DNA from: Halichondria panicea | Lineage: Eukaryota > Porifera > Demospongiae > Suberitida > Halichondriidae | Reading direction: 5' to 3' | Assembly (NCBI RefSeq): GCF_963675165.1 | Contig: NC_087389.1 | Coordinates: 26,001-90,000, forward strand | Length of the DNA: 64,000 nt | Shown: positions 1 through 64,000 of the stretch, in pieces | Layout of the letters: the number at the start of each line of letters is the position of its first letter | How positions within the stretch are numbered: the stretch's first letter is position 1 | The notes under the pieces: generated by a model | Databases searched by the model: none | Told to the model about the DNA's origin: nothing | Seen by the model: the letters and a program-made list of their open reading frames with translations, nothing else | Position numbers and translations under genes: made by a program

Positions 1-493
1 ATTAGTGAAGGGGGCTGGCATACCTAATACATTATTAGTGAAGGGAGCTGGCATACCTAATACATTATTAGTGAAGGGAGCTGGCATACCTAATACACTA
101 TTAGTGAAGGGAGCTGGCATACCTAATACACTATTAGTGAAGGGAGCTGGCATACCTAATACATTATTAGTGAAGGGGGCTGGCATACCTAATACATTAT
201 TAGTGAAGGGGGCTGGCATACCTAATACATTATTAGTGAAGGGGGCTGGCATACCTAATACATTATTAGTGAAGGGGGCTGGCATACCTAATACATTATT
301 AGTGAAGGGGGCTGGCATACCTAATACATTATTAGTGAAGGGGGCTGGCATACCTAATACATTATTAGTGAAGGGAGCTGGCATACCTAATACATTATTA
401 GTGAAGGGAGCTGGCATACCTAATACATTATTAGTGAAGGGAGCTGGCATACCTAATACATTATTAGTGAAGGGGGCTGGCATACCTAATACA
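1..493. repeat. 33-bp minisatellite, about 15 copies
   Basis: Near-perfect head-to-tail array of a 33-base unit reading gtgaagggrgctggcatacc plus taatacaytatta. Units differ only by g/a at one position and t/c at another, so the array looks recently homogenised. The unit length is a multiple of three and one forward frame stays open throughout, but nothing supports coding. It most likely lies in an intron just upstream of the first visible cathepsin exon. Confidence 0.95.
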
Positions 494-543
494 CTATTTA
501 GTTGCTTTGAAGGCTTTATTATATACACGTATGTACTGTGCAG

Positions 544-1229
544 TTTCATTTGGTAACCATGGTTGCGTGTGTGGAGAGGTCAACAAGGCTTTGCTGTATG
601 TCATCGATAACGGTGGAGTGGACACTTGGGACGGCTACCCCTCCGGAGGAGATCCATACAGGTCAAAGGTCAGTACTATATTATTATAGTTATGGTATAT
701 ATTGATCATTCTAGTACCCTCCCCAGCAATATGCTTGCTCTTATTCCCCTGCCTATTGGGGTGCCAGTGCTCGAGGTATAGTGGTCCTCCCCTCTGGCAG
801 TGAGGCTAGTCTACTGGCAGCAGTGGGTAGCATGGGCCCTGTCAGTGTGCATGTTGATGCTACCTCCACTGCTTTCCAGTTCTATTCTGAAGGTGTTCTC
901 AATGTTCACTATTGCTCCAGTACTGTGCTCAGTCATGCACTGGTTGTCATTGGTTACGGGAGTCTAAACGGACAAGACTATTGGCTAGTCAAAAACAGGT
1001 AAGAGAAATGTTGTGTTTATCATTTCCCTCAAGCTCTTTCAGTTGCCATAGCTTGAATTGTAACAATTTTTAAAGCTTAGAAAGACACCTTTCAAATATG
1101 GTGGCGCATCAAAACAAGTATTTGTTCCTAGGGCGACGAACTTTTGGATTTTCAGAAAATTGCAAAATTGTTGACATTGTATCAACGGTAATAAAGTTAT
1201 GGCTGTTGAAAAATCACAACCCCCCCCCC

Positions 1230-1286
<57 letters not shown>

Positions 1287-1408
1287 ACACACACACACAC
1301 ACACACAGTTGGGGTCCTAACTGGGGCATTAAAGGTTTTGGTCTACTGGCCAGAAACAATGGGAATAATTGTGGTATTGCCACGTCAGCAAGTCTGCCCT
1401 CTCTGTGA
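544..1408 (+). CDS. Cathepsin L-like cysteine protease, 3' exons only
   Basis: Papain-family (C1A) endopeptidase, normally lysosomal or secreted. Three exons are visible: 544-668, 727-998 and 1309-1408, with GT-AG introns. The middle exon carries the catalytic-His region (LSHALVVIGYG). The catalytic-Asn motif is rebuilt across the last intron: LVKN, then a Ser codon split by the intron, then WGPNWG. The protein ends NNCGIATSASLPSL and TGA, the usual cathepsin L-type C terminus. The catalytic-Cys exon and propeptide are not in the window, because everything upstream is the minisatellite. The stretch normally reading GCNGG is GCVCGE here, so this conserved motif is changed. The last intron holds a foldback repeat copy and a (CA)n tract that runs right up to the acceptor. 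The family call is sure; which cathepsin subtype is not. Confidence 0.85.
1025..1215. repeat. Diverged copy of foldback repeat family A
   Basis: Starts with ctctttcagttgccatagc and ends with gttatggctgttgaaa, the two arms of the roughly 310-bp palindromic repeat that forms arrays at 36.8-38.6 kb and 59.4-63.3 kb. The copy is shortened and diverged. It sits in the last intron of the cathepsin-like gene and is followed by a poly-C and (CA)n tract to 1308. Confidence 0.7.
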
Positions 1409-1622
1409 ACTTTGGCGGACAATAATTATGTAGACTAGTAGTGACTCTGTCTTAGCTACCCATTATAAATTTTTGTGATTATTATGATATAATGATGATA
1501 GGTGAGCCACGCCCTGTACACAGAAAAGGGGAGGGGCTAGAACACAGGTAAGTGGGCGTGGTTGCGCGAGTCCAACCCTCCGACTCCGCCCAACTACCAG
1601 AGGACTGTATGAAGAAGCAGAC

Positions 1623-4103
1623 ATGAACATCAGGAACGCCACAGTGAGTGTGCTCAATATAATAATGTCAGCCATTATGGGCAATCAAGTGTACTGTATT
1701 AAATGCTATAAGCCATGGTGTTATGTTTTGGAGGTGCATAATTACAGCTGGGCCGGGGTAGAGTGATGTGTACGTGTGTGTGTCAGCTGGGCCAAGGTAG
1801 AGTGATGTGTGTGTGTCAGCTGGGCCGGGGTAGAGTGATGTGTGTGTGTCAGCTGGGCCAGGGTAGAGTGATGTGTGTGTCAGCTGGGCCGGGGTAGAGT
1901 GATGTGTGTGTGTCAGCTGGGCCGGGGTAGAGTGATGTGTGTGTGTCAGCTGGGCCAGGGTAGAGTGATGTGTGTGTGTCAGCTGGGCCAGGGTAGAGTG
2001 ATGTGTGTGTGTCAGCTGGGCCAAGGTAGAGTGATGTGTGTGTGTCAGCTGGGCCGGGGTAGAGTGATGTGTACGTGTGTTTGTCAGCTGGGCCAAGGTA
2101 GAGTGATGTGTGTGTGTCAGCTGGGCCGGGGTAGAGTGATGTGTGTGTGTCAGCTGGGCCAGGGTAGAGTGATGTGTGTGTCAGCTGGGCCGGGGTAGAG
2201 TGATGTGTGTGTGTGTGTGTCAGCTGGGCCAAGGTAGAGTGATGTGTGTGTGTCAGCTGGGCCGGGGTAGAGTGATGTGTGTGTGTCAGCTGGGCCGGGG
2301 TAGAGTGATGTGTGTGTGTCAGCTGGGCCAAGGTAGAGTGATGTGTGTGTGTCAGCTGGGCCAAGGTAGAGTGATGTGTGTGTGTCAGCTGGGCCGGGGT
2401 AGAGTGATGTGTGTGTGTCAGCTGGGCCGGGGTAGAGTGATGTGTACGTGTGTGTGTCAGCTGGGCCAAGGTAGAGTGATGTGTACGTGTGTGTGTCAGC
2501 TGGGTCGGGGTAGAGTGATGTGTGTGTGTCAGCTGGGCCGGGGTAGAGTGATGTGTACGTGTGTGTGTCAGCTGGGCCAAGGTAGAGTGATGTGTGTGTG
2601 TCAGCTGGGCCAGGGTAGAGTGATGTGTGTGTGTCAGCTGGGCCGGGGTAGAGTGATGTGTACGTGTGTGTGTCAGCTGGGCCAAGGTAGAGTGATGTGT
2701 GTGTGTCAGCTGGGCCAGGGTAGAGTGATGTGTACGTGTGTGTGTCAGCTGGGCCGGGGTAGAGTGATGTGTGTGTGTCAGGTGGGCCGGGGTAGAGTGA
2801 TGTGTGTGTGTCAGGTGGGCCGGGGTAGAGTGATGTGTGTGTCAGCTGGGCCAGGGTAGAGTGATGTGTGTGTGTCAGCTGGGCCGGGGTAGAGTGATGT
2901 GTGTGTCAGCTGGGCCAGGGTAGAGTGATGTGTGTGTGTCAGGTGGGACGGGGTAGAGTGATGTGTGTGTGTCAGCTGGGCCGGGGTAGAGTGATGTGTG
3001 TGTGTCAGCTGGGCCGGGGTAGAGTGATGTGTGTGTGTCAGCTGGGCCGGGGTAGAGTGATGTGTGTGTGTCAGGTGGGACGGGGTAGAGTGATGTGTGT
3101 GTGTCAGCTGGGCCGGGGTAGAGTGATGTGTGTGTCAGCTGGGCCAGGGTAGAGTGATGTGTGTGTCAGCTGGGCCAGGTAGAGTGATGTGTGTGTGTGG
3201 ACATATGTATGAGTAACCCACGAATAAGGTCATTACTGGGAAAAGTTTCCGTTTTGTCGCTGCATGTGTAAATGCTCCATTGAGCATCTTGTTAAGAAAT
3301 GCATTTTGTAGTCCTTTGAACGGCCTATCCAGTGATTGCTTTTGTGTCCTCTAGTTGCTAAGCCAAGCTGTAATGGCATCCATGAGACGTGCCCATATCA
3401 TCAACTGTTTCCTCACATCTCAGGCAGAAGATCTGCTAAATATGCAGAACTGCAATCTTCTCTGTCTGCCAGAGAACTATCAAATGAAGTACTACTTCTA
3501 TCATGCTCTGTCCTGGCCACAGCTCTCTTATGTAGCAGAGGATGATCGTGGCCGTATAGTTGGATATGTCCTCGCTAAGATGTGAGTATATGCTAGTGTG
3601 GGTAGTGTGCTGTGTGGGTGGTGTGCTGTGTGGGTGGGTGTCCTAGTGTTGTGTGTACTCTCTCCACATGCAGGGAAGAAGATCCTGATGAGGTTCCACA
3701 CGGTCACATTACATCTCTGGTAGGTACTCTACACACACCTCTAGTCTACTATTAGTAGACAACCATCTCACACATGCAGGCTGTAAGGCGCACACATCGG
3801 AGGATGGGCATGGCTATGAAGCTCATGGATCAGGTCCGTCCCTTCCACTGTAAAAGAAAAAAATCATGGAAAATATATGTCCCTGTTTTTGAGGAAAGAA
3901 TTATGCCTTAGTAATCTTAATTCCAAAAATGGGCCTGTTTTTTTGCTAGTTAACTTGCCAAATATTTTGCAGCCCCTTTAAAATAATTGCTTCAACTGAT
4001 TGTAGTGTTGTTGTTGTACAGGCATCACGTGCTATGGTGGAGTGTTATGGTGCTAAATATGTGTCTCTACATGTCCGAGTAAGGTAAGGTACCTTACACA
4101 CAC

Positions 4104-4150
<47 letters not shown>

Positions 4151-4391
4151 CAGGGCGGCACTCCATCTGTATGAGACTACTCTCAAGTTCAAGTAAGTCA
4201 GTCGGTTAGTTAGTTGTGTGCACACTCATCTATACCGTGTGTCGTGCAGGCGTGAAGAGGTAGAGGCCAAGTATTATGCTGATGGGGAAGATGCTTATGC
4301 TATGAAGAGAAGCCTTACAACTCTGGCAGACACTGTCAAGAGAGAGACAGAGCTGAAGAAGAGGCGCTCTAAAGAACAACAGACACTCTAG
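1623..4391 (+). CDS. NAA10: N-alpha-acetyltransferase 10, NatA catalytic subunit
   Basis: Catalytic subunit (ARD1) of the ribosome-associated NatA complex, which acetylates N-terminal Ala, Ser, Thr, Gly and Cys after Met removal. Seven exons: 1623-1643, 3424-3581, 3674-3719, 3780-3833, 4022-4083, 4148-4192 and 4250-4391. Exon 1 encodes only MNIRNAT, joined to [20 protein letters not shown], which reproduces the conserved NAA10 N terminus and fixes the start. The GNAT acetyl-CoA motif is [10 protein letters not shown], and the strongly conserved [13 protein letters not shown] is in the last exon. The C terminus is short and basic ([11 protein letters not shown]), about 180 residues in total against about 235 in human, lacking the long acidic tail. 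Intron 1 (1.8 kb) is filled by a minisatellite, while the other introns are 60 to 190 bases. Confidence 0.96.
1745..3200. repeat. GT-rich minisatellite inside NAA10 intron 1, about 45-50 copies
   Basis: Units of about 28 to 34 bases built on cagctgggccrgggtagagt followed by gatgtgtgtgtgt. Variants alternate gccggg, gccaag and gccagg, and some units carry an extra tacgtgtg. All six frames contain long artificial open frames made of [11 protein letters not shown]-like repeats, which are not genes. Because most of intron 1 is repeat, its length is likely to vary between individuals. Confidence 0.95.
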
Positions 4392-4454
4392 CACTATTGT
4401 ATGTGGTTGATGTATGGGTCCGAGAATGACTGTACTTTTGTGATAATTAACCTT

Positions 4455-4538
4455 GATTAATTATAGTCTCATGAATCAGCCGCACCTTTGGTGTCAGGAC
4501 ACCAAAGGTGCGGCTGATTCATGAGACTAGATTAATTA
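4455..4538. mobile_element. 66-bp perfect palindrome with 9-bp target-site duplication
   Basis: Bases 4464-4495 and 4498-4529 are exact reverse complements (32 bases each) around a 2-base spacer. The direct repeat GATTAATTA flanks it on both sides (4455-4463 and 4530-4538), as expected for a transposition footprint. The outer 20 bases (tagtctcatgaatcagccgc) recur at about 14127, next to unrelated sequence, so they look like the terminus of a larger element family. A 9-bp duplication is typical of Mutator-like elements, but no transposase is present. It lies between the NAA10 stop and the RPL18A stop. Confidence 0.8.
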
Positions 4539-4857
4539 CTGGCTACATGGCCTGAACATTATCACCTTTCAATGGAGGTAGGAAACACAAAGAAGAAGAC
4601 TTCTGACATCAATGATATGCGCATACATTTAATCTGAGCAGAACATTCTCCCGCCGTGCAACGCAGGCACTATAATTATAGGCCTTCATGGAATAGCAAT
4701 GTTGGTGTTAGCCTCGATACCAGGCCGCATGAAAAACCTGTTGAGGGGGCTGGAGTCGAGGCTATGTTGGTGTAATAGGGTAGGAGTGGTTTATATCAAT
4801 TCTCATGACTTTTTTGCCAAGTCCAATTTATCATTATACAAACAACCAAATAAAATT

Positions 4858-5955
4858 CTAAAAGAAAGTGTTCGGTCTTTTGGCAACAAATGTCGACTTG
4901 AAGTGAGACTTCATGACGCGATGTGGCAAAGGGAATCGTATCTTTGAGTTCTACAAAGGAGAGGAAGAATGTATCATGCAGACTGTCATACAGAAGGGGG
5001 TGGATACTTACATGGAGATGCTTCACATGCACTCTCCTACACTTGGAGGCAGGGATGACAGCTACCTTCATGATCTGAATAGAAGAAGATCTAGCTCTGT
5101 GCCTAGCTGCCATGTCACGATCTATACAGATAGTTATACAGTGTGTGGGCGAGGTTATATAGTGTGTGTGTGTGTGGGCGAGGTTATATAGTGTGTGTGT
5201 GTGTGGGTGGGTTATATAGTGTGTGTGTGTGTGGGTGGGTTATATAGTGTGTGTGTGTACCACCTCATCACTCTATTCTCAGCACTATTGCTCAGAGCAG
5301 TTGGACACGAGTTATAATCACTGGTGGTCAATAGTAGGAGCACACTTACAGCAAAGAGTGACTGCTCCAGCAATGGTCATATCACGATACTCCCTGTACA
5401 TGTTGTGGGTGCCACTCCTTGAATCATAGCGAAGCCATATCCCTACATTCTTGATCTTGGATGGGCTCTTATCCAGTACCTATGAGAAATAACAACGAAT
5501 AATATTGTGGCAGCTAATTAGTTCGGACCTGCACGTAAATAGCTCAGGTCAGAGTGGAGTAGCTGATGTATTGTTCTAAACCTCTCTAGTAGGTACACAA
5601 CCATGGGAAGGAGGTCAGTACAAGGCAAGGAAGGTTACTACACACACACAAGGCAAAGCAAGGAAGGCTGGTATAATACAAGTTACCTAACTTACCCGAC
5701 CACAATAGCAAATCTCTCCTGTTGTCTTTTTAACTTTCTTCAGCTTCTTCATAAAGTACCAGAACCGAGACTTAGCAGACACAGCATCGGAAGCAAAAAT
5801 GGTCATTCGGTAGACATCAGGCACAAGATTCTTTTCAGTAGGCACTCTCCGCCCTATCACCTTGTACTCCTTCAGCTGCACGCACACACACACAGGTGGT
5901 TAGAACAAGCACTCTTACTACATACACAGACACTTACAGCTCCTTGAGCCCTCAT
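4858..5955 (-). CDS. RPL18A: 60S ribosomal protein L18a (eL20)
   Basis: Structural protein of the cytosolic large ribosomal subunit. Five exons. Exon 1 is MRAQGA only, starting at 5955. Then come [16 protein letters not shown] with [16 protein letters not shown], then [20 protein letters not shown] with the [20 protein letters not shown] block, then [20 protein letters not shown] with ASKCRR, and finally [12 protein letters not shown] ending VAKRPNTFF and stop. The order and the C terminus match the family closely, and the length (about 175 aa) is normal. The first coding exon of only six codons and short introns are typical of ribosomal protein genes. An intron at about 5135-5260 carries a short GT-rich tandem repeat (gtgtgtgggygrgttatata units). 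The gene is divergent from LSM3, with 113 bases between the start codons. Confidence 0.97.
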
Positions 5956-6068
5956 CTTGGCTGGTCAGAGAGAAAGGGACACGTGTAGTGCCTCCTGCGC
6001 ATGTCAACTAGTCTCAGTGTGGAGAGGGTGTGGTTGTCTAGCTGATGTGCGCTAATTAGAATCTAAAT
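5956..6068. promoter_or_regulatory. Shared promoter region between RPL18A and LSM3
   Basis: Only 113 bases separate the divergent start codons of RPL18A (-) and LSM3 (+), so the core promoters of both genes must lie here or in the first exons. No TATA box is obvious. It contains a cacgtg E-box-like hexamer and pyrimidine-rich stretches as found at ribosomal protein promoters. Transcription start sites cannot be placed from sequence alone. Confidence 0.55.
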
Positions 6069-6514
6069 ATGACAGACGAAACTGAAGCGAGCCTAGGATC
6101 AGGAGGAGGTGGTAATGTCGTGGAGGAGCCACTGGATTTGGTGCGGCTGAGTTTGGATGAGAGGGTGTATGTCAAGATGAGAAATGATAGAGAGCTCAAA
6201 GGAAAGCTACATGTACGTAAGATGCCCACCATCCTCAGTTTTAAGCCGCGGGTAGTATATGAGGGTATTTAGTGTTTTCCTGCGCAGGCATATGATCAAC
6301 ACTTGAACATAGTCCTGGCGGAGGTGGAGGAGACAGTGACAACAGTAGAGCTAGATGAGGAGACATTTGAGGAGATCTATAAGGTACAGCCTGAGTCAGT
6401 GTGTGTGTGTACTCATATACCCTGTATTCCGTGTAGTCTACCAAGAGAACAGTCCCTATGATGTTTGTGAGAGGAGATGGTGTCATCCTGATATCACCAC
6501 CACTCAGAGGATAA
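6069..6514 (+). CDS. LSM3: U6 snRNA-associated Sm-like protein LSm3
   Basis: Component of the LSm2-8 ring that binds the U6 snRNA 3' end and of the LSm1-7 mRNA decay ring. Three exons: 6069-6212, 6288-6383 and 6437-6514. The product is about 105 aa. Sm1 motif: [20 protein letters not shown] followed by [20 protein letters not shown]. Sm2 motif: [16 protein letters not shown] at the C terminus. The linker reads [20 protein letters not shown]. All match LSM3 orthologues and the length is normal. A short Gly-rich insert (SGGGGNV) lies in the N-terminal tail. Confidence 0.97.
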
Positions 6515-6730
6515 CTATATCATGTATGAAATGTACCATTGACTTGTTCACTTTGTCTACCAATCAATTTTGTTATAAAGGGGAGGAGTTGTAACATCTG
6601 CTGGAGCAGTTACAATTGTCAGTTTGTCATTATAAAATTATATGTAATACATACTGTTTGTATCTGAAGGAAAATTAACATTATAATTTATGAGCAATAA
6701 AGAGACTGGATGAATGGGACTGAGTTGTTG

Positions 6731-8947
6731 CTAATCCCCCACATCATCGTCTTTGTCTCCAACCAGCCACATGAGCCAAAAACCAAGAGTCAGTAATCCA
6801 GTTCCTAGTAGGTCCCCTAGAGCAGTCAGGAAGGGTATGGCAATATTGTCAGGATCATAACCCCAGCTCCATATCTTGTGCACTCCCCAGTCAGCAATGA
6901 GCAGCAGCAGCACTACCTAAGAGAGAGAGTGTGGTAGGGGACTAGCCACATACACACACACATACCCGTATGAGAGCACTACCTAAGAGAGAGGGTGTGG
7001 TAGGGGACTAGCCACACACACACATACCTGTATGAGAGCACTACCTAAGAAAGAGGGTGTGGTAGGGGACTAGCCACACACACACATACCCGTATGAGAG
7101 CACTACCTAAGAGAGAGGGTGTGGTAGGGGACTAGCCACACACACACATACCTGTATGAGAGCACAGACCATGTAGCCCACTACAAAGAGATAAGACTGC
7201 GTTGTGTGCCCAGCTCCTACTAGTTGGATGACTGATAAGAACACAATAGATCCAGGTATCACCAGGCTTATGAGTATGCGTGCAGTGCGAGCGTGAATAT
7301 CTAATAAAGGGAAGAATAAAACAACTGAATATGCTGTATCAAGAGTAGATATGAGTTACTCTAAGTTGGCAGTATAGACTGAATAGGGCGTGTGTGGGCA
7401 GCTGAATAGGCAACTGAATATAAGGAGTAGTGGAAACACTCACTCTGCTTAGAGAAGAATGAGCTACAAGGTCCTTTGTATTGGAGGTCAGAGGTCAGAG
7501 GTTGACCAGGAGAGTGAGCAGTTTGATGTAGTGATGTTGATATGCGACTAGCTTGCACAGCCGCTAGGTTACCGCCCACACCTGTGTGTGTGTGTGTGTG
7601 TGGGAGGGTACAGCGAGTGTGTGTGTGTGTGGAGGGGGGTACCATTGATGATGGGAGAATACACTGCAATGCCCTTCCATTTATTGACTGCAAAGGACAG
7701 GACCCATCCACCAGAACTGCACATGCACACAGGAGTCACACTCACACACTGTTATGAGTGTACATACCTACTAATTAACATGGCCACAATCACAGGAACC
7801 CAGCCAATGAAAAGAACAGCTCTGGTTGAAGTGTTCCGATAAGCAAATGCCATCCACAATGGTATCAGGACTATTAGCCCCACCAATATACAACTAGAAG
7901 CAGTTATGACGGAACCTGTATTATAATATAAAGTCAATTCTATCTCATACAAAACATGATTACCTTGTTCCAATGTGACATTGATAGATGAGCTCAATGC
8001 AGAGTCTGTAGTAGCTGCAGAGATAGTATGGTCTCCCAAGTCATACAGTCCCCTGGCTAGTAATGAGAGCAGGCCGAGAGTGACCAGATCTCCAAGAGCT
8101 GCTGCTATTGGAGTGGCTACATTGTCTGGGTTGATACTCAGACTGTGTGATAGTATAATAACCAGTATCATGATGGAGCCTAATATGACACTAGCCACTG
8201 AGGCAGCACCCATTGCAGAGGCTCCTAACATCAACTGATGGGCTACTTCCAAGTCTCTTCCCAACACTAGAGAGAACACTGTAGCCAGTCCTGCCACTAC
8301 CAGAGCTTGTGCCTAGAGGGGGGGGAGGGTCAGGTGTATTGTGTTCACTAGGGAAGCTGTTATCATACCTGAATGAGAGCGAGATTGCCCCAACCTAGTT
8401 TGAAGCGATTTGCCCAAGAGTCCAGTTGACCTAAGTTAGCCTATTAGAGGGAATATTTGATTGCTAGTGTGTGGTGTGTGGGTGGTGTGTGGTGTGTGGG
8501 TGATGTGTGTAGGAGTCAACGTACAGCAGTGGATAGTCTTGAGGCTAACGTCATTTCAAGGTTTCCTTTGAGACCCAGCAAAGCAGGCACTAAAATAAAG
8601 ATCTCATTCACCTCTTGATACACAGTCCAGTGCTGCACAAGAGTTCACAGTAAAATAGTGTTTATAGATATGGAGTGTTGTCCTACCTGGACAGCATCTA
8701 GTAGGAGACCAGCAGCCATCATACCAAACCCAGCGATGACAAATGGAATACCCACTTGTAGTAGTACAGTACAGAGTTTCTCAGGCTTTGTCCCTGGGTT
8801 AGTGTGTTCCTCAGGTCCTAGCTCAGAGATGCCGCTGTCCTCTCCCTCGCTCATAATAGTCACTCTCTCCACTTCTTCTTCACTCAACACACTATCTGAT
8901 GACTCCTCCGTCATAGTGCGTCTCCTTACTCGCAGTTTCTTAGACAT
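6731..8947 (-). CDS. SLC41 (MgtE-like) magnesium transporter
   Basis: Plasma-membrane Mg2+ carrier of solute carrier family 41, with two MgtE-type integral-membrane repeats. Residues 1 to about 60 are a polar, acidic cytosolic tail ([20 protein letters not shown]), followed by the first helix [20 protein letters not shown]. Repeat 1 has [20 protein letters not shown] and later [21 protein letters not shown]. Repeat 2 has [16 protein letters not shown] with [18 protein letters not shown] and then [20 protein letters not shown]. These paired PDN..P...ALGDL motifs are the family signature. At least eight exons can be read. Start ATG at 8945-8947; stop at 6731. The last intron is a 62-bp tandem repeat carrying splice sites (see separate entry). 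Human paralogue (A1, A2 or A3) not resolvable. Confidence 0.92.
6917..7151 (-). repeat. 62-bp tandem repeat forming the last SLC41 intron, each unit with both splice sites
   Basis: Period is exactly 62 bases. On the coding strand every unit holds an acceptor (ctctctctcttag), a 17-base exon-like piece GTAGTGCTCTCATACRG, and a donor (gtatgtgtg). The exon-like pieces are at 7090-7106, 7028-7044 and 6966-6982. The true exons end CTCATACAG (at 7152) and begin GTAGTGCTG (at 6916), so the 17-base piece is a fusion of the two exon edges. The conserved protein requires all copies to be skipped. Confidence 0.85.
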
Positions 8948-9420
8948 GAGAATAACACAACATTAACTCTACGTACTTTGTCTCTAGCTAGATTGCTTCT
9001 AAATATTGCCCATTTATTTTGCGTACGTATGACCAGACAGACCACGCCCACCATATCCTCCGATAACAGCCCTTGCGCAGGTTTATACAACCACTCTCTC
9101 TCATCATATCAGCCGGCTAACTCGGTGACCTCCTCTGACTTGCAGGCTACCTCTACCAGACTCCAAACACTCCTCAAGGTGAATACTCTTGCATGCATGT
9201 TACATTGCCGCTAGTATAGAGCTAGGAAATCTACCTAACCATATATAACTAGCTAATAGTGCACACCTGTCCAAATAATACCTTTTACTGCATTTATAAA
9301 TAATCAGCATTTATAATTGCAGTATATTATTATACTGCAATTTCCATAGCAATTCTTGTGTGCAGTATATCCGTCTCTATACTTGTTGCCCTATTATTAT
9401 ATTGTTTGTATTGCTGCAGA
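8948..9420. promoter_or_regulatory. Intergenic region between SLC41 and transketolase, likely 5' UTR exon of transketolase
   Basis: SLC41 starts at 8947 on the minus strand and transketolase at 9421 on the plus strand. The transketolase ATG immediately follows a good acceptor (ttgctgcag), and a donor is seen at 9178/9179 (ctcaag then gtgaat), so a 5' exon ending at 9178 is likely. That exon is open in frame with transketolase and contains an ATG at 9029. A longer N terminus is therefore possible but not supported by homology. Confidence 0.5.
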
Positions 9421-11582
9421 TGAGTTTCGTTAAGCCAGATGCTGCCAAGTTGCAGACTCTGAAGGATATTGCCGAGAAGATGCGTATCCACTCTGTCAAC
9501 ATGACTCAAGCCTCGGGCTCTGGGTAAGCATAGTGTCCTCCAACCCAACACATGCCCACTAGATACTGTACACACACACACACACACAGACACCCGACAT
9601 CAAGTGCCTCTGCTGCTGAGATCATGTCCTGTCTCTTCTTCGATGAGATGAGATATTCAAGTAAGGGAAGTGGTGGCCCTTGCTAGCATATTGCTTCCTG
9701 TGCATTCCTCGGGTGTTGTGTGAATGCTCTGTTCCCTTTGTGTGCAGTTGAAGCCCCCAAGCACTATGCTGCTGACCGGTTCATCCTCTCTAAGGTATCC
9801 CACTCATTTGTCTATACTCACTCCACTGATTGCTTGCTTTGTAGGGACATGCTTGCCCCATACTGTATGCTGCTTGGTGTGAGGCTGGACTGCTCTCCAA
9901 GGAACACCTGCTCACTCTGCGTAAGGTGGACTCCATTCTTGAGGGTCATCCCACTCCTGTAAGCACACCATCATGCTATGTAGCCCTCACACAATATCTC
10001 TATAATACATGCAGCGTCAGAACTACATCGATGTAGCCACTGGGTCGCTTGGTCAAGGTGTGAGCGTGGCTGCTGGAATGGCCTATTGTGGCAAGTACTT
10101 GGACAAGGCTAGGTAAGATCTGCTCTTATACTAGTAACAGGATTACCCTCTGCTGTTTGTAGCTATCGCACATACTGTGTGACAGGAGACGGGGAAACAG
10201 CTGAGGGAAGTATTTGGGAGGCAGCAGCTTTTGCTAGCTACTACAAGTTGGACAACCTTGTTCTGATTGTGGATGTGAATCGTCTTGGTCAGTCTCAGCC
10301 TGCTTCTCTAGAGCATGATGTGGAGACCTACAGGAAGAGGTTTGATGCATTTGGATGGAATGCAATCATTGTGGATGGTCATGATGTGGAGAAAGTGTTA
10401 GAGGCCTTCCACAATGCCAAGCTCTGTAAGGACAAACCCACCTGCCTTGTGGCCAAGACCTACAAGGGTAAGCTACCTCTGTGTGTGTGTATCAGGTGTT
10501 ACTGTGTACACAGGGCGTGGATTCCCTAATGTTGAGGACCTAGAGAACTGGCATGGTAAAGCACTCGGAGACCAAGCTGCTACTGCTATTGCTGCTTGTG
10601 AGGGACGTATTGTTAACAAGGGACCTCACGGAGTCAGCCCCAAACCAATTGCTGATGATGCTCCTAAGTTTGACATCCCTACCATCAAATTGAGTACTCC
10701 TCCCAACTACAAGCTAGGAGACAAGGTACAGAGCATGCCCTGCATGTGTGCTATACTTATACTGACACTGTGTGTATAGGTGGCCACACGTAAGGTGTAT
10801 GGTGATGCTCTAGTCAAGCTAGGGCAAAGCTTTGAGAGAGTGATTGCTTTGGATGGAGACACGAAGAACTCAACCTTCTCCCTCACTTACAAGAAAGCAT
10901 TCAATGATCGCTATGTCGAGTGTTTCATTGCAGAACAGAATATTTGTGGAGTTGGTATTGGACTGGCGTGCAGGGATCGCAACGTTGTCTTCTGCTCAAC
11001 CTTTGCTGCCTTCTTTACCCGTGCCTTTGATCAGATCCGAATGGGAGCCATTTCTCAGACACAGGTCAACTTTGTTGGCTCACATGCTGGTTGTTCTATT
11101 GGTAAGTAGCGTCACTATAATATTGTGTGCATGTACCTTTCCAATAATGTGTTTAGGTTGTGATGACAATCCACCAATTTTAATATTTAACGAAAGCAAA
11201 GGCCATGTATTGTTATTTTCTAGAATTCAGCTATTTTAGTAGCCATCTCTTTGAGGGATCGTCAATTATTATGTTCGGAATATAATTTCAATAGCTCTCA
11301 CAACATGTGTACTTTGACCCCTGGGCAGGTGAGGATGGACCTTCTCAGATGGCACTGGAGGACTTTGCAATGTTCCGCACTATTCCTGGTGCTGCGTGCT
11401 TCTATCCATCAGATGCTGTCTCTTGTGAGAGAGCTATTGAACTAGCTGCCAACTACAAGGGTCTGACCTTCACACGAACATCACGACCTGCCACTCCAGT
11501 GATCTACAGCAATGAGGAAGTCTTTGAGATTGGGAAAGGAAAGGTTTGTTAATGCTCCTTTCCCCCTCTACATTGCCTGATT

Positions 11583-11615
<33 letters not shown>

Positions 11616-12261
11616 GTTGTACGTCAGTCTCCCATGGACAAGGTGACAGTAGTGGGGGCTGGAGTTACACTGGAGGAAGCTATGAAAGCTGCTGATACAC
11701 TCAAGGCTGAGGGTGTGAACATCCGTGTGGTGGACCCATTCACTCTCAAGCCTATTGACAAGGAGCTCCTCACCTCATGTGCTAAAGCCACTGGAGGGAA
11801 AGTGGTGGTGGTGGAGGACCACTATGCTCAAGGTAGGAGTGTGTGTATGGTAGGGCCACTCCCTCCCTTGACTAGCTAACTATGTGTGTGTATGGTAAGC
11901 CCACTCTCTCCCTCTCATAGTGTGTGTATGGTAGGCCCACTCTCTCCCTCTCATAGTGTGTGTATGGTAGGCCCACTCTCTCCCTCTCATAGTGTGTGTA
12001 TGGTAGGTCCACTCCCTCCCTCTCATAGTGAGTGTGTGTATGGTAGGTCCACTCCCTCCCTTGACTAGCTAACTATGTGTGTGTGTTTGTCCAGGTGGTC
12101 TTGGAGAGGCTGTGGCTGGTGCTCTGAGCGAGGAGAGTGGAGTAGTGGTCAAGCGTCTCTTTGTGACTGGCATCCCTCGCAGTGGACCAGGGGCCAAGCT
12201 CATGGAAATCTATGGGATCTCGGCCAGCCACATTGTAACAGCTGTCAAGAGCCTCATTTAA
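9421..12261 (+). CDS. TKT: Transketolase
   Basis: Thiamine-diphosphate enzyme of the non-oxidative pentose phosphate pathway, moving two-carbon units between ketose and aldose phosphates in the cytosol. About eleven exons encode roughly 620 aa of animal type. The N-terminal TPP domain has AASGSGHPTS-like [20 protein letters not shown], then ATGSLGQG and [18 protein letters not shown] with VDVNRLGQS, the GDG...N cofactor motif. The pyrimidine-binding domain has [57 protein letters not shown] and TRTSRP. The C-terminal domain has [30 protein letters not shown] and [16 protein letters not shown]. The start [16 protein letters not shown] aligns with the animal N terminus. The last intron (11831-12094) is a tandem repeat; another intron has a short (GT)n. 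Confidence 0.97.
11831..12090 (+). repeat. Tandem repeat filling the last transketolase intron
   Basis: Five to six units of about 35 to 50 bases reading gtgtgtatggtaggcccact plus ctctccctctcatag. The intron starts with the real donor gtaggagtg, and each unit contains a look-alike donor (ggtaggc) and a pyrimidine-rich acceptor look-alike (ctctcatag). The exon tail itself (TATGCTCAAG) is not copied, unlike the SLC41, POLD1 and ITFG2 arrays. Confidence 0.85.
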
Positions 12262-12497
12262 ACAAGAGACTGAACTGAACATTGGACAGTTGTAATAATT
12301 TAGAGCTGGAACATTGTTAGCAGTATAATTATAGCAGTAGATTATAGCTAGTGAAATGATTATTAATAAATTTTTGTCAAAAAAATGTAATTAATGAGCT
12401 AGCCGCGTCTTTCAACCAAGTAAACATAAGTTTCGTCATTGATTAAACTGTTCTATATTAATTTGATGACCCTTTACCAGACACACTAACACACAAG

Positions 12498-12635
12498 ATG
12501 GAGATGGCTAGTGAGGAAAAGCGTTCACTTGTCCTTCCCTCTAGGAGTTTCCACAAGGCTGGATATCGGGTGGATACTCACCCAAAAGGTCAGCAGCAAT
12601 GGATCACGAGACAAAGAGCATCGCAGCGAGTACAA
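12498..12635 (+). other. Candidate first exon of an unrecognised gene
   Basis: ATG at 12498 opens 46 codons (MEMASEEKRSLVLPSRSFHK and on to QRASQRVQ) ending exactly at a good donor (gtgagtggc). I find no family match and no convincing next exon. The 5' part (tttgatgaccctttac to cacacaagatgga) recurs, diverged, at about 14284-14345, so this may be a repeat or a duplicated gene fragment and not an active gene. Confidence 0.3.
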
Positions 12636-12779
12636 GTGAGTGGCTAGTCATGATCAAAAGTGGACCACCTAGTATAGTGTATAGGCTGCTTTAGATGACT
12701 GGCATTCAATATCTGCTAATAGATATCATTACTAGTGATCAAACGATACAGCCTCTGTATCAAATGCATCCATTGCTAC

Positions 12780-13340
12780 ACATTTGTTGACCCGTTACTT
12801 CATTGCGTACAGTGATGGAGAGCACGAGAGGGGCAGAGTCAGTGACCAGTTGCTATAACAACGGAATACCCATTGGACGTTTTACACTGCAGATAAAGGA
12901 ACACAATTAAGAAATAGTGAGTACTGCCGCGTGCTGAGTGTGACTCTTTCTCCCACCAGAACTGTGATCTGATCATGTCATGTGATAGGCCTTGTCTAGA
13001 GCTACAGAATGCATCTCTTAGTTTTGATATTGATAGCTTTTTAGTGAAGTTATGACCTCCCGAAAGTTGCTTGAATTAACATTTTCTGTGGGGGAAGTTA
13101 TTATGATTACTACTAGTGAGTGGTCTAATCGTTCTCTCGCTCGTTAGGTTCGTGGGGGTCAGTTGGACTTGTTCCCAGCAAGTTGCAAGTGACACACTGA
13201 GGACAACTTGTACAGCAGATAGAATACAATCGATTTAAGAAACAGTGAGTACTGTCGCATGCAGATTGTGTGCATGTGACTCTACCCTTACCTGAACTTT
13301 GATCATTTTATCATGTGATGGATGCTTTGTGTGGAATGGT
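12780..13340 (+). repeat. Repeat family B, two diverged tandem parts
   Basis: A block at 12783-12990 (gttgacccgttacttcattg, cagtgatggagagcacgaga, then aagaaatagtgagtactgcc) is partly repeated at about 13150-13330 (aagaaacagtgagtactgtc, then the gatcattttatcatgtgat stretch). The block recurs at 17525-17760. Acceptor-like (gcgtacag) and donor-like (agtgagtactg) edges are conserved between copies. Could be a duplicated non-coding transcript or mobile DNA. No protein recognised. Confidence 0.6.
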
Positions 13341-13639
13341 TACGGCTTTTCATGCTCTGTCCTCCCCTCCTAATTACTATAGCTCTCCACATTATTATTG
13401 TGTGGTGTTCCAGGTAGTGTTCACTGCGTGCATACAGTCACTACAGAGCCTTACCCTTTTTTCACCCATTATTCTATTCTCTTAATTCTTGGAAAATCTG
13501 CCTATTATTCTCATCCAATTATTCCCAAATATAATAATTATTATAATATCATGGTTCTCGGTGTTGAACTTGAAACATCGTTATGCAAAACTTAATCTAA
13601 TGATCTTTAACAAATAAATTATTTATCAGGGCCTACTTA

Positions 13640-13736
13640 CTTACAGAGACTAGGGTAATTTGTGGGACATAATGACCATATTGGACCGCGTGTATTATAA
13701 TGCATAATTATTATGATTCTGTGTGTGTGTGTGTGT

Positions 13737-13780
<44 letters not shown>

Positions 13781-14640
13781 GACTGACCACCAGCCCCTAG
13801 CATCATCACGAGGGACATGTATGAAGGTGTTGGCTGAACATCCGAATTGCTGAGTCATGCATCTACCTCTCATCAATGTCTATGGATGGGATTAATGTGG
13901 TATTGATAATGCACTGAAATTATAACTGTGATATTCCTTTGCCTTGCTAGTAAATTGAACCCACTCACGGGAACTTAAAACTGATGCTGGTGAATTGAAC
14001 CCACTCACGGGAACGCAAAACTATTGCTGTTTGTACATTATTGTATAATTATTATTATTGTGTTTAGTTGCTATTAACTGTTATTTTTTTTACTAGAAAC
14101 GCTGCTTCGTAAAAAAAATGTATGTAGTCTCATGAATCAGCCGCCCTCCAATGTGTTGGTGGAGAGTGGACTGCCCACCTCCGCACTGCAGATACTTCAC
14201 CTGCTAGGGTGCTTTACCTCAAGATAATTATAATTATACTAAGAAATAGTAAAGATCGTTAACGAATTGCCCTCATGTGTAGATTTGATGACCCTTTACA
14301 AGACAGGTTCACACACAAGATGGACTCAGCTGGCGAGGAAAAGCATTTACTTTGTGACAATTCACCCTCTTTAGTATAATAGTTGGGTGTTTTTTTTTTA
14401 TGCACTGTACTCCTCTCCTCCCTCCCCCCTTGAGACTGTGTTTTTAGTGGAATAGTCGGGTTTTTTTATGCCTTGTACTTATACCAGAAATGTCAACTTC
14501 AATAATTATTAAGATTACAGTTATTATTGCTACAATTTTATACTAAACTATTGTTCTTACAAAACATTAAAGTGTTACGTTGTTCCATAATTAAAATTAT
14601 AGGCCAAGGGGTTAGGGGTACAGCAGCCATTCAGTATTAG
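13640..14640. other. Intergenic stretch without a recognised gene
   Basis: Contains a (GT)n tract at 13719-13779. A near-exact duplication of ttgaacccactcacgggaac lies at about 13956 and 13993. Copies of the 20-base terminus tagtctcatgaatcagccgc (about 14127) and of the 12460-12520 sequence (about 14284-14345) are also present. The rest is AT-rich single-copy-looking sequence. No coding signal seen. Confidence 0.6.
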
Positions 14641-14689
14641 ATAGTGCCAGATCAACCATCAACTTGTCCATCCATATATATATATACAG

Positions 14690-15070
14690 AACCATCAACC
14701 TGCATGCAGAGAGCATGAAAGACTTGCCATACAACATAGCTAGCTACTCATTTGTGTGTATGCTGTTACAGTGGCTCCTCCACACACAATCAACCTACAC
14801 AGAGAGCATGAAAGATTTGCCACACAACATAGCTAGCTACTCATCTGTGTGTATGCTGTTACAGTGGCTCCTCCACACACCATCAACCTACACAGAGAGC
14901 ATGAAAGACTTGCCATACAACATAGCTAGCTACTCATCTGTGTGTATGCTGTTACAGTGGCTCCTCCCACACACCATCAACCTGCACAGGGGAGCATGAA
15001 AGATTTGCCATACAACATAGCTAGCTACTTATCTGTGTGTATGCTGTTACAGTGGTTCTGCCACAACCAT
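14690..15070. repeat. Tandem repeat, about four 94-bp units
   Basis: Units begin atcaacctacacagagagca followed by tgaaagacttgccatacaac and end in gttacagtggctcctccaca. Copies start near 14693, 14787, 14881 and 14976 and are 90 to 95 percent alike by eye. Any open frames across them are repeat artefacts. Confidence 0.85.
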
Positions 15071-15744
15071 ACAGTTATACATAGGGAGCAGAGCATAAGA
15101 CATATACTGTACTCAATGGAGCTACTTATCTTTCCTGTACAGGGGGACGTCAACCTACACACAATAGAATGCATGAAAGACACTGTACATGTAGCCAGCC
15201 ATACTTGTCTTGAATGTCTCCATGGCTGCTCACAAGACAATCCATGCACCTACACACATACTCAAGAGACACTAATTATATAATCACACAATGATAGTAG
15301 TGGGCGGTGAGATCTGAGCCCCGCCCCCTTCAGTACCTGCAATACATTATACAGTGATCAGGTTAGTAATCCTCCCTGGGTCCCAGAGCAGCATGGCTTG
15401 TCTGTACCTGGGGGAGAGAGGAGACAAAAGCAGTGAGAGAATGGAACACTAGTACAGTAGCTAGTAGGAGGAGCTGTGTGTGTGTGCATTGTGGCTGCAA
15501 GAGGACAAGCAAATGATGGTTACATTGAGCGCAGCAGTTCAAACAAAACCGATCATCAACAAATCTCCACAACCTTAGAAAACAAAATAATACCAACCAA
15601 TTACCACCAGAACTGACAACATCACCACCATTGAGAACATTATCACCAGTAGTTTCCTTGCTCAAGGGACAGATTCAACAAAGGGCATAATAAACTAAAG
15701 GGACCCTGTGACTGTGAGTACCATTAACTGAGCACAGAAGTAAT

Positions 15745-16352
15745 CAACCAGAATGTGTGGGATGGTTCAACAACAGTAGACTCACAGAGACAACCCCTCC
15801 TTCCTCTTGAAGCCCTTGTCGACTCCAGTTGCAACAAGCCTGACACGCAAGGCTTGTACAAGTGCTCAAGACTACTCTTCACTAATCCAGTCAAAGGCTA
15901 CAGTTCCCTTGGCACACCTAGGGTTTAGTTAAAGCCTGAACTTACCAATTCCATGTGCAGTAGGCACAGAGTTAGGATCCTAAAAAAGCTGTCTATATTA
16001 GCATAAGCCAAGAAGCAGCAGTTGTCTAACTATATTATAGCTAAGCTATTTTCTAATGATCCTAGCTAACTAACTATTGGAACTGATAACGAGATCATAA
16101 CACTCCCTATTATGGCAGGATCCTGTGCTGCTTTCCCTTTAGGCAGGTACTAACAGCAGAGTGCTCCCTCAATAGACTGGAGTGCCATGAGTAATCCATC
16201 ATTGCACCCCAAAGGCTGGTTCGACAAGGGTTCCAAGAACAAGAAGATGCTGTCCTGCGACCCAACTGTTGAAGAACCTCCCACACACATTCTGATTGAT
16301 TACTTGAGTGCTACGGCCACCCCCCCTCCCCCCAGGGTTCAAGGCCATGCAG
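15745..16352. other. Inverted pair of gene-like fragments, plus-strand one with ATG and donor
   Basis: The plus strand at 16207-16315 encodes KGWFDKGSKNKKMLSCDP then TVEEPPTHILIDYLSA. The reverse strand at about 15745-15850 encodes a diverged copy, around GVDKGFKRKEGLSL and then VVEPSHILVDYFCAQ after frame breaks. Base-level similarity runs for about 100 positions. The plus copy starts at an ATG (16187) and stays open to a donor at 16352/16353 (catgcag then gtaata), so it could be a first exon. No family recognised. Confidence 0.45.
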
Positions 16353-16777
16353 GTAATAGACTCTTAGCCACGCGTATACTAACAGTAAATAAACATAAAA
16401 AGCGTTGTCGACACGAGTTTAGCCATGCATACATGTATTTAACGTGCGCTTTGCTGGCAAGTATGTATCTATTAAGCTGCATGACCTACACACCTCACAG
16501 TCAAGAAGGGGCCACCACACTTAAAACACTAGGAATACAAGAGCAAAATAATCACCAACCAAAAACCTTCCATTCTCAACAAACAGCGCGTAAACCCGAT
16601 ACACTCGAAGGAAGGCCAGAATGAACAATCTAGTTGCTACAACACATACAACAAGCTAGCTACAAACAAGACAAACATGCAGAGCTAGGGTTTCAACTTA
16701 CAATAGCTCTTGCAGTGCAGTCGGATCTATCCTTCCATGGCTGGAGAATCCTCGCGCTGCTCCGCTGGAAAGCTCGC

Positions 16778-17002
16778 AATGGTTCTGCAACACAGTGGAA
16801 GGCTTGCGATGGTTCTGCAACACAGTGGAAGGCTTTGCGATGGTTCTGCAACACAGTGGAAGGCTTTGCGATGGTTCTGCAACACAGTGGAAGGCTCGCG
16901 ATGGTTCTGCAACACAGTGAAAGGCTCGCGATGGTTCTGCAACACAGTGGAAGGCTCGCGATGGTTCTGCAACACAGTGGAAGGCTTTGCGATGGTTCTG
17001 CA
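16778..17002. repeat. 30-31 bp minisatellite, 7-8 copies
   Basis: Unit ggttctgcaacacagtggaa plus ggctcgcgat or ggctttgcgat. The one-base length difference shifts frames between units, so the open frames across it are not coding. Nearby at 17285-17326 a 13-base stem (tactcctgcggtc / gaccgcaggagta) can form a hairpin. Confidence 0.9.
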
Positions 17003-17499
17003 AAAAATCAAGTCAATATAGCAATCAGTAAAACATGACCAAAATAATAGACAGCAAACAATGCTACAATGCTCCACAAGGCTTCCTAGCCTAACATTCC
17101 TGCAAACATGCGAGCTACAAGCAAAGGAACTCACCTCTTCCAGCTAGACACTTGCTTCTTCTTCAAACTTCAAAGGAACTGAGCTTCTGGAACTGGATCT
17201 GGGAATATTCCAGACCATTGACGTCAGAGTCTCCAAGGAGATGCCATGGAGACCGACAGTTCCCACCGATAGTCAGTAGTCTACTCCTGCGGTCCTCTAT
17301 CGGATAGAAGACCGCAGGAGTACTAGCTACAAGGTGTTGCGAGTATTGTGGGTAGATTGCAAAATCTGTCCCAGACACCGCAAGTGTACTAATACACATG
17401 CGCAGTGGACCACCTGCCTGTAGTGTATTATTATAGCGATTGTCATGCACTCCTGATAGAACATTTACTGTATCTCCTGATAGTCATTACCAGTGATAG

Positions 17500-17950
17500 C
17501 CTCTGTAAAAAAATTAATGCATCCATTGCTACACATTAATTTTGTTGACTCGTTACTTCATTGCATACAGTGATGGAGAACACGAGAGAGGCAAAGTCAG
17601 TGACCCGTTGCTATAACAACAGATGCCGAAGGAGTTACAAAGTGACACTGAGGAATATAAGGACGACCCATTGGACGTATTGCACTACTGCAGATGAAGA
17701 AAACAATCCTATAAATGTGTGTACCACTGCGTGCTGGCCCCTATAAATGTGTGTACCACCGCATGCTGGCCCTTTATCTTGCTATATAGAATGAATGATC
17801 TTAGTTATAGTTTTTAGTGACCTCCCGAATGTCAATTGTTCGTTTTAACACACCATTTGAAAGGCCTCTCTCTAACCTTTCAGAAAATCTTAATGTTATT
17901 GAACCATCGCAACTAAAGTTATGGCTGTTCAAAAGATATGTTCTGGTTGC
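17500..17950 (+). repeat. Repeat family B copy followed by half of a family A copy
   Basis: 17500-17700 resembles 12770-12905, including cattgctacacatt, cgttacttcattgc, a tacagtgatggagaacacga segment and cccattggacg. From 17830 to 17945 the sequence reads acaccatttgaaaggcctct, ctttcagaaaatcttaatg and gttatggctgttcaaaag, which is one arm of foldback family A. Confidence 0.65.
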
Positions 17951-18247
17951 CAGGCAACTAGATTCATCAGCCCCCTAAAAAGTAGTTTGGGGTGTGGCCT
18001 AAATTAATGAGCCACACCCATTATATATCAGGAAATGGTCTATACTTAATGATTACACCTACCCAAAGCCACCTGAAAAGTCTTCATGGCTATAGCAATT
18101 TTGTCAAAACAGGCCCAAAAATAGACTTTGATTTTAATACATAATTATACTGACTGATTACAGCTCGTCTTTCAAAGATTGATTCATATCGATGTTTAGA
18201 AACGCATGTGTATTAAGTTACAGAATGTGTAATTAGAATGTGATAGT

Positions 18248-18969
18248 TCATTCAGCAATGTCCAGTTGTAGTGCCTTGTACAGGAACATGATTTGTTTGG
18301 CAGCCTGCATTAATATCATTAATAAGTGATAAGTAAACTACATTGCTCACGTTGGTAGCTCTCTCCTTAGCGTCTCCGTTGTCATGGTGACCATGTACTG
18401 AGTCCACCTTGAACACAACATTGGCCCCACATTCTCTCAGTCTCCTGACATAAGCAACCACTCCACTGAAGGGGATCACTTCATCATTCCTGGAGGCCCT
18501 CACGTACACAGCAGGGTAGTCCTGTGTGTGGGAGGTGGTGTGTGGGGGGGGGACTCTTTCAGCTGTCATAACTTAAATTTCGTGGATCCAATTTCAACGA
18601 TTTTCTGATTTTCTGAAAGCTTATAAAGAGACCTTTCAAATTGTGTCATCAAAGTTCGTATTAGAACGATAAAAGTATTTACCAATTTGGCGATACCATG
18701 GATAATATATAGCCCATGGTCTAAAGCCTAAAAATGACAAATTATGGCCCCAACCAAATTTTGGATTGAAACACATCATTTGAAAGGTATATTTCTAAGC
18801 TTTCAGAAAATCATAACATTTTTGACATTGGACCAACGGTACTCTAGTTATGGCTGTTGAAAGATGTTCATGGGAGGGGGGGGGGGAGACTGGAGTGTGT
18901 GCTTACTTGAGGCCGTAGTGTAGAGTAGGGACAAATAGAAGCAATATGCTCTCTCTCAGATCTTGTACC

Positions 18970-19019
<50 letters not shown>

Positions 19020-19043
19020 TGCGTGCGTGTGCGTTGACATGTG

Positions 19044-19091
<48 letters not shown>

Positions 19092-22006
19092 CATGTGGGG
19101 TGTGTGTGGGGAGGGGAGATCAACTCACTGTGGGTATCCACCAAACTCTAGTTTATCCTTACACGCCAGGTAGTTACTCAAGTCAGAGAGAGCGTGACAC
19201 AGGTTCACTAATGGGACCTGAAAAAATTAACTAGTTATAACTGGACAGCTATACCACTTCTGTGTATATCTGACACCTTGAGAATAGCAGCTTGGAGAAG
19301 GTGTGGCCAGAGGTTCGAGAACATCCCCACAGGTAGTGCCCCAGCGCTCTCGCCCACCAAAGCAGTGAGTCTAGGCTGGCTTATATCACACTGCACACTA
19401 GCCACACAGGCAGCCAAGTCCTAGTATCAGGGAGGTGCAATGGCACAATTATAGTATTCAATATTAGGGCGACAACAAAAAAATAATTACAAAAACTATG
19501 TACAATAATTTGTTTTGTATAGCAAATAATTATTTTATTGAGTGACTCACTTGAAAGGTCTTGTGTTTATTGTGTGCCATACCACTATGGTACCAGCCAC
19601 GCCCCCTTTCCCCGCCCCCTCGTGTGTGGGCGTATGCCATGACCCACCCTCTCTCCAGTAGGGGAAGCCCCTCAGCCTGCCAACCAATGGGCACACACTC
19701 GCCATAGCAACCTGCAATCGTAATACTGAGGAGATATTCTATAGCCTGGAGCACATACAGTGACGCGCGTGGAATCTATTGCAGTAGAATAATTTTTTCA
19801 CAGTTTTAATTTTCGGATGATGCTCTACAATTGAACCACTACACGGTATGTTAACAATAAGACATGGACCCACCATAGACATGGACTAACACTGGGTTTA
19901 GGTTGCTGCCTTTGAGAGCTCCTCTCTGGTAACACAGTGTCAGTGGGACTTGTGTACCATCCTGAGGGGTGGTGCAGTGTGTGTGTGGAGTGGGTGGTGC
20001 AGTGTGTGTGGAGTGGGTGGTGCAGTGTGTGTGTGTGGAGGGGGTGGGCAGTGTGTGGGCTTACTGTGCTGACAGCTTCTCTTCTCTCAATGCAGTAACG
20101 ATCATTTGATGGTGAGATCATGTGTACACTGGCTGTCTGTGTTCCCTTGTCCCCTGTGGGGGGTGGTCCTGCTATGTGTGTAGCTGTGGGGGGTGCTGTG
20201 GGTGAGGAGAACAAGACAGGCCATTCGGAACAGTTGTAGTGACCCCCACCACCTTTGACCTCAGTGAACTGGTCTCCAACCTGCAGGACCAACAATGACA
20301 ATAATATAGCTCAAATGAGCGCTCACTAAAATCTGCTTGTGTTCTGGATAGAGGGCGGCCACTATTGGAGCACCCTCCTTCAAGCAATAGAGTAGCAATC
20401 CACCGCTATATAACTCGAGGTCAAGTAGCACAGTCTGTAGAACAAGATGAGCACTAGCTAGCATACTCTGACCACATAGCTCATATTCTTTTAGAGAACT
20501 TCAGTCTCATCATATATATATATATACATAGGCATGTCAAGGGCTACTCTTATTATTGTGACATTACATAGGCGCTACAAATGCATATAAATAATGTTAG
20601 ACACTGTTTTAAGTGTCTAGGGAGTGATGTACTACAAGTCATGGACACGTACAAAACAATGTCATTGGTGCGCAATTGTTGGACATCAACCTACGTAGTA
20701 GTGCCATCACTACGTTCGGTTGGGCTTCTAAGTCATGCAGAAACGTCCTTATAAGGCAGGGTTTCATACAGGATTTTTTGCTAGGGGGGGGAAACCTGCC
20801 AACCTTTGGTTGGCAGGTTTCGGTCGGCACAACGTAGGGGGATCCGGGGGCATCCTCCCCTGGGAAAATTTGAAAAAACGGTGCTTTGTGGTGCATTCTG
20901 GTAGATTTTAGTGGGCATTTGCTGGTGTTTACTACTCTCACCTGTAAAAACCACTTTACACCTAACTAATGACATCATAAGTTGGGGAATTGTCAGGGGG
21001 GGAAACTTTGTCTAGGGGGGGAAATCTCGGGGTTCCCCTACCTCTGTATGAAACCCTGTAAGGTCATTGTGTTTGGACATTTGGTAATGTATGTAAGGAG
21101 GAGGCTCACCCCCTGTGGTGGTTGGTAGTAGTGTGTCCAGGAGCTTGGTTGATGGCTAGCAGCAATCATCACCTTGACACAGTGTGTGAAGGAGGGCTGG
21201 TGATATGTGGAGGAGGGCGGGTGATATGTGGCGGAGGTACCTTGTAATAACAGCCACTGGGAGCATTGGTGAGGATGTAGAATATATCATTATGACCATG
21301 CTCCATGTAGTACTCCACTCCCTCTTCTCTTGGCCGCACAAGCAGCGGCTCACATGATCCAGTCTGGGCATCTAGTGTCCTCATGACATGCACCTATAGT
21401 AGAGTACAGTATATCAGGAGTGCCCCACTCAGTGTGTGTGTGTGAGTGTGTGTGTGGGGGGGTGTGTGTGGGGGTGTGTGTGTGTGTGTGGGGGGGTGGG
21501 TGTGTGGGTGTGTACCACCTCAGAGTCTGTTCTTGTGTTAGAGTTGATGGTGACAAATTGACCATCTCTTGTCAGCGCCACATCTAGAGTGGAGCTGTAG
21601 GGGTTAATAGAGTATACAGAGAGTGAGGGGTTAAACCACTTGCCTTGCTAATGTCTCCTCATACAATAACTTGTGCTGTGTCGTGTGTTTAGTGTATAGC
21701 CACGCTTGGAATGGACGACCATTACTGGCACACTTGGTGTAGACTGCAACACTAGAGCTCAAGGGAACTACAAGAGCACAGTCAGTGTAAGCATAGAGAG
21801 AGTAGTAACTCTATCTATGGTGTAAAGAGAGGTGATAATGAGAGCAGCTCACTGAAGGAGAATGCCTGGGGTACATGATGCCTGGAGAGGAGGGGGTAGG
21901 CTGTCTCGTGATGGACACTGGGAGGACATCTCTCACTGGCTGCAAGTATCTCTCTGTATAACCTCCACTGAAACACTGCAGAGCTCCTCCTCAGTAGTCC
22001 TTTCAT
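18248..22006 (-). CDS. PREPL: Prolyl endopeptidase-like serine hydrolase (S9A family, PREPL type)
   Basis: Cytosolic S9A-family hydrolase; in vertebrates PREPL acts in vesicle trafficking and has thioesterase-like activity. About ten or more exons. N-terminal beta-propeller pieces include TLDVALTRDGQFVTINSNT and VEYYMEHGHNDIFYILTNAP. The hydrolase domain has DGTQVPLTLCYQRGALKGSN, ERGWVMAYAHTRGGGERGRG, SQPRLTALVGESAGALPVG with the nucleophile Ser in GESAGA, REHIASICPYSTLRPQ, VYVRASRNDEVIPFSGVVAY with the acid Asp, and VDSVHGHHDNGD with the His. The last exon is AAKQIMFLYKALQLDIAE. The order and the SQPRLTAL...SAG and CPY...PQ.YP stretches fit PREPL better than prolyl oligopeptidase itself. Start ATG 22004-22006 (MKGLLRRSSAVFQWRLYREI); stop 18248. 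Some inner exon edges are uncertain. Introns carry a family A repeat, (GT)n tracts and a small transposon. Confidence 0.85.
18555..18875. repeat. Foldback family A copy in a PREPL intron
   Basis: Full-length unit of about 310 bases: left arm ctttcagctgtcataactta to cctttcaaattgtgtcatc, centre gccaatttggcgatacc-like plus tagcccatggtctaaagcc, right arm acatcatttgaaaggtatat to gttatggctgttgaaagatg. The arms are imperfect reverse complements. Confidence 0.8.
18972..19103. repeat. (GT)n microsatellite with CG-containing centre
   Basis: Alternating gt dinucleotides interrupted by a gcgtgcgtgcgt run and two acatgtgggg spacers. Lies in a PREPL intron between the exon encoding the CPY motif and the next upstream exon. 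A further GT-rich tract lies at 21430-21513 in the same gene. Confidence 0.9.
20752..21063. mobile_element. 302-bp hAT-like miniature transposon with 5-bp duplication
   Basis: The element 20757-21058 has terminal inverted repeats CAGGGTTTCATACAG (15 exact bases at both ends) and is flanked by the direct repeat TAAGG (20752-20756 and 21059-21063). CAGGG termini are characteristic of the hAT superfamily. It has no transposase, and carries subterminal ggggggg-aaa blocks at both ends plus a short inner palindrome (aacctgccaacc / ggttggcaggtt). It sits inside a PREPL intron. Confidence 0.8.
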
Positions 22007-22103
22007 AGCTATCGTACCAGAGGTCGTTAATTCAAACCATTAAGATCTTGATTATTTTAGTAGCTTATCAATTTGACGATCTTTACCATTAGTTTACAAA
22101 AGA
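22007..22103. promoter_or_regulatory. Shared promoter region between PREPL and TMEM41B
   Basis: The divergent start codons of PREPL (-) and TMEM41B (+) are 97 bases apart. The sequence is AT-rich with a gacgatctttacc segment. Transcription start sites cannot be assigned without RNA data. Confidence 0.5.
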
Positions 22104-23109
22104 ATGGTTGTTTCAAGGTCTAACATGAGCAGTCCTGACAAGGAGAGGTCTCCCTTCAAGACTCTATTAGTAGTGGCTGTCGTGTTTTTATCCTCTGCCT
22201 TCTCTCTGGCTGTATTGTTCCGCAGCTTTCCTCCACTAGATGAGTAAGTGTTCACATACTGTGTCCATCCCTCGACTAGCTATTGTACCCCAGGTATGAC
22301 TGGGAGAGAGTGAGACTGCCATTGACATTGGATGATGCTAAAGATCTTGGAGAACTGTTCTCAAGGCTGAAGGAGACACACTACACAACTGTCCTCTGTA
22401 CAGTCGCTGTCACTTATATATTGTATCCTCACCACATTGTACCCCTAGCTTCACACTAGTATCTGTTACGTCCTTAATGCCACTCAGTCTACAAACATTT
22501 GCTATTCCCGGCAGTATCTCTCTGACTATATTGTCTGGCTACTTGTTTCCTTTTCCTGTGGCCCTACTGCTTGTGTGTACAGTGAGTGGCCCTACTGATC
22601 TAATGCATATCTCCCATACCTTGTCCAGTGCTCAGCTACTGGGGCCACCTTCTGTTACCTCCTCTCCTCTTTGCTGGGTGAGGGCCTACTACTCAAGTAC
22701 TGTACCAATAGAATCACCACGTGGAGGACACAGGTGTCTGACCACCAACATGACATGCTCTGGTATATACTATTCCTACGCATCACACCGTTCCTGCCCA
22801 ACTGGTTTATCAACCTTGCAGCCCCGTTAGTGGGTGTTCGACTAGCACCCTTCTATTGGGGTACATTCCTTGGTAAGTAACTACCCTCACACACTACACA
22901 CCACACACTACACACACCACCCCCTCACTACACACACAGGTGTGGCTCCACCCTCCTTCTTGTTCATACGAGCTGGGACTGCATTATATGAACTAACCAC
23001 AACCACTGGACACATGTCATGGAGCTCTCTAGGTCTCCTCTGTCTAATGGCCATCATCTCATTAGCTCCAGTGCTAGCTAGGAGGTGCCTTAAGAAAAAA
23101 CTATTCTAG
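22104..23109 (+). CDS. TMEM41B: TMEM41B-like VTT/DedA-domain phospholipid scramblase
   Basis: ER multi-pass membrane protein of the VTT (DedA) family. Vertebrate TMEM41B is an ER phospholipid scramblase needed for autophagosome formation and lipid mobilisation. Five or six short exons, about 260 aa. Hydrophobic N-terminal helix TLLVVAVVFLSSAFSLAVLF. Family core FLQTFAIPGSISLTILSGYL followed by FPFPVALLLVCT, then CSATGATFCYLLSSLLGEGL, the diagnostic ILFLRITPFLPNWFINLAAP, and FLGVAPPSFLFIRAGTALYE. Ends in a basic tail KKKLF. The Phe of YIFLQTF is split by an intron. Match to TMEM41B is stronger than to TMEM41A. Convergent with the next gene: stop codons are 73 bases apart. Confidence 0.93.
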
Positions 23110-23182
23110 CCTCTTATTTAATATCATTCATTTTCAATTCTGTTTATATAATAAAATGACATGTTTGTGGAGTATACTATAG

Positions 23183-26100
23183 TTATTCAGTTACTGTTAG
23201 AGATGTCTTGATGATGAAGGAGTGGTGTTGACAGGAGCTATTACGAGGAGCTAGCCAAGCAGGATAATAACGCAGCTCATATAATCCAGCATCTCCAGGG
23301 ACCTGCATGGTTGCGGTGATTATAATTAGTTGGATACCACACTACAGTAATGACTCACTCTGAGTTGTTGTGTTCCATCGGTCATGCCTTGTTCATTAAT
23401 CACCTCCGAGAGACGGTAACTACCAAACTTTGTGAACACACCTACACAACACATAGTGTATATAATTAGCTAATGGAGGCATAGAACATTACAGATTCTG
23501 TCATTCTTTGATGCTCTAGAAAGTGACCAAGTGATAGTAGTGGTTCCATTTACTGGTAGAGTGTGTGGGTGGACAGAGAGGCGTGAGGAGGTGTAGGCAT
23601 CACGAGGCAATCTGTAGTAGCTAATGGAGTGAGAGGACACCGTGTTGAGAGCCACCTGCATAATTATAGGGGATAGAGTACCCCCACACACACACACACC
23701 CACGCACACACACCCACACACACACACACCCACGCACACACATACATACCTTGAGAGAGTATGGGACTCCTAACTCTAGATCAACCATTGCATACACTCT
23801 AACAGAACTGCCATAATTCTCTCTCCTCAACAGCTCTTGTTCTCCTCTATGGTACCTCTGCAACAATGACAGTGCTAGTAGCTACACGCATCACATGAGG
23901 TGCTGGGGGTACCTTAGCATAATAGGCAGCAGACATTAGAGCAGCAGGACTTAACAAGATCTCTTCAGTCTCAATACCGTAGGGACATGCTCGGAACATC
24001 AACACACCTTCATCATTCTGAAGGGTACTATTAATAAACATGAGGTGCATGCATATTATTGACTCACATAGAAGAGAGCAGCTTCAGTCCTCCTTAAAGA
24101 ATGAACATCATCTGCTGTCATGTACAAGACCAACTCTTCACTCCAATCAATCTCGCGCTGTTCCCTGGTTACCAACTGTAGAGGGGGGTTCCCCTACAAG
24201 CAGAGCAATATCATGGGTAATAACGCCCACACCACAGCCTCACTTGCTCCACTCTTATAGAGGCAGACCCACTATCACACACACACACCACCCTCAAGTG
24301 TAGTGGTTGGGGTAGAGAGAAGTGAGCTCTCTGTCTGTCCTCGCCATTCACAGCCAGATCCCCTGAACACACACACATTCACTAGCACACACACATACAC
24401 ACACACACGTACCTGCAACTGCAATGGCTGCTCGCAATGAAAGTACGAGATCTGATCTTTGCACAACAGGAAAGCAACATTTTTCAATAAACTCTCGACT
24501 TCCGTTCACTGCTATCCAATTACTATCACATCTGTTCCATTGACCACCTACACATGTACACAAAAGCGGACTCTGAAGTTAGCTGTCAAAACATACTACA
24601 TAATAGATATGCTGGCCCTTCAAAGTTAGCTCCACAGCTTTTGTTGAGAGGCCAGCTATGTTATCAGTATGGGACACTATTCCATAAACTGCTCTCACCT
24701 TTGCTCTTGTACTCAGTGTACATGTCTCTGACAAGGATGTCTGTTGGACTGCTATTGCTGACCATGAATGTTGTAGTGAACAGGTTGTTCCACTTCCCTG
24801 CATGCACACATACAACTTATACACAGTGAAGTACGTACATATATCAACCACCCACCATTGGCCATTCTGAGCAGACTGGAGTTGACTGTTACACACTCCA
24901 TTTGAGTGAGAGAGATAGGAAACTCCCTGCATGTGTACATGTGGCAGTACAATGTACTAAGTATACTACACACAACCAGCACTGTTATAATGATGGTGTA
25001 CTCTCACGGGTCATTCTTGTGTGTGGTGTAGTTGTTCCTCCTGCCCAGAGAATGGTCTACTCCTGGCTCAAGTACAGGCCCTCTCATCATGTCCTCTGAC
25101 ACTGGATAATCAACCTACAGTCATGCATCATTACAATATCCAGTGATAAATCATAATTATTTGAACGGCCATAACTTGAGTTCTGTTGGTCCAATAAACG
25201 TTAATTTATGAGAAAGGCCTTTCATATGATGTGCTAAAATCAAAAGTTTTATATTTTCAACAAAATATACCATGGGGCCATGCATAATTTATAGTCCATA
25301 ATAAATAGCACATGGTCCTTTCCTGAAAAAAGGAAATTATGGACCGTTCCAAATTTTTTTACATTTGAACATACAATCAGAAAGAACTCTTTTTAAGCCT
25401 TCAGAAAATCATTAAATTTGGACCATCAAAACTCTAGTTACAGAGCCAATGTTAACTCTAGTGCTATCAAAATGAGTGCATGCAATAATTATCATGAGTA
25501 TAACGTGTGTAGAGAGAGAGCACCTTAGCTACTGGGGGAGTGGGGTCAGATAGCGTCTCTATAGAGCCAGGTTTGAACTTCTCTCCAGAGAGAACCAGTT
25601 GCAGTCTCTTGACTAGAGCGCTCTTGTAACCAGCTGCTTTGAGAGACACAGTGATGGCTGTATACACGTGGAGGAGGTAGGTAATCACATTAATATAGTA
25701 ACTATATAAGGAGACTCACATTTGGCCACTGTTTTGGCTGACTGTAGACTGACACTTAGAGCCCATCCATTGTCACTACATTTCCTGATTATGTCACTGT
25801 TCTGAGACTAAAAAATCCAAAAGACACATTTTTCTCACTCTCAAAGTTCCAGGAACAAAACTAAAGATTGACATCAAATAATTACCTTACATTCTTGTAG
25901 TTGACAAAAAGAGAATTCTTTGTAGACGAGAGGCTGCTCTCTTGAATAGCCCACAATCACATACACCACTCCCTGGGCTGAGAGCCCGACCTGAGGCATA
26001 ATATACATGCAGCTATAGCTAGTATGCAGTGTCAGTAATATTACCTGCCCCCATTCACAGGCCTGGCTGACTGGGTCCAGAATATCCACTGACAACCAAA

Positions 26101-26949
26101 TCTCCTGAGCATCCAGTAACTGCACAGAGACGAATAATGCCGTTTGCCCAGAATGTTTGAAGTGCATGGTGGCTTATTTTCCACAAATTTTCCTTTTTTA
26201 TTGGGCCTAAGAGGTATTACCAACCACCACCATGCACCAACCAATGTGCGTGGACACATCATTGAACATGCACGATACTATTAAACTCACCAGTGTGTTC
26301 ATGTATAGGTAGTAGCCGACATAGGTGTAGTTAGTGTGCTGCTTGGGAGTATGCCATCCCTGCCTGCAGCCTGGCACTCTCCACACAAGACCTCTGCTCT
26401 TGACTGGAACCTCACAGCAGGTCAACACATACTTGTTCTCCCGCACAAACTTCAGCTCTCCATAATGGTAGATACAACTGCACGCTATAAATGCACATAA
26501 TAATTGTCATCAATTTCAACAGTACCTTTCTCTTACGTGAGTTCTCCTGAGCTCTAAACCTCTCACAGCACTGAACACAAACGGCATTAAACAAAGAAAT
26601 CTTCTTTTTCCGAGCTGGAAAGGACCTCACTCGAGGTTTTGGAATAAGCTCATAGTCAGGAGAGTCTTCTGGTAGCATCTGTAGAAGAGCATGCAGTGCA
26701 TGCTAACAGTCTATAAGAATAGCTCACCATGTCTTCATAACTGAGAGTTCTCCTGGAGCTGCTGCGATGCCAGGGGGAGAAGCTGCTGCTGCTCTCCAGG
26801 GATATCACTCTGTTCTCCAATGACTGCATCACAAACAAAGTATGCAACTAACATTACATGCAGTAACCTCACAATCAGTCTTCTTTCAATCCTGCTCATC
26901 AAACTAGTCATGAGGATCTCAAGATGTCTGGTCTGCTGTTGCTGCTCCA
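23183..26949 (-). CDS. Unrecognised multi-exon protein, coiled-coil N terminus and SKICH-like C terminus
   Basis: I do not recognise this gene. About 19 exons with consistent phases give roughly 750 aa. Start chosen at ATG 26947-26949. Residues 1-45 look coiled-coil (HLEILMTSLMSRIERRLISL). Next is a Cys-rich part, FNAVCVQCCERFRAQENS and VLTCCEVPVKSRGLVWRVPG with CRQGWHTPKQHTNYTYVGYY, then likely beta-rich segments (GVVYVIVGYSREQPLVYKEF; SITVSLKAAGYKSALVKRLQ; WNNLFTTTFMVSNSSPTDIL; CCFPVVQRSDLVLSLRAAIA; DRQRAHFSLPQPLHLR). The C-terminal 90 residues have TTTITWSLSRASKNDRICVF and later VPGDAGLYELRYYPAWLAP, a pattern like the Ig-fold of SKICH-type domains (W...D.IG.F ... G.YE.RY). No membrane span or signal peptide. 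Clean splice sites and uninterrupted frame over 19 exons say it is a real, selected gene. Divergent from the SOSS-B gene. Confidence 0.7.
25150..25445. repeat. Foldback family A copy in an intron of the unrecognised gene
   Basis: Left arm acggccataacttgagttct with ccaataaacg, centre tatttataccatggggccatg-like and tccataataaatagcacatg, right arm cagaaaatcattaaatttgg to accatcaaaactctagttac. More diverged than the arrays near 37 and 62 kb, so older. Confidence 0.7.
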
Positions 26950-27125
26950 TTTTGCAGCTCTTCTGTGAGAATCCAGACCCATGCACTAAACTTGTATTTT
27001 CACTGGGTTTTGGTGTCCTCGAATCCAAGCCGCTTTGAACAAGCGACTTTGATTCGAGGAAATGATTGCGTGGTTAATTCCAATAATAGCCGCGGCCACT
27101 TCGTCATAGGGTGTTATATTTTTCC
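26950..27125. promoter_or_regulatory. Shared promoter region with a 44-bp hairpin
   Basis: Lies between the divergent starts of the unrecognised gene (26949) and the SOSS-B gene (27126). It contains an imperfect palindrome at 27016-27060: tcctcgaatc and gattcgagga are exact 10-base arms, with cgctt / aagcg pairing inside. Its position upstream of both genes makes a regulatory role possible, but it could also be a small insertion. Confidence 0.5.
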
Positions 27126-27860
27126 ATGATGGCTGAGGGCCTCAAAACAACTTCTATCTTAGACTTGCGTCCTGGTGTCAAAAATGTGACATGTTCTTTC
27201 ATCGTGATTGACAAGGGTTAGTAGTGACAAGGGATAGTAATGGAGGGGTGGTGGGATTGGGCCCATCTAATTATCAGTATTTCTCTCTTGTAGGTACGAC
27301 CAGTCAGACCAAGGATGGGAGTGTAGTGAGAAAGTGTAGAGTGGCCGATGCATCTGGATCCATTCTGTTCTCCCTCTGGAACGAGCAAGCTGCCGCCATT
27401 GAAGAAGGGGACATACTGAGACTTATCAAAGGGTACACATCTTACTAGTACATGTATGTGTGTGTGATAGTGTGTGTGTATATACATATACAGATATGCC
27501 TCGCAGTGGAAAGGCTCTATGGTGCTCTACAGTGGCAAATATGGGATATTGGAAAAGATAGGAGAGTAAGAAATGGCTCCTGTACTGAGTGTGTGTGTGA
27601 GCTATATTCTCTGCAGGTTTACAATGGTTTACAGTGAGGAGCCAGACATGAGTAACAGCAGTCTTGACTTTGGGCAGGCCCTCCCTGGACAAAGAGTCAG
27701 AGCTGATGATCGATTGCCCCTCCCAAACAGGAATGGCAGTAACAGCACACAACGATCAGAGCCCTTCTACTCAGACACACACTCTCCCCACAGAACACAC
27801 AATCACAAGGAACAATATACTTCCTCACATCATCACAGACCCTCCACTAGCTACAGCTAG
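27126..27860 (+). CDS. NABP2: SOSS complex subunit B, single-stranded DNA-binding OB-fold protein
   Basis: Orthologue of human SSB1/SSB2 (NABP2/NABP1), the ssDNA-binding subunit of the SOSS complex that works with INTS3 in double-strand break repair. Four exons. The OB fold reads TTSILDLRPGVKNVTCSFIV, then IDKGTTSQTKDGSVVRKCRV, ADASGSILFSLWNEQAA, GDILRLIKGYASQWKGSMVL and YSGKYGILEKIGEFTMVYSE with EPDMS. This matches the order and length of family members. The C-terminal tail is Ser-, His- and Pro-rich and probably disordered, ending HHHRPSTSYS. Two adjacent ATGs (27126 and 27129) could start it. The human pair NABP1/NABP2 arose within vertebrates, so the symbol stands for the ancestral gene. 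Confidence 0.92.
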
Positions 27861-28060
27861 TAGGGTCTATAATTATTATAATTTTATGGTTGTCTCAATT
27901 CACTTTTTCTTTGACCACTCAACAAATTTAAAAACACCACATACATACATACACTATGCCTAGCTTGTGTGCAGTACAATAGACCTGCGCTGACAACAGG
28001 TGATTACACAAATCAGGATAACACAAAGACAACCTTGCAGAGAGAGCATGCATGCAATTA

Positions 28061-28982
<922 letters not shown>

Positions 28983-29273
28983 CCTTAGCGTGTGTAGTGG
29001 TACAGCTATCAATAGAGACTCTTTGAAAGTATCATGAATCGACTAGCTAAAGAGGTGCCTCAGTTCTCGTGACTTTGAGTGTCACATGACAATCACATAA
29101 TAAGGATTGAGTGGGTGGGTGGAGACACCACGCCCCCAGACTTAGTTCCCCGAATTTACAGCAAAATTTTGACCCCCCACGACAGTAACCACGGGTTTTT
29201 TATATTTGTACCCCCAGAACGTACAGGGTCCTATAACAGTTTCTTCTAAAGACGACCTTTCCCTACTTTCAAT

Positions 29274-31699
29274 ATGGCTACTAGTTTGCCTCACAAGAAG
29301 CTTTACCAGTTCAACCCGCGCGAGGTAGCGGAGGAGCTATGTCTGTTAGATGCAGACCTTCTGCGGAGGATCTTACACACTGAGTTAGAAGGAGGTGTGT
29401 GGATGAAGAAGGATAAGGTTCGTTGATCTATGTCTATGGTTGATCAAGCATACCAGCTGAGTGCATTAGCTAGCCAGCCTTCAGTTAGCTAGCTATGCTT
29501 GCGCTGTCAACCATACGCACAACAGAGGTTTATACACTGTAACCCCCCTCCCAGAAACATGCTCTAGCCCCTAACGTCATGGCGATGGTGGGCATGTTTA
29601 ATCAACTGGCTCTCGTTATACCAACTGAGATTCTGTCAGAGACCACCTCTCATGCAAGGGCAAAGGTCATCGCTGCCTTCATACAGGTACACACACACAG
29701 ACTGTTTTAATACTAGTATAGTTTCATCACTTCGATGTGTGTAACATGATTGTTTGTTTGTGTGTGTGTAGGTTGCATCCAAGTGTGCGTCTGTCCACAA
29801 CTATAACTCTCTCAAGGCAGTACTGGCAGGGCTACAGTGTACACCTATCTTCAGACTTAACAAATCATGGAAGGACGTTCCCTCTAAGAGGAGAAAGTAA
29901 GTGCCACCATATTAGTACCTACAAACAATCATGTTGACACCACGACCTCTCCTTGTGTGTGCAGGCGTTTCCAGGTACTCACTCAACTAATGTCAGAGGA
30001 GCATAACTGGCTTGACTATCGCAAGGAGCTACAATCCAAGATGGCATCTAATTCTTCCTTTATTCCCTTCCTTGGAGTGTACCTATCTGATGCTGCCATG
30101 TCTCAGGAAGCTAGTTCCCTGGCTCAAAGATTTGGGAGACCACACCAAGACAGGAGGAGGAGCAGTAGTGCACTGTATGATACCTACGCCATCTTAGAGC
30201 CCATCACTATTCGACACAGACTAGAGAAACTACGCAGTCTCAACTCTGTGGAGGGCCAAGAAGGTGAGTAACCACAGGGAGAGCTACTGTTGTGGGCTGT
30301 GTGTGAATAATTTAATTAGCCTAAACCCATAGGCTGTATAATTATAAAGATATCTGGGAGTGGCTTAGTGGTTAGGGTGGTGGCTTCGTAGATCATATGA
30401 TAGATAAGGCGCTGGTTCGATTCCCTCTTGGGGGACTTTTCTTCATTTCTTTACAAATCAATAAGTAATTTCCCTAACGTTTGAATGCATCACACTCCTG
30501 TCAAGTACATAATCAAGTTGGGGCGTCGCCCGGTTTCTGTGAAATCTAGCCTGCCAAAACTGTTGTGATCTTATGCTTCTGTAGCATAGATAATTCTGAC
30601 ACTGACATTATGCCCCATCTATCTCTCCTCTACAGAAGTGGATCATGGTGGTACTTCGTTCTCCACTCAGTCTGACAGTGATCATGAGGATGACACAGAC
30701 TCATTCCATTCAGCCAAGAGCAGCTTCTCCCCTGCTAAGCCACGCCCCCTCCCCTTCCCTATACGATCACATCCTCAGACAGTCACAGAATGGGACGTCA
30801 CTGAATGGCTAACACGTGCAGGGCTGCAAGATTATGCCCAAAGCTTTGTTGATAATGGTTACGAGACTGTGGAGTTGTGTGCCAACCTCACGGGGAGGGA
30901 CTTGACTGGTATCGGAGTAACTAATAAGCAACATCGCAGCCTCTTACACGCCCACTCCAGGAAATTATTGGCACATGACTGCTGTCCTATTCTAGCTCAA
31001 CCTATTCCTAATCCCAAGGTTGTCAAGGGCAACGACCTCTCTGGCAGCCTAGAGTGTTTAATGAATGCGGTGAATCATGACTCACATAACGATCATCTTA
31101 TGAGCAAGTCATCTAGTCTACGCTCACTCGAGGCTCCACCCACTCACAAGCGTACTCTCTCTGACATGCCAGTAACTACTGCGATGCTCTCCATTGGCAA
31201 AGAGTCCCACAGAAGAATCAACTCTGATACCAGCTCTGACCATGTGCACAGTTTTACTGGACTCCCTCCCCAACTTCCTCTACACAGTCAAGCCTCCTGT
31301 CATGTCTACTCACCCAACAAGGCTGCTAAAGTTGACTCCTCACCCCTCAGAGAGACGGCTTCTACTAAACTCAAGAGCTGGCTGTCTGATCATCATCATC
31401 AGAAAGTGACGTTCCCTTTAATCAGGAAGAAGAGCAGCAAAGGGATGGTACACACATCTTCATCTCCAGTGCTAACCCATCGCCCTCGTCGCAACAGCAG
31501 TGGCACTGTCCCATCACAACTAGCAGCACACGAATCAACACACCCAAGCAACTTACTGTCAGCCTATAAGTTGCTGAGTCTAGGTTGCACGACTGGACTA
31601 GTGAGTAACACAGCACTGAGGCTGGTCATCACCAAGGCACCGCACAACACAGAGGCACAAAACTATAAACTCTCTTATCAACTGGAAACTGACTCTTAG
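29274..31699 (+). CDS. RasGEF (CDC25 homology) protein with SAM domain, tandem copy 1
   Basis: Predicted guanine-nucleotide exchange factor for a Ras-family GTPase. Five or more exons. The catalytic CDC25 domain comes first: FNPREVAEELCLLDADLLRR, VWMKKDK, APNVMAMVGMFNQLALVIPT, VASKCASVHNYNSLKAVLAG with LQCTPIFRLNKSW, LMSEEHNWLDYRKEL and IPFLGVYLSD. There is no separate REM domain. After an acidic Ser-rich linker a SAM domain follows (TEWDVTEWLTRAGLQDYAQS, ending LLHAHSRKLLA), then a long low-complexity Ser/His part. The last 50 residues (HPSNLLSAYKLLSLGCTTGL and ITKAPHNTEAQNYKLSYQL) recur in copy 2 as a shared domain. Lack of PH, PDZ or SH3 domains means I cannot place it in a named subfamily. 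A tRNA-like sequence sits in the intron before the SAM exon. Confidence 0.88.
30346..30432 (+). repeat. tRNA-like sequence or tRNA-derived SINE fragment
   Basis: Contains a good RNA polymerase III A box (tggcttagtggttaggg) and an exact B box (ggttcgattcc) 48 bases apart, with a possible long variable arm. The T stem and acceptor stem pair poorly, so it is probably not a working tRNA. Lies in an intron of RasGEF copy 1, same strand. Confidence 0.45.
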
Positions 31700-31831
31700 C
31701 CAATTATTGCATTTATTATTGTGCACAAGAGTTGTTGTCCATTATAGTAATAACATTATTCATTGACTTGATAAGTATCCATGGAATGTGCTAGCTTAAT
31801 TATAATTATAAAAGTTGTAGTTTGAAAAATT

Positions 31832-33637
31832 ATGGCTACTCGACCACCGCCACGGAGGCTTCTCTCTATGCCGCCTAGTCTAATATTGTATGAGCCTGCC
31901 ACCCGGTCCCCTACCCTAGCCCTCCACCAGTACCCTCCAAGAGAGGTGGCAATGGAACTGTGTCTAATGGACTCCCAGCTACTCAGGAACATCTCTCCCC
32001 AGGAGCTGGAGGATGGGGCCTGGATGAAAGCTGACAAGGTTTGAGCTCATTGCTAGGACTTCCCAGCTAGTTATCCTATACCCTGTTCAGATGACCAGAG
32101 CTCCCAATATCATGGCAATGGTGCTTGCATCCAACACACTGGCACAACTAGTACCTACCGAGGTCCTCAAGGAACAAACCATTTCAGCCATGGCACGATG
32201 CCTATCAGTATTCATTAAGGTAGCTAATATTGAACACATCAATTCCTTCTAATAATTTTGTTGTCCACACAGATAGCCAGCAAATGTCATCGCCTCAACA
32301 ACTACAACTCCCTCAAGGCTATTCTGGCTGGACTGCAGTGCACACCACTCTACAGACTCAAGCTCTCCTGGAGGGAAGTACCTACCAAGAGGAAAAGGTG
32401 TCACATTTCCCCCATAAACAATAAAGAGTACCATAACAGATTACCATAAACAGTTTAAGAGTAAGTACCTTAAATGACCCTCATTGGTATTGCTTCATTG
32501 CCCAATATTCTGCCACTACTATTATGTATACAGGAGGTTTGACTGTTTGTGTAAGCTCATGTCTGAGGAGCGCAACTGGAGAGTGTACAGTCATCAGCTG
32601 CAGGAGTTATTGGACACCACTACTCCATGCATCCCCTTCCTGGGTGTGCTGCTCACCACCACTGTTCAATATCACAGCAAATTAGAGGGACGATCTCGCA
32701 AAGTGTCGGGTATTGAAGACTACACACTACTAGAGGCTATCACTGTCAGGAGTAGGTATACCTTGTAGTGTGTCAGGAATAGTTGTAGTGTGTGGGGGCT
32801 AGTAAAGTACATTGGTTACATTCTGCTGACTGTAGTGTATTGACAATGCATACTAATACTGACCTATGTATATACCCTCCCCTCAGATTGGACACACTCA
32901 GTCGCTTGTCGACAGGTGTCAAGAGTCTAGCACCATGGCAGGAGGAGGAGGGTTCCACCACCATATTGGAGACACCAGAAATACAACTGTGTATATTAGG
33001 ACACAACTCTGAGAGTCCATCATCTAAGGAGGACCCACCCGCCCACACACACAGACAGAGGGCGTGGTCAGAACTGAGCGGACTAGACAGACTACACAAT
33101 CACAAGAATGAACAAACACAGAGCAGAAGTTGCCAGGATCTCAGAGATGAGACTAATTGGGAAGATCGGGACTGGGAAACAAGAAGTAGCCACAACTCTT
33201 TAGACAGCTCAAGTATTTCAACAACGGAGAGCTCCAATGTGGCCACACCCACCTCTGTGTCCCCTACTGTTGCCACACCCCCCACTATTGCCACGCCCAC
33301 CTCTGCCTCCCCTACCAACACGTCCCCCACTGTACCAATGAGGAAACGATCGACTGAAATTATGGACAGAACTAATCGAAAGTCTCGAATTAAAAGCTCG
33401 AAGTTCTCTATTGACATTCCACCGTGTGTGTTGAGGGAGAGACGCAGGCCCTCCACACTCTTAGGTGTCCTCCATGGAGCTAGTACCCCCTCAGGGCTAC
33501 TCTCCTGCTATCAGATCATGGCCCTGGGGTGTAGTGCAAGCATGCACAGCAAGCCAGAGCTCAGGGATATCATTACTAACTCTCACAGAAACACTGAGGC
33601 TGTTAATTACCAGTTATCACATTTGAGAGAACCATAA
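31832..33637 (+). CDS. RasGEF (CDC25 homology) protein without SAM, tandem copy 2
   Basis: Paralogue of the gene just upstream, with its ATG 132 bases after that stop. Catalytic domain: YPPREVAMELCLMDSQLLRN, AWMKADK, MTRAPNIMAMVLASNTLAQL, IASKCHRLNNYNSLKAILAG with LQCTPLYRLKLSW, KLMSEERNWRVYSHQL and IPFLGVLLTTT. Exon edges fall at the same places as in copy 1. The SAM domain is absent. Instead there is a Ser/Thr/Pro linker with ATPTSVSPT-type repeats. The shared C-terminal segment is present: TPSGLLSCYQIMALGCSASM and NSHRNTEAVNYQLSHLREP. Convergent with glycogen synthase (108 bases between stops). Confidence 0.87.
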
Positions 33638-33745
33638 ATAATTAATAATATTCTACAAACAACACACAATGTCAAATTATGATCACGCTCTGCACATAAT
33701 TATACAAAATATTCAAAAATTTTATTTGTCAAATTGTTTAATTTT

Positions 33746-36310
33746 CTATGAGTGAGTTGATGAGTTAGTTGCGTTGTCAGGCTCACTGTCGGGGTCACTC
33801 TGTGGCTCCGAGGGAGGCTCGCTGAGTGGGCGGGGGTAACGGAAGCCCTACAATGGAGAGGGCGAATACCATATATAGCAATGAGGGGGCGGGGCGTGAA
33901 TAATACTGATCACGATCACCTGCAAACCTTATTAGAGAAAGCATAAGTCAACCACTAGTGGCAGTGTACACAGTGAGACCATGCACACTATAGGCTCTGT
34001 ACACTATAGGCTCTGTACACAGTGAGACCATGCATAAGTCAACCACTAGTGGCAGTGTACACAGTGAGACCATGCATAAGTCAACCACTAGTGGCGTGTA
34101 CACAGTGAGACCATGCATAAGTCAACCACTAGTGGCAGTGTACACAGTGAGACCATGCATAAGTCAACCACTAGTGGCAGTGTACACAGTGAGACCATGC
34201 ATACTATAGGCTCTGTACACAGTGAGACCATGCATACTATAGGCTCTGTACACAGTGAGACCATGCATACTATAGGCTCTGTACACTAGAGGCTCTGTAC
34301 ACAGTGAGACCATGCATACTATAGGCTCTGTACACAGTGAGACCATGCACACTATAGGCTCTGTACACTATAGGCTCTGTACACAGTGAGACCATGCACA
34401 CTATAGGCTCTGTACACTAGAGGCTCTGTACACAGTGAGACCATGCACACTAGAGGCTCTGTATACAGTGAGACCATGCACACTATAGGCTCTGTACACA
34501 GTGAGACCATGCACACTATAGGCTCTGTACACTATAGGCTCTGTATATACACACTAATGCCATGACAACAGCTTACTGGGCTGGTGGGCGTGTTGGATCC
34601 AGAGCCTGAGCGCTTGCGTGCCTGGAAGAACTGAGGATGAGTAGCTTCCAGAGCTTTCTTACGAGCTATTCGGTAGTACTGCCCGAGGGTTTGCCAGTCG
34701 AGCAAATCACTCAGCCTCTCTGTTCGGTTACGTTGGATGATCCTCTGACGACGTGTCTGCGTGCAGAACTCGTACATGAACTATGGGGAGAGAGGGATAC
34801 TGAAACACACTTAAACAACACTATACAAGTACACGTGCCTTTAAGACACCCACACCCACACACACACACACACACACCCACACCCACACCCACACACACA
34901 TTGACTCACATTGGAGAGTTGTTTGATGGATCCTTCCACATCTTTCATACGTCTGTCAACAATATAGATCCCATAGGTTGAGGGGTCAGCCACGTGCTGA
35001 GCAATGAAGCAGCCAAACCCAGACAAGTTGGTAGTCACAGATGGTATGCCCATGACTGTGCACTCGGCTACAGGGATAAGGGGGGGGTCAGTAGGTGGGG
35101 GGTCACAAGGCAGGGGGTGATGGCTCACCAGGTGTGTATCCCCAGGGCTCATAGTAAGACGGGAACACTCCAAGGTGGCAGCCTCGCACAAACTCCTCAT
35201 AATCCATCCTGAACAAAGGGTTAGTGGAGGAGAGGAACTCAGGGTGAAACACCACCTGTATAATAGAGGGAGGCTATTATTAGAGGGTACAGTTATATAG
35301 TGTTCTCACGCACTTTGACCCTGTCCTCCTTCTTGTTAAAGAGTTGTACACGTCTGATATGACAGAGTACAGGGTCCGTAGCATCACCCTCCACATTGTG
35401 TGTGACAATGGGTGGTAGGTGTGGCCGCTGTGAGGGGGAGAGGATAGGGGGTGTGGTCAACACAGAGCCTGACTAACCTGAGCAGAATAGATACACCTCT
35501 TGAGAATAATTGTGTCTTTCTTATCCAGGAGTTTATCTGGATCAGGAAGGCCCCCGCTATTAGGGTATGTGGTTTAAGGTGCTAGTATGGGGTGTGGTTG
35601 AGTGGGGGCTAACGTACGTGAGAGCAGACTCAAATATCTTCTTGCCAATCTTTGTCTGAATATCATCCACTGCGTCCCTTAGTTGCTTAGTGATGGCTTG
35701 ACCTTTGAGAGAGTCCACATTGAAGCTGTTGGTCTTGGTAGGGAAGATGAGGAATGCCACCACTGTCACATCACTGTTACTAGACTTGAGGTAATGGTTC
35801 AATCTAGCCAGAGCCTCAATGAACAGGTCAGCTCCCTTGTTAGAGAACTCATATCTGAAGGAAGGTGTGACAAGTGGTAGGCAGGCACACATTCTCACCT
35901 CCCAGCTATGAAGAAATAGAGCGTCTTGTCCAAATCAAAATCATAGTGTCTGCAAAGAGGGGCGGCCGTTAAGTGTGTGTGTATGTGTGGGTGTGTGTGT
36001 GCGCTCACCCGTAGAAATGCCCCCTGACAAAGTCGTGAAGTTTCTCTTTGGATTTGGCGTGGAGATTCTGAAACTCGTGCATGGCACTGAACTTGACAAC
36101 GTTGAGACCGTTGGGCAGTATCAGATCTGCCAGAGGGAGAGAAGGTACTTGCATTTGAGCACACCATTGGAAAGCTATTGATTAGTTTTGAAATTGGACA
36201 ATCTGATAGCAAATTACGAGCTTTGAAAGATAGCTACCAAAATAGCTCAATATTAGAAAATAACTCTGGGCTAATTAGCTGACCACCCACACCCACCACA
36301 CCCACACCCA

Positions 36311-36342
<32 letters not shown>

Positions 36343-39322
36343 AAGTGGGTCATACCTGGTTTCCTCTTGAGTAGGTGTTCTGCCTCATCAGCAGTCACCT
36401 GAGACACAGTGGTGAAGATATGTGCTGTGTGTGCAGCAGCTCTCTCTATACAGTAGCGGTGATAGATCTGACGATCTCCTGCCTCTTTGTCTACATCAAA
36501 CTAAGGGGGGGTATGACAAGGTGAATCTATGTGGGGGGGTATGACAATATGAATCTATGTGGGGGGTCTTACAGTGGCAAGATTGTTGTAGAAGTCGACA
36601 CTGCCTGCACAGAGGTAGCGTCCCAAGAGGGTGGCATGCGTTGTAAAGATGGTGGACACGGGCAGTTTCTTGAGACGACAGAGGAGCAGTCCAACCCCAC
36701 TCAACCACTCATGGAAGTGAGTCACTACCATTGGAGGGGGGCCTGGCAGTCGTGACACAAACTATGAGGGAGGGAGAGGGCTTATTGCTGTATTGAATAC
36801 TGGGGCCCTTATAATCAGTACTCTTTCAGCTGCCATAACTTGTATTCTGTGGATCCAATGTCAAATTTTTTAGGATTTCCTGAAAGCTTAGAAAAAAATA
36901 GTTCAAATGGTGTCATCAAAAGTTATATTTGAGAGATACCAATTTGGTGATACCATGAATAATAGCCCATGGTCCAAGGCCGAAAAATGACAAATTAGGG
37001 CCCCAATAAAATTTTGGATTGAAACACATCATTTGAAAACTAAGCTTTCAGAAAATCTTGACATTGGATCAACGGTACTAAAGTTAATGGCTGTTGAAAG
37101 ATGTTAATTCACTCGTTTGATCAATGGTTTGAGTACTCTTTCAGCTGCCATAACTTGAATTCTGTGGATCCAATGTATGATTTTCTGAAAGCTTAGAAAA
37201 AAGAGTTTAAATGGTGTCATTAAAAATCATATTTGAGAGATACCAATTTGGCGATACCATGAATTAGCCCATGGTCCAAGGCCGAAAAATGACAAATTTG
37301 GGCCCGGACGAAATTTTAGATTGCAACACATCATTTGAAAGGTCTCTTTCTAAGCTTTCAGAAAATTATAAAATTTTTGACATTGGATCAACGATACTCA
37401 AGTTTAAGGCTGTTGAAAGATGTTCAACTACACTCCGTTCATTCAATGGTTTAGGGATTCTTTCGGATGCCATAACTTGAATTCCGTGGATCCAATGTCA
37501 AATTTTTTATGAAAGCTTAGAAAAAAATAGTTCAAATGGTGTCATCAAAAGTAATATTTGAGAGATACCAATTTGGCGATACAGTAGAACCTCGATTATC
37601 CGGCCCTCGATTATCCGGAACCTCGATTATCCGGCTCGACTTTTTTTAATTTTATCAGATTACATAATTCATAAAATGGGCGTGTCCCTAAAATGCGCAT
37701 GCGCGTTGCAGTTGTTACCATGGAGACATGCCTGCTTTTCTTTTGCGCATGCGCAGACAACCATGTGACACTGCTGTTCATCAATAAAGTGGGTGGATCA
37801 AGGCGTGGTTTATCTATTCGATTATCCGGCATATTCACTTATCCGGCCTGCTTCTGGAACCAAGGTGTCTGGATAATCGAGGTTCTACTGTACCATGAAT
37901 AATAGCCCATGGTCCAAGGCCGAAAAATGACAAATTTGGGCCCGGACGAAATTTTGGATTGCAACACATCATTTGAAAGGTCTCTTTCAGAAAATTATAA
38001 AATTTTTGACATTGGATCAACGATACTCAAGTTAAGGCTGTTGAAAGATGTTCAACTACACTCCGTTCATTCAATGGTTTAGGGATTCTTTCGGCTGCCA
38101 TAACTTGAATTCCGTGGATCCAATGTCAAATTTTTTAGGATTTTCTGAAAGCTTTGAAAAAAATAGTTCAAATGGTGTCATCAAAAGTAATATTTGAGAG
38201 ATACCAATTTGGCGATACCATGGTCCAAGGCCGAAAAATGACAAATTTGGGCCCGGACGAAATTTTGGATTGCAACACATCATTTGAAAGGTCTCTTTCT
38301 AAGCTTTCAGAAAATTATAAAATTTTTAACATTGGATTAACGATACTCAAGTTAAGGCTGTTGAAAGATGTTCAACTACACTCCGTTCATTCAATGGTTT
38401 AGGGATTCTTTCGGCTGCCATAACTTGAATTCCGTGGATCCAATGTCAAATTTTTTAGAATTTTCTGAAAGCTTAGAAAAAAATAGTTCAAATGGTGTCA
38501 TCAAAAGTAATATTTGAGAGATACCTATTTGGCGATACCATGGATAATAGCCCATGGTCCAAGGCCGAAAAATGACAAATTTGGGCCCGGACGAAATTTT
38601 GGATTGCAACACATCATTTGAAAGGTCTCTTTCTAAGCTTAATGGGTCATTGCTATATAGAGTACCTCCTTGAGGAACCAGTAGGTGAGGAAACCAAACA
38701 TGATGGCATCTCTGGACTCTTGGTCACTGTCTGGGACACCAAGATGAGAGAGCTCCCACAGTTCCTTACGCCATGTGTCCTGTCGTGATAATGCTGAGCC
38801 AAGGTCAAACAAGATCACCTGCACACAATAGCACCACTCAGTGAGCACATGCCATCATTGTGTATACACTGAGGCCTAGTTTGGTAGTATTCAGACAATG
38901 TAACGTACTTTCGGGTAGCCATCAATGAGCCAGCGTCCAAACACAACCTACAGAAACAGAACCAGTGTATACATCAACACAGGCCACAGTACATGCTCAC
39001 CTTGATGCCTTCTTGACGGAGTACCTCGATGGACTCCTGAAGTACTGACAGCTCGGGTTCCATCACCTCAACCTCCAGCCTCACAGTGGCCTCATTGTAT
39101 TTACCCAACATGCAATACTGGTCCCCCAGTTCAGCCGTGGTTACTCCAGCCTTGCTACGAAGCACAGTGTAGATACCTCCAACTATACGCACAGCATAAT
39201 CTGAGACTGAACTGCAGTGCAGTGTACACACACGTACCTTTGTTGGCCACTTCCCAGGCAATCTCAAAGTTGAACCTGAATGGCTCTGCCACCTCTCCAA
39301 TGGTGAGCTCTGAGGAGGACAT
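33746..39322 (-). CDS. GYS1: Glycogen [starch] synthase
   Basis: Cytosolic GT3 enzyme that extends glycogen from UDP-glucose. About 14 exons. Visible blocks: [12 protein letters not shown] with [11 protein letters not shown] (UDP-glucose site), [166 protein letters not shown] and the Arg-rich [20 protein letters not shown] used for glucose-6-phosphate control. The N terminus ([16 protein letters not shown]) lacks the mammalian site 2/2a region. The C terminus keeps YPRP and a short Ser ladder spaced by four residues, then stops early. One animal gene may predate the GYS1/GYS2 split. Two introns hold large repeats. Confidence 0.95.
33955..34550. repeat. Complex tandem repeat in the last glycogen synthase intron
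   Basis: Two alternating building blocks: gtacacagtgagaccatgca and, after it, either taagtcaaccactagtggca or yactataggctctgtacac. About 15 blocks in higher-order patterns. ORFs over it are artefacts of the repeat. Confidence 0.88.
36130..36270. repeat. Repeat family C copy in a glycogen synthase intron
   Basis: Reads gcatttgagcacaccattgg, then gttttgaaattggacaatct and agctttgaaagatagctacc. A close relative lies at 43735-43870 in POLD1 (catctaagcacaccattgg, ttttgaaattggacaatctg, catagctaccaaatcagctg), and a reverse-oriented one at 57765-57870 in SNRNP70 (gaggattgtccaatttcat). Short, dispersed, non-coding. Confidence 0.65.
36825..38640. repeat. Array of foldback family A inside a glycogen synthase intron
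   Basis: Nearly five head-to-tail units starting at about 36825, 37133, 37452, 38083 and 38403, the last truncated. The period is 310 to 320 bases once the transposon at 37582-37890 is removed. Each unit runs ctttcggctgccataacttg to gttaaggctgttgaaag; its two ends are imperfect reverse complements of about 95 bases. Centre: gagataccaatttggcgata, aatagcccatggtccaaggc and tgacaaatttgggcccggac. Confidence 0.9.
37580..37892. mobile_element. 309-bp pogo/Tigger-like MITE nested in the family A array, TA duplication
   Basis: The element 37582-37890 has exact 20-base terminal inverted repeats CAGTAGAACCTCGATTATCC and is flanked by TA on both sides. Neighbouring array units give the empty site directly: ggcgataccatgaat is split here into ggcgaTA, element, TAccatgaat. 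TA duplication and CAGTAGAACCTCGATTATCC-like termini fit the pogo/Tigger branch of Tc1/mariner. Inside are extra copies of tcgattatccgg near each end. No transposase. Confidence 0.9.
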
Positions 39323-39647
39323 CACTACAACTACCAGTTTAGATACCTCTAACAGCAATTGGAGTTACAGTAGATATATACAGTCCACTAGTATAGTATA
39401 GTCCAGTGGTGACCCTTTACACTGCTAATTACAGCATGCTGCTTACATGCCCCGCCCACAACATTAACATACAGTGGGCAGCTCCCAACACAATAATCCG
39501 TGGCTTTACCTCGAGGTTAACACAAGCGATTGGAGTGTGTGACGTCACGCATACCGTATTGTCTTGGAATTCTTACAACTTTATTTTTATTATTCATTAT
39601 TATATTCAGTCATTGTACAGTCTCGTGGTTGTCATGGAGACAAGTAG

Positions 39648-40450
39648 CTACCAGTCGCTGGTCCCAAACCGCTCCACCAACTTATCTTGATCACTCAAGT
39701 CTTTCTGCACCTTCTTACGCATGTAGAATATCGGACAATCCCGACTATAATCGTGTGTGTGTGAATAGAATACGATAGGAATGATCACGCACACACACAC
39801 ACCACACATATCACACACATATCACACATCACACACACCTTGTACACAGCACATCTTCGTGGAGACTTCCTTGACAACGTTGACACTGGGTCCAGAGACG
39901 AGAGAATCGCTCCTCCAGGGTTGCTAGGTAACCTACCTCTGTCTGGTAGATCTCAGACTCCTTGTTCTGACAGTTAGGGCACACAGCAGAGTCTGTGTGG
40001 GGGCGGAGATAAAGAGTGTGTGGGGTGGGATAGAGTGGGGGTGGGGGTGGGATAGAGTGTGTGGGGGCGGGGATAAAGAGTGTGTGGGGGTGGGATAGAG
40101 TGTGTGGGGGCGGGGATAAAGTGTGTGTGGGGGTGGGGATAAAGTGTGTGTGGGGGCGGGGATCTACTACCTTGGTTCTGGAGCACAGCTCTGCAGCCGA
40201 GGCAAGTGTTCTTCTTAGTAATGAACTTGGCCATCAGACCAGAGCCCCCGGAGGATGACACCATTGTCTTGCAGCGAGTGTGGCTACCGTCTGTGGTGTG
40301 TGTGTGTGGATGTATAATTATATGTACATTAAAAAAAAATGTGGGCTGGAAATCAATAGCTGAGCACAATCAAGCAGCTAACAGGCCTGATTTAGAAGCT
40401 TTTGATTCAGTGTGTCTAGGAAACTAGCATTGCATTGCAGAATGCGCACG

Positions 40451-40495
<45 letters not shown>

Positions 40496-43400
40496 ACGCA
40501 GCAGCTCACTCTTGGCTTTACTGTCACCGAGGATGGGCTCGAATATTCTAAGTAGAGGCTTTGCTAGTTGGTTCTCCAGATAATAAGATGTGTCTATGGG
40601 AACGTTGTGCTCTAGTACATGTATAGGGTCCTCTGACTTCATGTATGCAGCGGCACCCTTAGTGCTGGCGATGATGACATACGGTACTCTGTCCCCGAGG
40701 TTAGGGGCCGAGCCTGGATCACGCTTACGCATCCTGTGTGTGGGTGGATACACAAACACACACTTGCATGTACGAGGAGGGGTTGGCCATTACTAAGAAA
40801 CAGCTCTAAGAATTGAAATGTTAACTGCTAACAATTATGTACATTGTAAGCAAGCCATACAATGATGGACTGACCGACCTCTGTGCTAGCTCCACACAAT
40901 GATGGACTGACCCACCTCTGTGCTAGCTCCACACAATGATGGACTGACCCACCTCTGTGCTAGCTAGCTCCACACAATGATGGACTGACCCACCTTGTGC
41001 TAGCTCCACACAATGATGGACTGACCCACCTCTGTGCTAGCTCCACACAATGATGGACTGACCCACCTCTGTGCTAGCTCCACACAATGATGGGCTGACC
41101 CACCTCTGTGCTAGCTCCACACAATGATGGACTGACCCACCTCTGTGCTAGTTCCACGTGTGCCAGTCTGTTCCCAGCCCCTGAAGTGTACTCTTTGCTA
41201 GTTTTTGTGAGCTCTTTGGTGATGACCAGCTGAGAGATGTCTATCCTGTTACGCAACAGATCTGCTATGGTCTGTTGGGCATATGCCAGGGCACCTTGTG
41301 GGGACCTGTGTGTGGGGTGAGTGGGCGGGGTGTGACATATGTGAGGGATGAGTGTGATGTACCTGTCAATGAGTATCTTATGTAGACAAGTGTTGATGAC
41401 GTTAGCTACAAGGGGACAGTTGTCACGGCGAACCTACGAGGAGACGGGGGTCATGACACAACATAATAATAATGTACCGTATAATTTTGTGAGGCAAAAA
41501 TTCGTTATTTTCAATGCAGATAAATATTAAAATCACCGCTGTTCAAGTTCAACGAATTTTACCCCATGAAAATTACCAGCTATAGTGAGTGATTGTGACT
41601 AACAGTTTCTATTCCCTTGCAGTCCATCTTGTCGTAGGTATCAGGGTTAGTGAAGAAGAGACCAGCATACCTCTTCTTGTTGATGAGGAGATAAGGGAAG
41701 TACACCTGAACACAGGAGAGGGCAGTCTAGTGTATAATTAATTATACTAGCACTGTTACGCTGTTTGTCTGATGAGTATGCCCTTTCTGAATCTCTATTG
41801 TACAATAGTAACATGGACGTTGTACCTTCTCAAACTCTAGCTTGATGGGATGAGGGAACTGAGCTGATATGTAGCTAGCTGCTTCCTTGCCGAGACGCAT
41901 GCTCTCTCCCACTGTGTCCACTCCAAACCTCACCATGACAGAGTCAGTGTCTCCATAGATCACCTTGGTGTCGTGAGCGTAACCATTGGCAACACAGTAC
42001 TTGTCCTCCACCAGTTGACTGGAACATTCGATCATCTGACGTCCGAATGATGTCACGCTCTGTGGGGGGTATTAATGAAGCAAGACCCCCCAGGACATGA
42101 CCTCACCTGGGATATCTCTATACAAGGCAGCCTCCCCACGGTGGCCCCTGTAAACCCATACACTGAGTTAGCACTGAGCTTGAGGGCCAACTGGCGCCCA
42201 TCCAGCACCTGCATCATGTGAGGCAAGGACAGTATGTCATAGCAGGGATAACAAGTTAATAGCTAAAATACACAAATGCACTATCGATCAGTACACACTT
42301 TTCTCCTGAAGGGGTCAGTCTCACTCTTGAGCTCAGCCTTGGCCCTGCAAACACACACAGTGAGAGTATATCCACACACACACACACTGAGAGGTGGACT
42401 CACTTCTTTCTAGCAGAGAGCAGTCCCTCGAGAATGACTGGCAGGAGGCCTTTAGTTACACTTGCCTTCACAAAGTAGTTACCAGAGGGAGTCTTGATGA
42501 ACTGGTCTGGAGCAAGTCTGTAGGAAACGTACATAAAGTGCTTCTCAAGCTGAGCAGATGAATACCGTATAGCGGGTATATTTCGAGGATAAATATTCGC
42601 GGTTTTCGCTGATTAATAATATTATACCGCAAACATTTATACCCACGAATTTAATATAGCATGCTGCTATTCCGCCAAAATTAATTCGCAAAAACGGTTT
42701 TTAACGGTCTTTCCGCTAACATTAATTTTATACCCTCGAAATACCCATGCACTATAGGGCAGTGAGTGAGTGTGCTTACTGAGCTCTGTCTGCTGGGCTG
42801 AGGAGCAGCGTGGTGTAGCACAGGTTGTGAGCCTGCATGATGGACGGGTACAGGGACGAAAAGTCCAGCGTTGCTATGGGAACATCGTAGTAACTGGAGG
42901 AACAAGATAACAATATTAGCAGTGTATTCTCAGGCTCTATGACGGTGGCCCCAGTGTATTCTATATAGCTCACCCCTTCTCAGGCTCTATGACGGTGGCC
43001 CCAGTGTATTCTATATAGTTCACCCCTTCTCAGGCTCTATGACGGTGGCCCCAGTGTATTCTATATAGCTCACCCCTTCTCAGGCTCTATGACAGTGGCC
43101 CCAGTGTACTCTTCTCCTTGCTCTGGCTTGTGTACTGGCATCAACAAGTCATGCTCTCTAGCCTGTGGGTGTGGTCCATACCTGTTCCCATGGTAACAAA
43201 ACCACACCCACCTCTCGGAGAAGCTGTGATACGACTTTGATTTGTTGTCCCCTGGAGAGGAGGTAGCTGAGAGGCACCCCAGTCACACGCGCCATCTCCA
43301 TGTAGTTGATGAGGCACATGAGCTTATCCAATAACCTCAGAGGAAGAATAGCATCTTTCATACAGTACACTGCCAGCCTCCGCCGTGTCTGCTCATTGCC

Positions 43401-45898
43401 ACACTGCAGAGAATGGCTAGCGTACATATACAAATACATAGCTCTGAAATGAAACCACGTACGGTACATACGATGATCATTCACAACAAGTAGGGGTACG
43501 GCAGTTGAATACATAGACAGCTACAGCTACTGCATAAGATAGCTAGCTGTACTGATGCTGACACTGGTACCTGGAGATCAGCTATGATGGTGTGAGGAAC
43601 ATCTTCCTTTTGCTCCTGGAGGAAGTGGTAGCTGACAGAGTTGAGAGTGTAGGATCGCAGCTTTGTGTCCCGCATGAGAATCTGTGTGTATGTGTGTGCT
43701 CGTTACTATGACGCTAACTTTACATAAAGAGCTATTCTGCAACCTTGCATCTAAGCACACCATTGGAAAGGTCATCCTGAGAGCTACAAATACATCAATT
43801 CGTTTTGAAATTGGACAATCTGAACACAAGTTACACATAGCTACCAAATCAGCTGAATTTCTGAAAAAAGCGCAAGGCTATTGACCTAGCGCTAGCATCT
43901 TTGAATGGACATAACTTTAGTTCCAGGAATACGCTCAGATGGTGTATTGAACTGACCTGCAGCATATCGAACTGTATCCGTCCTTCTATGGCAATGACCT
44001 TATTGACCCTCTTCCCGTAAGCCTTGGATTCAAATGTGGAGTCCTTCATCGTAGTTACACTGTTCCATACTCGCCCAAGGTAGGGGAACAATGAAACCTG
44101 TGTGTGTGGGGGGGTACACTGGCGGGGGGGCTATGAGTGTGTGGGGTACACTGGCGGGGGGCTATGTGTGTGGGGGGTACACTGGCAGGGGGCTATGTGT
44201 GTGGGGGGTACACTGGCGGGGGGGCTATGAGTGTGTGGGGGGTACACTGGCGGGGGGGCTATGTGTGGGGAGGCTAACTTACTTTAAGAGCCTTGGCTCT
44301 GTTGAGAAGGTAGGGGAGGTCAAAATTCACAATATTGTAGCCAGTGATTACATCAGGATCCACTTCCTGTACAAAGTTACTCCACTCCTGTGTGTGTGGG
44401 CGTGTGTGTGTGTGGGCGTGTGTGTGGGCAATAAGATAGTGTGCAGCACACATACCTTGAGCATCCTTCCTTCGTGCTTTTTGTCAAAGGATATGACATC
44501 ACTACCCACGATGGAGGCACAGCTATCCAGAGTGAACACATTCCTGATGAAGGGGTCTTTCTCCCCCTGACTGACCACCATGTTGGCTATCTGGATCACA
44601 GGATCTCTCTCTGCCTCAGGAAATATCCCCTTCCGTCCCTGGCACTCAATATCAAAGCTCAGAATGCGCAGAGGAGCTATTTTCTGCCAGTCCCCCTCAG
44701 CAGGATGGCTGGTGAAGGCCTCCCATGAAATATCTAGTTCAATCTGCGCCTTGGTGGCTGGTAGTGGGTGGGTGGAGCCTGTCGCTGTGAAGCCAGTGTT
44801 GGGGCACACAGAGGTGGTATCACTGGAGAGGGGGGAGGGACTCCGCAGCTTGTACTCACCTGAGAGATATGGAGGGATAACATTTGTAATGTAAAGATGT
44901 GCTTAGTGGTACCACATAATGTAAAGATGTGCTTAGTGGTACCACATAATCAATTTAACACACTTGCAGTCGCTAAGTTTCGTTTAATGATAGTAGTCTC
45001 AGAACATACACTCATCATGGGGGGGGGGCACACACACTCACCATGCAGGGGGGCACACACACTCACCAGGGGGGCACTCTATCCAGTTGCATCCCACCAC
45101 ACTCGTGTCTACCATAAACCGTACCTCAAACTCGACATTGCTCTCATATGACTGACCCTCCAGAGACCCATAGGGAGGGACCAGCCTCGTACTCAACACA
45201 CGACGTGTAGCAGCGACCAATCGAGGGAGAGCTACCGTTATCTTGAGGAACGGGAATTTTTTGTTGAAGTAAAATCCATACATTGAGCACTTGTTGTTAC
45301 ATATCTCCACCGCTAGAACAGCTTGCTGCACTCCCTCCTTGTTGGAACGCATGTCGTCTAGCACGGCTCTATTCAGGTTGGCTCTAAATGCTGAACAATG
45401 TTCCTCAAGGAAACCATTCTCCCCCACTGGCACTGGCACGTAGAAGTATGGATGAAAGCCGTGAATGTGTGCGCACACACTATTACCCTCCATAGTCACA
45501 CCGAACATCCTGAGCACTGGTACAGGTCCGGACATGGCTCCGGGCATACCCGCCATGGCACTGCCAACATAGTGGTCTATATCAATCTGCTGGAAGATGA
45601 GAGGATGGGTGGAGGGGTCGATGGTTGGAGGGGGTGGTCTGGCCCACTTGTCCCTCTGCTGTGTGCCCCCCTGGAGGCTGCTTGAGGGGGCAGCAGGGGG
45701 GTGGCTGTCCACTGGTACATGTACTGGTGCAGGTGGGGGGTCCATGGACTCCAGCAAGGCTAGCTCCTCCTCAAAGGTCGAGGGAGGGAAAGAGAAGTCT
45801 TCATTCTTGGATTTCTTTGAAGAAGGACCTTGACTGCTGTCAGGATTGCTGCGTTTAGGCTTTGACATAGTTAGCTTTTCTACAGAGCTAGAGGCCAT
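39648..45898 (-). CDS. POLD1: DNA polymerase delta catalytic subunit
   Basis: B-family replicative polymerase with proofreading exonuclease; makes the lagging strand with PCNA. About 20 exons, over 1000 aa. N-terminal domain: [31 protein letters not shown] and [10 protein letters not shown]. Exonuclease motifs: [18 protein letters not shown] (Exo I), [20 protein letters not shown] (Exo II), [18 protein letters not shown] (Exo III). Polymerase motifs: [20 protein letters not shown] (A), [16 protein letters not shown] (B), [14 protein letters not shown] (C). C-terminal metal-binding CysA (CLGCRAVL...CPNC) and CysB (CQRCQGSL...CTSRDCPIF), the latter an iron-sulfur site in this family. Stop follows RFGTSDW. 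Start could be ATG 45898 ([10 protein letters not shown]) or 45868 (MSKPKRS, with a nuclear-signal-like KPKR). Several introns are minisatellites, two of which copy the splice donor. Confidence 0.97.
40862..41150 (-). repeat. 37-bp tandem repeat at a POLD1 exon-intron junction, copying the splice donor
   Basis: On the coding strand the exon ends GTGGAACTAGCACAGAG and the intron begins gtgggtcagtccatcat. About eight units of about 37 bases follow, each ending GTGGAGCTAGCACAGAG before another gtgggtcag. Every unit therefore repeats the last 17 exon bases and the donor with at most one change. The conserved reading (ELAQR then MRKRDPG) needs the first donor. Confidence 0.88.
41475..41590. mobile_element. 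Short MITE-like inverted repeat in a POLD1 intron
   Basis: Ends taccgtataattttgtgagg with caaaaattcg on the left and cgaattttaccccatgaaaa with ttaccagctata on the right are imperfect reverse complements over about 28 bases, enclosing about 50 bases. It shares the taccgtata start with the element at 42560. No coding content. Confidence 0.55.
42560..42762. mobile_element. MITE-like element, about 200 bp, in a POLD1 intron
   Basis: Left end accgtatagcgggtatattt with cgaggataaa and right end ttttataccctcgaaatacc with catgcactat form an imperfect terminal inverted repeat around GGGTAT.TTCGAGG. The inner part is AT-rich with several cg-containing words (attcgcggttttcgc, ttcgcaaaaacgg). No open frame. 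A target-site duplication is not certain. Confidence 0.6.
42922..43095 (-). repeat. 50-bp tandem repeat copying a POLD1 exon tail and donor
   Basis: Coding strand: the exon ends TACACTGGGGCCACTGTCAT plus AGAGCCTGAGAAGGG and is followed by gtgagctatatag. Then the same 35-base exon tail and donor are repeated twice more, and a third time without its donor, before the acceptor (tgttcctccag). The copies differ from the real exon mainly at GTC to CGTC. Using the second donor would put an in-frame TGA right after GAGAAGGGG. Confidence 0.9.
43720..43930. repeat. Repeat family C copy in a POLD1 intron
   Basis: Homologous to 36130-36270 over taagcacaccattggaaagg, gttttgaaattggacaatct and acatagctaccaaatcagct. 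Ends near tggacataactttagttcca. Confidence 0.65.
44098..44275. repeat. GC-rich minisatellite in a POLD1 intron
   Basis: Five units of about 33 bases built of gtgtggggggtacactggcg and gggggctatgt. Purine- and G-rich on the plus strand, with G-runs that could form quadruplexes. It is intronic and not coding. Similar gtgtgtgggggcggggataa units occupy 40005-40165. Confidence 0.85.
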
Positions 45899-46078
45899 GT
45901 GGTCAGCTCCTCCCACTTCTTATCAATCCGGTATATTAGAGAAAAATCGTCATAATTGTTTATTTATAGATTCATACTACCACCCACAAGTTAACACAAT
46001 CAATAATTACATTGTCTACATGTATTTTGCACACAAATTTAACGGAGTACAGCTAAAGTACAGCTAAAGTATTAACAT

Positions 46079-47530
46079 TCAATGCAAAACAATTTTACCA
46101 ATACCAATACGTAGACAATTGTCTTTCAAAAACTTTGAATAAAGTTCACTGTGAGCGATGAACTTTCCCTTACCCCAAGGCCTTCCTTGTCGTCCCTCCT
46201 CTAGTATCCGTCCAGCTGTTACCTCGGGAGTGCTGTCATGATACTTGATCATCTCCTCATAATGGCTCTCCTCATCATCTTGGTTCTCTAGTCGAATCGT
46301 TATGGAGGCTCTGAAAGGCCACTTGAGGTGTTCATCAAACTCCCCCTTGAGCAGACTGAGGAAGACAGACATGTGGGTACCTTTGCCAGTACCATTGCCA
46401 TACACATCAACACACAGGAGCATCTTGTAGCCTTGAGGATGCGTGAAGAAGGCAGCTGGATTCCAACCCATGTCCTTACGTTTGAGGCGTCCTTCGAAAT
46501 CATCCAGAGTGAAGATGATCGGTGCTATGGCAGAGTGTTCTTGGAGGGCCTGGATAGCTCTCTTGTTTCGGTCTTGCTTGTTCCTGAAGCGGCTCAAATC
46601 ATGTTGAAGCGTCTCAATCGTTCTTGACTGTTTTTCCACAATTTCCTTCAATTCTTGATTTTCCTCCTTCAATGTGGTCATGTCAGTTGAGAATTCATCG
46701 AGTGTCTTCTGTTGGTGGATAGCCACACTCTTGGCATGTTGAGGGAAGTCATCTCTTAAGTGATTATCAATGTCAGCAGAAGTCAATTCTACTTCGCAAC
46801 CAGCATAGGCAAATGGACATTTCAATATAGCATTCGGACACTCATTCTCCAGATGCTGCTGTAGATCACGATTCTCTGGGTAAACCCCACACTTATTAGG
46901 ACAGGGATTTGGTCGTCGTGGACATACTTTCCAGTGGTTAACAGACACATCATGACAGGTGGACTGGTAGGAGCTGCAGTACTCACACATGTATGGACGA
47001 AAGAGACACTTTGTTTCGTGGTTGGTGATGTCTTTCCTGATGAAGAACTCCTCGCAGTGAGCACACTTGACCTCTTGGAATTCACAGCCATTTTGTCGAA
47101 TATCGAGGGTTGGATTCTCATTGAGATGCTTCTCTATACCACCTAGTTCACCAATCCAGGGGCAACCTTTAGCTTGATGCTTGCACTTCACTTTGTAGCT
47201 GATTAACGATCGTTTTAGCCTCTTGTCAGGAAATATGTTGAAATCGGCCTCCTTGCATAATGGACAGGGCACTCCATTATTCTTCACCCTCGAGATGCAG
47301 CTCTTACAGAAGTTAGATCCACAGCAAGTAGCTTGATGAGGCTCACACAGTACTTGTAGGCATATAGGGCATTGATACTGTAGCTCAGTGGGCGGATTAA
47401 CAATCTCTACTTCAAAGCCACCCTCAAGAGGTACTCTTGGCGGAGCAGATTCTAATGGATCTTCTTCGAGCACCTTTTCTTTTTGCTTGGCAGAGCTAGA
47501 GGGCTTGATGTCTTCAGTACACTGCGCCAT
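46079..47530 (-). CDS. TRAF-family RING / zinc-finger / MATH adaptor, single exon
   Basis: Predicted TNF-receptor-associated-factor-like ubiquitin ligase adaptor, 483 aa, without introns, unlike its neighbours. RING finger at about 53-92 (CPICLQVLCEPHQATCCGSN, FCKSCI, CPLC), then TRAF-type zinc fingers (CKHQAKGCPWIGELGGIEKH; CEFQEVKCAHCEEFFIRKDI; CPRRPNPCPNKCGVYPENRD; CPNAILKCPFAYAGCEVEL), a coiled coil at about 280-335 (TLKEENQELKEIVEKQSRTI), and a C-terminal MATH domain (WNPAAFFTHPQGYKMLLCVD, GTHMSVFLSLLKGEFDEHLK, WPFRASITIRLENQ). The domain order is that of TRAF proteins. Orthology to a given TRAF is not clear, and such genes are often expanded in sponges and cnidarians. The lack of introns may reflect retroposition. 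Divergent from the pannexin-like gene. Confidence 0.93.
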   Translation of the reverse strand: MAQCTEDIKPSSSAKQKEKVLEEDPLESAPPRVPLEGGFEVEIVNPPTELQYQCPICLQVLCEPHQATCCGSNFCKSCISRVKNNGVPCPLCKEADFNIFPDKRLKRSLISYKVKCKHQAKGCPWIGELGGIEKHLNENPTLDIRQNGCEFQEVKCAHCEEFFIRKDITNHETKCLFRPYMCEYCSSYQSTCHDVSVNHWKVCPRRPNPCPNKCGVYPENRDLQQHLENECPNAILKCPFAYAGCEVELTSADIDNHLRDDFPQHAKSVAIHQQKTLDEFSTDMTTLKEENQELKEIVEKQSRTIETLQHDLSRFRNKQDRNKRAIQALQEHSAIAPIIFTLDDFEGRLKRKDMGWNPAAFFTHPQGYKMLLCVDVYGNGTGKGTHMSVFLSLLKGEFDEHLKWPFRASITIRLENQDDEESHYEEMIKYHDSTPEVTAGRILEEGRQGRPWGKGKFIAHSELYSKFLKDNCLRIGIGKIVLH

Positions 47531-47662
47531 CTTGTTAGGTAAGGGTCGATGAACAACATTCAGGCTTTGCCCTCATTTGGTGCGCATGCGCACAAAACTT
47601 GATTATTCTTTATGGCAGTGTGATTTTCCTGCAGCAGTAATTGTTGTCTCTGTATCTTGAAT
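47531..47662. promoter_or_regulatory. Shared promoter region between the TRAF gene and the pannexin/LRRC8-like gene
   Basis: The divergent ATG codons are 132 bases apart. The segment includes tgcgcatgcgcac, an NRF1-like palindromic GC-rich motif often found in bidirectional promoters of animals. Confidence 0.55.
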
Positions 47663-50398
47663 ATGTCTGGTGTTCTTGGTGGAGATGGTGGTACTGATCC
47701 TCAGAAGCTGGAGGGCAGGAAAGATGAAGAATCTAAGCCAAGAGAGTTCTTCTGGGACAGTGTTTCTCTATATGTTGTCGGAGTGATAGTTGCTATTGCT
47801 GCAATCGATGTTGTCACTGAGTTTATTCGTGGGAGTGCTGTGTCTTGCTTTTCTCCACCAAGCCAGACAGTAACTGAAGCACAGGAGAGCTATATTAACA
47901 ATTTTTGCTCTGCTAGTTTGCCGTTGACCGAGTATTTTCCAGTGTTCATAGTAGTTCACGCTATTCTTATTGCAATACCTCATTACCTGTGGTTGAATCA
48001 CTATGGCGGAAACTTTGAGTTCTTCTTTGTTCAAGTCAAGGAAATGGATCGCACTAGAGATGAGAAGACGGGTGACTACTCAGACAAGAATCGAATCATT
48101 ATACAGCAGCTCACTCAAGCTTTCACTACATACCAGCAGAACTGGATGTTTGTGGTCTACGTACTCAAGCTTATACTACAGCTCCTTTTAACTGTTGCCG
48201 GATTTTTGGCTGCAATAATTGCTTTTACAGACTTCAACGAAACATTCATGTGTCCGAGAAATGCAAACAGCACAGCTGATCCCTTCTGGCCATTTGAGAC
48301 TCAGGTGGTCTGTGTGTTCACTTCATTGCGACTATTCTCAGCTATTCGTCTAGCTGATTTGATCCTCTTAGCAATTCTCATCATGTCGTTTATCTGGTCT
48401 CTCATCTGGTGTGCTAGTACTCATCCCACAGAGCTCTCCTCTGATGAAGCTGCACTCTTCTGTTTTCATTCCTCAATGGCTCCAGAACATTACGTACCCA
48501 AGTTCCCAATAAAAGGATGCTTGTATCCTGTCAAAAGATGCATGCAAAGTATCTTCTCCTCGGCTTCAATGATCGGCCGTGGTCCAATGATTAAGACCAA
48601 CCTTGATTTCTTGGTGTTAAAATTATTTAGGACTGATAGTGGATTGGGATTTGTGTTTAGGGAGATGCAAATTCTGGAGAAGATACGTCACCATAACGAG
48701 GATGATCAGCGAAGGACGAACCTCCACAAGAGACAACAACAAGCAAAGACACTCGGAGATGGAGGTATACAGCATTTGTGTGGGTGGCTGAGCCATTTAA
48801 TATGGTACTGCATGTACACAGAGATTATCTGGTTCTGGCATAGCAAAATGCTTTCTTGCCAACAATGTCATACATCTCTCACTTTTGCTCATTACTACTC
48901 ATTTGTATGTGCCTACTCAGATTTGATCCGCCCAACCGAAGTGAAAGGATTCAAAGAGGACCTAAAATGGAGATTCACAAAAGTTGCAGGAGAAAAAGGA
49001 ATGTTTGACAAGAATTTTGACCGCCTACTCTCATCAGAAACACTGGTAATATTGTAACTGTACATGTTACAATGTCATGTTTCTAAAATTGTCATTTTCA
49101 GGTCCTTCCTGACTCTCTAAGAGGATGCATTGTTGGCCTGTCAGCTCTGGCCCCAAATCATGACCTAGCTCTGCTGATCAACTTTGGCTCTGTCTCTCTG
49201 GGTATACCAAGTGCGTTGTCACGGATCTTCAATAAGGTGTGCATGTGCATTGATGCACTACAAAGGCAGCATTGTGCCAGTACAGCATAGTGATGGTAAT
49301 GTTAGACAGTTGACTGTTATTACAATCGTGTGAACAAGACAGTGGGAGTTCTACATTCTCTACGTTTGGCACACCTTGTATTGCCAATTTGATACGTCAA
49401 GTCAATGCATTATTCCATTGCTACTTGGTTACCATTGTAGCACTGTACATGCACGTAGGTGGGGGTGGTGAACTTTAACCCATACTTCAAGCAGCCAGAG
49501 TTGACTGGCCCACCATTTGAGAGCAAGGCGTATGCTTCTGACATTGTGGAGGTCAAATATCCCGAGAATGTGCTGTCTTCAGAGATTGAAAAATCCAGCG
49601 ATGTAAGATTTGACTAGATTTTTTGCACAGTAGCTAAGTTGTTTATTAACGACTACATATTTTTTGCATGCATACAGTTTCCAAAAGGTCTTGAGGGTAT
49701 CTGGGGCATTAGTAACGACACAGCTGACCTCATTATAGTGGCTCCAGTGGACAACGAGTTACACATCTCTACAAGTTAGTGCAATTATCTGTATGAAGAT
49801 GAAACGATTGTACTAGCGTAATTCTTTTACCAAAACAGTTTCATTGTTTCTGGCCAAGATAGCCAAGATCCCCCAGCCCCCACGATCAAGGTTTAGTCAG
49901 GGATGCTTACTGGTTACAATCCATCCGAGGGAAGTGGCAGCCATGCAGACTGGAAGACAATTCCACACCTACACACCACCAAGGAAATAGTAAGCCCTAA
50001 CCCAGCATGCACAATTGATTTTTGTGATTGCAATGTTAAATATTTTCCACTTATATAGTTTTGAGCCATATCCTCAGAAGGTCCACCTGGATGAAATGGC
50101 TGGAAACCTTGAGTGGCCGCCTCGAGCCCCGCCCACTGAACCTGAGGAGACCACTACATCCTCCATGCTTGATCTCAGAGTACTCTGTGGAGACTCTCAC
50201 AGCACGTTCACCTTTAGCCTGTATCGCTACCCCCCAGGCTATGCCCCCCAGACATCATCCCCTCAGGGGAGCAGAGGAGCGTACACCGCTGTCAGTTTCC
50301 ATAGCGACAGAGAGGTGGGCATGAGCTCATCTGGACAGGGACCACAAGATCGCACTAAGGTCAACTACACAGAAATCAATGTGCCTCAAAATGTGTAG
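47663..50398 (+). CDS. Four-TM pannexin/LRRC8-type membrane protein with non-LRR C terminus
   Basis: Likely large-pore channel subunit. About seven exons (exon 1 47663-48764, next from 48921). Four hydrophobic spans: LYVVGVIVAIAAIDVVTEFI, YFPVFIVVHAILIAIPHYLW, WMFVVYVLKLILQLLLTVAG and LADLILLAILIMSFIWSLIW. Extracellular loop 1 holds Cys in AVSCFSP and NNFCSAS; loop 2 holds Cys in ETFMCPRN and QVVCVF, with N-glycosylation sequons NET and NST. This two-plus-two Cys, four-TM plan is that of pannexins and the LRRC8 N terminus. After TM4 comes a helical cytosolic part (EMQILEKIRHHNEDDQRRTN) and then about 330 residues with no leucine-rich repeats (GLSALAPNHDLALLINFGSV; VNFNPYFKQPELTGPPFESK; GIWGISNDTADLIIVAPVDN). 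Intron 48765-48920 is 156 bases and stays open, so retention would add 52 residues. Family assignment is from topology and motifs only. Confidence 0.65.
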
Positions 50399-50564
50399 TG
50401 AAACTTTATATATAGTAAGTCAACTTTATATTATAGTAACAATTATTGAACATCAATTGTTCTTGTACAAATTAAAATTATATTCACAGTAGCATGTATA
50501 TTTGATTCAATTGTAATTGTTCAGTTATTATTATCAAGTCCGGACACGTTCTAGTTGAATAATG

Positions 50565-51395
50565 TCAAGTCCAGACAGGTTCTAGTGGAATAGTGTCAGC
50601 CTTGCTCTTGGGCCATGGGTTCATACTGTGAATGGGGCATTGTACTGGGTCCTCATCCTCATCATAGCCTGTAGCACAGGATTCACAGAATCCAGCATGC
50701 TCCTTGATCTTCTCTTCAATGTGACATCTGTAGCGATTGCCGTGCCAAATCTCAACATTTTCTTTTCCACAACACATACAAGTCTGCAGAGCAAACAAAA
50801 CACATCATTTACACGGTTGCAATTGACATTTCCTTACCCCTGTTTTCTGTGTTCTGCCCCCAGTCTTATTCTTGGATGCTGTAGGGTTGTCTGCCTGAGG
50901 CCCCCCTCCAGTCTCTAGCCTGTTGTGAGTGAAGCCATCCCAGTGGAATATCTCTTTGTTCTCAAATGGTGAACCAACAGAGCTACAAGCATCCTGTCAG
51001 TAAATACAAGTACACACTGGCTCCAATAATAATCAAAGTAAATATTGTGTGTGTACTATTAGCTATTGGTTTCCAGTGCTGAACCTGTTTCCCCGATATT
51101 GAACGCCTAATCAGAATGTGATTTTCCCACTATTCGTACGAAGTATTCACCTTAAAATTGTTCAGTTCTTGCTCACTGTCATCGCTATGGAGGTTCACAT
51201 CTGGGTCGTACGTCTGGGTAGTGGGTATGTGGTATGGTCATGTATGTACGTGCGTGTAGTGGGTATGTGGTATGGTCATGTACGTACGTGTGTATAGTTG
51301 CGTGAGGCCTATAAATTGTCTGGATAGCGACAAGAAAATGCTTAATTTATACCAGTACATGCAGTAACAGGAATTACCTCATCCTTACACTCCAT
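50565..51395 (-). CDS. Small cysteine-rich, probably zinc-binding protein of unknown function
   Basis: I do not recognise it. Four exons: MECKDE, then TYDPDVNLHSDDSEQELNNF plus K, then DACSSVGSPFENKEIFHWDG with FTHNRLETGGGPQ and a basic linker KNKTGGRTQKTG, then the Cys-rich exon. That exon has CMCCGKENVEIWHGNRYRCH, HAGFCESCATGYDEDEDPV and QCPIH, eight Cys/His residues spaced like two zinc sites. About 155 aa; no signal peptide or membrane span; probably intracellular. The stop region is a 31-base direct duplication (50536-50566 and 50567-50597) containing tcaagtccrgacasgttcta, so the last codons were copied downstream. Splice sites are good, so it looks like a real gene. Confidence 0.6.
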
Positions 51396-51664
51396 AGCTC
51401 CAGCTTGCTTTGAAGGAGGAGTAGCTTGCAATAATATAGTGTGGAACAGTCGAGGGCGGCGACACATACTAGCCACACACCTTTACAATGACTTTGTTGA
51501 CCTCTATTACACACCGAGGTGTTTACTAAGCGGCCAACAATGTGGTAAAGAGCATAATAAAATTGTTTATTAAAGGCATACACATCACACAAAAAATACT
51601 CATTCTGCATACACACTATGCACTGGATTTAACTGGATAAAACATGAGTCATCATCAAGGACTG

Positions 51665-53727
<2,063 letters not shown>

Positions 53728-53823
53728 CTTGCAGAGGTATATTACAGGGTGGGAGTGTCTTGTTTGTGGGCGTGTCTAACGATCATTACCAGAAACAATG
53801 CATAAAAAATTTTTCACACTGTA

Positions 53824-56677
53824 TCACTCTTGTTTCTGCCTATACAAAATGTCTCTGAACGTTCTTTGTTTTGTTTCGTCTGTAGAGAGAGAGCACACAT
53901 CATTAGTGACACACACACAAGCAGCTAGCTCTCACCGTCCCAGCCCTCCTCTGTGTCCAGTCTAGCTGTGACCAGATTGAAGGATGGAACAGCGGGTAAT
54001 TGAATATTGTGGTAAATGTAGACTCTGTTTGAGAAGGTGGTGTAGACTAGACAAGGCTCGTTGCTAGCCTCCAGTCCATAGCAACCTGCAGGAGGATGGT
54101 TACCGAGCAATGGTACAGTCCTACACGTACCTGCTGCAAAGGCTGTCACATTCTGTTCAAACTTGTAGCGGACAATATTTCTGTTCAAGTCCACAACATA
54201 GGTCATGCCATCCCAGGCACAGGTCACTATCTCATCACATCCACTGCCCTGGCAACACAACAGTGCATAGTAACACACACTGTCGGGAATAGCAATAGTT
54301 ACTTGCAGTGATGTCCAATCGTTGTATAGAGAAGAGGCTATGGTCGACTTGCAGCTCCCATTGCTTAACCCCACCCCTCACCATCCTCACAGTACCTGTA
54401 CAGAGATCACTATACACACACAGAGGTCAGCACACCACCCACCATCTAGAGTACACAGGGCCACAATATCATCAGAGTCCTCAACAGTCTCAACTATGTT
54501 AGCCACTAGAGATGTGGAGGATGTTGGATTACGCCTCTGTGGTTGACCAATCAGATCCCTTGATTCCAGTTCACCCTCTCTGTATTGACCCAATAATAAA
54601 CACATTGTCAATATCGCAGTGCATGACTCACAGGTTAATGGCCAGAGGAAGGTAAGTGCCTCCTGGCTGTGAGACCAACAGTTGAGAGCTCTGACTAGAG
54701 ACAGACAATGAGCCTACCTGGAATGTGATAGTACGTGTGAGTGTGTGTGGGAGCCAGGCCTGAGTGATGTGTGTGTGGTGTGTGTGGGGGGGTACCTGGC
54801 CTGAGTGATGTGTGTGTGGTGTGTGTGTGGGGGTACCTGGCCTGAGTGATGTGTGTGTGGTGTGTGTGGGGGAGCCAGGCCTGAGTGATGTGTGAGTGTG
54901 TGGGGGAGCCAGGCCTGAGTGATGTGTGTGTGTGGTGTGTGTGTGGGAGCCAGGCCTGAGTGATGTGTGTGTGAGTGTGTGGGGGAGCCAGGCCTGAGTG
55001 ATGTGTGTGTGGTGTGTGTGTGTGGGGGTACCTGGCCTGAGTGATGTGTGTGTGGTGTGTGTGTGGGGGGGTACCTGGCCTGAGTGATGTGTGTGTGGTG
55101 TGTGTGTGTGGGGGTACCTGGCCTGAGTGATGTGTGTGTGGTGTGTGTGGGGGAGCCAGGCCTGAGTGATGTGTGTGTGGTGTGTGTGTGTGGGGGTACC
55201 TGGCCTGAGTGATGTGTGTGGTGTGTGTGGTGTGTGTGGGGGTACCTGGCCTGAGTGATGTGTGTGGTGTGTGTGGGGGGGGTACCTGGCCTGAGTGATG
55301 TGGGTGAGTGTGTGTGGGGGAGCCAGGCCTGAGTGATGTGTGTGTGGTGTGTGGGGGGGGGTACCTGGCCTGAGTGATGTGTGTGTGGTGTGTGTGGGGG
55401 GGGTACCTGGCCTGAGTGATGTGGGTGAGTGTGTGTGGGGGGGGTACCTGGCCTGAGTGATGTGTGTGTGGTGTGTGTGGGGAGGTACCTGGCCTGAGAG
55501 AGAGGCTGTATGCAGGAGGCACAGTGCTTTAGAGCCTTGACTCCACCGGTAGACTGACACACAACGATCAGTATGACCCAACAACAGATCACAGTCACCC
55601 TCACTACCTGTGCCATGCATTACACACAGTCCACTGCTACTACACATGAGCTCACTGAGAGGGGCAACACAGAGTGTCTTGACATTGGGTGTGGAGAGTG
55701 ATTGTGAATGGAGTGCCCTCATAGACTTGTGCCCTCCTCGCCTCTGTTGCTCTGGACTAGATGATACACCGGCCTTTGATAAACCCTGCATATAATCAAG
55801 TGAGTGAGTCGAGGGAGTGTGATAATGTACCAGTGTGGAGGGAGTGTGATAATGTACCGGTGTGGAGGGAGTGTGATAATGTACCGGTGTGGAGGGAGTG
55901 TGATAATGTACCAGTGTGGAGGGAGTGTGATAATGTACCGGTGTGGAGGGAGTGTGATAATGTACCAGTGTGGAGGGAGTGTGATAATGTACCGGTGTGG
56001 AGGGAGTGTGATAATGTACCGGTGTGGAGGGAGTGTGATAATGTACCGGTGTGGAGGGAGTGTGATAATGTACCAGTGTGGAGGGAGTGTGATAATGTAC
56101 CGGTGTGGAGGGAGTGTGATAATGTACCGGTGTGGAGGGAGTGTGATAATGTACCGGTGTGGAGGGAGTGTGATAATGTACCGGTGTGGAGGGAGTGTGA
56201 TAATGTACCGGTGTGGAGGGAGTGGTGATATCAAAGAGGCTGCACTCTCCGTCAGAGTTGACACACACAACCACATTCTACAGGGAGAGGTGAACACACA
56301 CACATCAGTAGTGGGCACACTCATACCTTGCCAGTATTCAGGACATCTCCAATCCCCACACACACTATCTGGAGAGAGGTTAGTGAGAGCAATGATAGTG
56401 GTGAGTCTCACCGTGCCTAGTCCAGAGCATTTCTTGAGAGGTGTGGTGGAGGGTCCCTTGAACACAGCCAACACACCATCCACATTGCCTATCACCAGCT
56501 CATTCACCTGCGTACACACAGTGCACACACATAGACACTATATGGCTGTATGGCCTATGTGGCCGGCTGCACACTCACTCCATCAGCATCCACATCTCCA
56601 AGGGCTAGGGCATCTGAAAAATGGTTACCAGAAAAGTCCAGTTCAAGCCTGTCCACAAAGGAAACTGATCTCATCAT
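53824..56677 (-). CDS. ITFG2: ITFG2, FG-GAP beta-propeller subunit of KICSTOR
   Basis: Subunit of the KICSTOR complex, which tethers GATOR1 to lysosomes and restrains mTORC1 when nutrients are low. Exons in order: MMRSVSFVDRLELDFSGNHF with LALGDVDADG; VNELVIGNVDGVLAVFKG; NVVVCVNSDGECSLFDITTP; GHTDRCVSVYRW; VGSLSVSSQSSQLLVSQPGG; VALCTLDG; WELQVDHSLFSIQRLDITGS with GCDEIVTCAWDGMTYVVDLN; CYGLEASNEPCLVYTTFSNR with VYIYHNIQL; NLVTARLDTEEGWDDETKQR ending ILYRQKQE. The DVDxDG, GDxDG and TCAWDG motifs and the overall order match animal ITFG2. Two introns are large tandem arrays (54745-55495 and 55803-56222), and both are open in the reading frame of the flanking exons, so the exact coding content there is uncertain. 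Confidence 0.9.
54745..55495 (-). repeat. Minisatellite in ITFG2 copying the exon tail CTCAGGCCAG and donor
   Basis: Coding strand: the exon ends CTCTCTCTCAGGCCAG then gtacct. About 16 units of 38 to 54 bases follow, each carrying atcactcaggccaggtacc or the variant atcactcaggcctggctcc. In the first kind the last nine exon bases and the donor are exactly copied. Between them lie cacacacacc tracts. Unit length varies, and all three coding-strand frames are open, giving long His/Thr/Pro-rich artificial ORFs. The real downstream exon (VGSLSVSSQ) follows the acceptor acattccag. Confidence 0.88.
55803..56222 (-). repeat. 27-bp tandem repeat in ITFG2 with a donor in each unit, in frame
   Basis: About 15 units, coding strand ACTCCCTCCACACCG followed by gtacattatcac. 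The upstream exon ends with the same CTCCCTCCACACCG before gtacat, so the donor is repeated every 27 bases; variants read CACTG before gtacat. The length is a multiple of three and no stop occurs, so the array would read as TPSTPVHYH repeats if kept. The next exon begins GGTTTATCAAAG after tatatgcag in phase 0. Confidence 0.9.
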
Positions 56678-56898
56678 CTTGAATGAATGCACACACTGAC
56701 TAGACTAGCTGCTAGCTAGTGCCTGCAAGGCCAGGGATGCCACTCAGAAGACTCTGCAGTAGTACTATATGGAAATGGTCGTTATTGTAGCTAATTAAAC
56801 TTACTCACATATTCTAGTTAAAGCACATGGTTTAAGGTCAAAAGGTCGACAACGTGCTGTATTATTTTACAAGCCTAAAAGCCTCTAAAGACACAGAG
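56678..56898. promoter_or_regulatory. Shared promoter region between ITFG2 and SNRNP70
   Basis: Divergent ATG codons 221 bases apart. Contains ctagctgctagctagtg near ITFG2 and ggtcaaaaggtcgacaacg, a direct repeat of aaggtc-like half sites, near SNRNP70. No TATA box where expected. Functional claims would need transcription start mapping. Confidence 0.45.
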
Positions 56899-59220
56899 AT
56901 GACACAATATCTACCTCCTAACCTTCTGGCCCTGTTCGCACCTCGAGATCCTATCCCTTACTGTGCTCCTCTTGACGTTCTGCCCTGGGACAAGAAGCCA
57001 TGGCCGTATACTGGCATTGCCCAGTATGTAGGGCTCTTTGAGGTACTCACTGCACTGTGTGTGTGTGTGTGTGTGTGTTAGCCTGTTCCATGTAGGAGGC
57101 CAGTGAAACACCTCCAGCTACTAGAGCAGAAACTAAAGATGAGAGAGCAGCTAGGAAGGTAGGTGTTGTAAGCTGCTACCCTGTCAGTAAATCATGTCCC
57201 TATCTCCTCCAGCAACAAGAGCGTACTGAGAGGCAAAGTGCTGCACTCAAGGCACAAGTGGATAAATGTGAGTGAGCATACAGTAGCGAGGGGACCGTCT
57301 TAATTACTGTCTCTAATTACAGGGGACCTTCCGAATGACCCCAATGTAGAGGGTGACCCTTTCAAGACACTCTTTGTGGGCAGAATAGTGAGCACGTTAT
57401 AACTATGTGTGTACGTCATTCACTGACCCACACTACAGAACTTTGACACCTCTGAGAGTAAACTAAGGCGAGAGTTTGAGCAGTACGGTCATATCAAGGC
57501 GGTAAGTAAATAAGACACGCCCCCCACACTTAATGCCACACCCCCTCAGATCAAGGTGATGGTGAATAACCAGACTGAGAAGCCTCGTGGTTATGCCTTC
57601 ATTGAGTATGACAAGGAGAGAGACATGCATTGTGAGTATGCCCTTACCGACACACTGTCCCAGTGACAGTTAGTTAATCCCTACCTCTTTACCCAGGGGC
57701 TGTTACGGCTCTGTAGGGGTGTGTAAGTTACTGGGTGGTAAGATGGTGGGTTTTGGTAGACGGTTTTGATAGCTACATTTGAGTGCCTGTAGCTTCATTG
57801 AGGATTGTCCAATTTCATAATTAAGAAATGCAATTTCTAGCCCTTTGAAAGGCCTATCTGTTTAGCCTTGCCCCATAGTTAGAGTTAGCTGTGTGTTTGT
57901 GTGCACTGGGTAAGTTAGGTAAGTTAGTGTCGTCCACACTGGCCTCCCGATGTAACACCTCATTCCAATAGGAGCATAGGTAATCTTAATAGTAGCTAAT
58001 GCTGTATAGGAGCAGGTAAGTGTGTGTGTGTGTGGGGGGGGTGTGTGTGTATAGTGTGCCTGTACCCAATGTAACTGTCTTGTTCACCCTCAGCTGCTTA
58101 TAAGAATGCTGATGGGAAGAAGATTGATGGTAAGAGAGTGGTGGTAGATGTAGAGAGAGGACGGACTGTCAAAAGTTGGAGACCACGACGTCTGGGTGGG
58201 GGACTAGGAGGGACGCGAAGAGGCGGACCCAACGAAAACATCAAGTACTCAGGAAGGGTTGATGAGAGGTGAGTTTGCCATCTCACGCTATTTTTAGACT
58301 CCCACTCAATTGTTCATTGTTAACGTTACAAAGTTGAATATTAATTCTCCATGTTTGGCCAAATTATAAAGTTAAAGCTCACAGCTACTGCCTCACTGCT
58401 TGAGGAGCTAACTTTGATTGTCTATAACTCTAGTTTGGATTGTTCAATATCTGCATTTAGCTTTGGTAGTGCCACAATCATTATTGTGTATTGCTTATTT
58501 TACAGGGACGTTGGTGGTGATGACCGCTCTACCAGATCACGTGATAGAGGAGATCGTGAGAAACTTCGCAGTCAGAGTAGAGATCAGAGTAGAGATGATC
58601 GCAGGAGACGTAGCCGGAGCAGAGAGAAGCCACGCCGAGATAGAAGCCGCAGTCAAGAGCGAAGGGACTCAGACAAGAGAGACAGGCCCAACAGAAACAG
58701 ATCTGATAGGGATAGACCTGACAGGGACAGATCTGATAGGAGCAGGCCTGACAGGAACAGAGAGAAGTCTGATAGGCCTGATAGAGATAGGTCTGACAGA
58801 GATAAGCCTAACAGGGACAGGTCCGACAGAGACAGGTCTGACAAGCCCGACAGAGATAGGTCTGACAAGTCCGACAGAGATAGGTCTGACAGAGACAGGT
58901 CTGATAGGGACAGGTCCAGCAGGAGAGACAAGGTAAGCGGGTGTGTTGTATTAGCTCTAACTATCTTATCATGTGACATGTTTTATTTCACAGGACAGAG
59001 ATCGTGACAGAGACAGCAAGGACAAGGAAAGAAGCAAGGATAGGAAGAGGGAGAGAGAGGAGAAAGATGGAGAGGAGAGAAAGAGGATGAAAGTGGACCC
59101 TGACCCTCCGCGTAGCAATGGTAAGATCACCAGTGGCTGTTGTATGAGATTCATTGTGTTATATTTGTGTGGACAGGGTCAGAGGGCACCAGTGAGGGAC
59201 TCATCAAGACTGAGAGCTGA
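56899..59220 (+). CDS. SNRNP70: U1 small nuclear ribonucleoprotein 70 kDa
   Basis: U1 snRNP protein that binds stem-loop I of U1 snRNA in 5' splice-site recognition. About nine exons. The N terminus [20 protein letters not shown] and [18 protein letters not shown] form the U1-70K N-terminal region. The RRM has [20 protein letters not shown] (RNP2 side) and [20 protein letters not shown] (RNP1). Then [20 protein letters not shown] and [10 protein letters not shown], all diagnostic. The C terminus is an RS/RD-rich tail dominated by [10 protein letters not shown]-type repeats, ending EGLIKTES. The start is the ATG at 56899. The repetitive tail exon (58506-58932) is coding, in keeping with the family. 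A family C repeat copy lies in an intron at 57765-57870. Confidence 0.96.
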
Positions 59221-59384
59221 ACAATAATTATACTAAACTATTATTATTATTATTGAACTAACAATTAATGGTGCTGTGTACATACATGTGTTGCTTTCTG
59301 ATCTGTAAATGCCATGTACAGCTTATGATTCATTAATTATGCCTCGAGGCGTAGCTGCACGAGGGATATGGTAAAGCTGACTGT

Positions 59385-60178
59385 GTGTGTCCATAAAACT
59401 TGAATTCCATGGATCCAATGTCAAGGATTTCTGAAAGCTTAGAAAAAAATAGTTTAAATGGTGTCATCAAAATTCATATTCGAGAGATAAAATTATTTGC
59501 CGATTTGGCGATATTATGAATAATAGCCCATGGTCCAAGGCGGAAAAATGACAAATTAGGGCCCCGACAAAATTTTGGATTGCAACACATCATTTGAAAG
59601 GTGTCTTTCTAAGCTTTCAGAAAATTATAGACATTGGATCAATGGTACTGAAATTAAAGCTGTTGAAAGATGTTCAACTACACCCCCTTCCATCAATGGT
59701 GGGATTCTTTCAGTTGCCATAACTTGAATTCCGAGGATCCAATGTCAATTTTTTGGGGGATTTTCTGAAAGCTTAGAAAAAATTAGTTCAAATGGTGTCA
59801 TCAAAAATCATATTCGAGAGATTAAATTATTTGCTGATTTGGTGATACCATGAATAATAGCCCATGGTCCAAGGCGGAAAAATGACAAATTAGGGCCCCA
59901 ATAAAATTTTGGATTGCAACACATCATTTGAAAGGTCTCTTTCTAAGCTTTCAGAAAATTATAAAATTTATGACATTGGATCAACGATACTCAAGTTTAA
60001 GGCTGTTGAAAGATGTTCAACTACACTCCGTTCATTCAATGGTTTTAGGGATTCTTTCGGCTGCCATAACTTGAATTCCGTGGATCCAATGTCAAATTTT
60101 TTAGGATTTTATGAAAGCTTAGAAAAAAAAAGTTCAAATGGTGTCATAAAAAATCATATTTGAGTTATGGCAGCTGAA
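59385..60178. repeat. Foldback family A array, about 2.5 units
   Basis: Units start near 59395, 59707 and 60052 with taacttgaattccrtggatc after ctttcrgytgcca. They share aaatggtgtcatcaaaa, the agcccatggtccaaggc centre and acatcatttgaaagg to ggctgttgaaagatg with the 37-kb array. The third unit is cut after catatttgagttatggcagc. Confidence 0.88.
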
Positions 60179-60179
60179 A

Positions 60180-60404
60180 GATTCGCCCACACAACCGGCA
60201 GACTGCCGTACACTACACTACACACACTACCGGCACATTACGGCACACTACCATCACACTGATGGTACCATTTTAAAGCTCTCTTTCTAAGCTTTCAGAA
60301 AAACATAAAATGTTTGATTCTAGATGCACAGAATTCAAGTTATGGCAGCTGAAAGATTCGCCCACACTACCGGCACACTACGACACACTACACTACACAC
60401 ACTA
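60180..60404. repeat. Short tandem block of cactaccggcaca-type units
   Basis: Contains two copies of a block starting ctgaaagattcgcccacac, with cactaccggcacactacg and cacattacggcacactac, each joined to a piece of a family A arm (gtaccattttaaagctctc to ttatggcagctgaaag). The first copy shows the uninterrupted target of the transposon that follows. Confidence 0.75.
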
Positions 60405-61479
60405 CCGGTGTCATAAAATTTTGGGCCCCCCCCAAGTTTAGGCCCCCCCGGGCCTAGAATTTAAAAATTTTGGGACCCCCGGGCCTAGAATGTTAACAGT
60501 TTAGGCCCCCCAGGGGGTCCAAACTGTTAACATTCTAGGCCCCCCACTGTGAGATTAGGCCCCCCTCTTCTGCTATCCTTTTCTGCACGATAGAACGAAG
60601 TCAAAGAGATATAATAATATGGTAAGGTTAGCTCTATTAGTTGACAAAGCATCAAAGAGACTGCATGCATGCAAAGACTCTGTATCAAAGTAGCAAAAAT
60701 GTTTGCATTATTATTCTATCATGGAATTCAAAGTGAAGGAAGATTTACCTTTCAAGTTACTCATGCTTTACCTATAAGAGTTAAATGCTTTGATGCAGCT
60801 CTGCAATGTTGGATCTGCCTGTAAGACAATCGATGTTGTTGCATAGCTATCACCATAATTATTTGCAACTTTGTGCTTACTTTCTCAGCCAAATTTCAGG
60901 ACAAAAAAGTATAAACGCACACAATTTCAGTGCAAAGACAACAATTCATATCTTCCTCCATGTTTTCCTATACATAGAAGATGTAAATTGTTGTGTGGAT
61001 GCTCCAATATATCATCACTGGCTCAGCTCTCAAGTAATGTGGAATCATAAATAGAAGTCAAGAGAGAAACTGTTGTATCATGGTGGAATCACAATAGCAG
61101 TTTCCTTTCGGGACAAGGGTAATCTTGGACAGTCCTGACCAATTCGGGACAGTTGGCACCTATGTGCTTCGTGCTGCATGAGGCCTGATTCATAGAATGA
61201 CATGGTGCAGTGTGATGGCTGTGAGACCAGTGGTATACTACTGTACATGCATGAAATGTGTGTGTGTGAGGACAGCTGCATTCAGTAACTGGCACTGCAT
61301 AGACTGTGAATACCATAGAAGACTGTATTGGTGTATTTTGAGAATGCACTGTCACATAATGTTACCGCTGTTGCACTGTTAATGGGGGGCCTAAAATTTT
61401 AAGAGGGGGCCTAAAATGTAAAAATTCTAGGCCCGGGGGGGCCCAATCTCATGGGGGGCCTAAAATTTTATGACACCGG
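60405..61479. mobile_element. 1067-bp Ginger-like DNA transposon remnant, CCGG duplication
   Basis: The element 60409-61475 has terminal inverted repeats TGTCATAAAATTTT (exact), continuing as ngGCCCCCC on both sides (22 of 23 bases). It is flanked by CCGG on each side, and the uninterrupted copy at 60226-60240 has a single CCGG. TGTNR termini with a 4-bp duplication are described for Ginger elements. Inner subterminal palindromes include cctagaatgttaacagttt and its reverse complement (60482-60541). At 61197-61320 the plus strand shows PHD-finger-like pieces, QCDGCET in one frame and VYYCTCMKC then NWHCIDCEY in another, so a coding remnant broken by a frameshift. No integrase is visible. Confidence 0.75.
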
Positions 61480-61489
61480 CACATTACGG

Positions 61490-63290
61490 CACATTTCAGT
61501 CACACTACCGTCACACTGATGGTACCATTTGAAGGATCTCTTTCAGAAAAACATAAAATGACATTGGATCCACAGAATTCAAGTTATAGCAGCTGAAAGA
61601 GTCCCCAAACCATTGATTAAATTGTGGAGGGGGAACATCTTTCAACAGCCATTAACTTGAGTACCGTTCATCCAATGTCAAAAATATTCTAATTTTCTGA
61701 AAGCTTAGAAAAAGACGCTAAATTTGACATTTTTCGGCATCGGACCATGGGCTATAATAATCCATGGTATCGCCAAATTGGCAAATACTTTTATCTCTCA
61801 AATACGAAGTTTGATGACACCATTTGAAAGGTCTTTTCTGAGCTTTCAGAAAATTCTAAAATTTTTGACATTGGATCCACAGAATTCAAGTTATAGCAGC
61901 TGAAAGAGTCCCCAAACCATTGATTAAATTGTGCAGGGGGAACATCTTTCAACAGCCATTAACTTGAGTACCGTTCATCCAATGTCAAAAATATTCTAAT
62001 TTTCTGAAAGCTTAGAAAAAGACCTTTCAAATGATGTGTTTCAATCCAAAACCTCTTCGGAGCCTAAATTTGACATTTTTCGGCCTCGGACCATGGGCTA
62101 TAATCCATGGTATCGCCAAATTGGCAAATACTTTTATCTCTCAAATACGAAGTTTGATGACACCATTTGAAAGGTCTTTTTCTGAGCTTTCAGAAAATCA
62201 TAAAATTTTTGACATTGGATCCACAGAATTCAAGTTATAGCAGCTGAAAGAGTCCCCAAACCATTGATTAAATTGTGGAGGGGGAACATCTTTCAACAGC
62301 CATTAACTTAAGTACCGTTCATCCAATGTCAAAAATATTATAATTTTCTGAAAGCTTAGAAAAAGACCTTTCAAATGATATGTTTCAATCCAAAACCTCT
62401 TCGGAGCCTAAATTTGACATTTTTGGCCTCGGACCATGGGCTATAATCCATGGTATCACCAAATTGGCAAATACTTTTATCTACGTTTGATGACACCATT
62501 TGAAAGGTTTTTTTCTGAGCTTTCAGAAAATCCTAAAATTTTTGACATTGGATCCACAGAATTCAAGTTATAGCAGCTGAAAGAGTCCCCAAACCATTGA
62601 TTAAATTGTGCAGGGGGAACATCTTTCAACAGCCATTAACTTGAGTACCGTTCATCCAATGTCAAAAATATTCTAATTTTCTGAAAGCTTAGAAAAAGAC
62701 CTTTCAAATGATGTGTTTCAATCCAAAACCTCTTCGGAGCCTAAATTTGACATTTTTCGGCCTCGGACCATGGGCTATATAATCCATGGTATCGCCAAAT
62801 TGGCAAATACTTTTATCTCTCAAATACGAAGTTTGATGACACCATTTGAAAGGTCTTTTTCTGAGCTTTCAGAAAATCATAAAATTTTTGACATTGGATC
62901 CACAGAATTCAAGTTATAGCAGCTGAAAGAGTCCCCAAACCATTGATTAAATTGTGGAGGGGAAATATTTTTCAATAGCCTTAGCTAGAGTACCCTTCAT
63001 CCAATGTCAAAAATATTCTAATCTTCTGAAAGCTTAGAAAAAGACCTTTCAAATGATATGTTTCAATCCAAAACCTCTTCGGAGCCTAAATTTGACATTT
63101 TTCGGCATCGGACCATGGGCTATAATAATCCATGGTATCGCCAAATTGGCAAATACTTTTATCTCTCAAATACGAAGTTCTCAAATACGAAGTTTGATAG
63201 GTCTTTTTCTGAGCTTTCAGAAAATCCTAAAATTTTGACATTGGATCCACAGAATTCAAGTTATAGCAGCTGAAAGAGTCCCGAACCATC
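61490..63290. repeat. Foldback family A array, about 5-6 units
   Basis: Units repeat every 310 to 350 bases, marked by agctgaaagagtccccaaac at about 61590, 61898, 62244, 62577, 62925 and 63270. Centres read ggaccatgggctataat and ccatggtatcgccaaattgg, the reverse orientation of the 37-kb array. Some units lack the caaatacgaagtttgatgac part. No genuine ORF. Confidence 0.9.
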
Positions 63291-63664
63291 ACTGATACCA
63301 CTTCTTACATAACATCATCTCTGGTGGATTGTAGTTAGGCCTTGCCCAATAAGTAAGAAGTGTGGTATTGAGACTAATAGGTGCAGCGGAGCATTGAGCA
63401 TTATGCCAGCCTAATCAGTAGGCAACAAATAATATCCTATTAGGCAATTTTTACCAAAATGTTGGTAGAAAGTATTTATAGAAGCTCAATAGCATGAATA
63501 ATGCTAATAATACAACCTTTACACGTACTTCTGAGCACATGGTCCACGTCGTGGCTAGACTGAGTATATACGTATGAAAGGTGCTAGTAGTACTACTAGA
63601 TCACTTGACTTTAGTTAGTGTTTTTTATGCACTGTACTCCCCCCTTGTGTGACGGTGTTTTTAA
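63291..63664. other. Intergenic sequence, nothing recognised
   Basis: AT-rich sequence between repeat arrays. ttttttatgcactgtactcc at about 63623 also occurs at about 14394, followed in both places by cccccttgtg- or cccccttgag-like sequence and a gtgtttttartggaatagt stretch, so this is another dispersed repeat. No coding or RNA gene signal. Confidence 0.5.
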
Positions 63665-64000
63665 TGGAATAGTTGGTGTTCAACAGCCATAACTTCAGTA
63701 CGAGTACAGTTGATCCAATGTCAATATTTTTACGATTTTCTGAAAATTACCTTTCGAACGATGTGTTTCAATCCAAAATTTCATTAGGAGCCTAATTTGT
63801 AATTTTTCGGCCTCGGGCCATGGGGGCTATATATAATCCATGGTATCGCCAAATTGTCAAATACTTTTATCTCTCGAATATTAACTTTGATGGTACCATT
63901 TTGAAAGGTCTCTTTCTAAGCGTTCAGAAAACATATTTTCGATCCACAGAATTCAAGACACCCCACCCCCTCCGTTTAATTAATGATTTTGGGAATGTTT
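63665..64000. repeat. Foldback family A copy at the window end
   Basis: Begins aatagttggtgttcaacagc with cataacttcagtacgag, passes the centre cgggccatgggggctatata with ccatggtatcgccaaattg, and ends with tttcgatccacagaattcaa. A complete but diverged unit; the window ends soon after. Confidence 0.8.

Follow-up and report, generated by a model that had tools for sequence, protein, structure and literature searches.

Tandem repeats that span splice junctions and copy donor sites in conserved genes of Halichondria panicea

The name mirages was given to tandem repeats that lie across exon-intron boundaries in the Adh3 gene of amphioxus, and such repeats were later described in the globin genes BflGb6 and BflGb9, in troponin C and in PGBD5 of the same animal (PMC3087553, PMC3902484). 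As these reports present them, mirages occur at the 5' or the 3' side, have units of 10–160 bp and carry AG/GT in many of the copies though not in all, and splicing is reported as undisturbed. Two other described systems are close. In intron gain by tandem duplication (PMC4974935) the duplication also crosses an exon-intron boundary and adds splice sites, and in duplicated human genes (PMC2812944) minisatellites of about 30 bp at the boundaries may form novel introns.

The arrays presented here, from the genome of Halichondria panicea, are of the kind already known as mirages. They share with those of amphioxus the boundary-spanning tandem unit, the occurrence on either side, the presence in several genes of one genome and the retention of splice signals in many copies, not all (12 of 19 in one array of ITFG2, a single one in an AAK1-like kinase gene). 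The arrays of amphioxus are described as polymorphic in length, also somatically, whereas those shown here are known from one sequence per locus. With respect to intron gain, where a new intron is born, the copies seem here to lengthen an existing intron; and the human boundary repeats, as described, belong to recent paralogues, often with a transcript that keeps the repeat as well, whereas the genes concerned here are conserved. What is added to the amphioxus cases is another genome (131 Mb), a set of very conserved genes (eEF1A, POLD1, HUWE1), a unit comprising a whole intron in an SLC41-type gene, and a test of placement, of which our literature search found no example for such repeats. In that search junction-spanning mirages were met in the amphioxus papers, and reports from elsewhere may exist. 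A little-known lancelet curiosity is in this way carried to another animal genome.

The window, a stretch of 64,000 nucleotides (bases 26001–90000 of contig C13), was picked for its richness in arrays and was analysed together with a sample of 280 kb from contigs C1–C7 and C13, giving 344 kb of a 131-Mb assembly in 39 contigs. Genes were predicted with a small gene finder trained on the window and the sample (self-trained models, one sequence per locus), and those of the window resemble compact animal genes. A sequence-only reading of the window had described five intronic arrays, in three unrelated genes, whose units copy the exon end and the donor. Tandem Repeats Finder located all five close to where they had been placed, with the same periods (62, 37, 50 and 27 bp) except for the first ITFG2 array, whose period is 41 bp and not about 48:

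6909–7165, minus strand: array in an SLC41-type (MgtE) gene, 62 bp x 4.1
40855–41157, minus strand: first POLD1 array (POLD1a), 37 bp x 8.1, intron 40734–41140
42927–43112, minus strand: second POLD1 array (POLD1b), 50 bp x 3.7, intron 42894–43073
54735–55498, minus strand: first ITFG2 array (ITFG2a), 41 bp x 18.7, intron 54718–55488
55811–56230, minus strand: second ITFG2 array (ITFG2b), 27 bp x 15.5, intronic (donor CCG/GTACAT) or coding repeat (TPVHYHTPS)n

The gene identities also held, through the Pfam families MgtE (SLC41) and Itfg2 together with matches to human DNA polymerase delta and human ITFG2. The unit of POLD1a consists of 17 exon nucleotides and the donor AGAG/GTGGGT, present in all eight copies, one of them as CAAG/GTGGGT and the last as the weaker AGAG/GTCGGT. 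In POLD1b, 39 exon nucleotides precede the donor AGGG/GTGAGC, found in three copies (in one as GTGAAC), and the fourth copy is cut short. With the exon-proximal donors as splice sites, the protein aligns without gaps to human DNA polymerase delta over both joins, one of which reads HVELAQR/MRKRD.

The 62-bp unit of the SLC41 array comprises 17 exon-like nucleotides and a whole 45-nt intron. On the gene strand every one of the four copies carries both the donor (ACAG or ACGG/GTATGT) and the acceptor (CTTAG/GTAG), and the array therefore amounts to four entire introns of 45 nt, with 17 nt between one and the next. The intron was taken from the first donor to the last acceptor (6917–7151), with 14 exon bases inside the array, and the exons join in frame across it. 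A search of solved structures with the SLC41 query gave no match. With four full introns in a row, unit-by-unit or recursive splicing would be possible in principle, leaving mini-exons of 17 nt. Read through in the exon frame, the SLC41, POLD1a and POLD1b arrays contain 4, 3 and 4 stops, respectively, which rules out that they are plain coding exons.

The unit of ITFG2a carries 10 exon nucleotides and the donor CCAG/GTACC, kept in 12 of 19 copies and lacking its GT in the other seven, so the donor is not repeated in every unit as had been proposed. The ITFG2a intron is also open (CA-rich, with few stops) and, with a length of 771, divisible by 3; human ITFG2 aligns ungapped over the join LSGQ/VGSLSV. 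The best reading of these four arrays (SLC41, POLD1a, POLD1b and ITFG2a) is that of intronic tandem repeats that copy 10–39 exon bases (14, 17, 39 and 10) and the donor, the real junction being probably at the exon-proximal donor according to protein homology or reading frame.

The assignment of ITFG2b is evenly balanced between an intron and a coding repeat. The array is open throughout, is a multiple of 3 in length and is in frame with both flanking exons; the unit of 27 is divisible by 3, and the frame (TPVHYHTPS)n runs without indels from the upstream into the downstream exon. The donor occurs in 15 of 15 copies and is weak, ranking near the 11th percentile among 367 predicted donors, which also favours coding, as does a sponge-like protein typed without the array, since its residues 101–160 do not align here to human ITFG2. 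Against this, a fair acceptor (ATATGCAG, 5.7) lies downstream in the correct phase, and a stop-free unit of nine codons is not rare by chance. The 22 exon bases inside this array are thus valid only if it is intronic, and the claim that all five arrays are certainly intronic was dropped.

Two further arrays of the window lie close to a splice site and copy no exon:

44101–44267, minus strand: array in a POLD1 intron, stopping 3 nt short of the predicted acceptor, no exon copied
11838–12061, plus strand: array in an intron of the gene named transketolase by the sequence-only reading, starting 5 nt past the predicted donor, no upstream exon copied

In the sample, the gene predictions led to junction arrays elsewhere in the genome:

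C2 1,015,942–1,016,229: eEF1A, 46 bp x 6.1, 19 exon nt, six equal donors (6 of 6 copies), protein confirmed
C13 97,415–97,856: HUWE1, 44 bp x 10, 29 exon nt, ten identical donors (10 of 10 copies)
C1 1,021,287–1,021,463: AAK1-like kinase, 22 bp x 8.2, 13 exon nt
C1 1,046,127: weaker donor-side candidate in a predicted gene with a doubtful first exon
C4 1,018,561–1,018,926: cytosolic-carboxypeptidase-like gene, acceptor-side array, 90 bp x 4.0, placed by frame

The 10-kb block of C7 added no array. Junction-spanning arrays are thus confirmed at the donor in SLC41, POLD1a, POLD1b, ITFG2a, eEF1A, HUWE1 and the AAK1-like gene, and at the acceptor in the carboxypeptidase gene; the arrays outside the window bear out that independent repeats with different sequence and period are involved. 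In the AAK1-like array a donor score above 2.5 is reached only at the exon's own donor. The human proteins align ungapped at the exon-proximal donor of POLD1a, POLD1b, eEF1A, ITFG2a, HUWE1 and the AAK1-like kinase; homology fits the use of this site, and RNA would accordingly be expected to use the first donor. On the acceptor side, the last acceptor of the carboxypeptidase array (four copies of 90 bp) appears from the frame to be the real one. A longer piece of this gene matched cytosolic carboxypeptidase-like protein 5 in an alignment that ended before the junction, a 68-residue piece gave no match among solved structures, and the join is supported by the frame and by a sequence motif. The sequence-only reading had described copying of donors; both sides of the boundary are affected overall, through the carboxypeptidase array and through SLC41, which copies its acceptor as well. 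Five candidate arrays fall in the 64-kb window vs four donor-side ones in the 280 kb elsewhere, a contrast that weighs against placement by chance, although the window was picked for its richness.

Tandem arrays are often misassembled and their copy numbers may be wrong, and the ten HUWE1 copies are identical to one another. Even so, an origin of the whole set in faulty assembly is hardly credible, with arrays of this kind found on four contigs (C1, C2, C4 and C13) of the assembly and scattered changes between copies in five of the six arrays laid out. The internal donors score equal to the first one in HUWE1 (10), in eEF1A (6) and, except for the last copy, in POLD1a. Such equality might suggest that the arrays are kept for a function, several equal donors allowing regulated or allele-dependent splicing. 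We regard this as very improbable: with units of 37, 41, 44, 46, 50 and 62 nt, splicing at an internal donor would put conserved proteins out of frame, and the amphioxus counterparts are reported to leave splicing intact (PMC3087553, PMC3902484). Conserved genes with as many as ten identical donors in a row offer in any event a ready-made test of how the spliceosome chooses among equal sites.

The placement of the arrays was compared with chance. The first gene models had mis-split genes at the arrays, and therefore every array was reduced (collapsed) to a single copy before the models were retrained and run on the shortened sequence; the array classes were then set against the random placement of segments of equal length in introns and over junctions. 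Of 121 arrays, 16 resisted this reduction and were left out, and of the remaining 105 the intronic or junctional ones numbered 48 (automatic classes) or 50 (curated, with five arrays reclassified by hand). The automatic donor class comprises SLC41, POLD1a, POLD1b, ITFG2b, HUWE1, eEF1A, C1 1,046,127, C1 1,020,165, which merely abuts a donor, and C4 1,010,873, a coding repeat; it misses ITFG2a and the AAK1-like array, as arrays disturb the gene models. The curated class comprises SLC41, POLD1a, POLD1b, ITFG2a, ITFG2b, HUWE1, eEF1A, the AAK1-like array and C1 1,046,127, with ITFG2b and the last one uncertain. On the acceptor side the automatic class holds SLC41, the coding repeat C4 1,010,873 and two doubtful arrays (window 51207–51298 and C4 1,043,311–1,043,603), and in the curated class the carboxypeptidase array takes the place of the coding repeat.

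Donor-spanning arrays were as frequent as expected by chance: 9 vs 8.9 in the automatic set (n=48), 9 vs 9.3 in the curated one (n=50) and 5 vs 5.6 outside the window (n=29). Earlier counts agree, one on the uncollapsed sequence with 7 (SLC41 included) vs 7.0 among 45 arrays and 374 introns, and another with 9 vs 10.0 (n=51). A second test, independent of array boundaries and with low-complexity 20-mers set aside, asked which 20-mers are copied into the intron. This was the case for donor junctions in 4 of 306 introns, for acceptor junctions in 0 of 306 and for interior positions in 210 of 4314, both junction counts being low because the gene models used missed at least SLC41, ITFG2 and carboxypeptidase. 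Taken together, both tests reveal no donor excess, and a preference of arrays for donors was rejected.

These counts bear on the idea of a process aimed at donors. The sequence-only reading had inferred a recurring process in this genome; in the donor-directed form, some feature of the transcribed 5' splice site, such as a GT-rich start, R-loops or a paused polymerase, would provoke tandem duplication. This idea draws on several independent donor cases with fewer acceptor ones (9 vs 4, SLC41 being counted on both sides). We consider it unlikely, as donors do not exceed the null, copies of interior 20-mers are more frequent than those of junction 20-mers and the imbalance is a matter of too few acceptors rather than of excess donors. 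Neither was there an excess of arrays at donors over intron interiors within the 344-kb sample.

Acceptor-spanning arrays, on the other hand, were fewer than expected: 4 vs 8.9 in the automatic set (n=48; P of so few about 0.035), 4 vs 9.4 in the curated one (n=50; P 0.025) and 2 vs 5.6 outside the window (n=29; P 0.056). With the curated classes and an 8-nt overlap the values were 3 vs 7.8 (P 0.029) and, outside the window, 2 vs 4.9 (P 0.10). This shortage is suggestive only and a weak lead, because the acceptor cases include two doubtful ones and the donor-minus-acceptor difference alone reached significance under none of eight settings (P 0.06–0.32). A possible explanation, which we hold only tentatively, is that duplications at the donor persist at the neutral rate and those at the acceptor are removed, transcript order and not donor strength deciding the splicing. 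Donor arrays would persist because the first transcribed donor wins, and acceptor arrays would be removed because a decoy acceptor comes first. If true, junction minisatellites would supply a naturally occurring set of multi-donor genes that demonstrates the order rule in this animal, and the acceptor shortage, if it holds, a measure of selection against decoy acceptors.

The arrays are, with good confidence, ordinary minisatellites seeded by microhomology that happened to hit the junctions of short introns and persist since the first donor works. Introns are short in this genome (median 108–133 nt over the model versions) and the units (median 28 bp in intronic arrays, 22–90 bp at junctions) are a sizeable fraction of them, so that many duplications straddle a splice junction. 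In this scenario short direct repeats would prime tandem duplications at random positions; a duplication that straddled a donor would be tolerated because splicing would go on at the exon-proximal donor and the additional copies would leave with the intron; and the tolerated array would then grow and shrink like other minisatellites. We infer that tolerance, rather than a targeted process, sets the pattern.

The ends of the units are in agreement with such an origin. After filtering of the 105 arrays by unit length, identity and CA/TG content, 55 were left; direct repeats of at least 4 nt were found at the unit ends in 25 of them vs 6.8% of 11,000 random positions, an excess inflated by values such as 17 (POLD1b) and 16 (AAK1-like) that come from partial copies at the array end. 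Direct repeats at the unit ends are what slippage or end-joining duplication leaves. They measure 3 nt in POLD1a, 2 in HUWE1, 5 in eEF1A (AGAGC) and 4 in the carboxypeptidase array (CACT); SLC41 scored 0 and ITFG2a was filtered out. The junction arrays measured were, by eye, no different from the other arrays in this respect. Spliced RNA cannot be the template, since the copies keep exon and intron in genomic order.

Several other repeats and intron features were seen. Many predicted introns of the window and the sample start, by eye, with GTGTGTG and end with CACACAG, and the acceptor matrix alternates every two bases. Tandem repeats with periods from 9 upwards cover about 18% of the C1 block, 16% of the window and 2–7% of the C2–C6 blocks. 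The C1 block contains a 42-bp satellite of about 111 copies (L007 5129–9807, C1 block 25129–29807), and a predicted receptor-like gene carries at its 3' end an in-frame coding repeat of 120 bp x 3, with 40 residues per unit (L021 873–1234, C4 block 10873–11234). In the C3 block (L015–L019 joined) two pairs of arrays, 15292–15427 with 37339–37474 and 17912–17989 with 39998–40077 (block coordinates), have an equal or rotated unit and are placed about 22 kb apart, which suggests a local segmental duplication. The arrays at 10105–10323 and 18261–18479 of the C5 block (L025–L027 joined), equal in unit length and copy number and 8,156 bases apart, are perhaps also a local duplication. Finally, tandem units of 320 bp (37901–38640) and 333 bp (61718–63289) in the window appear by eye to form one dispersed family.
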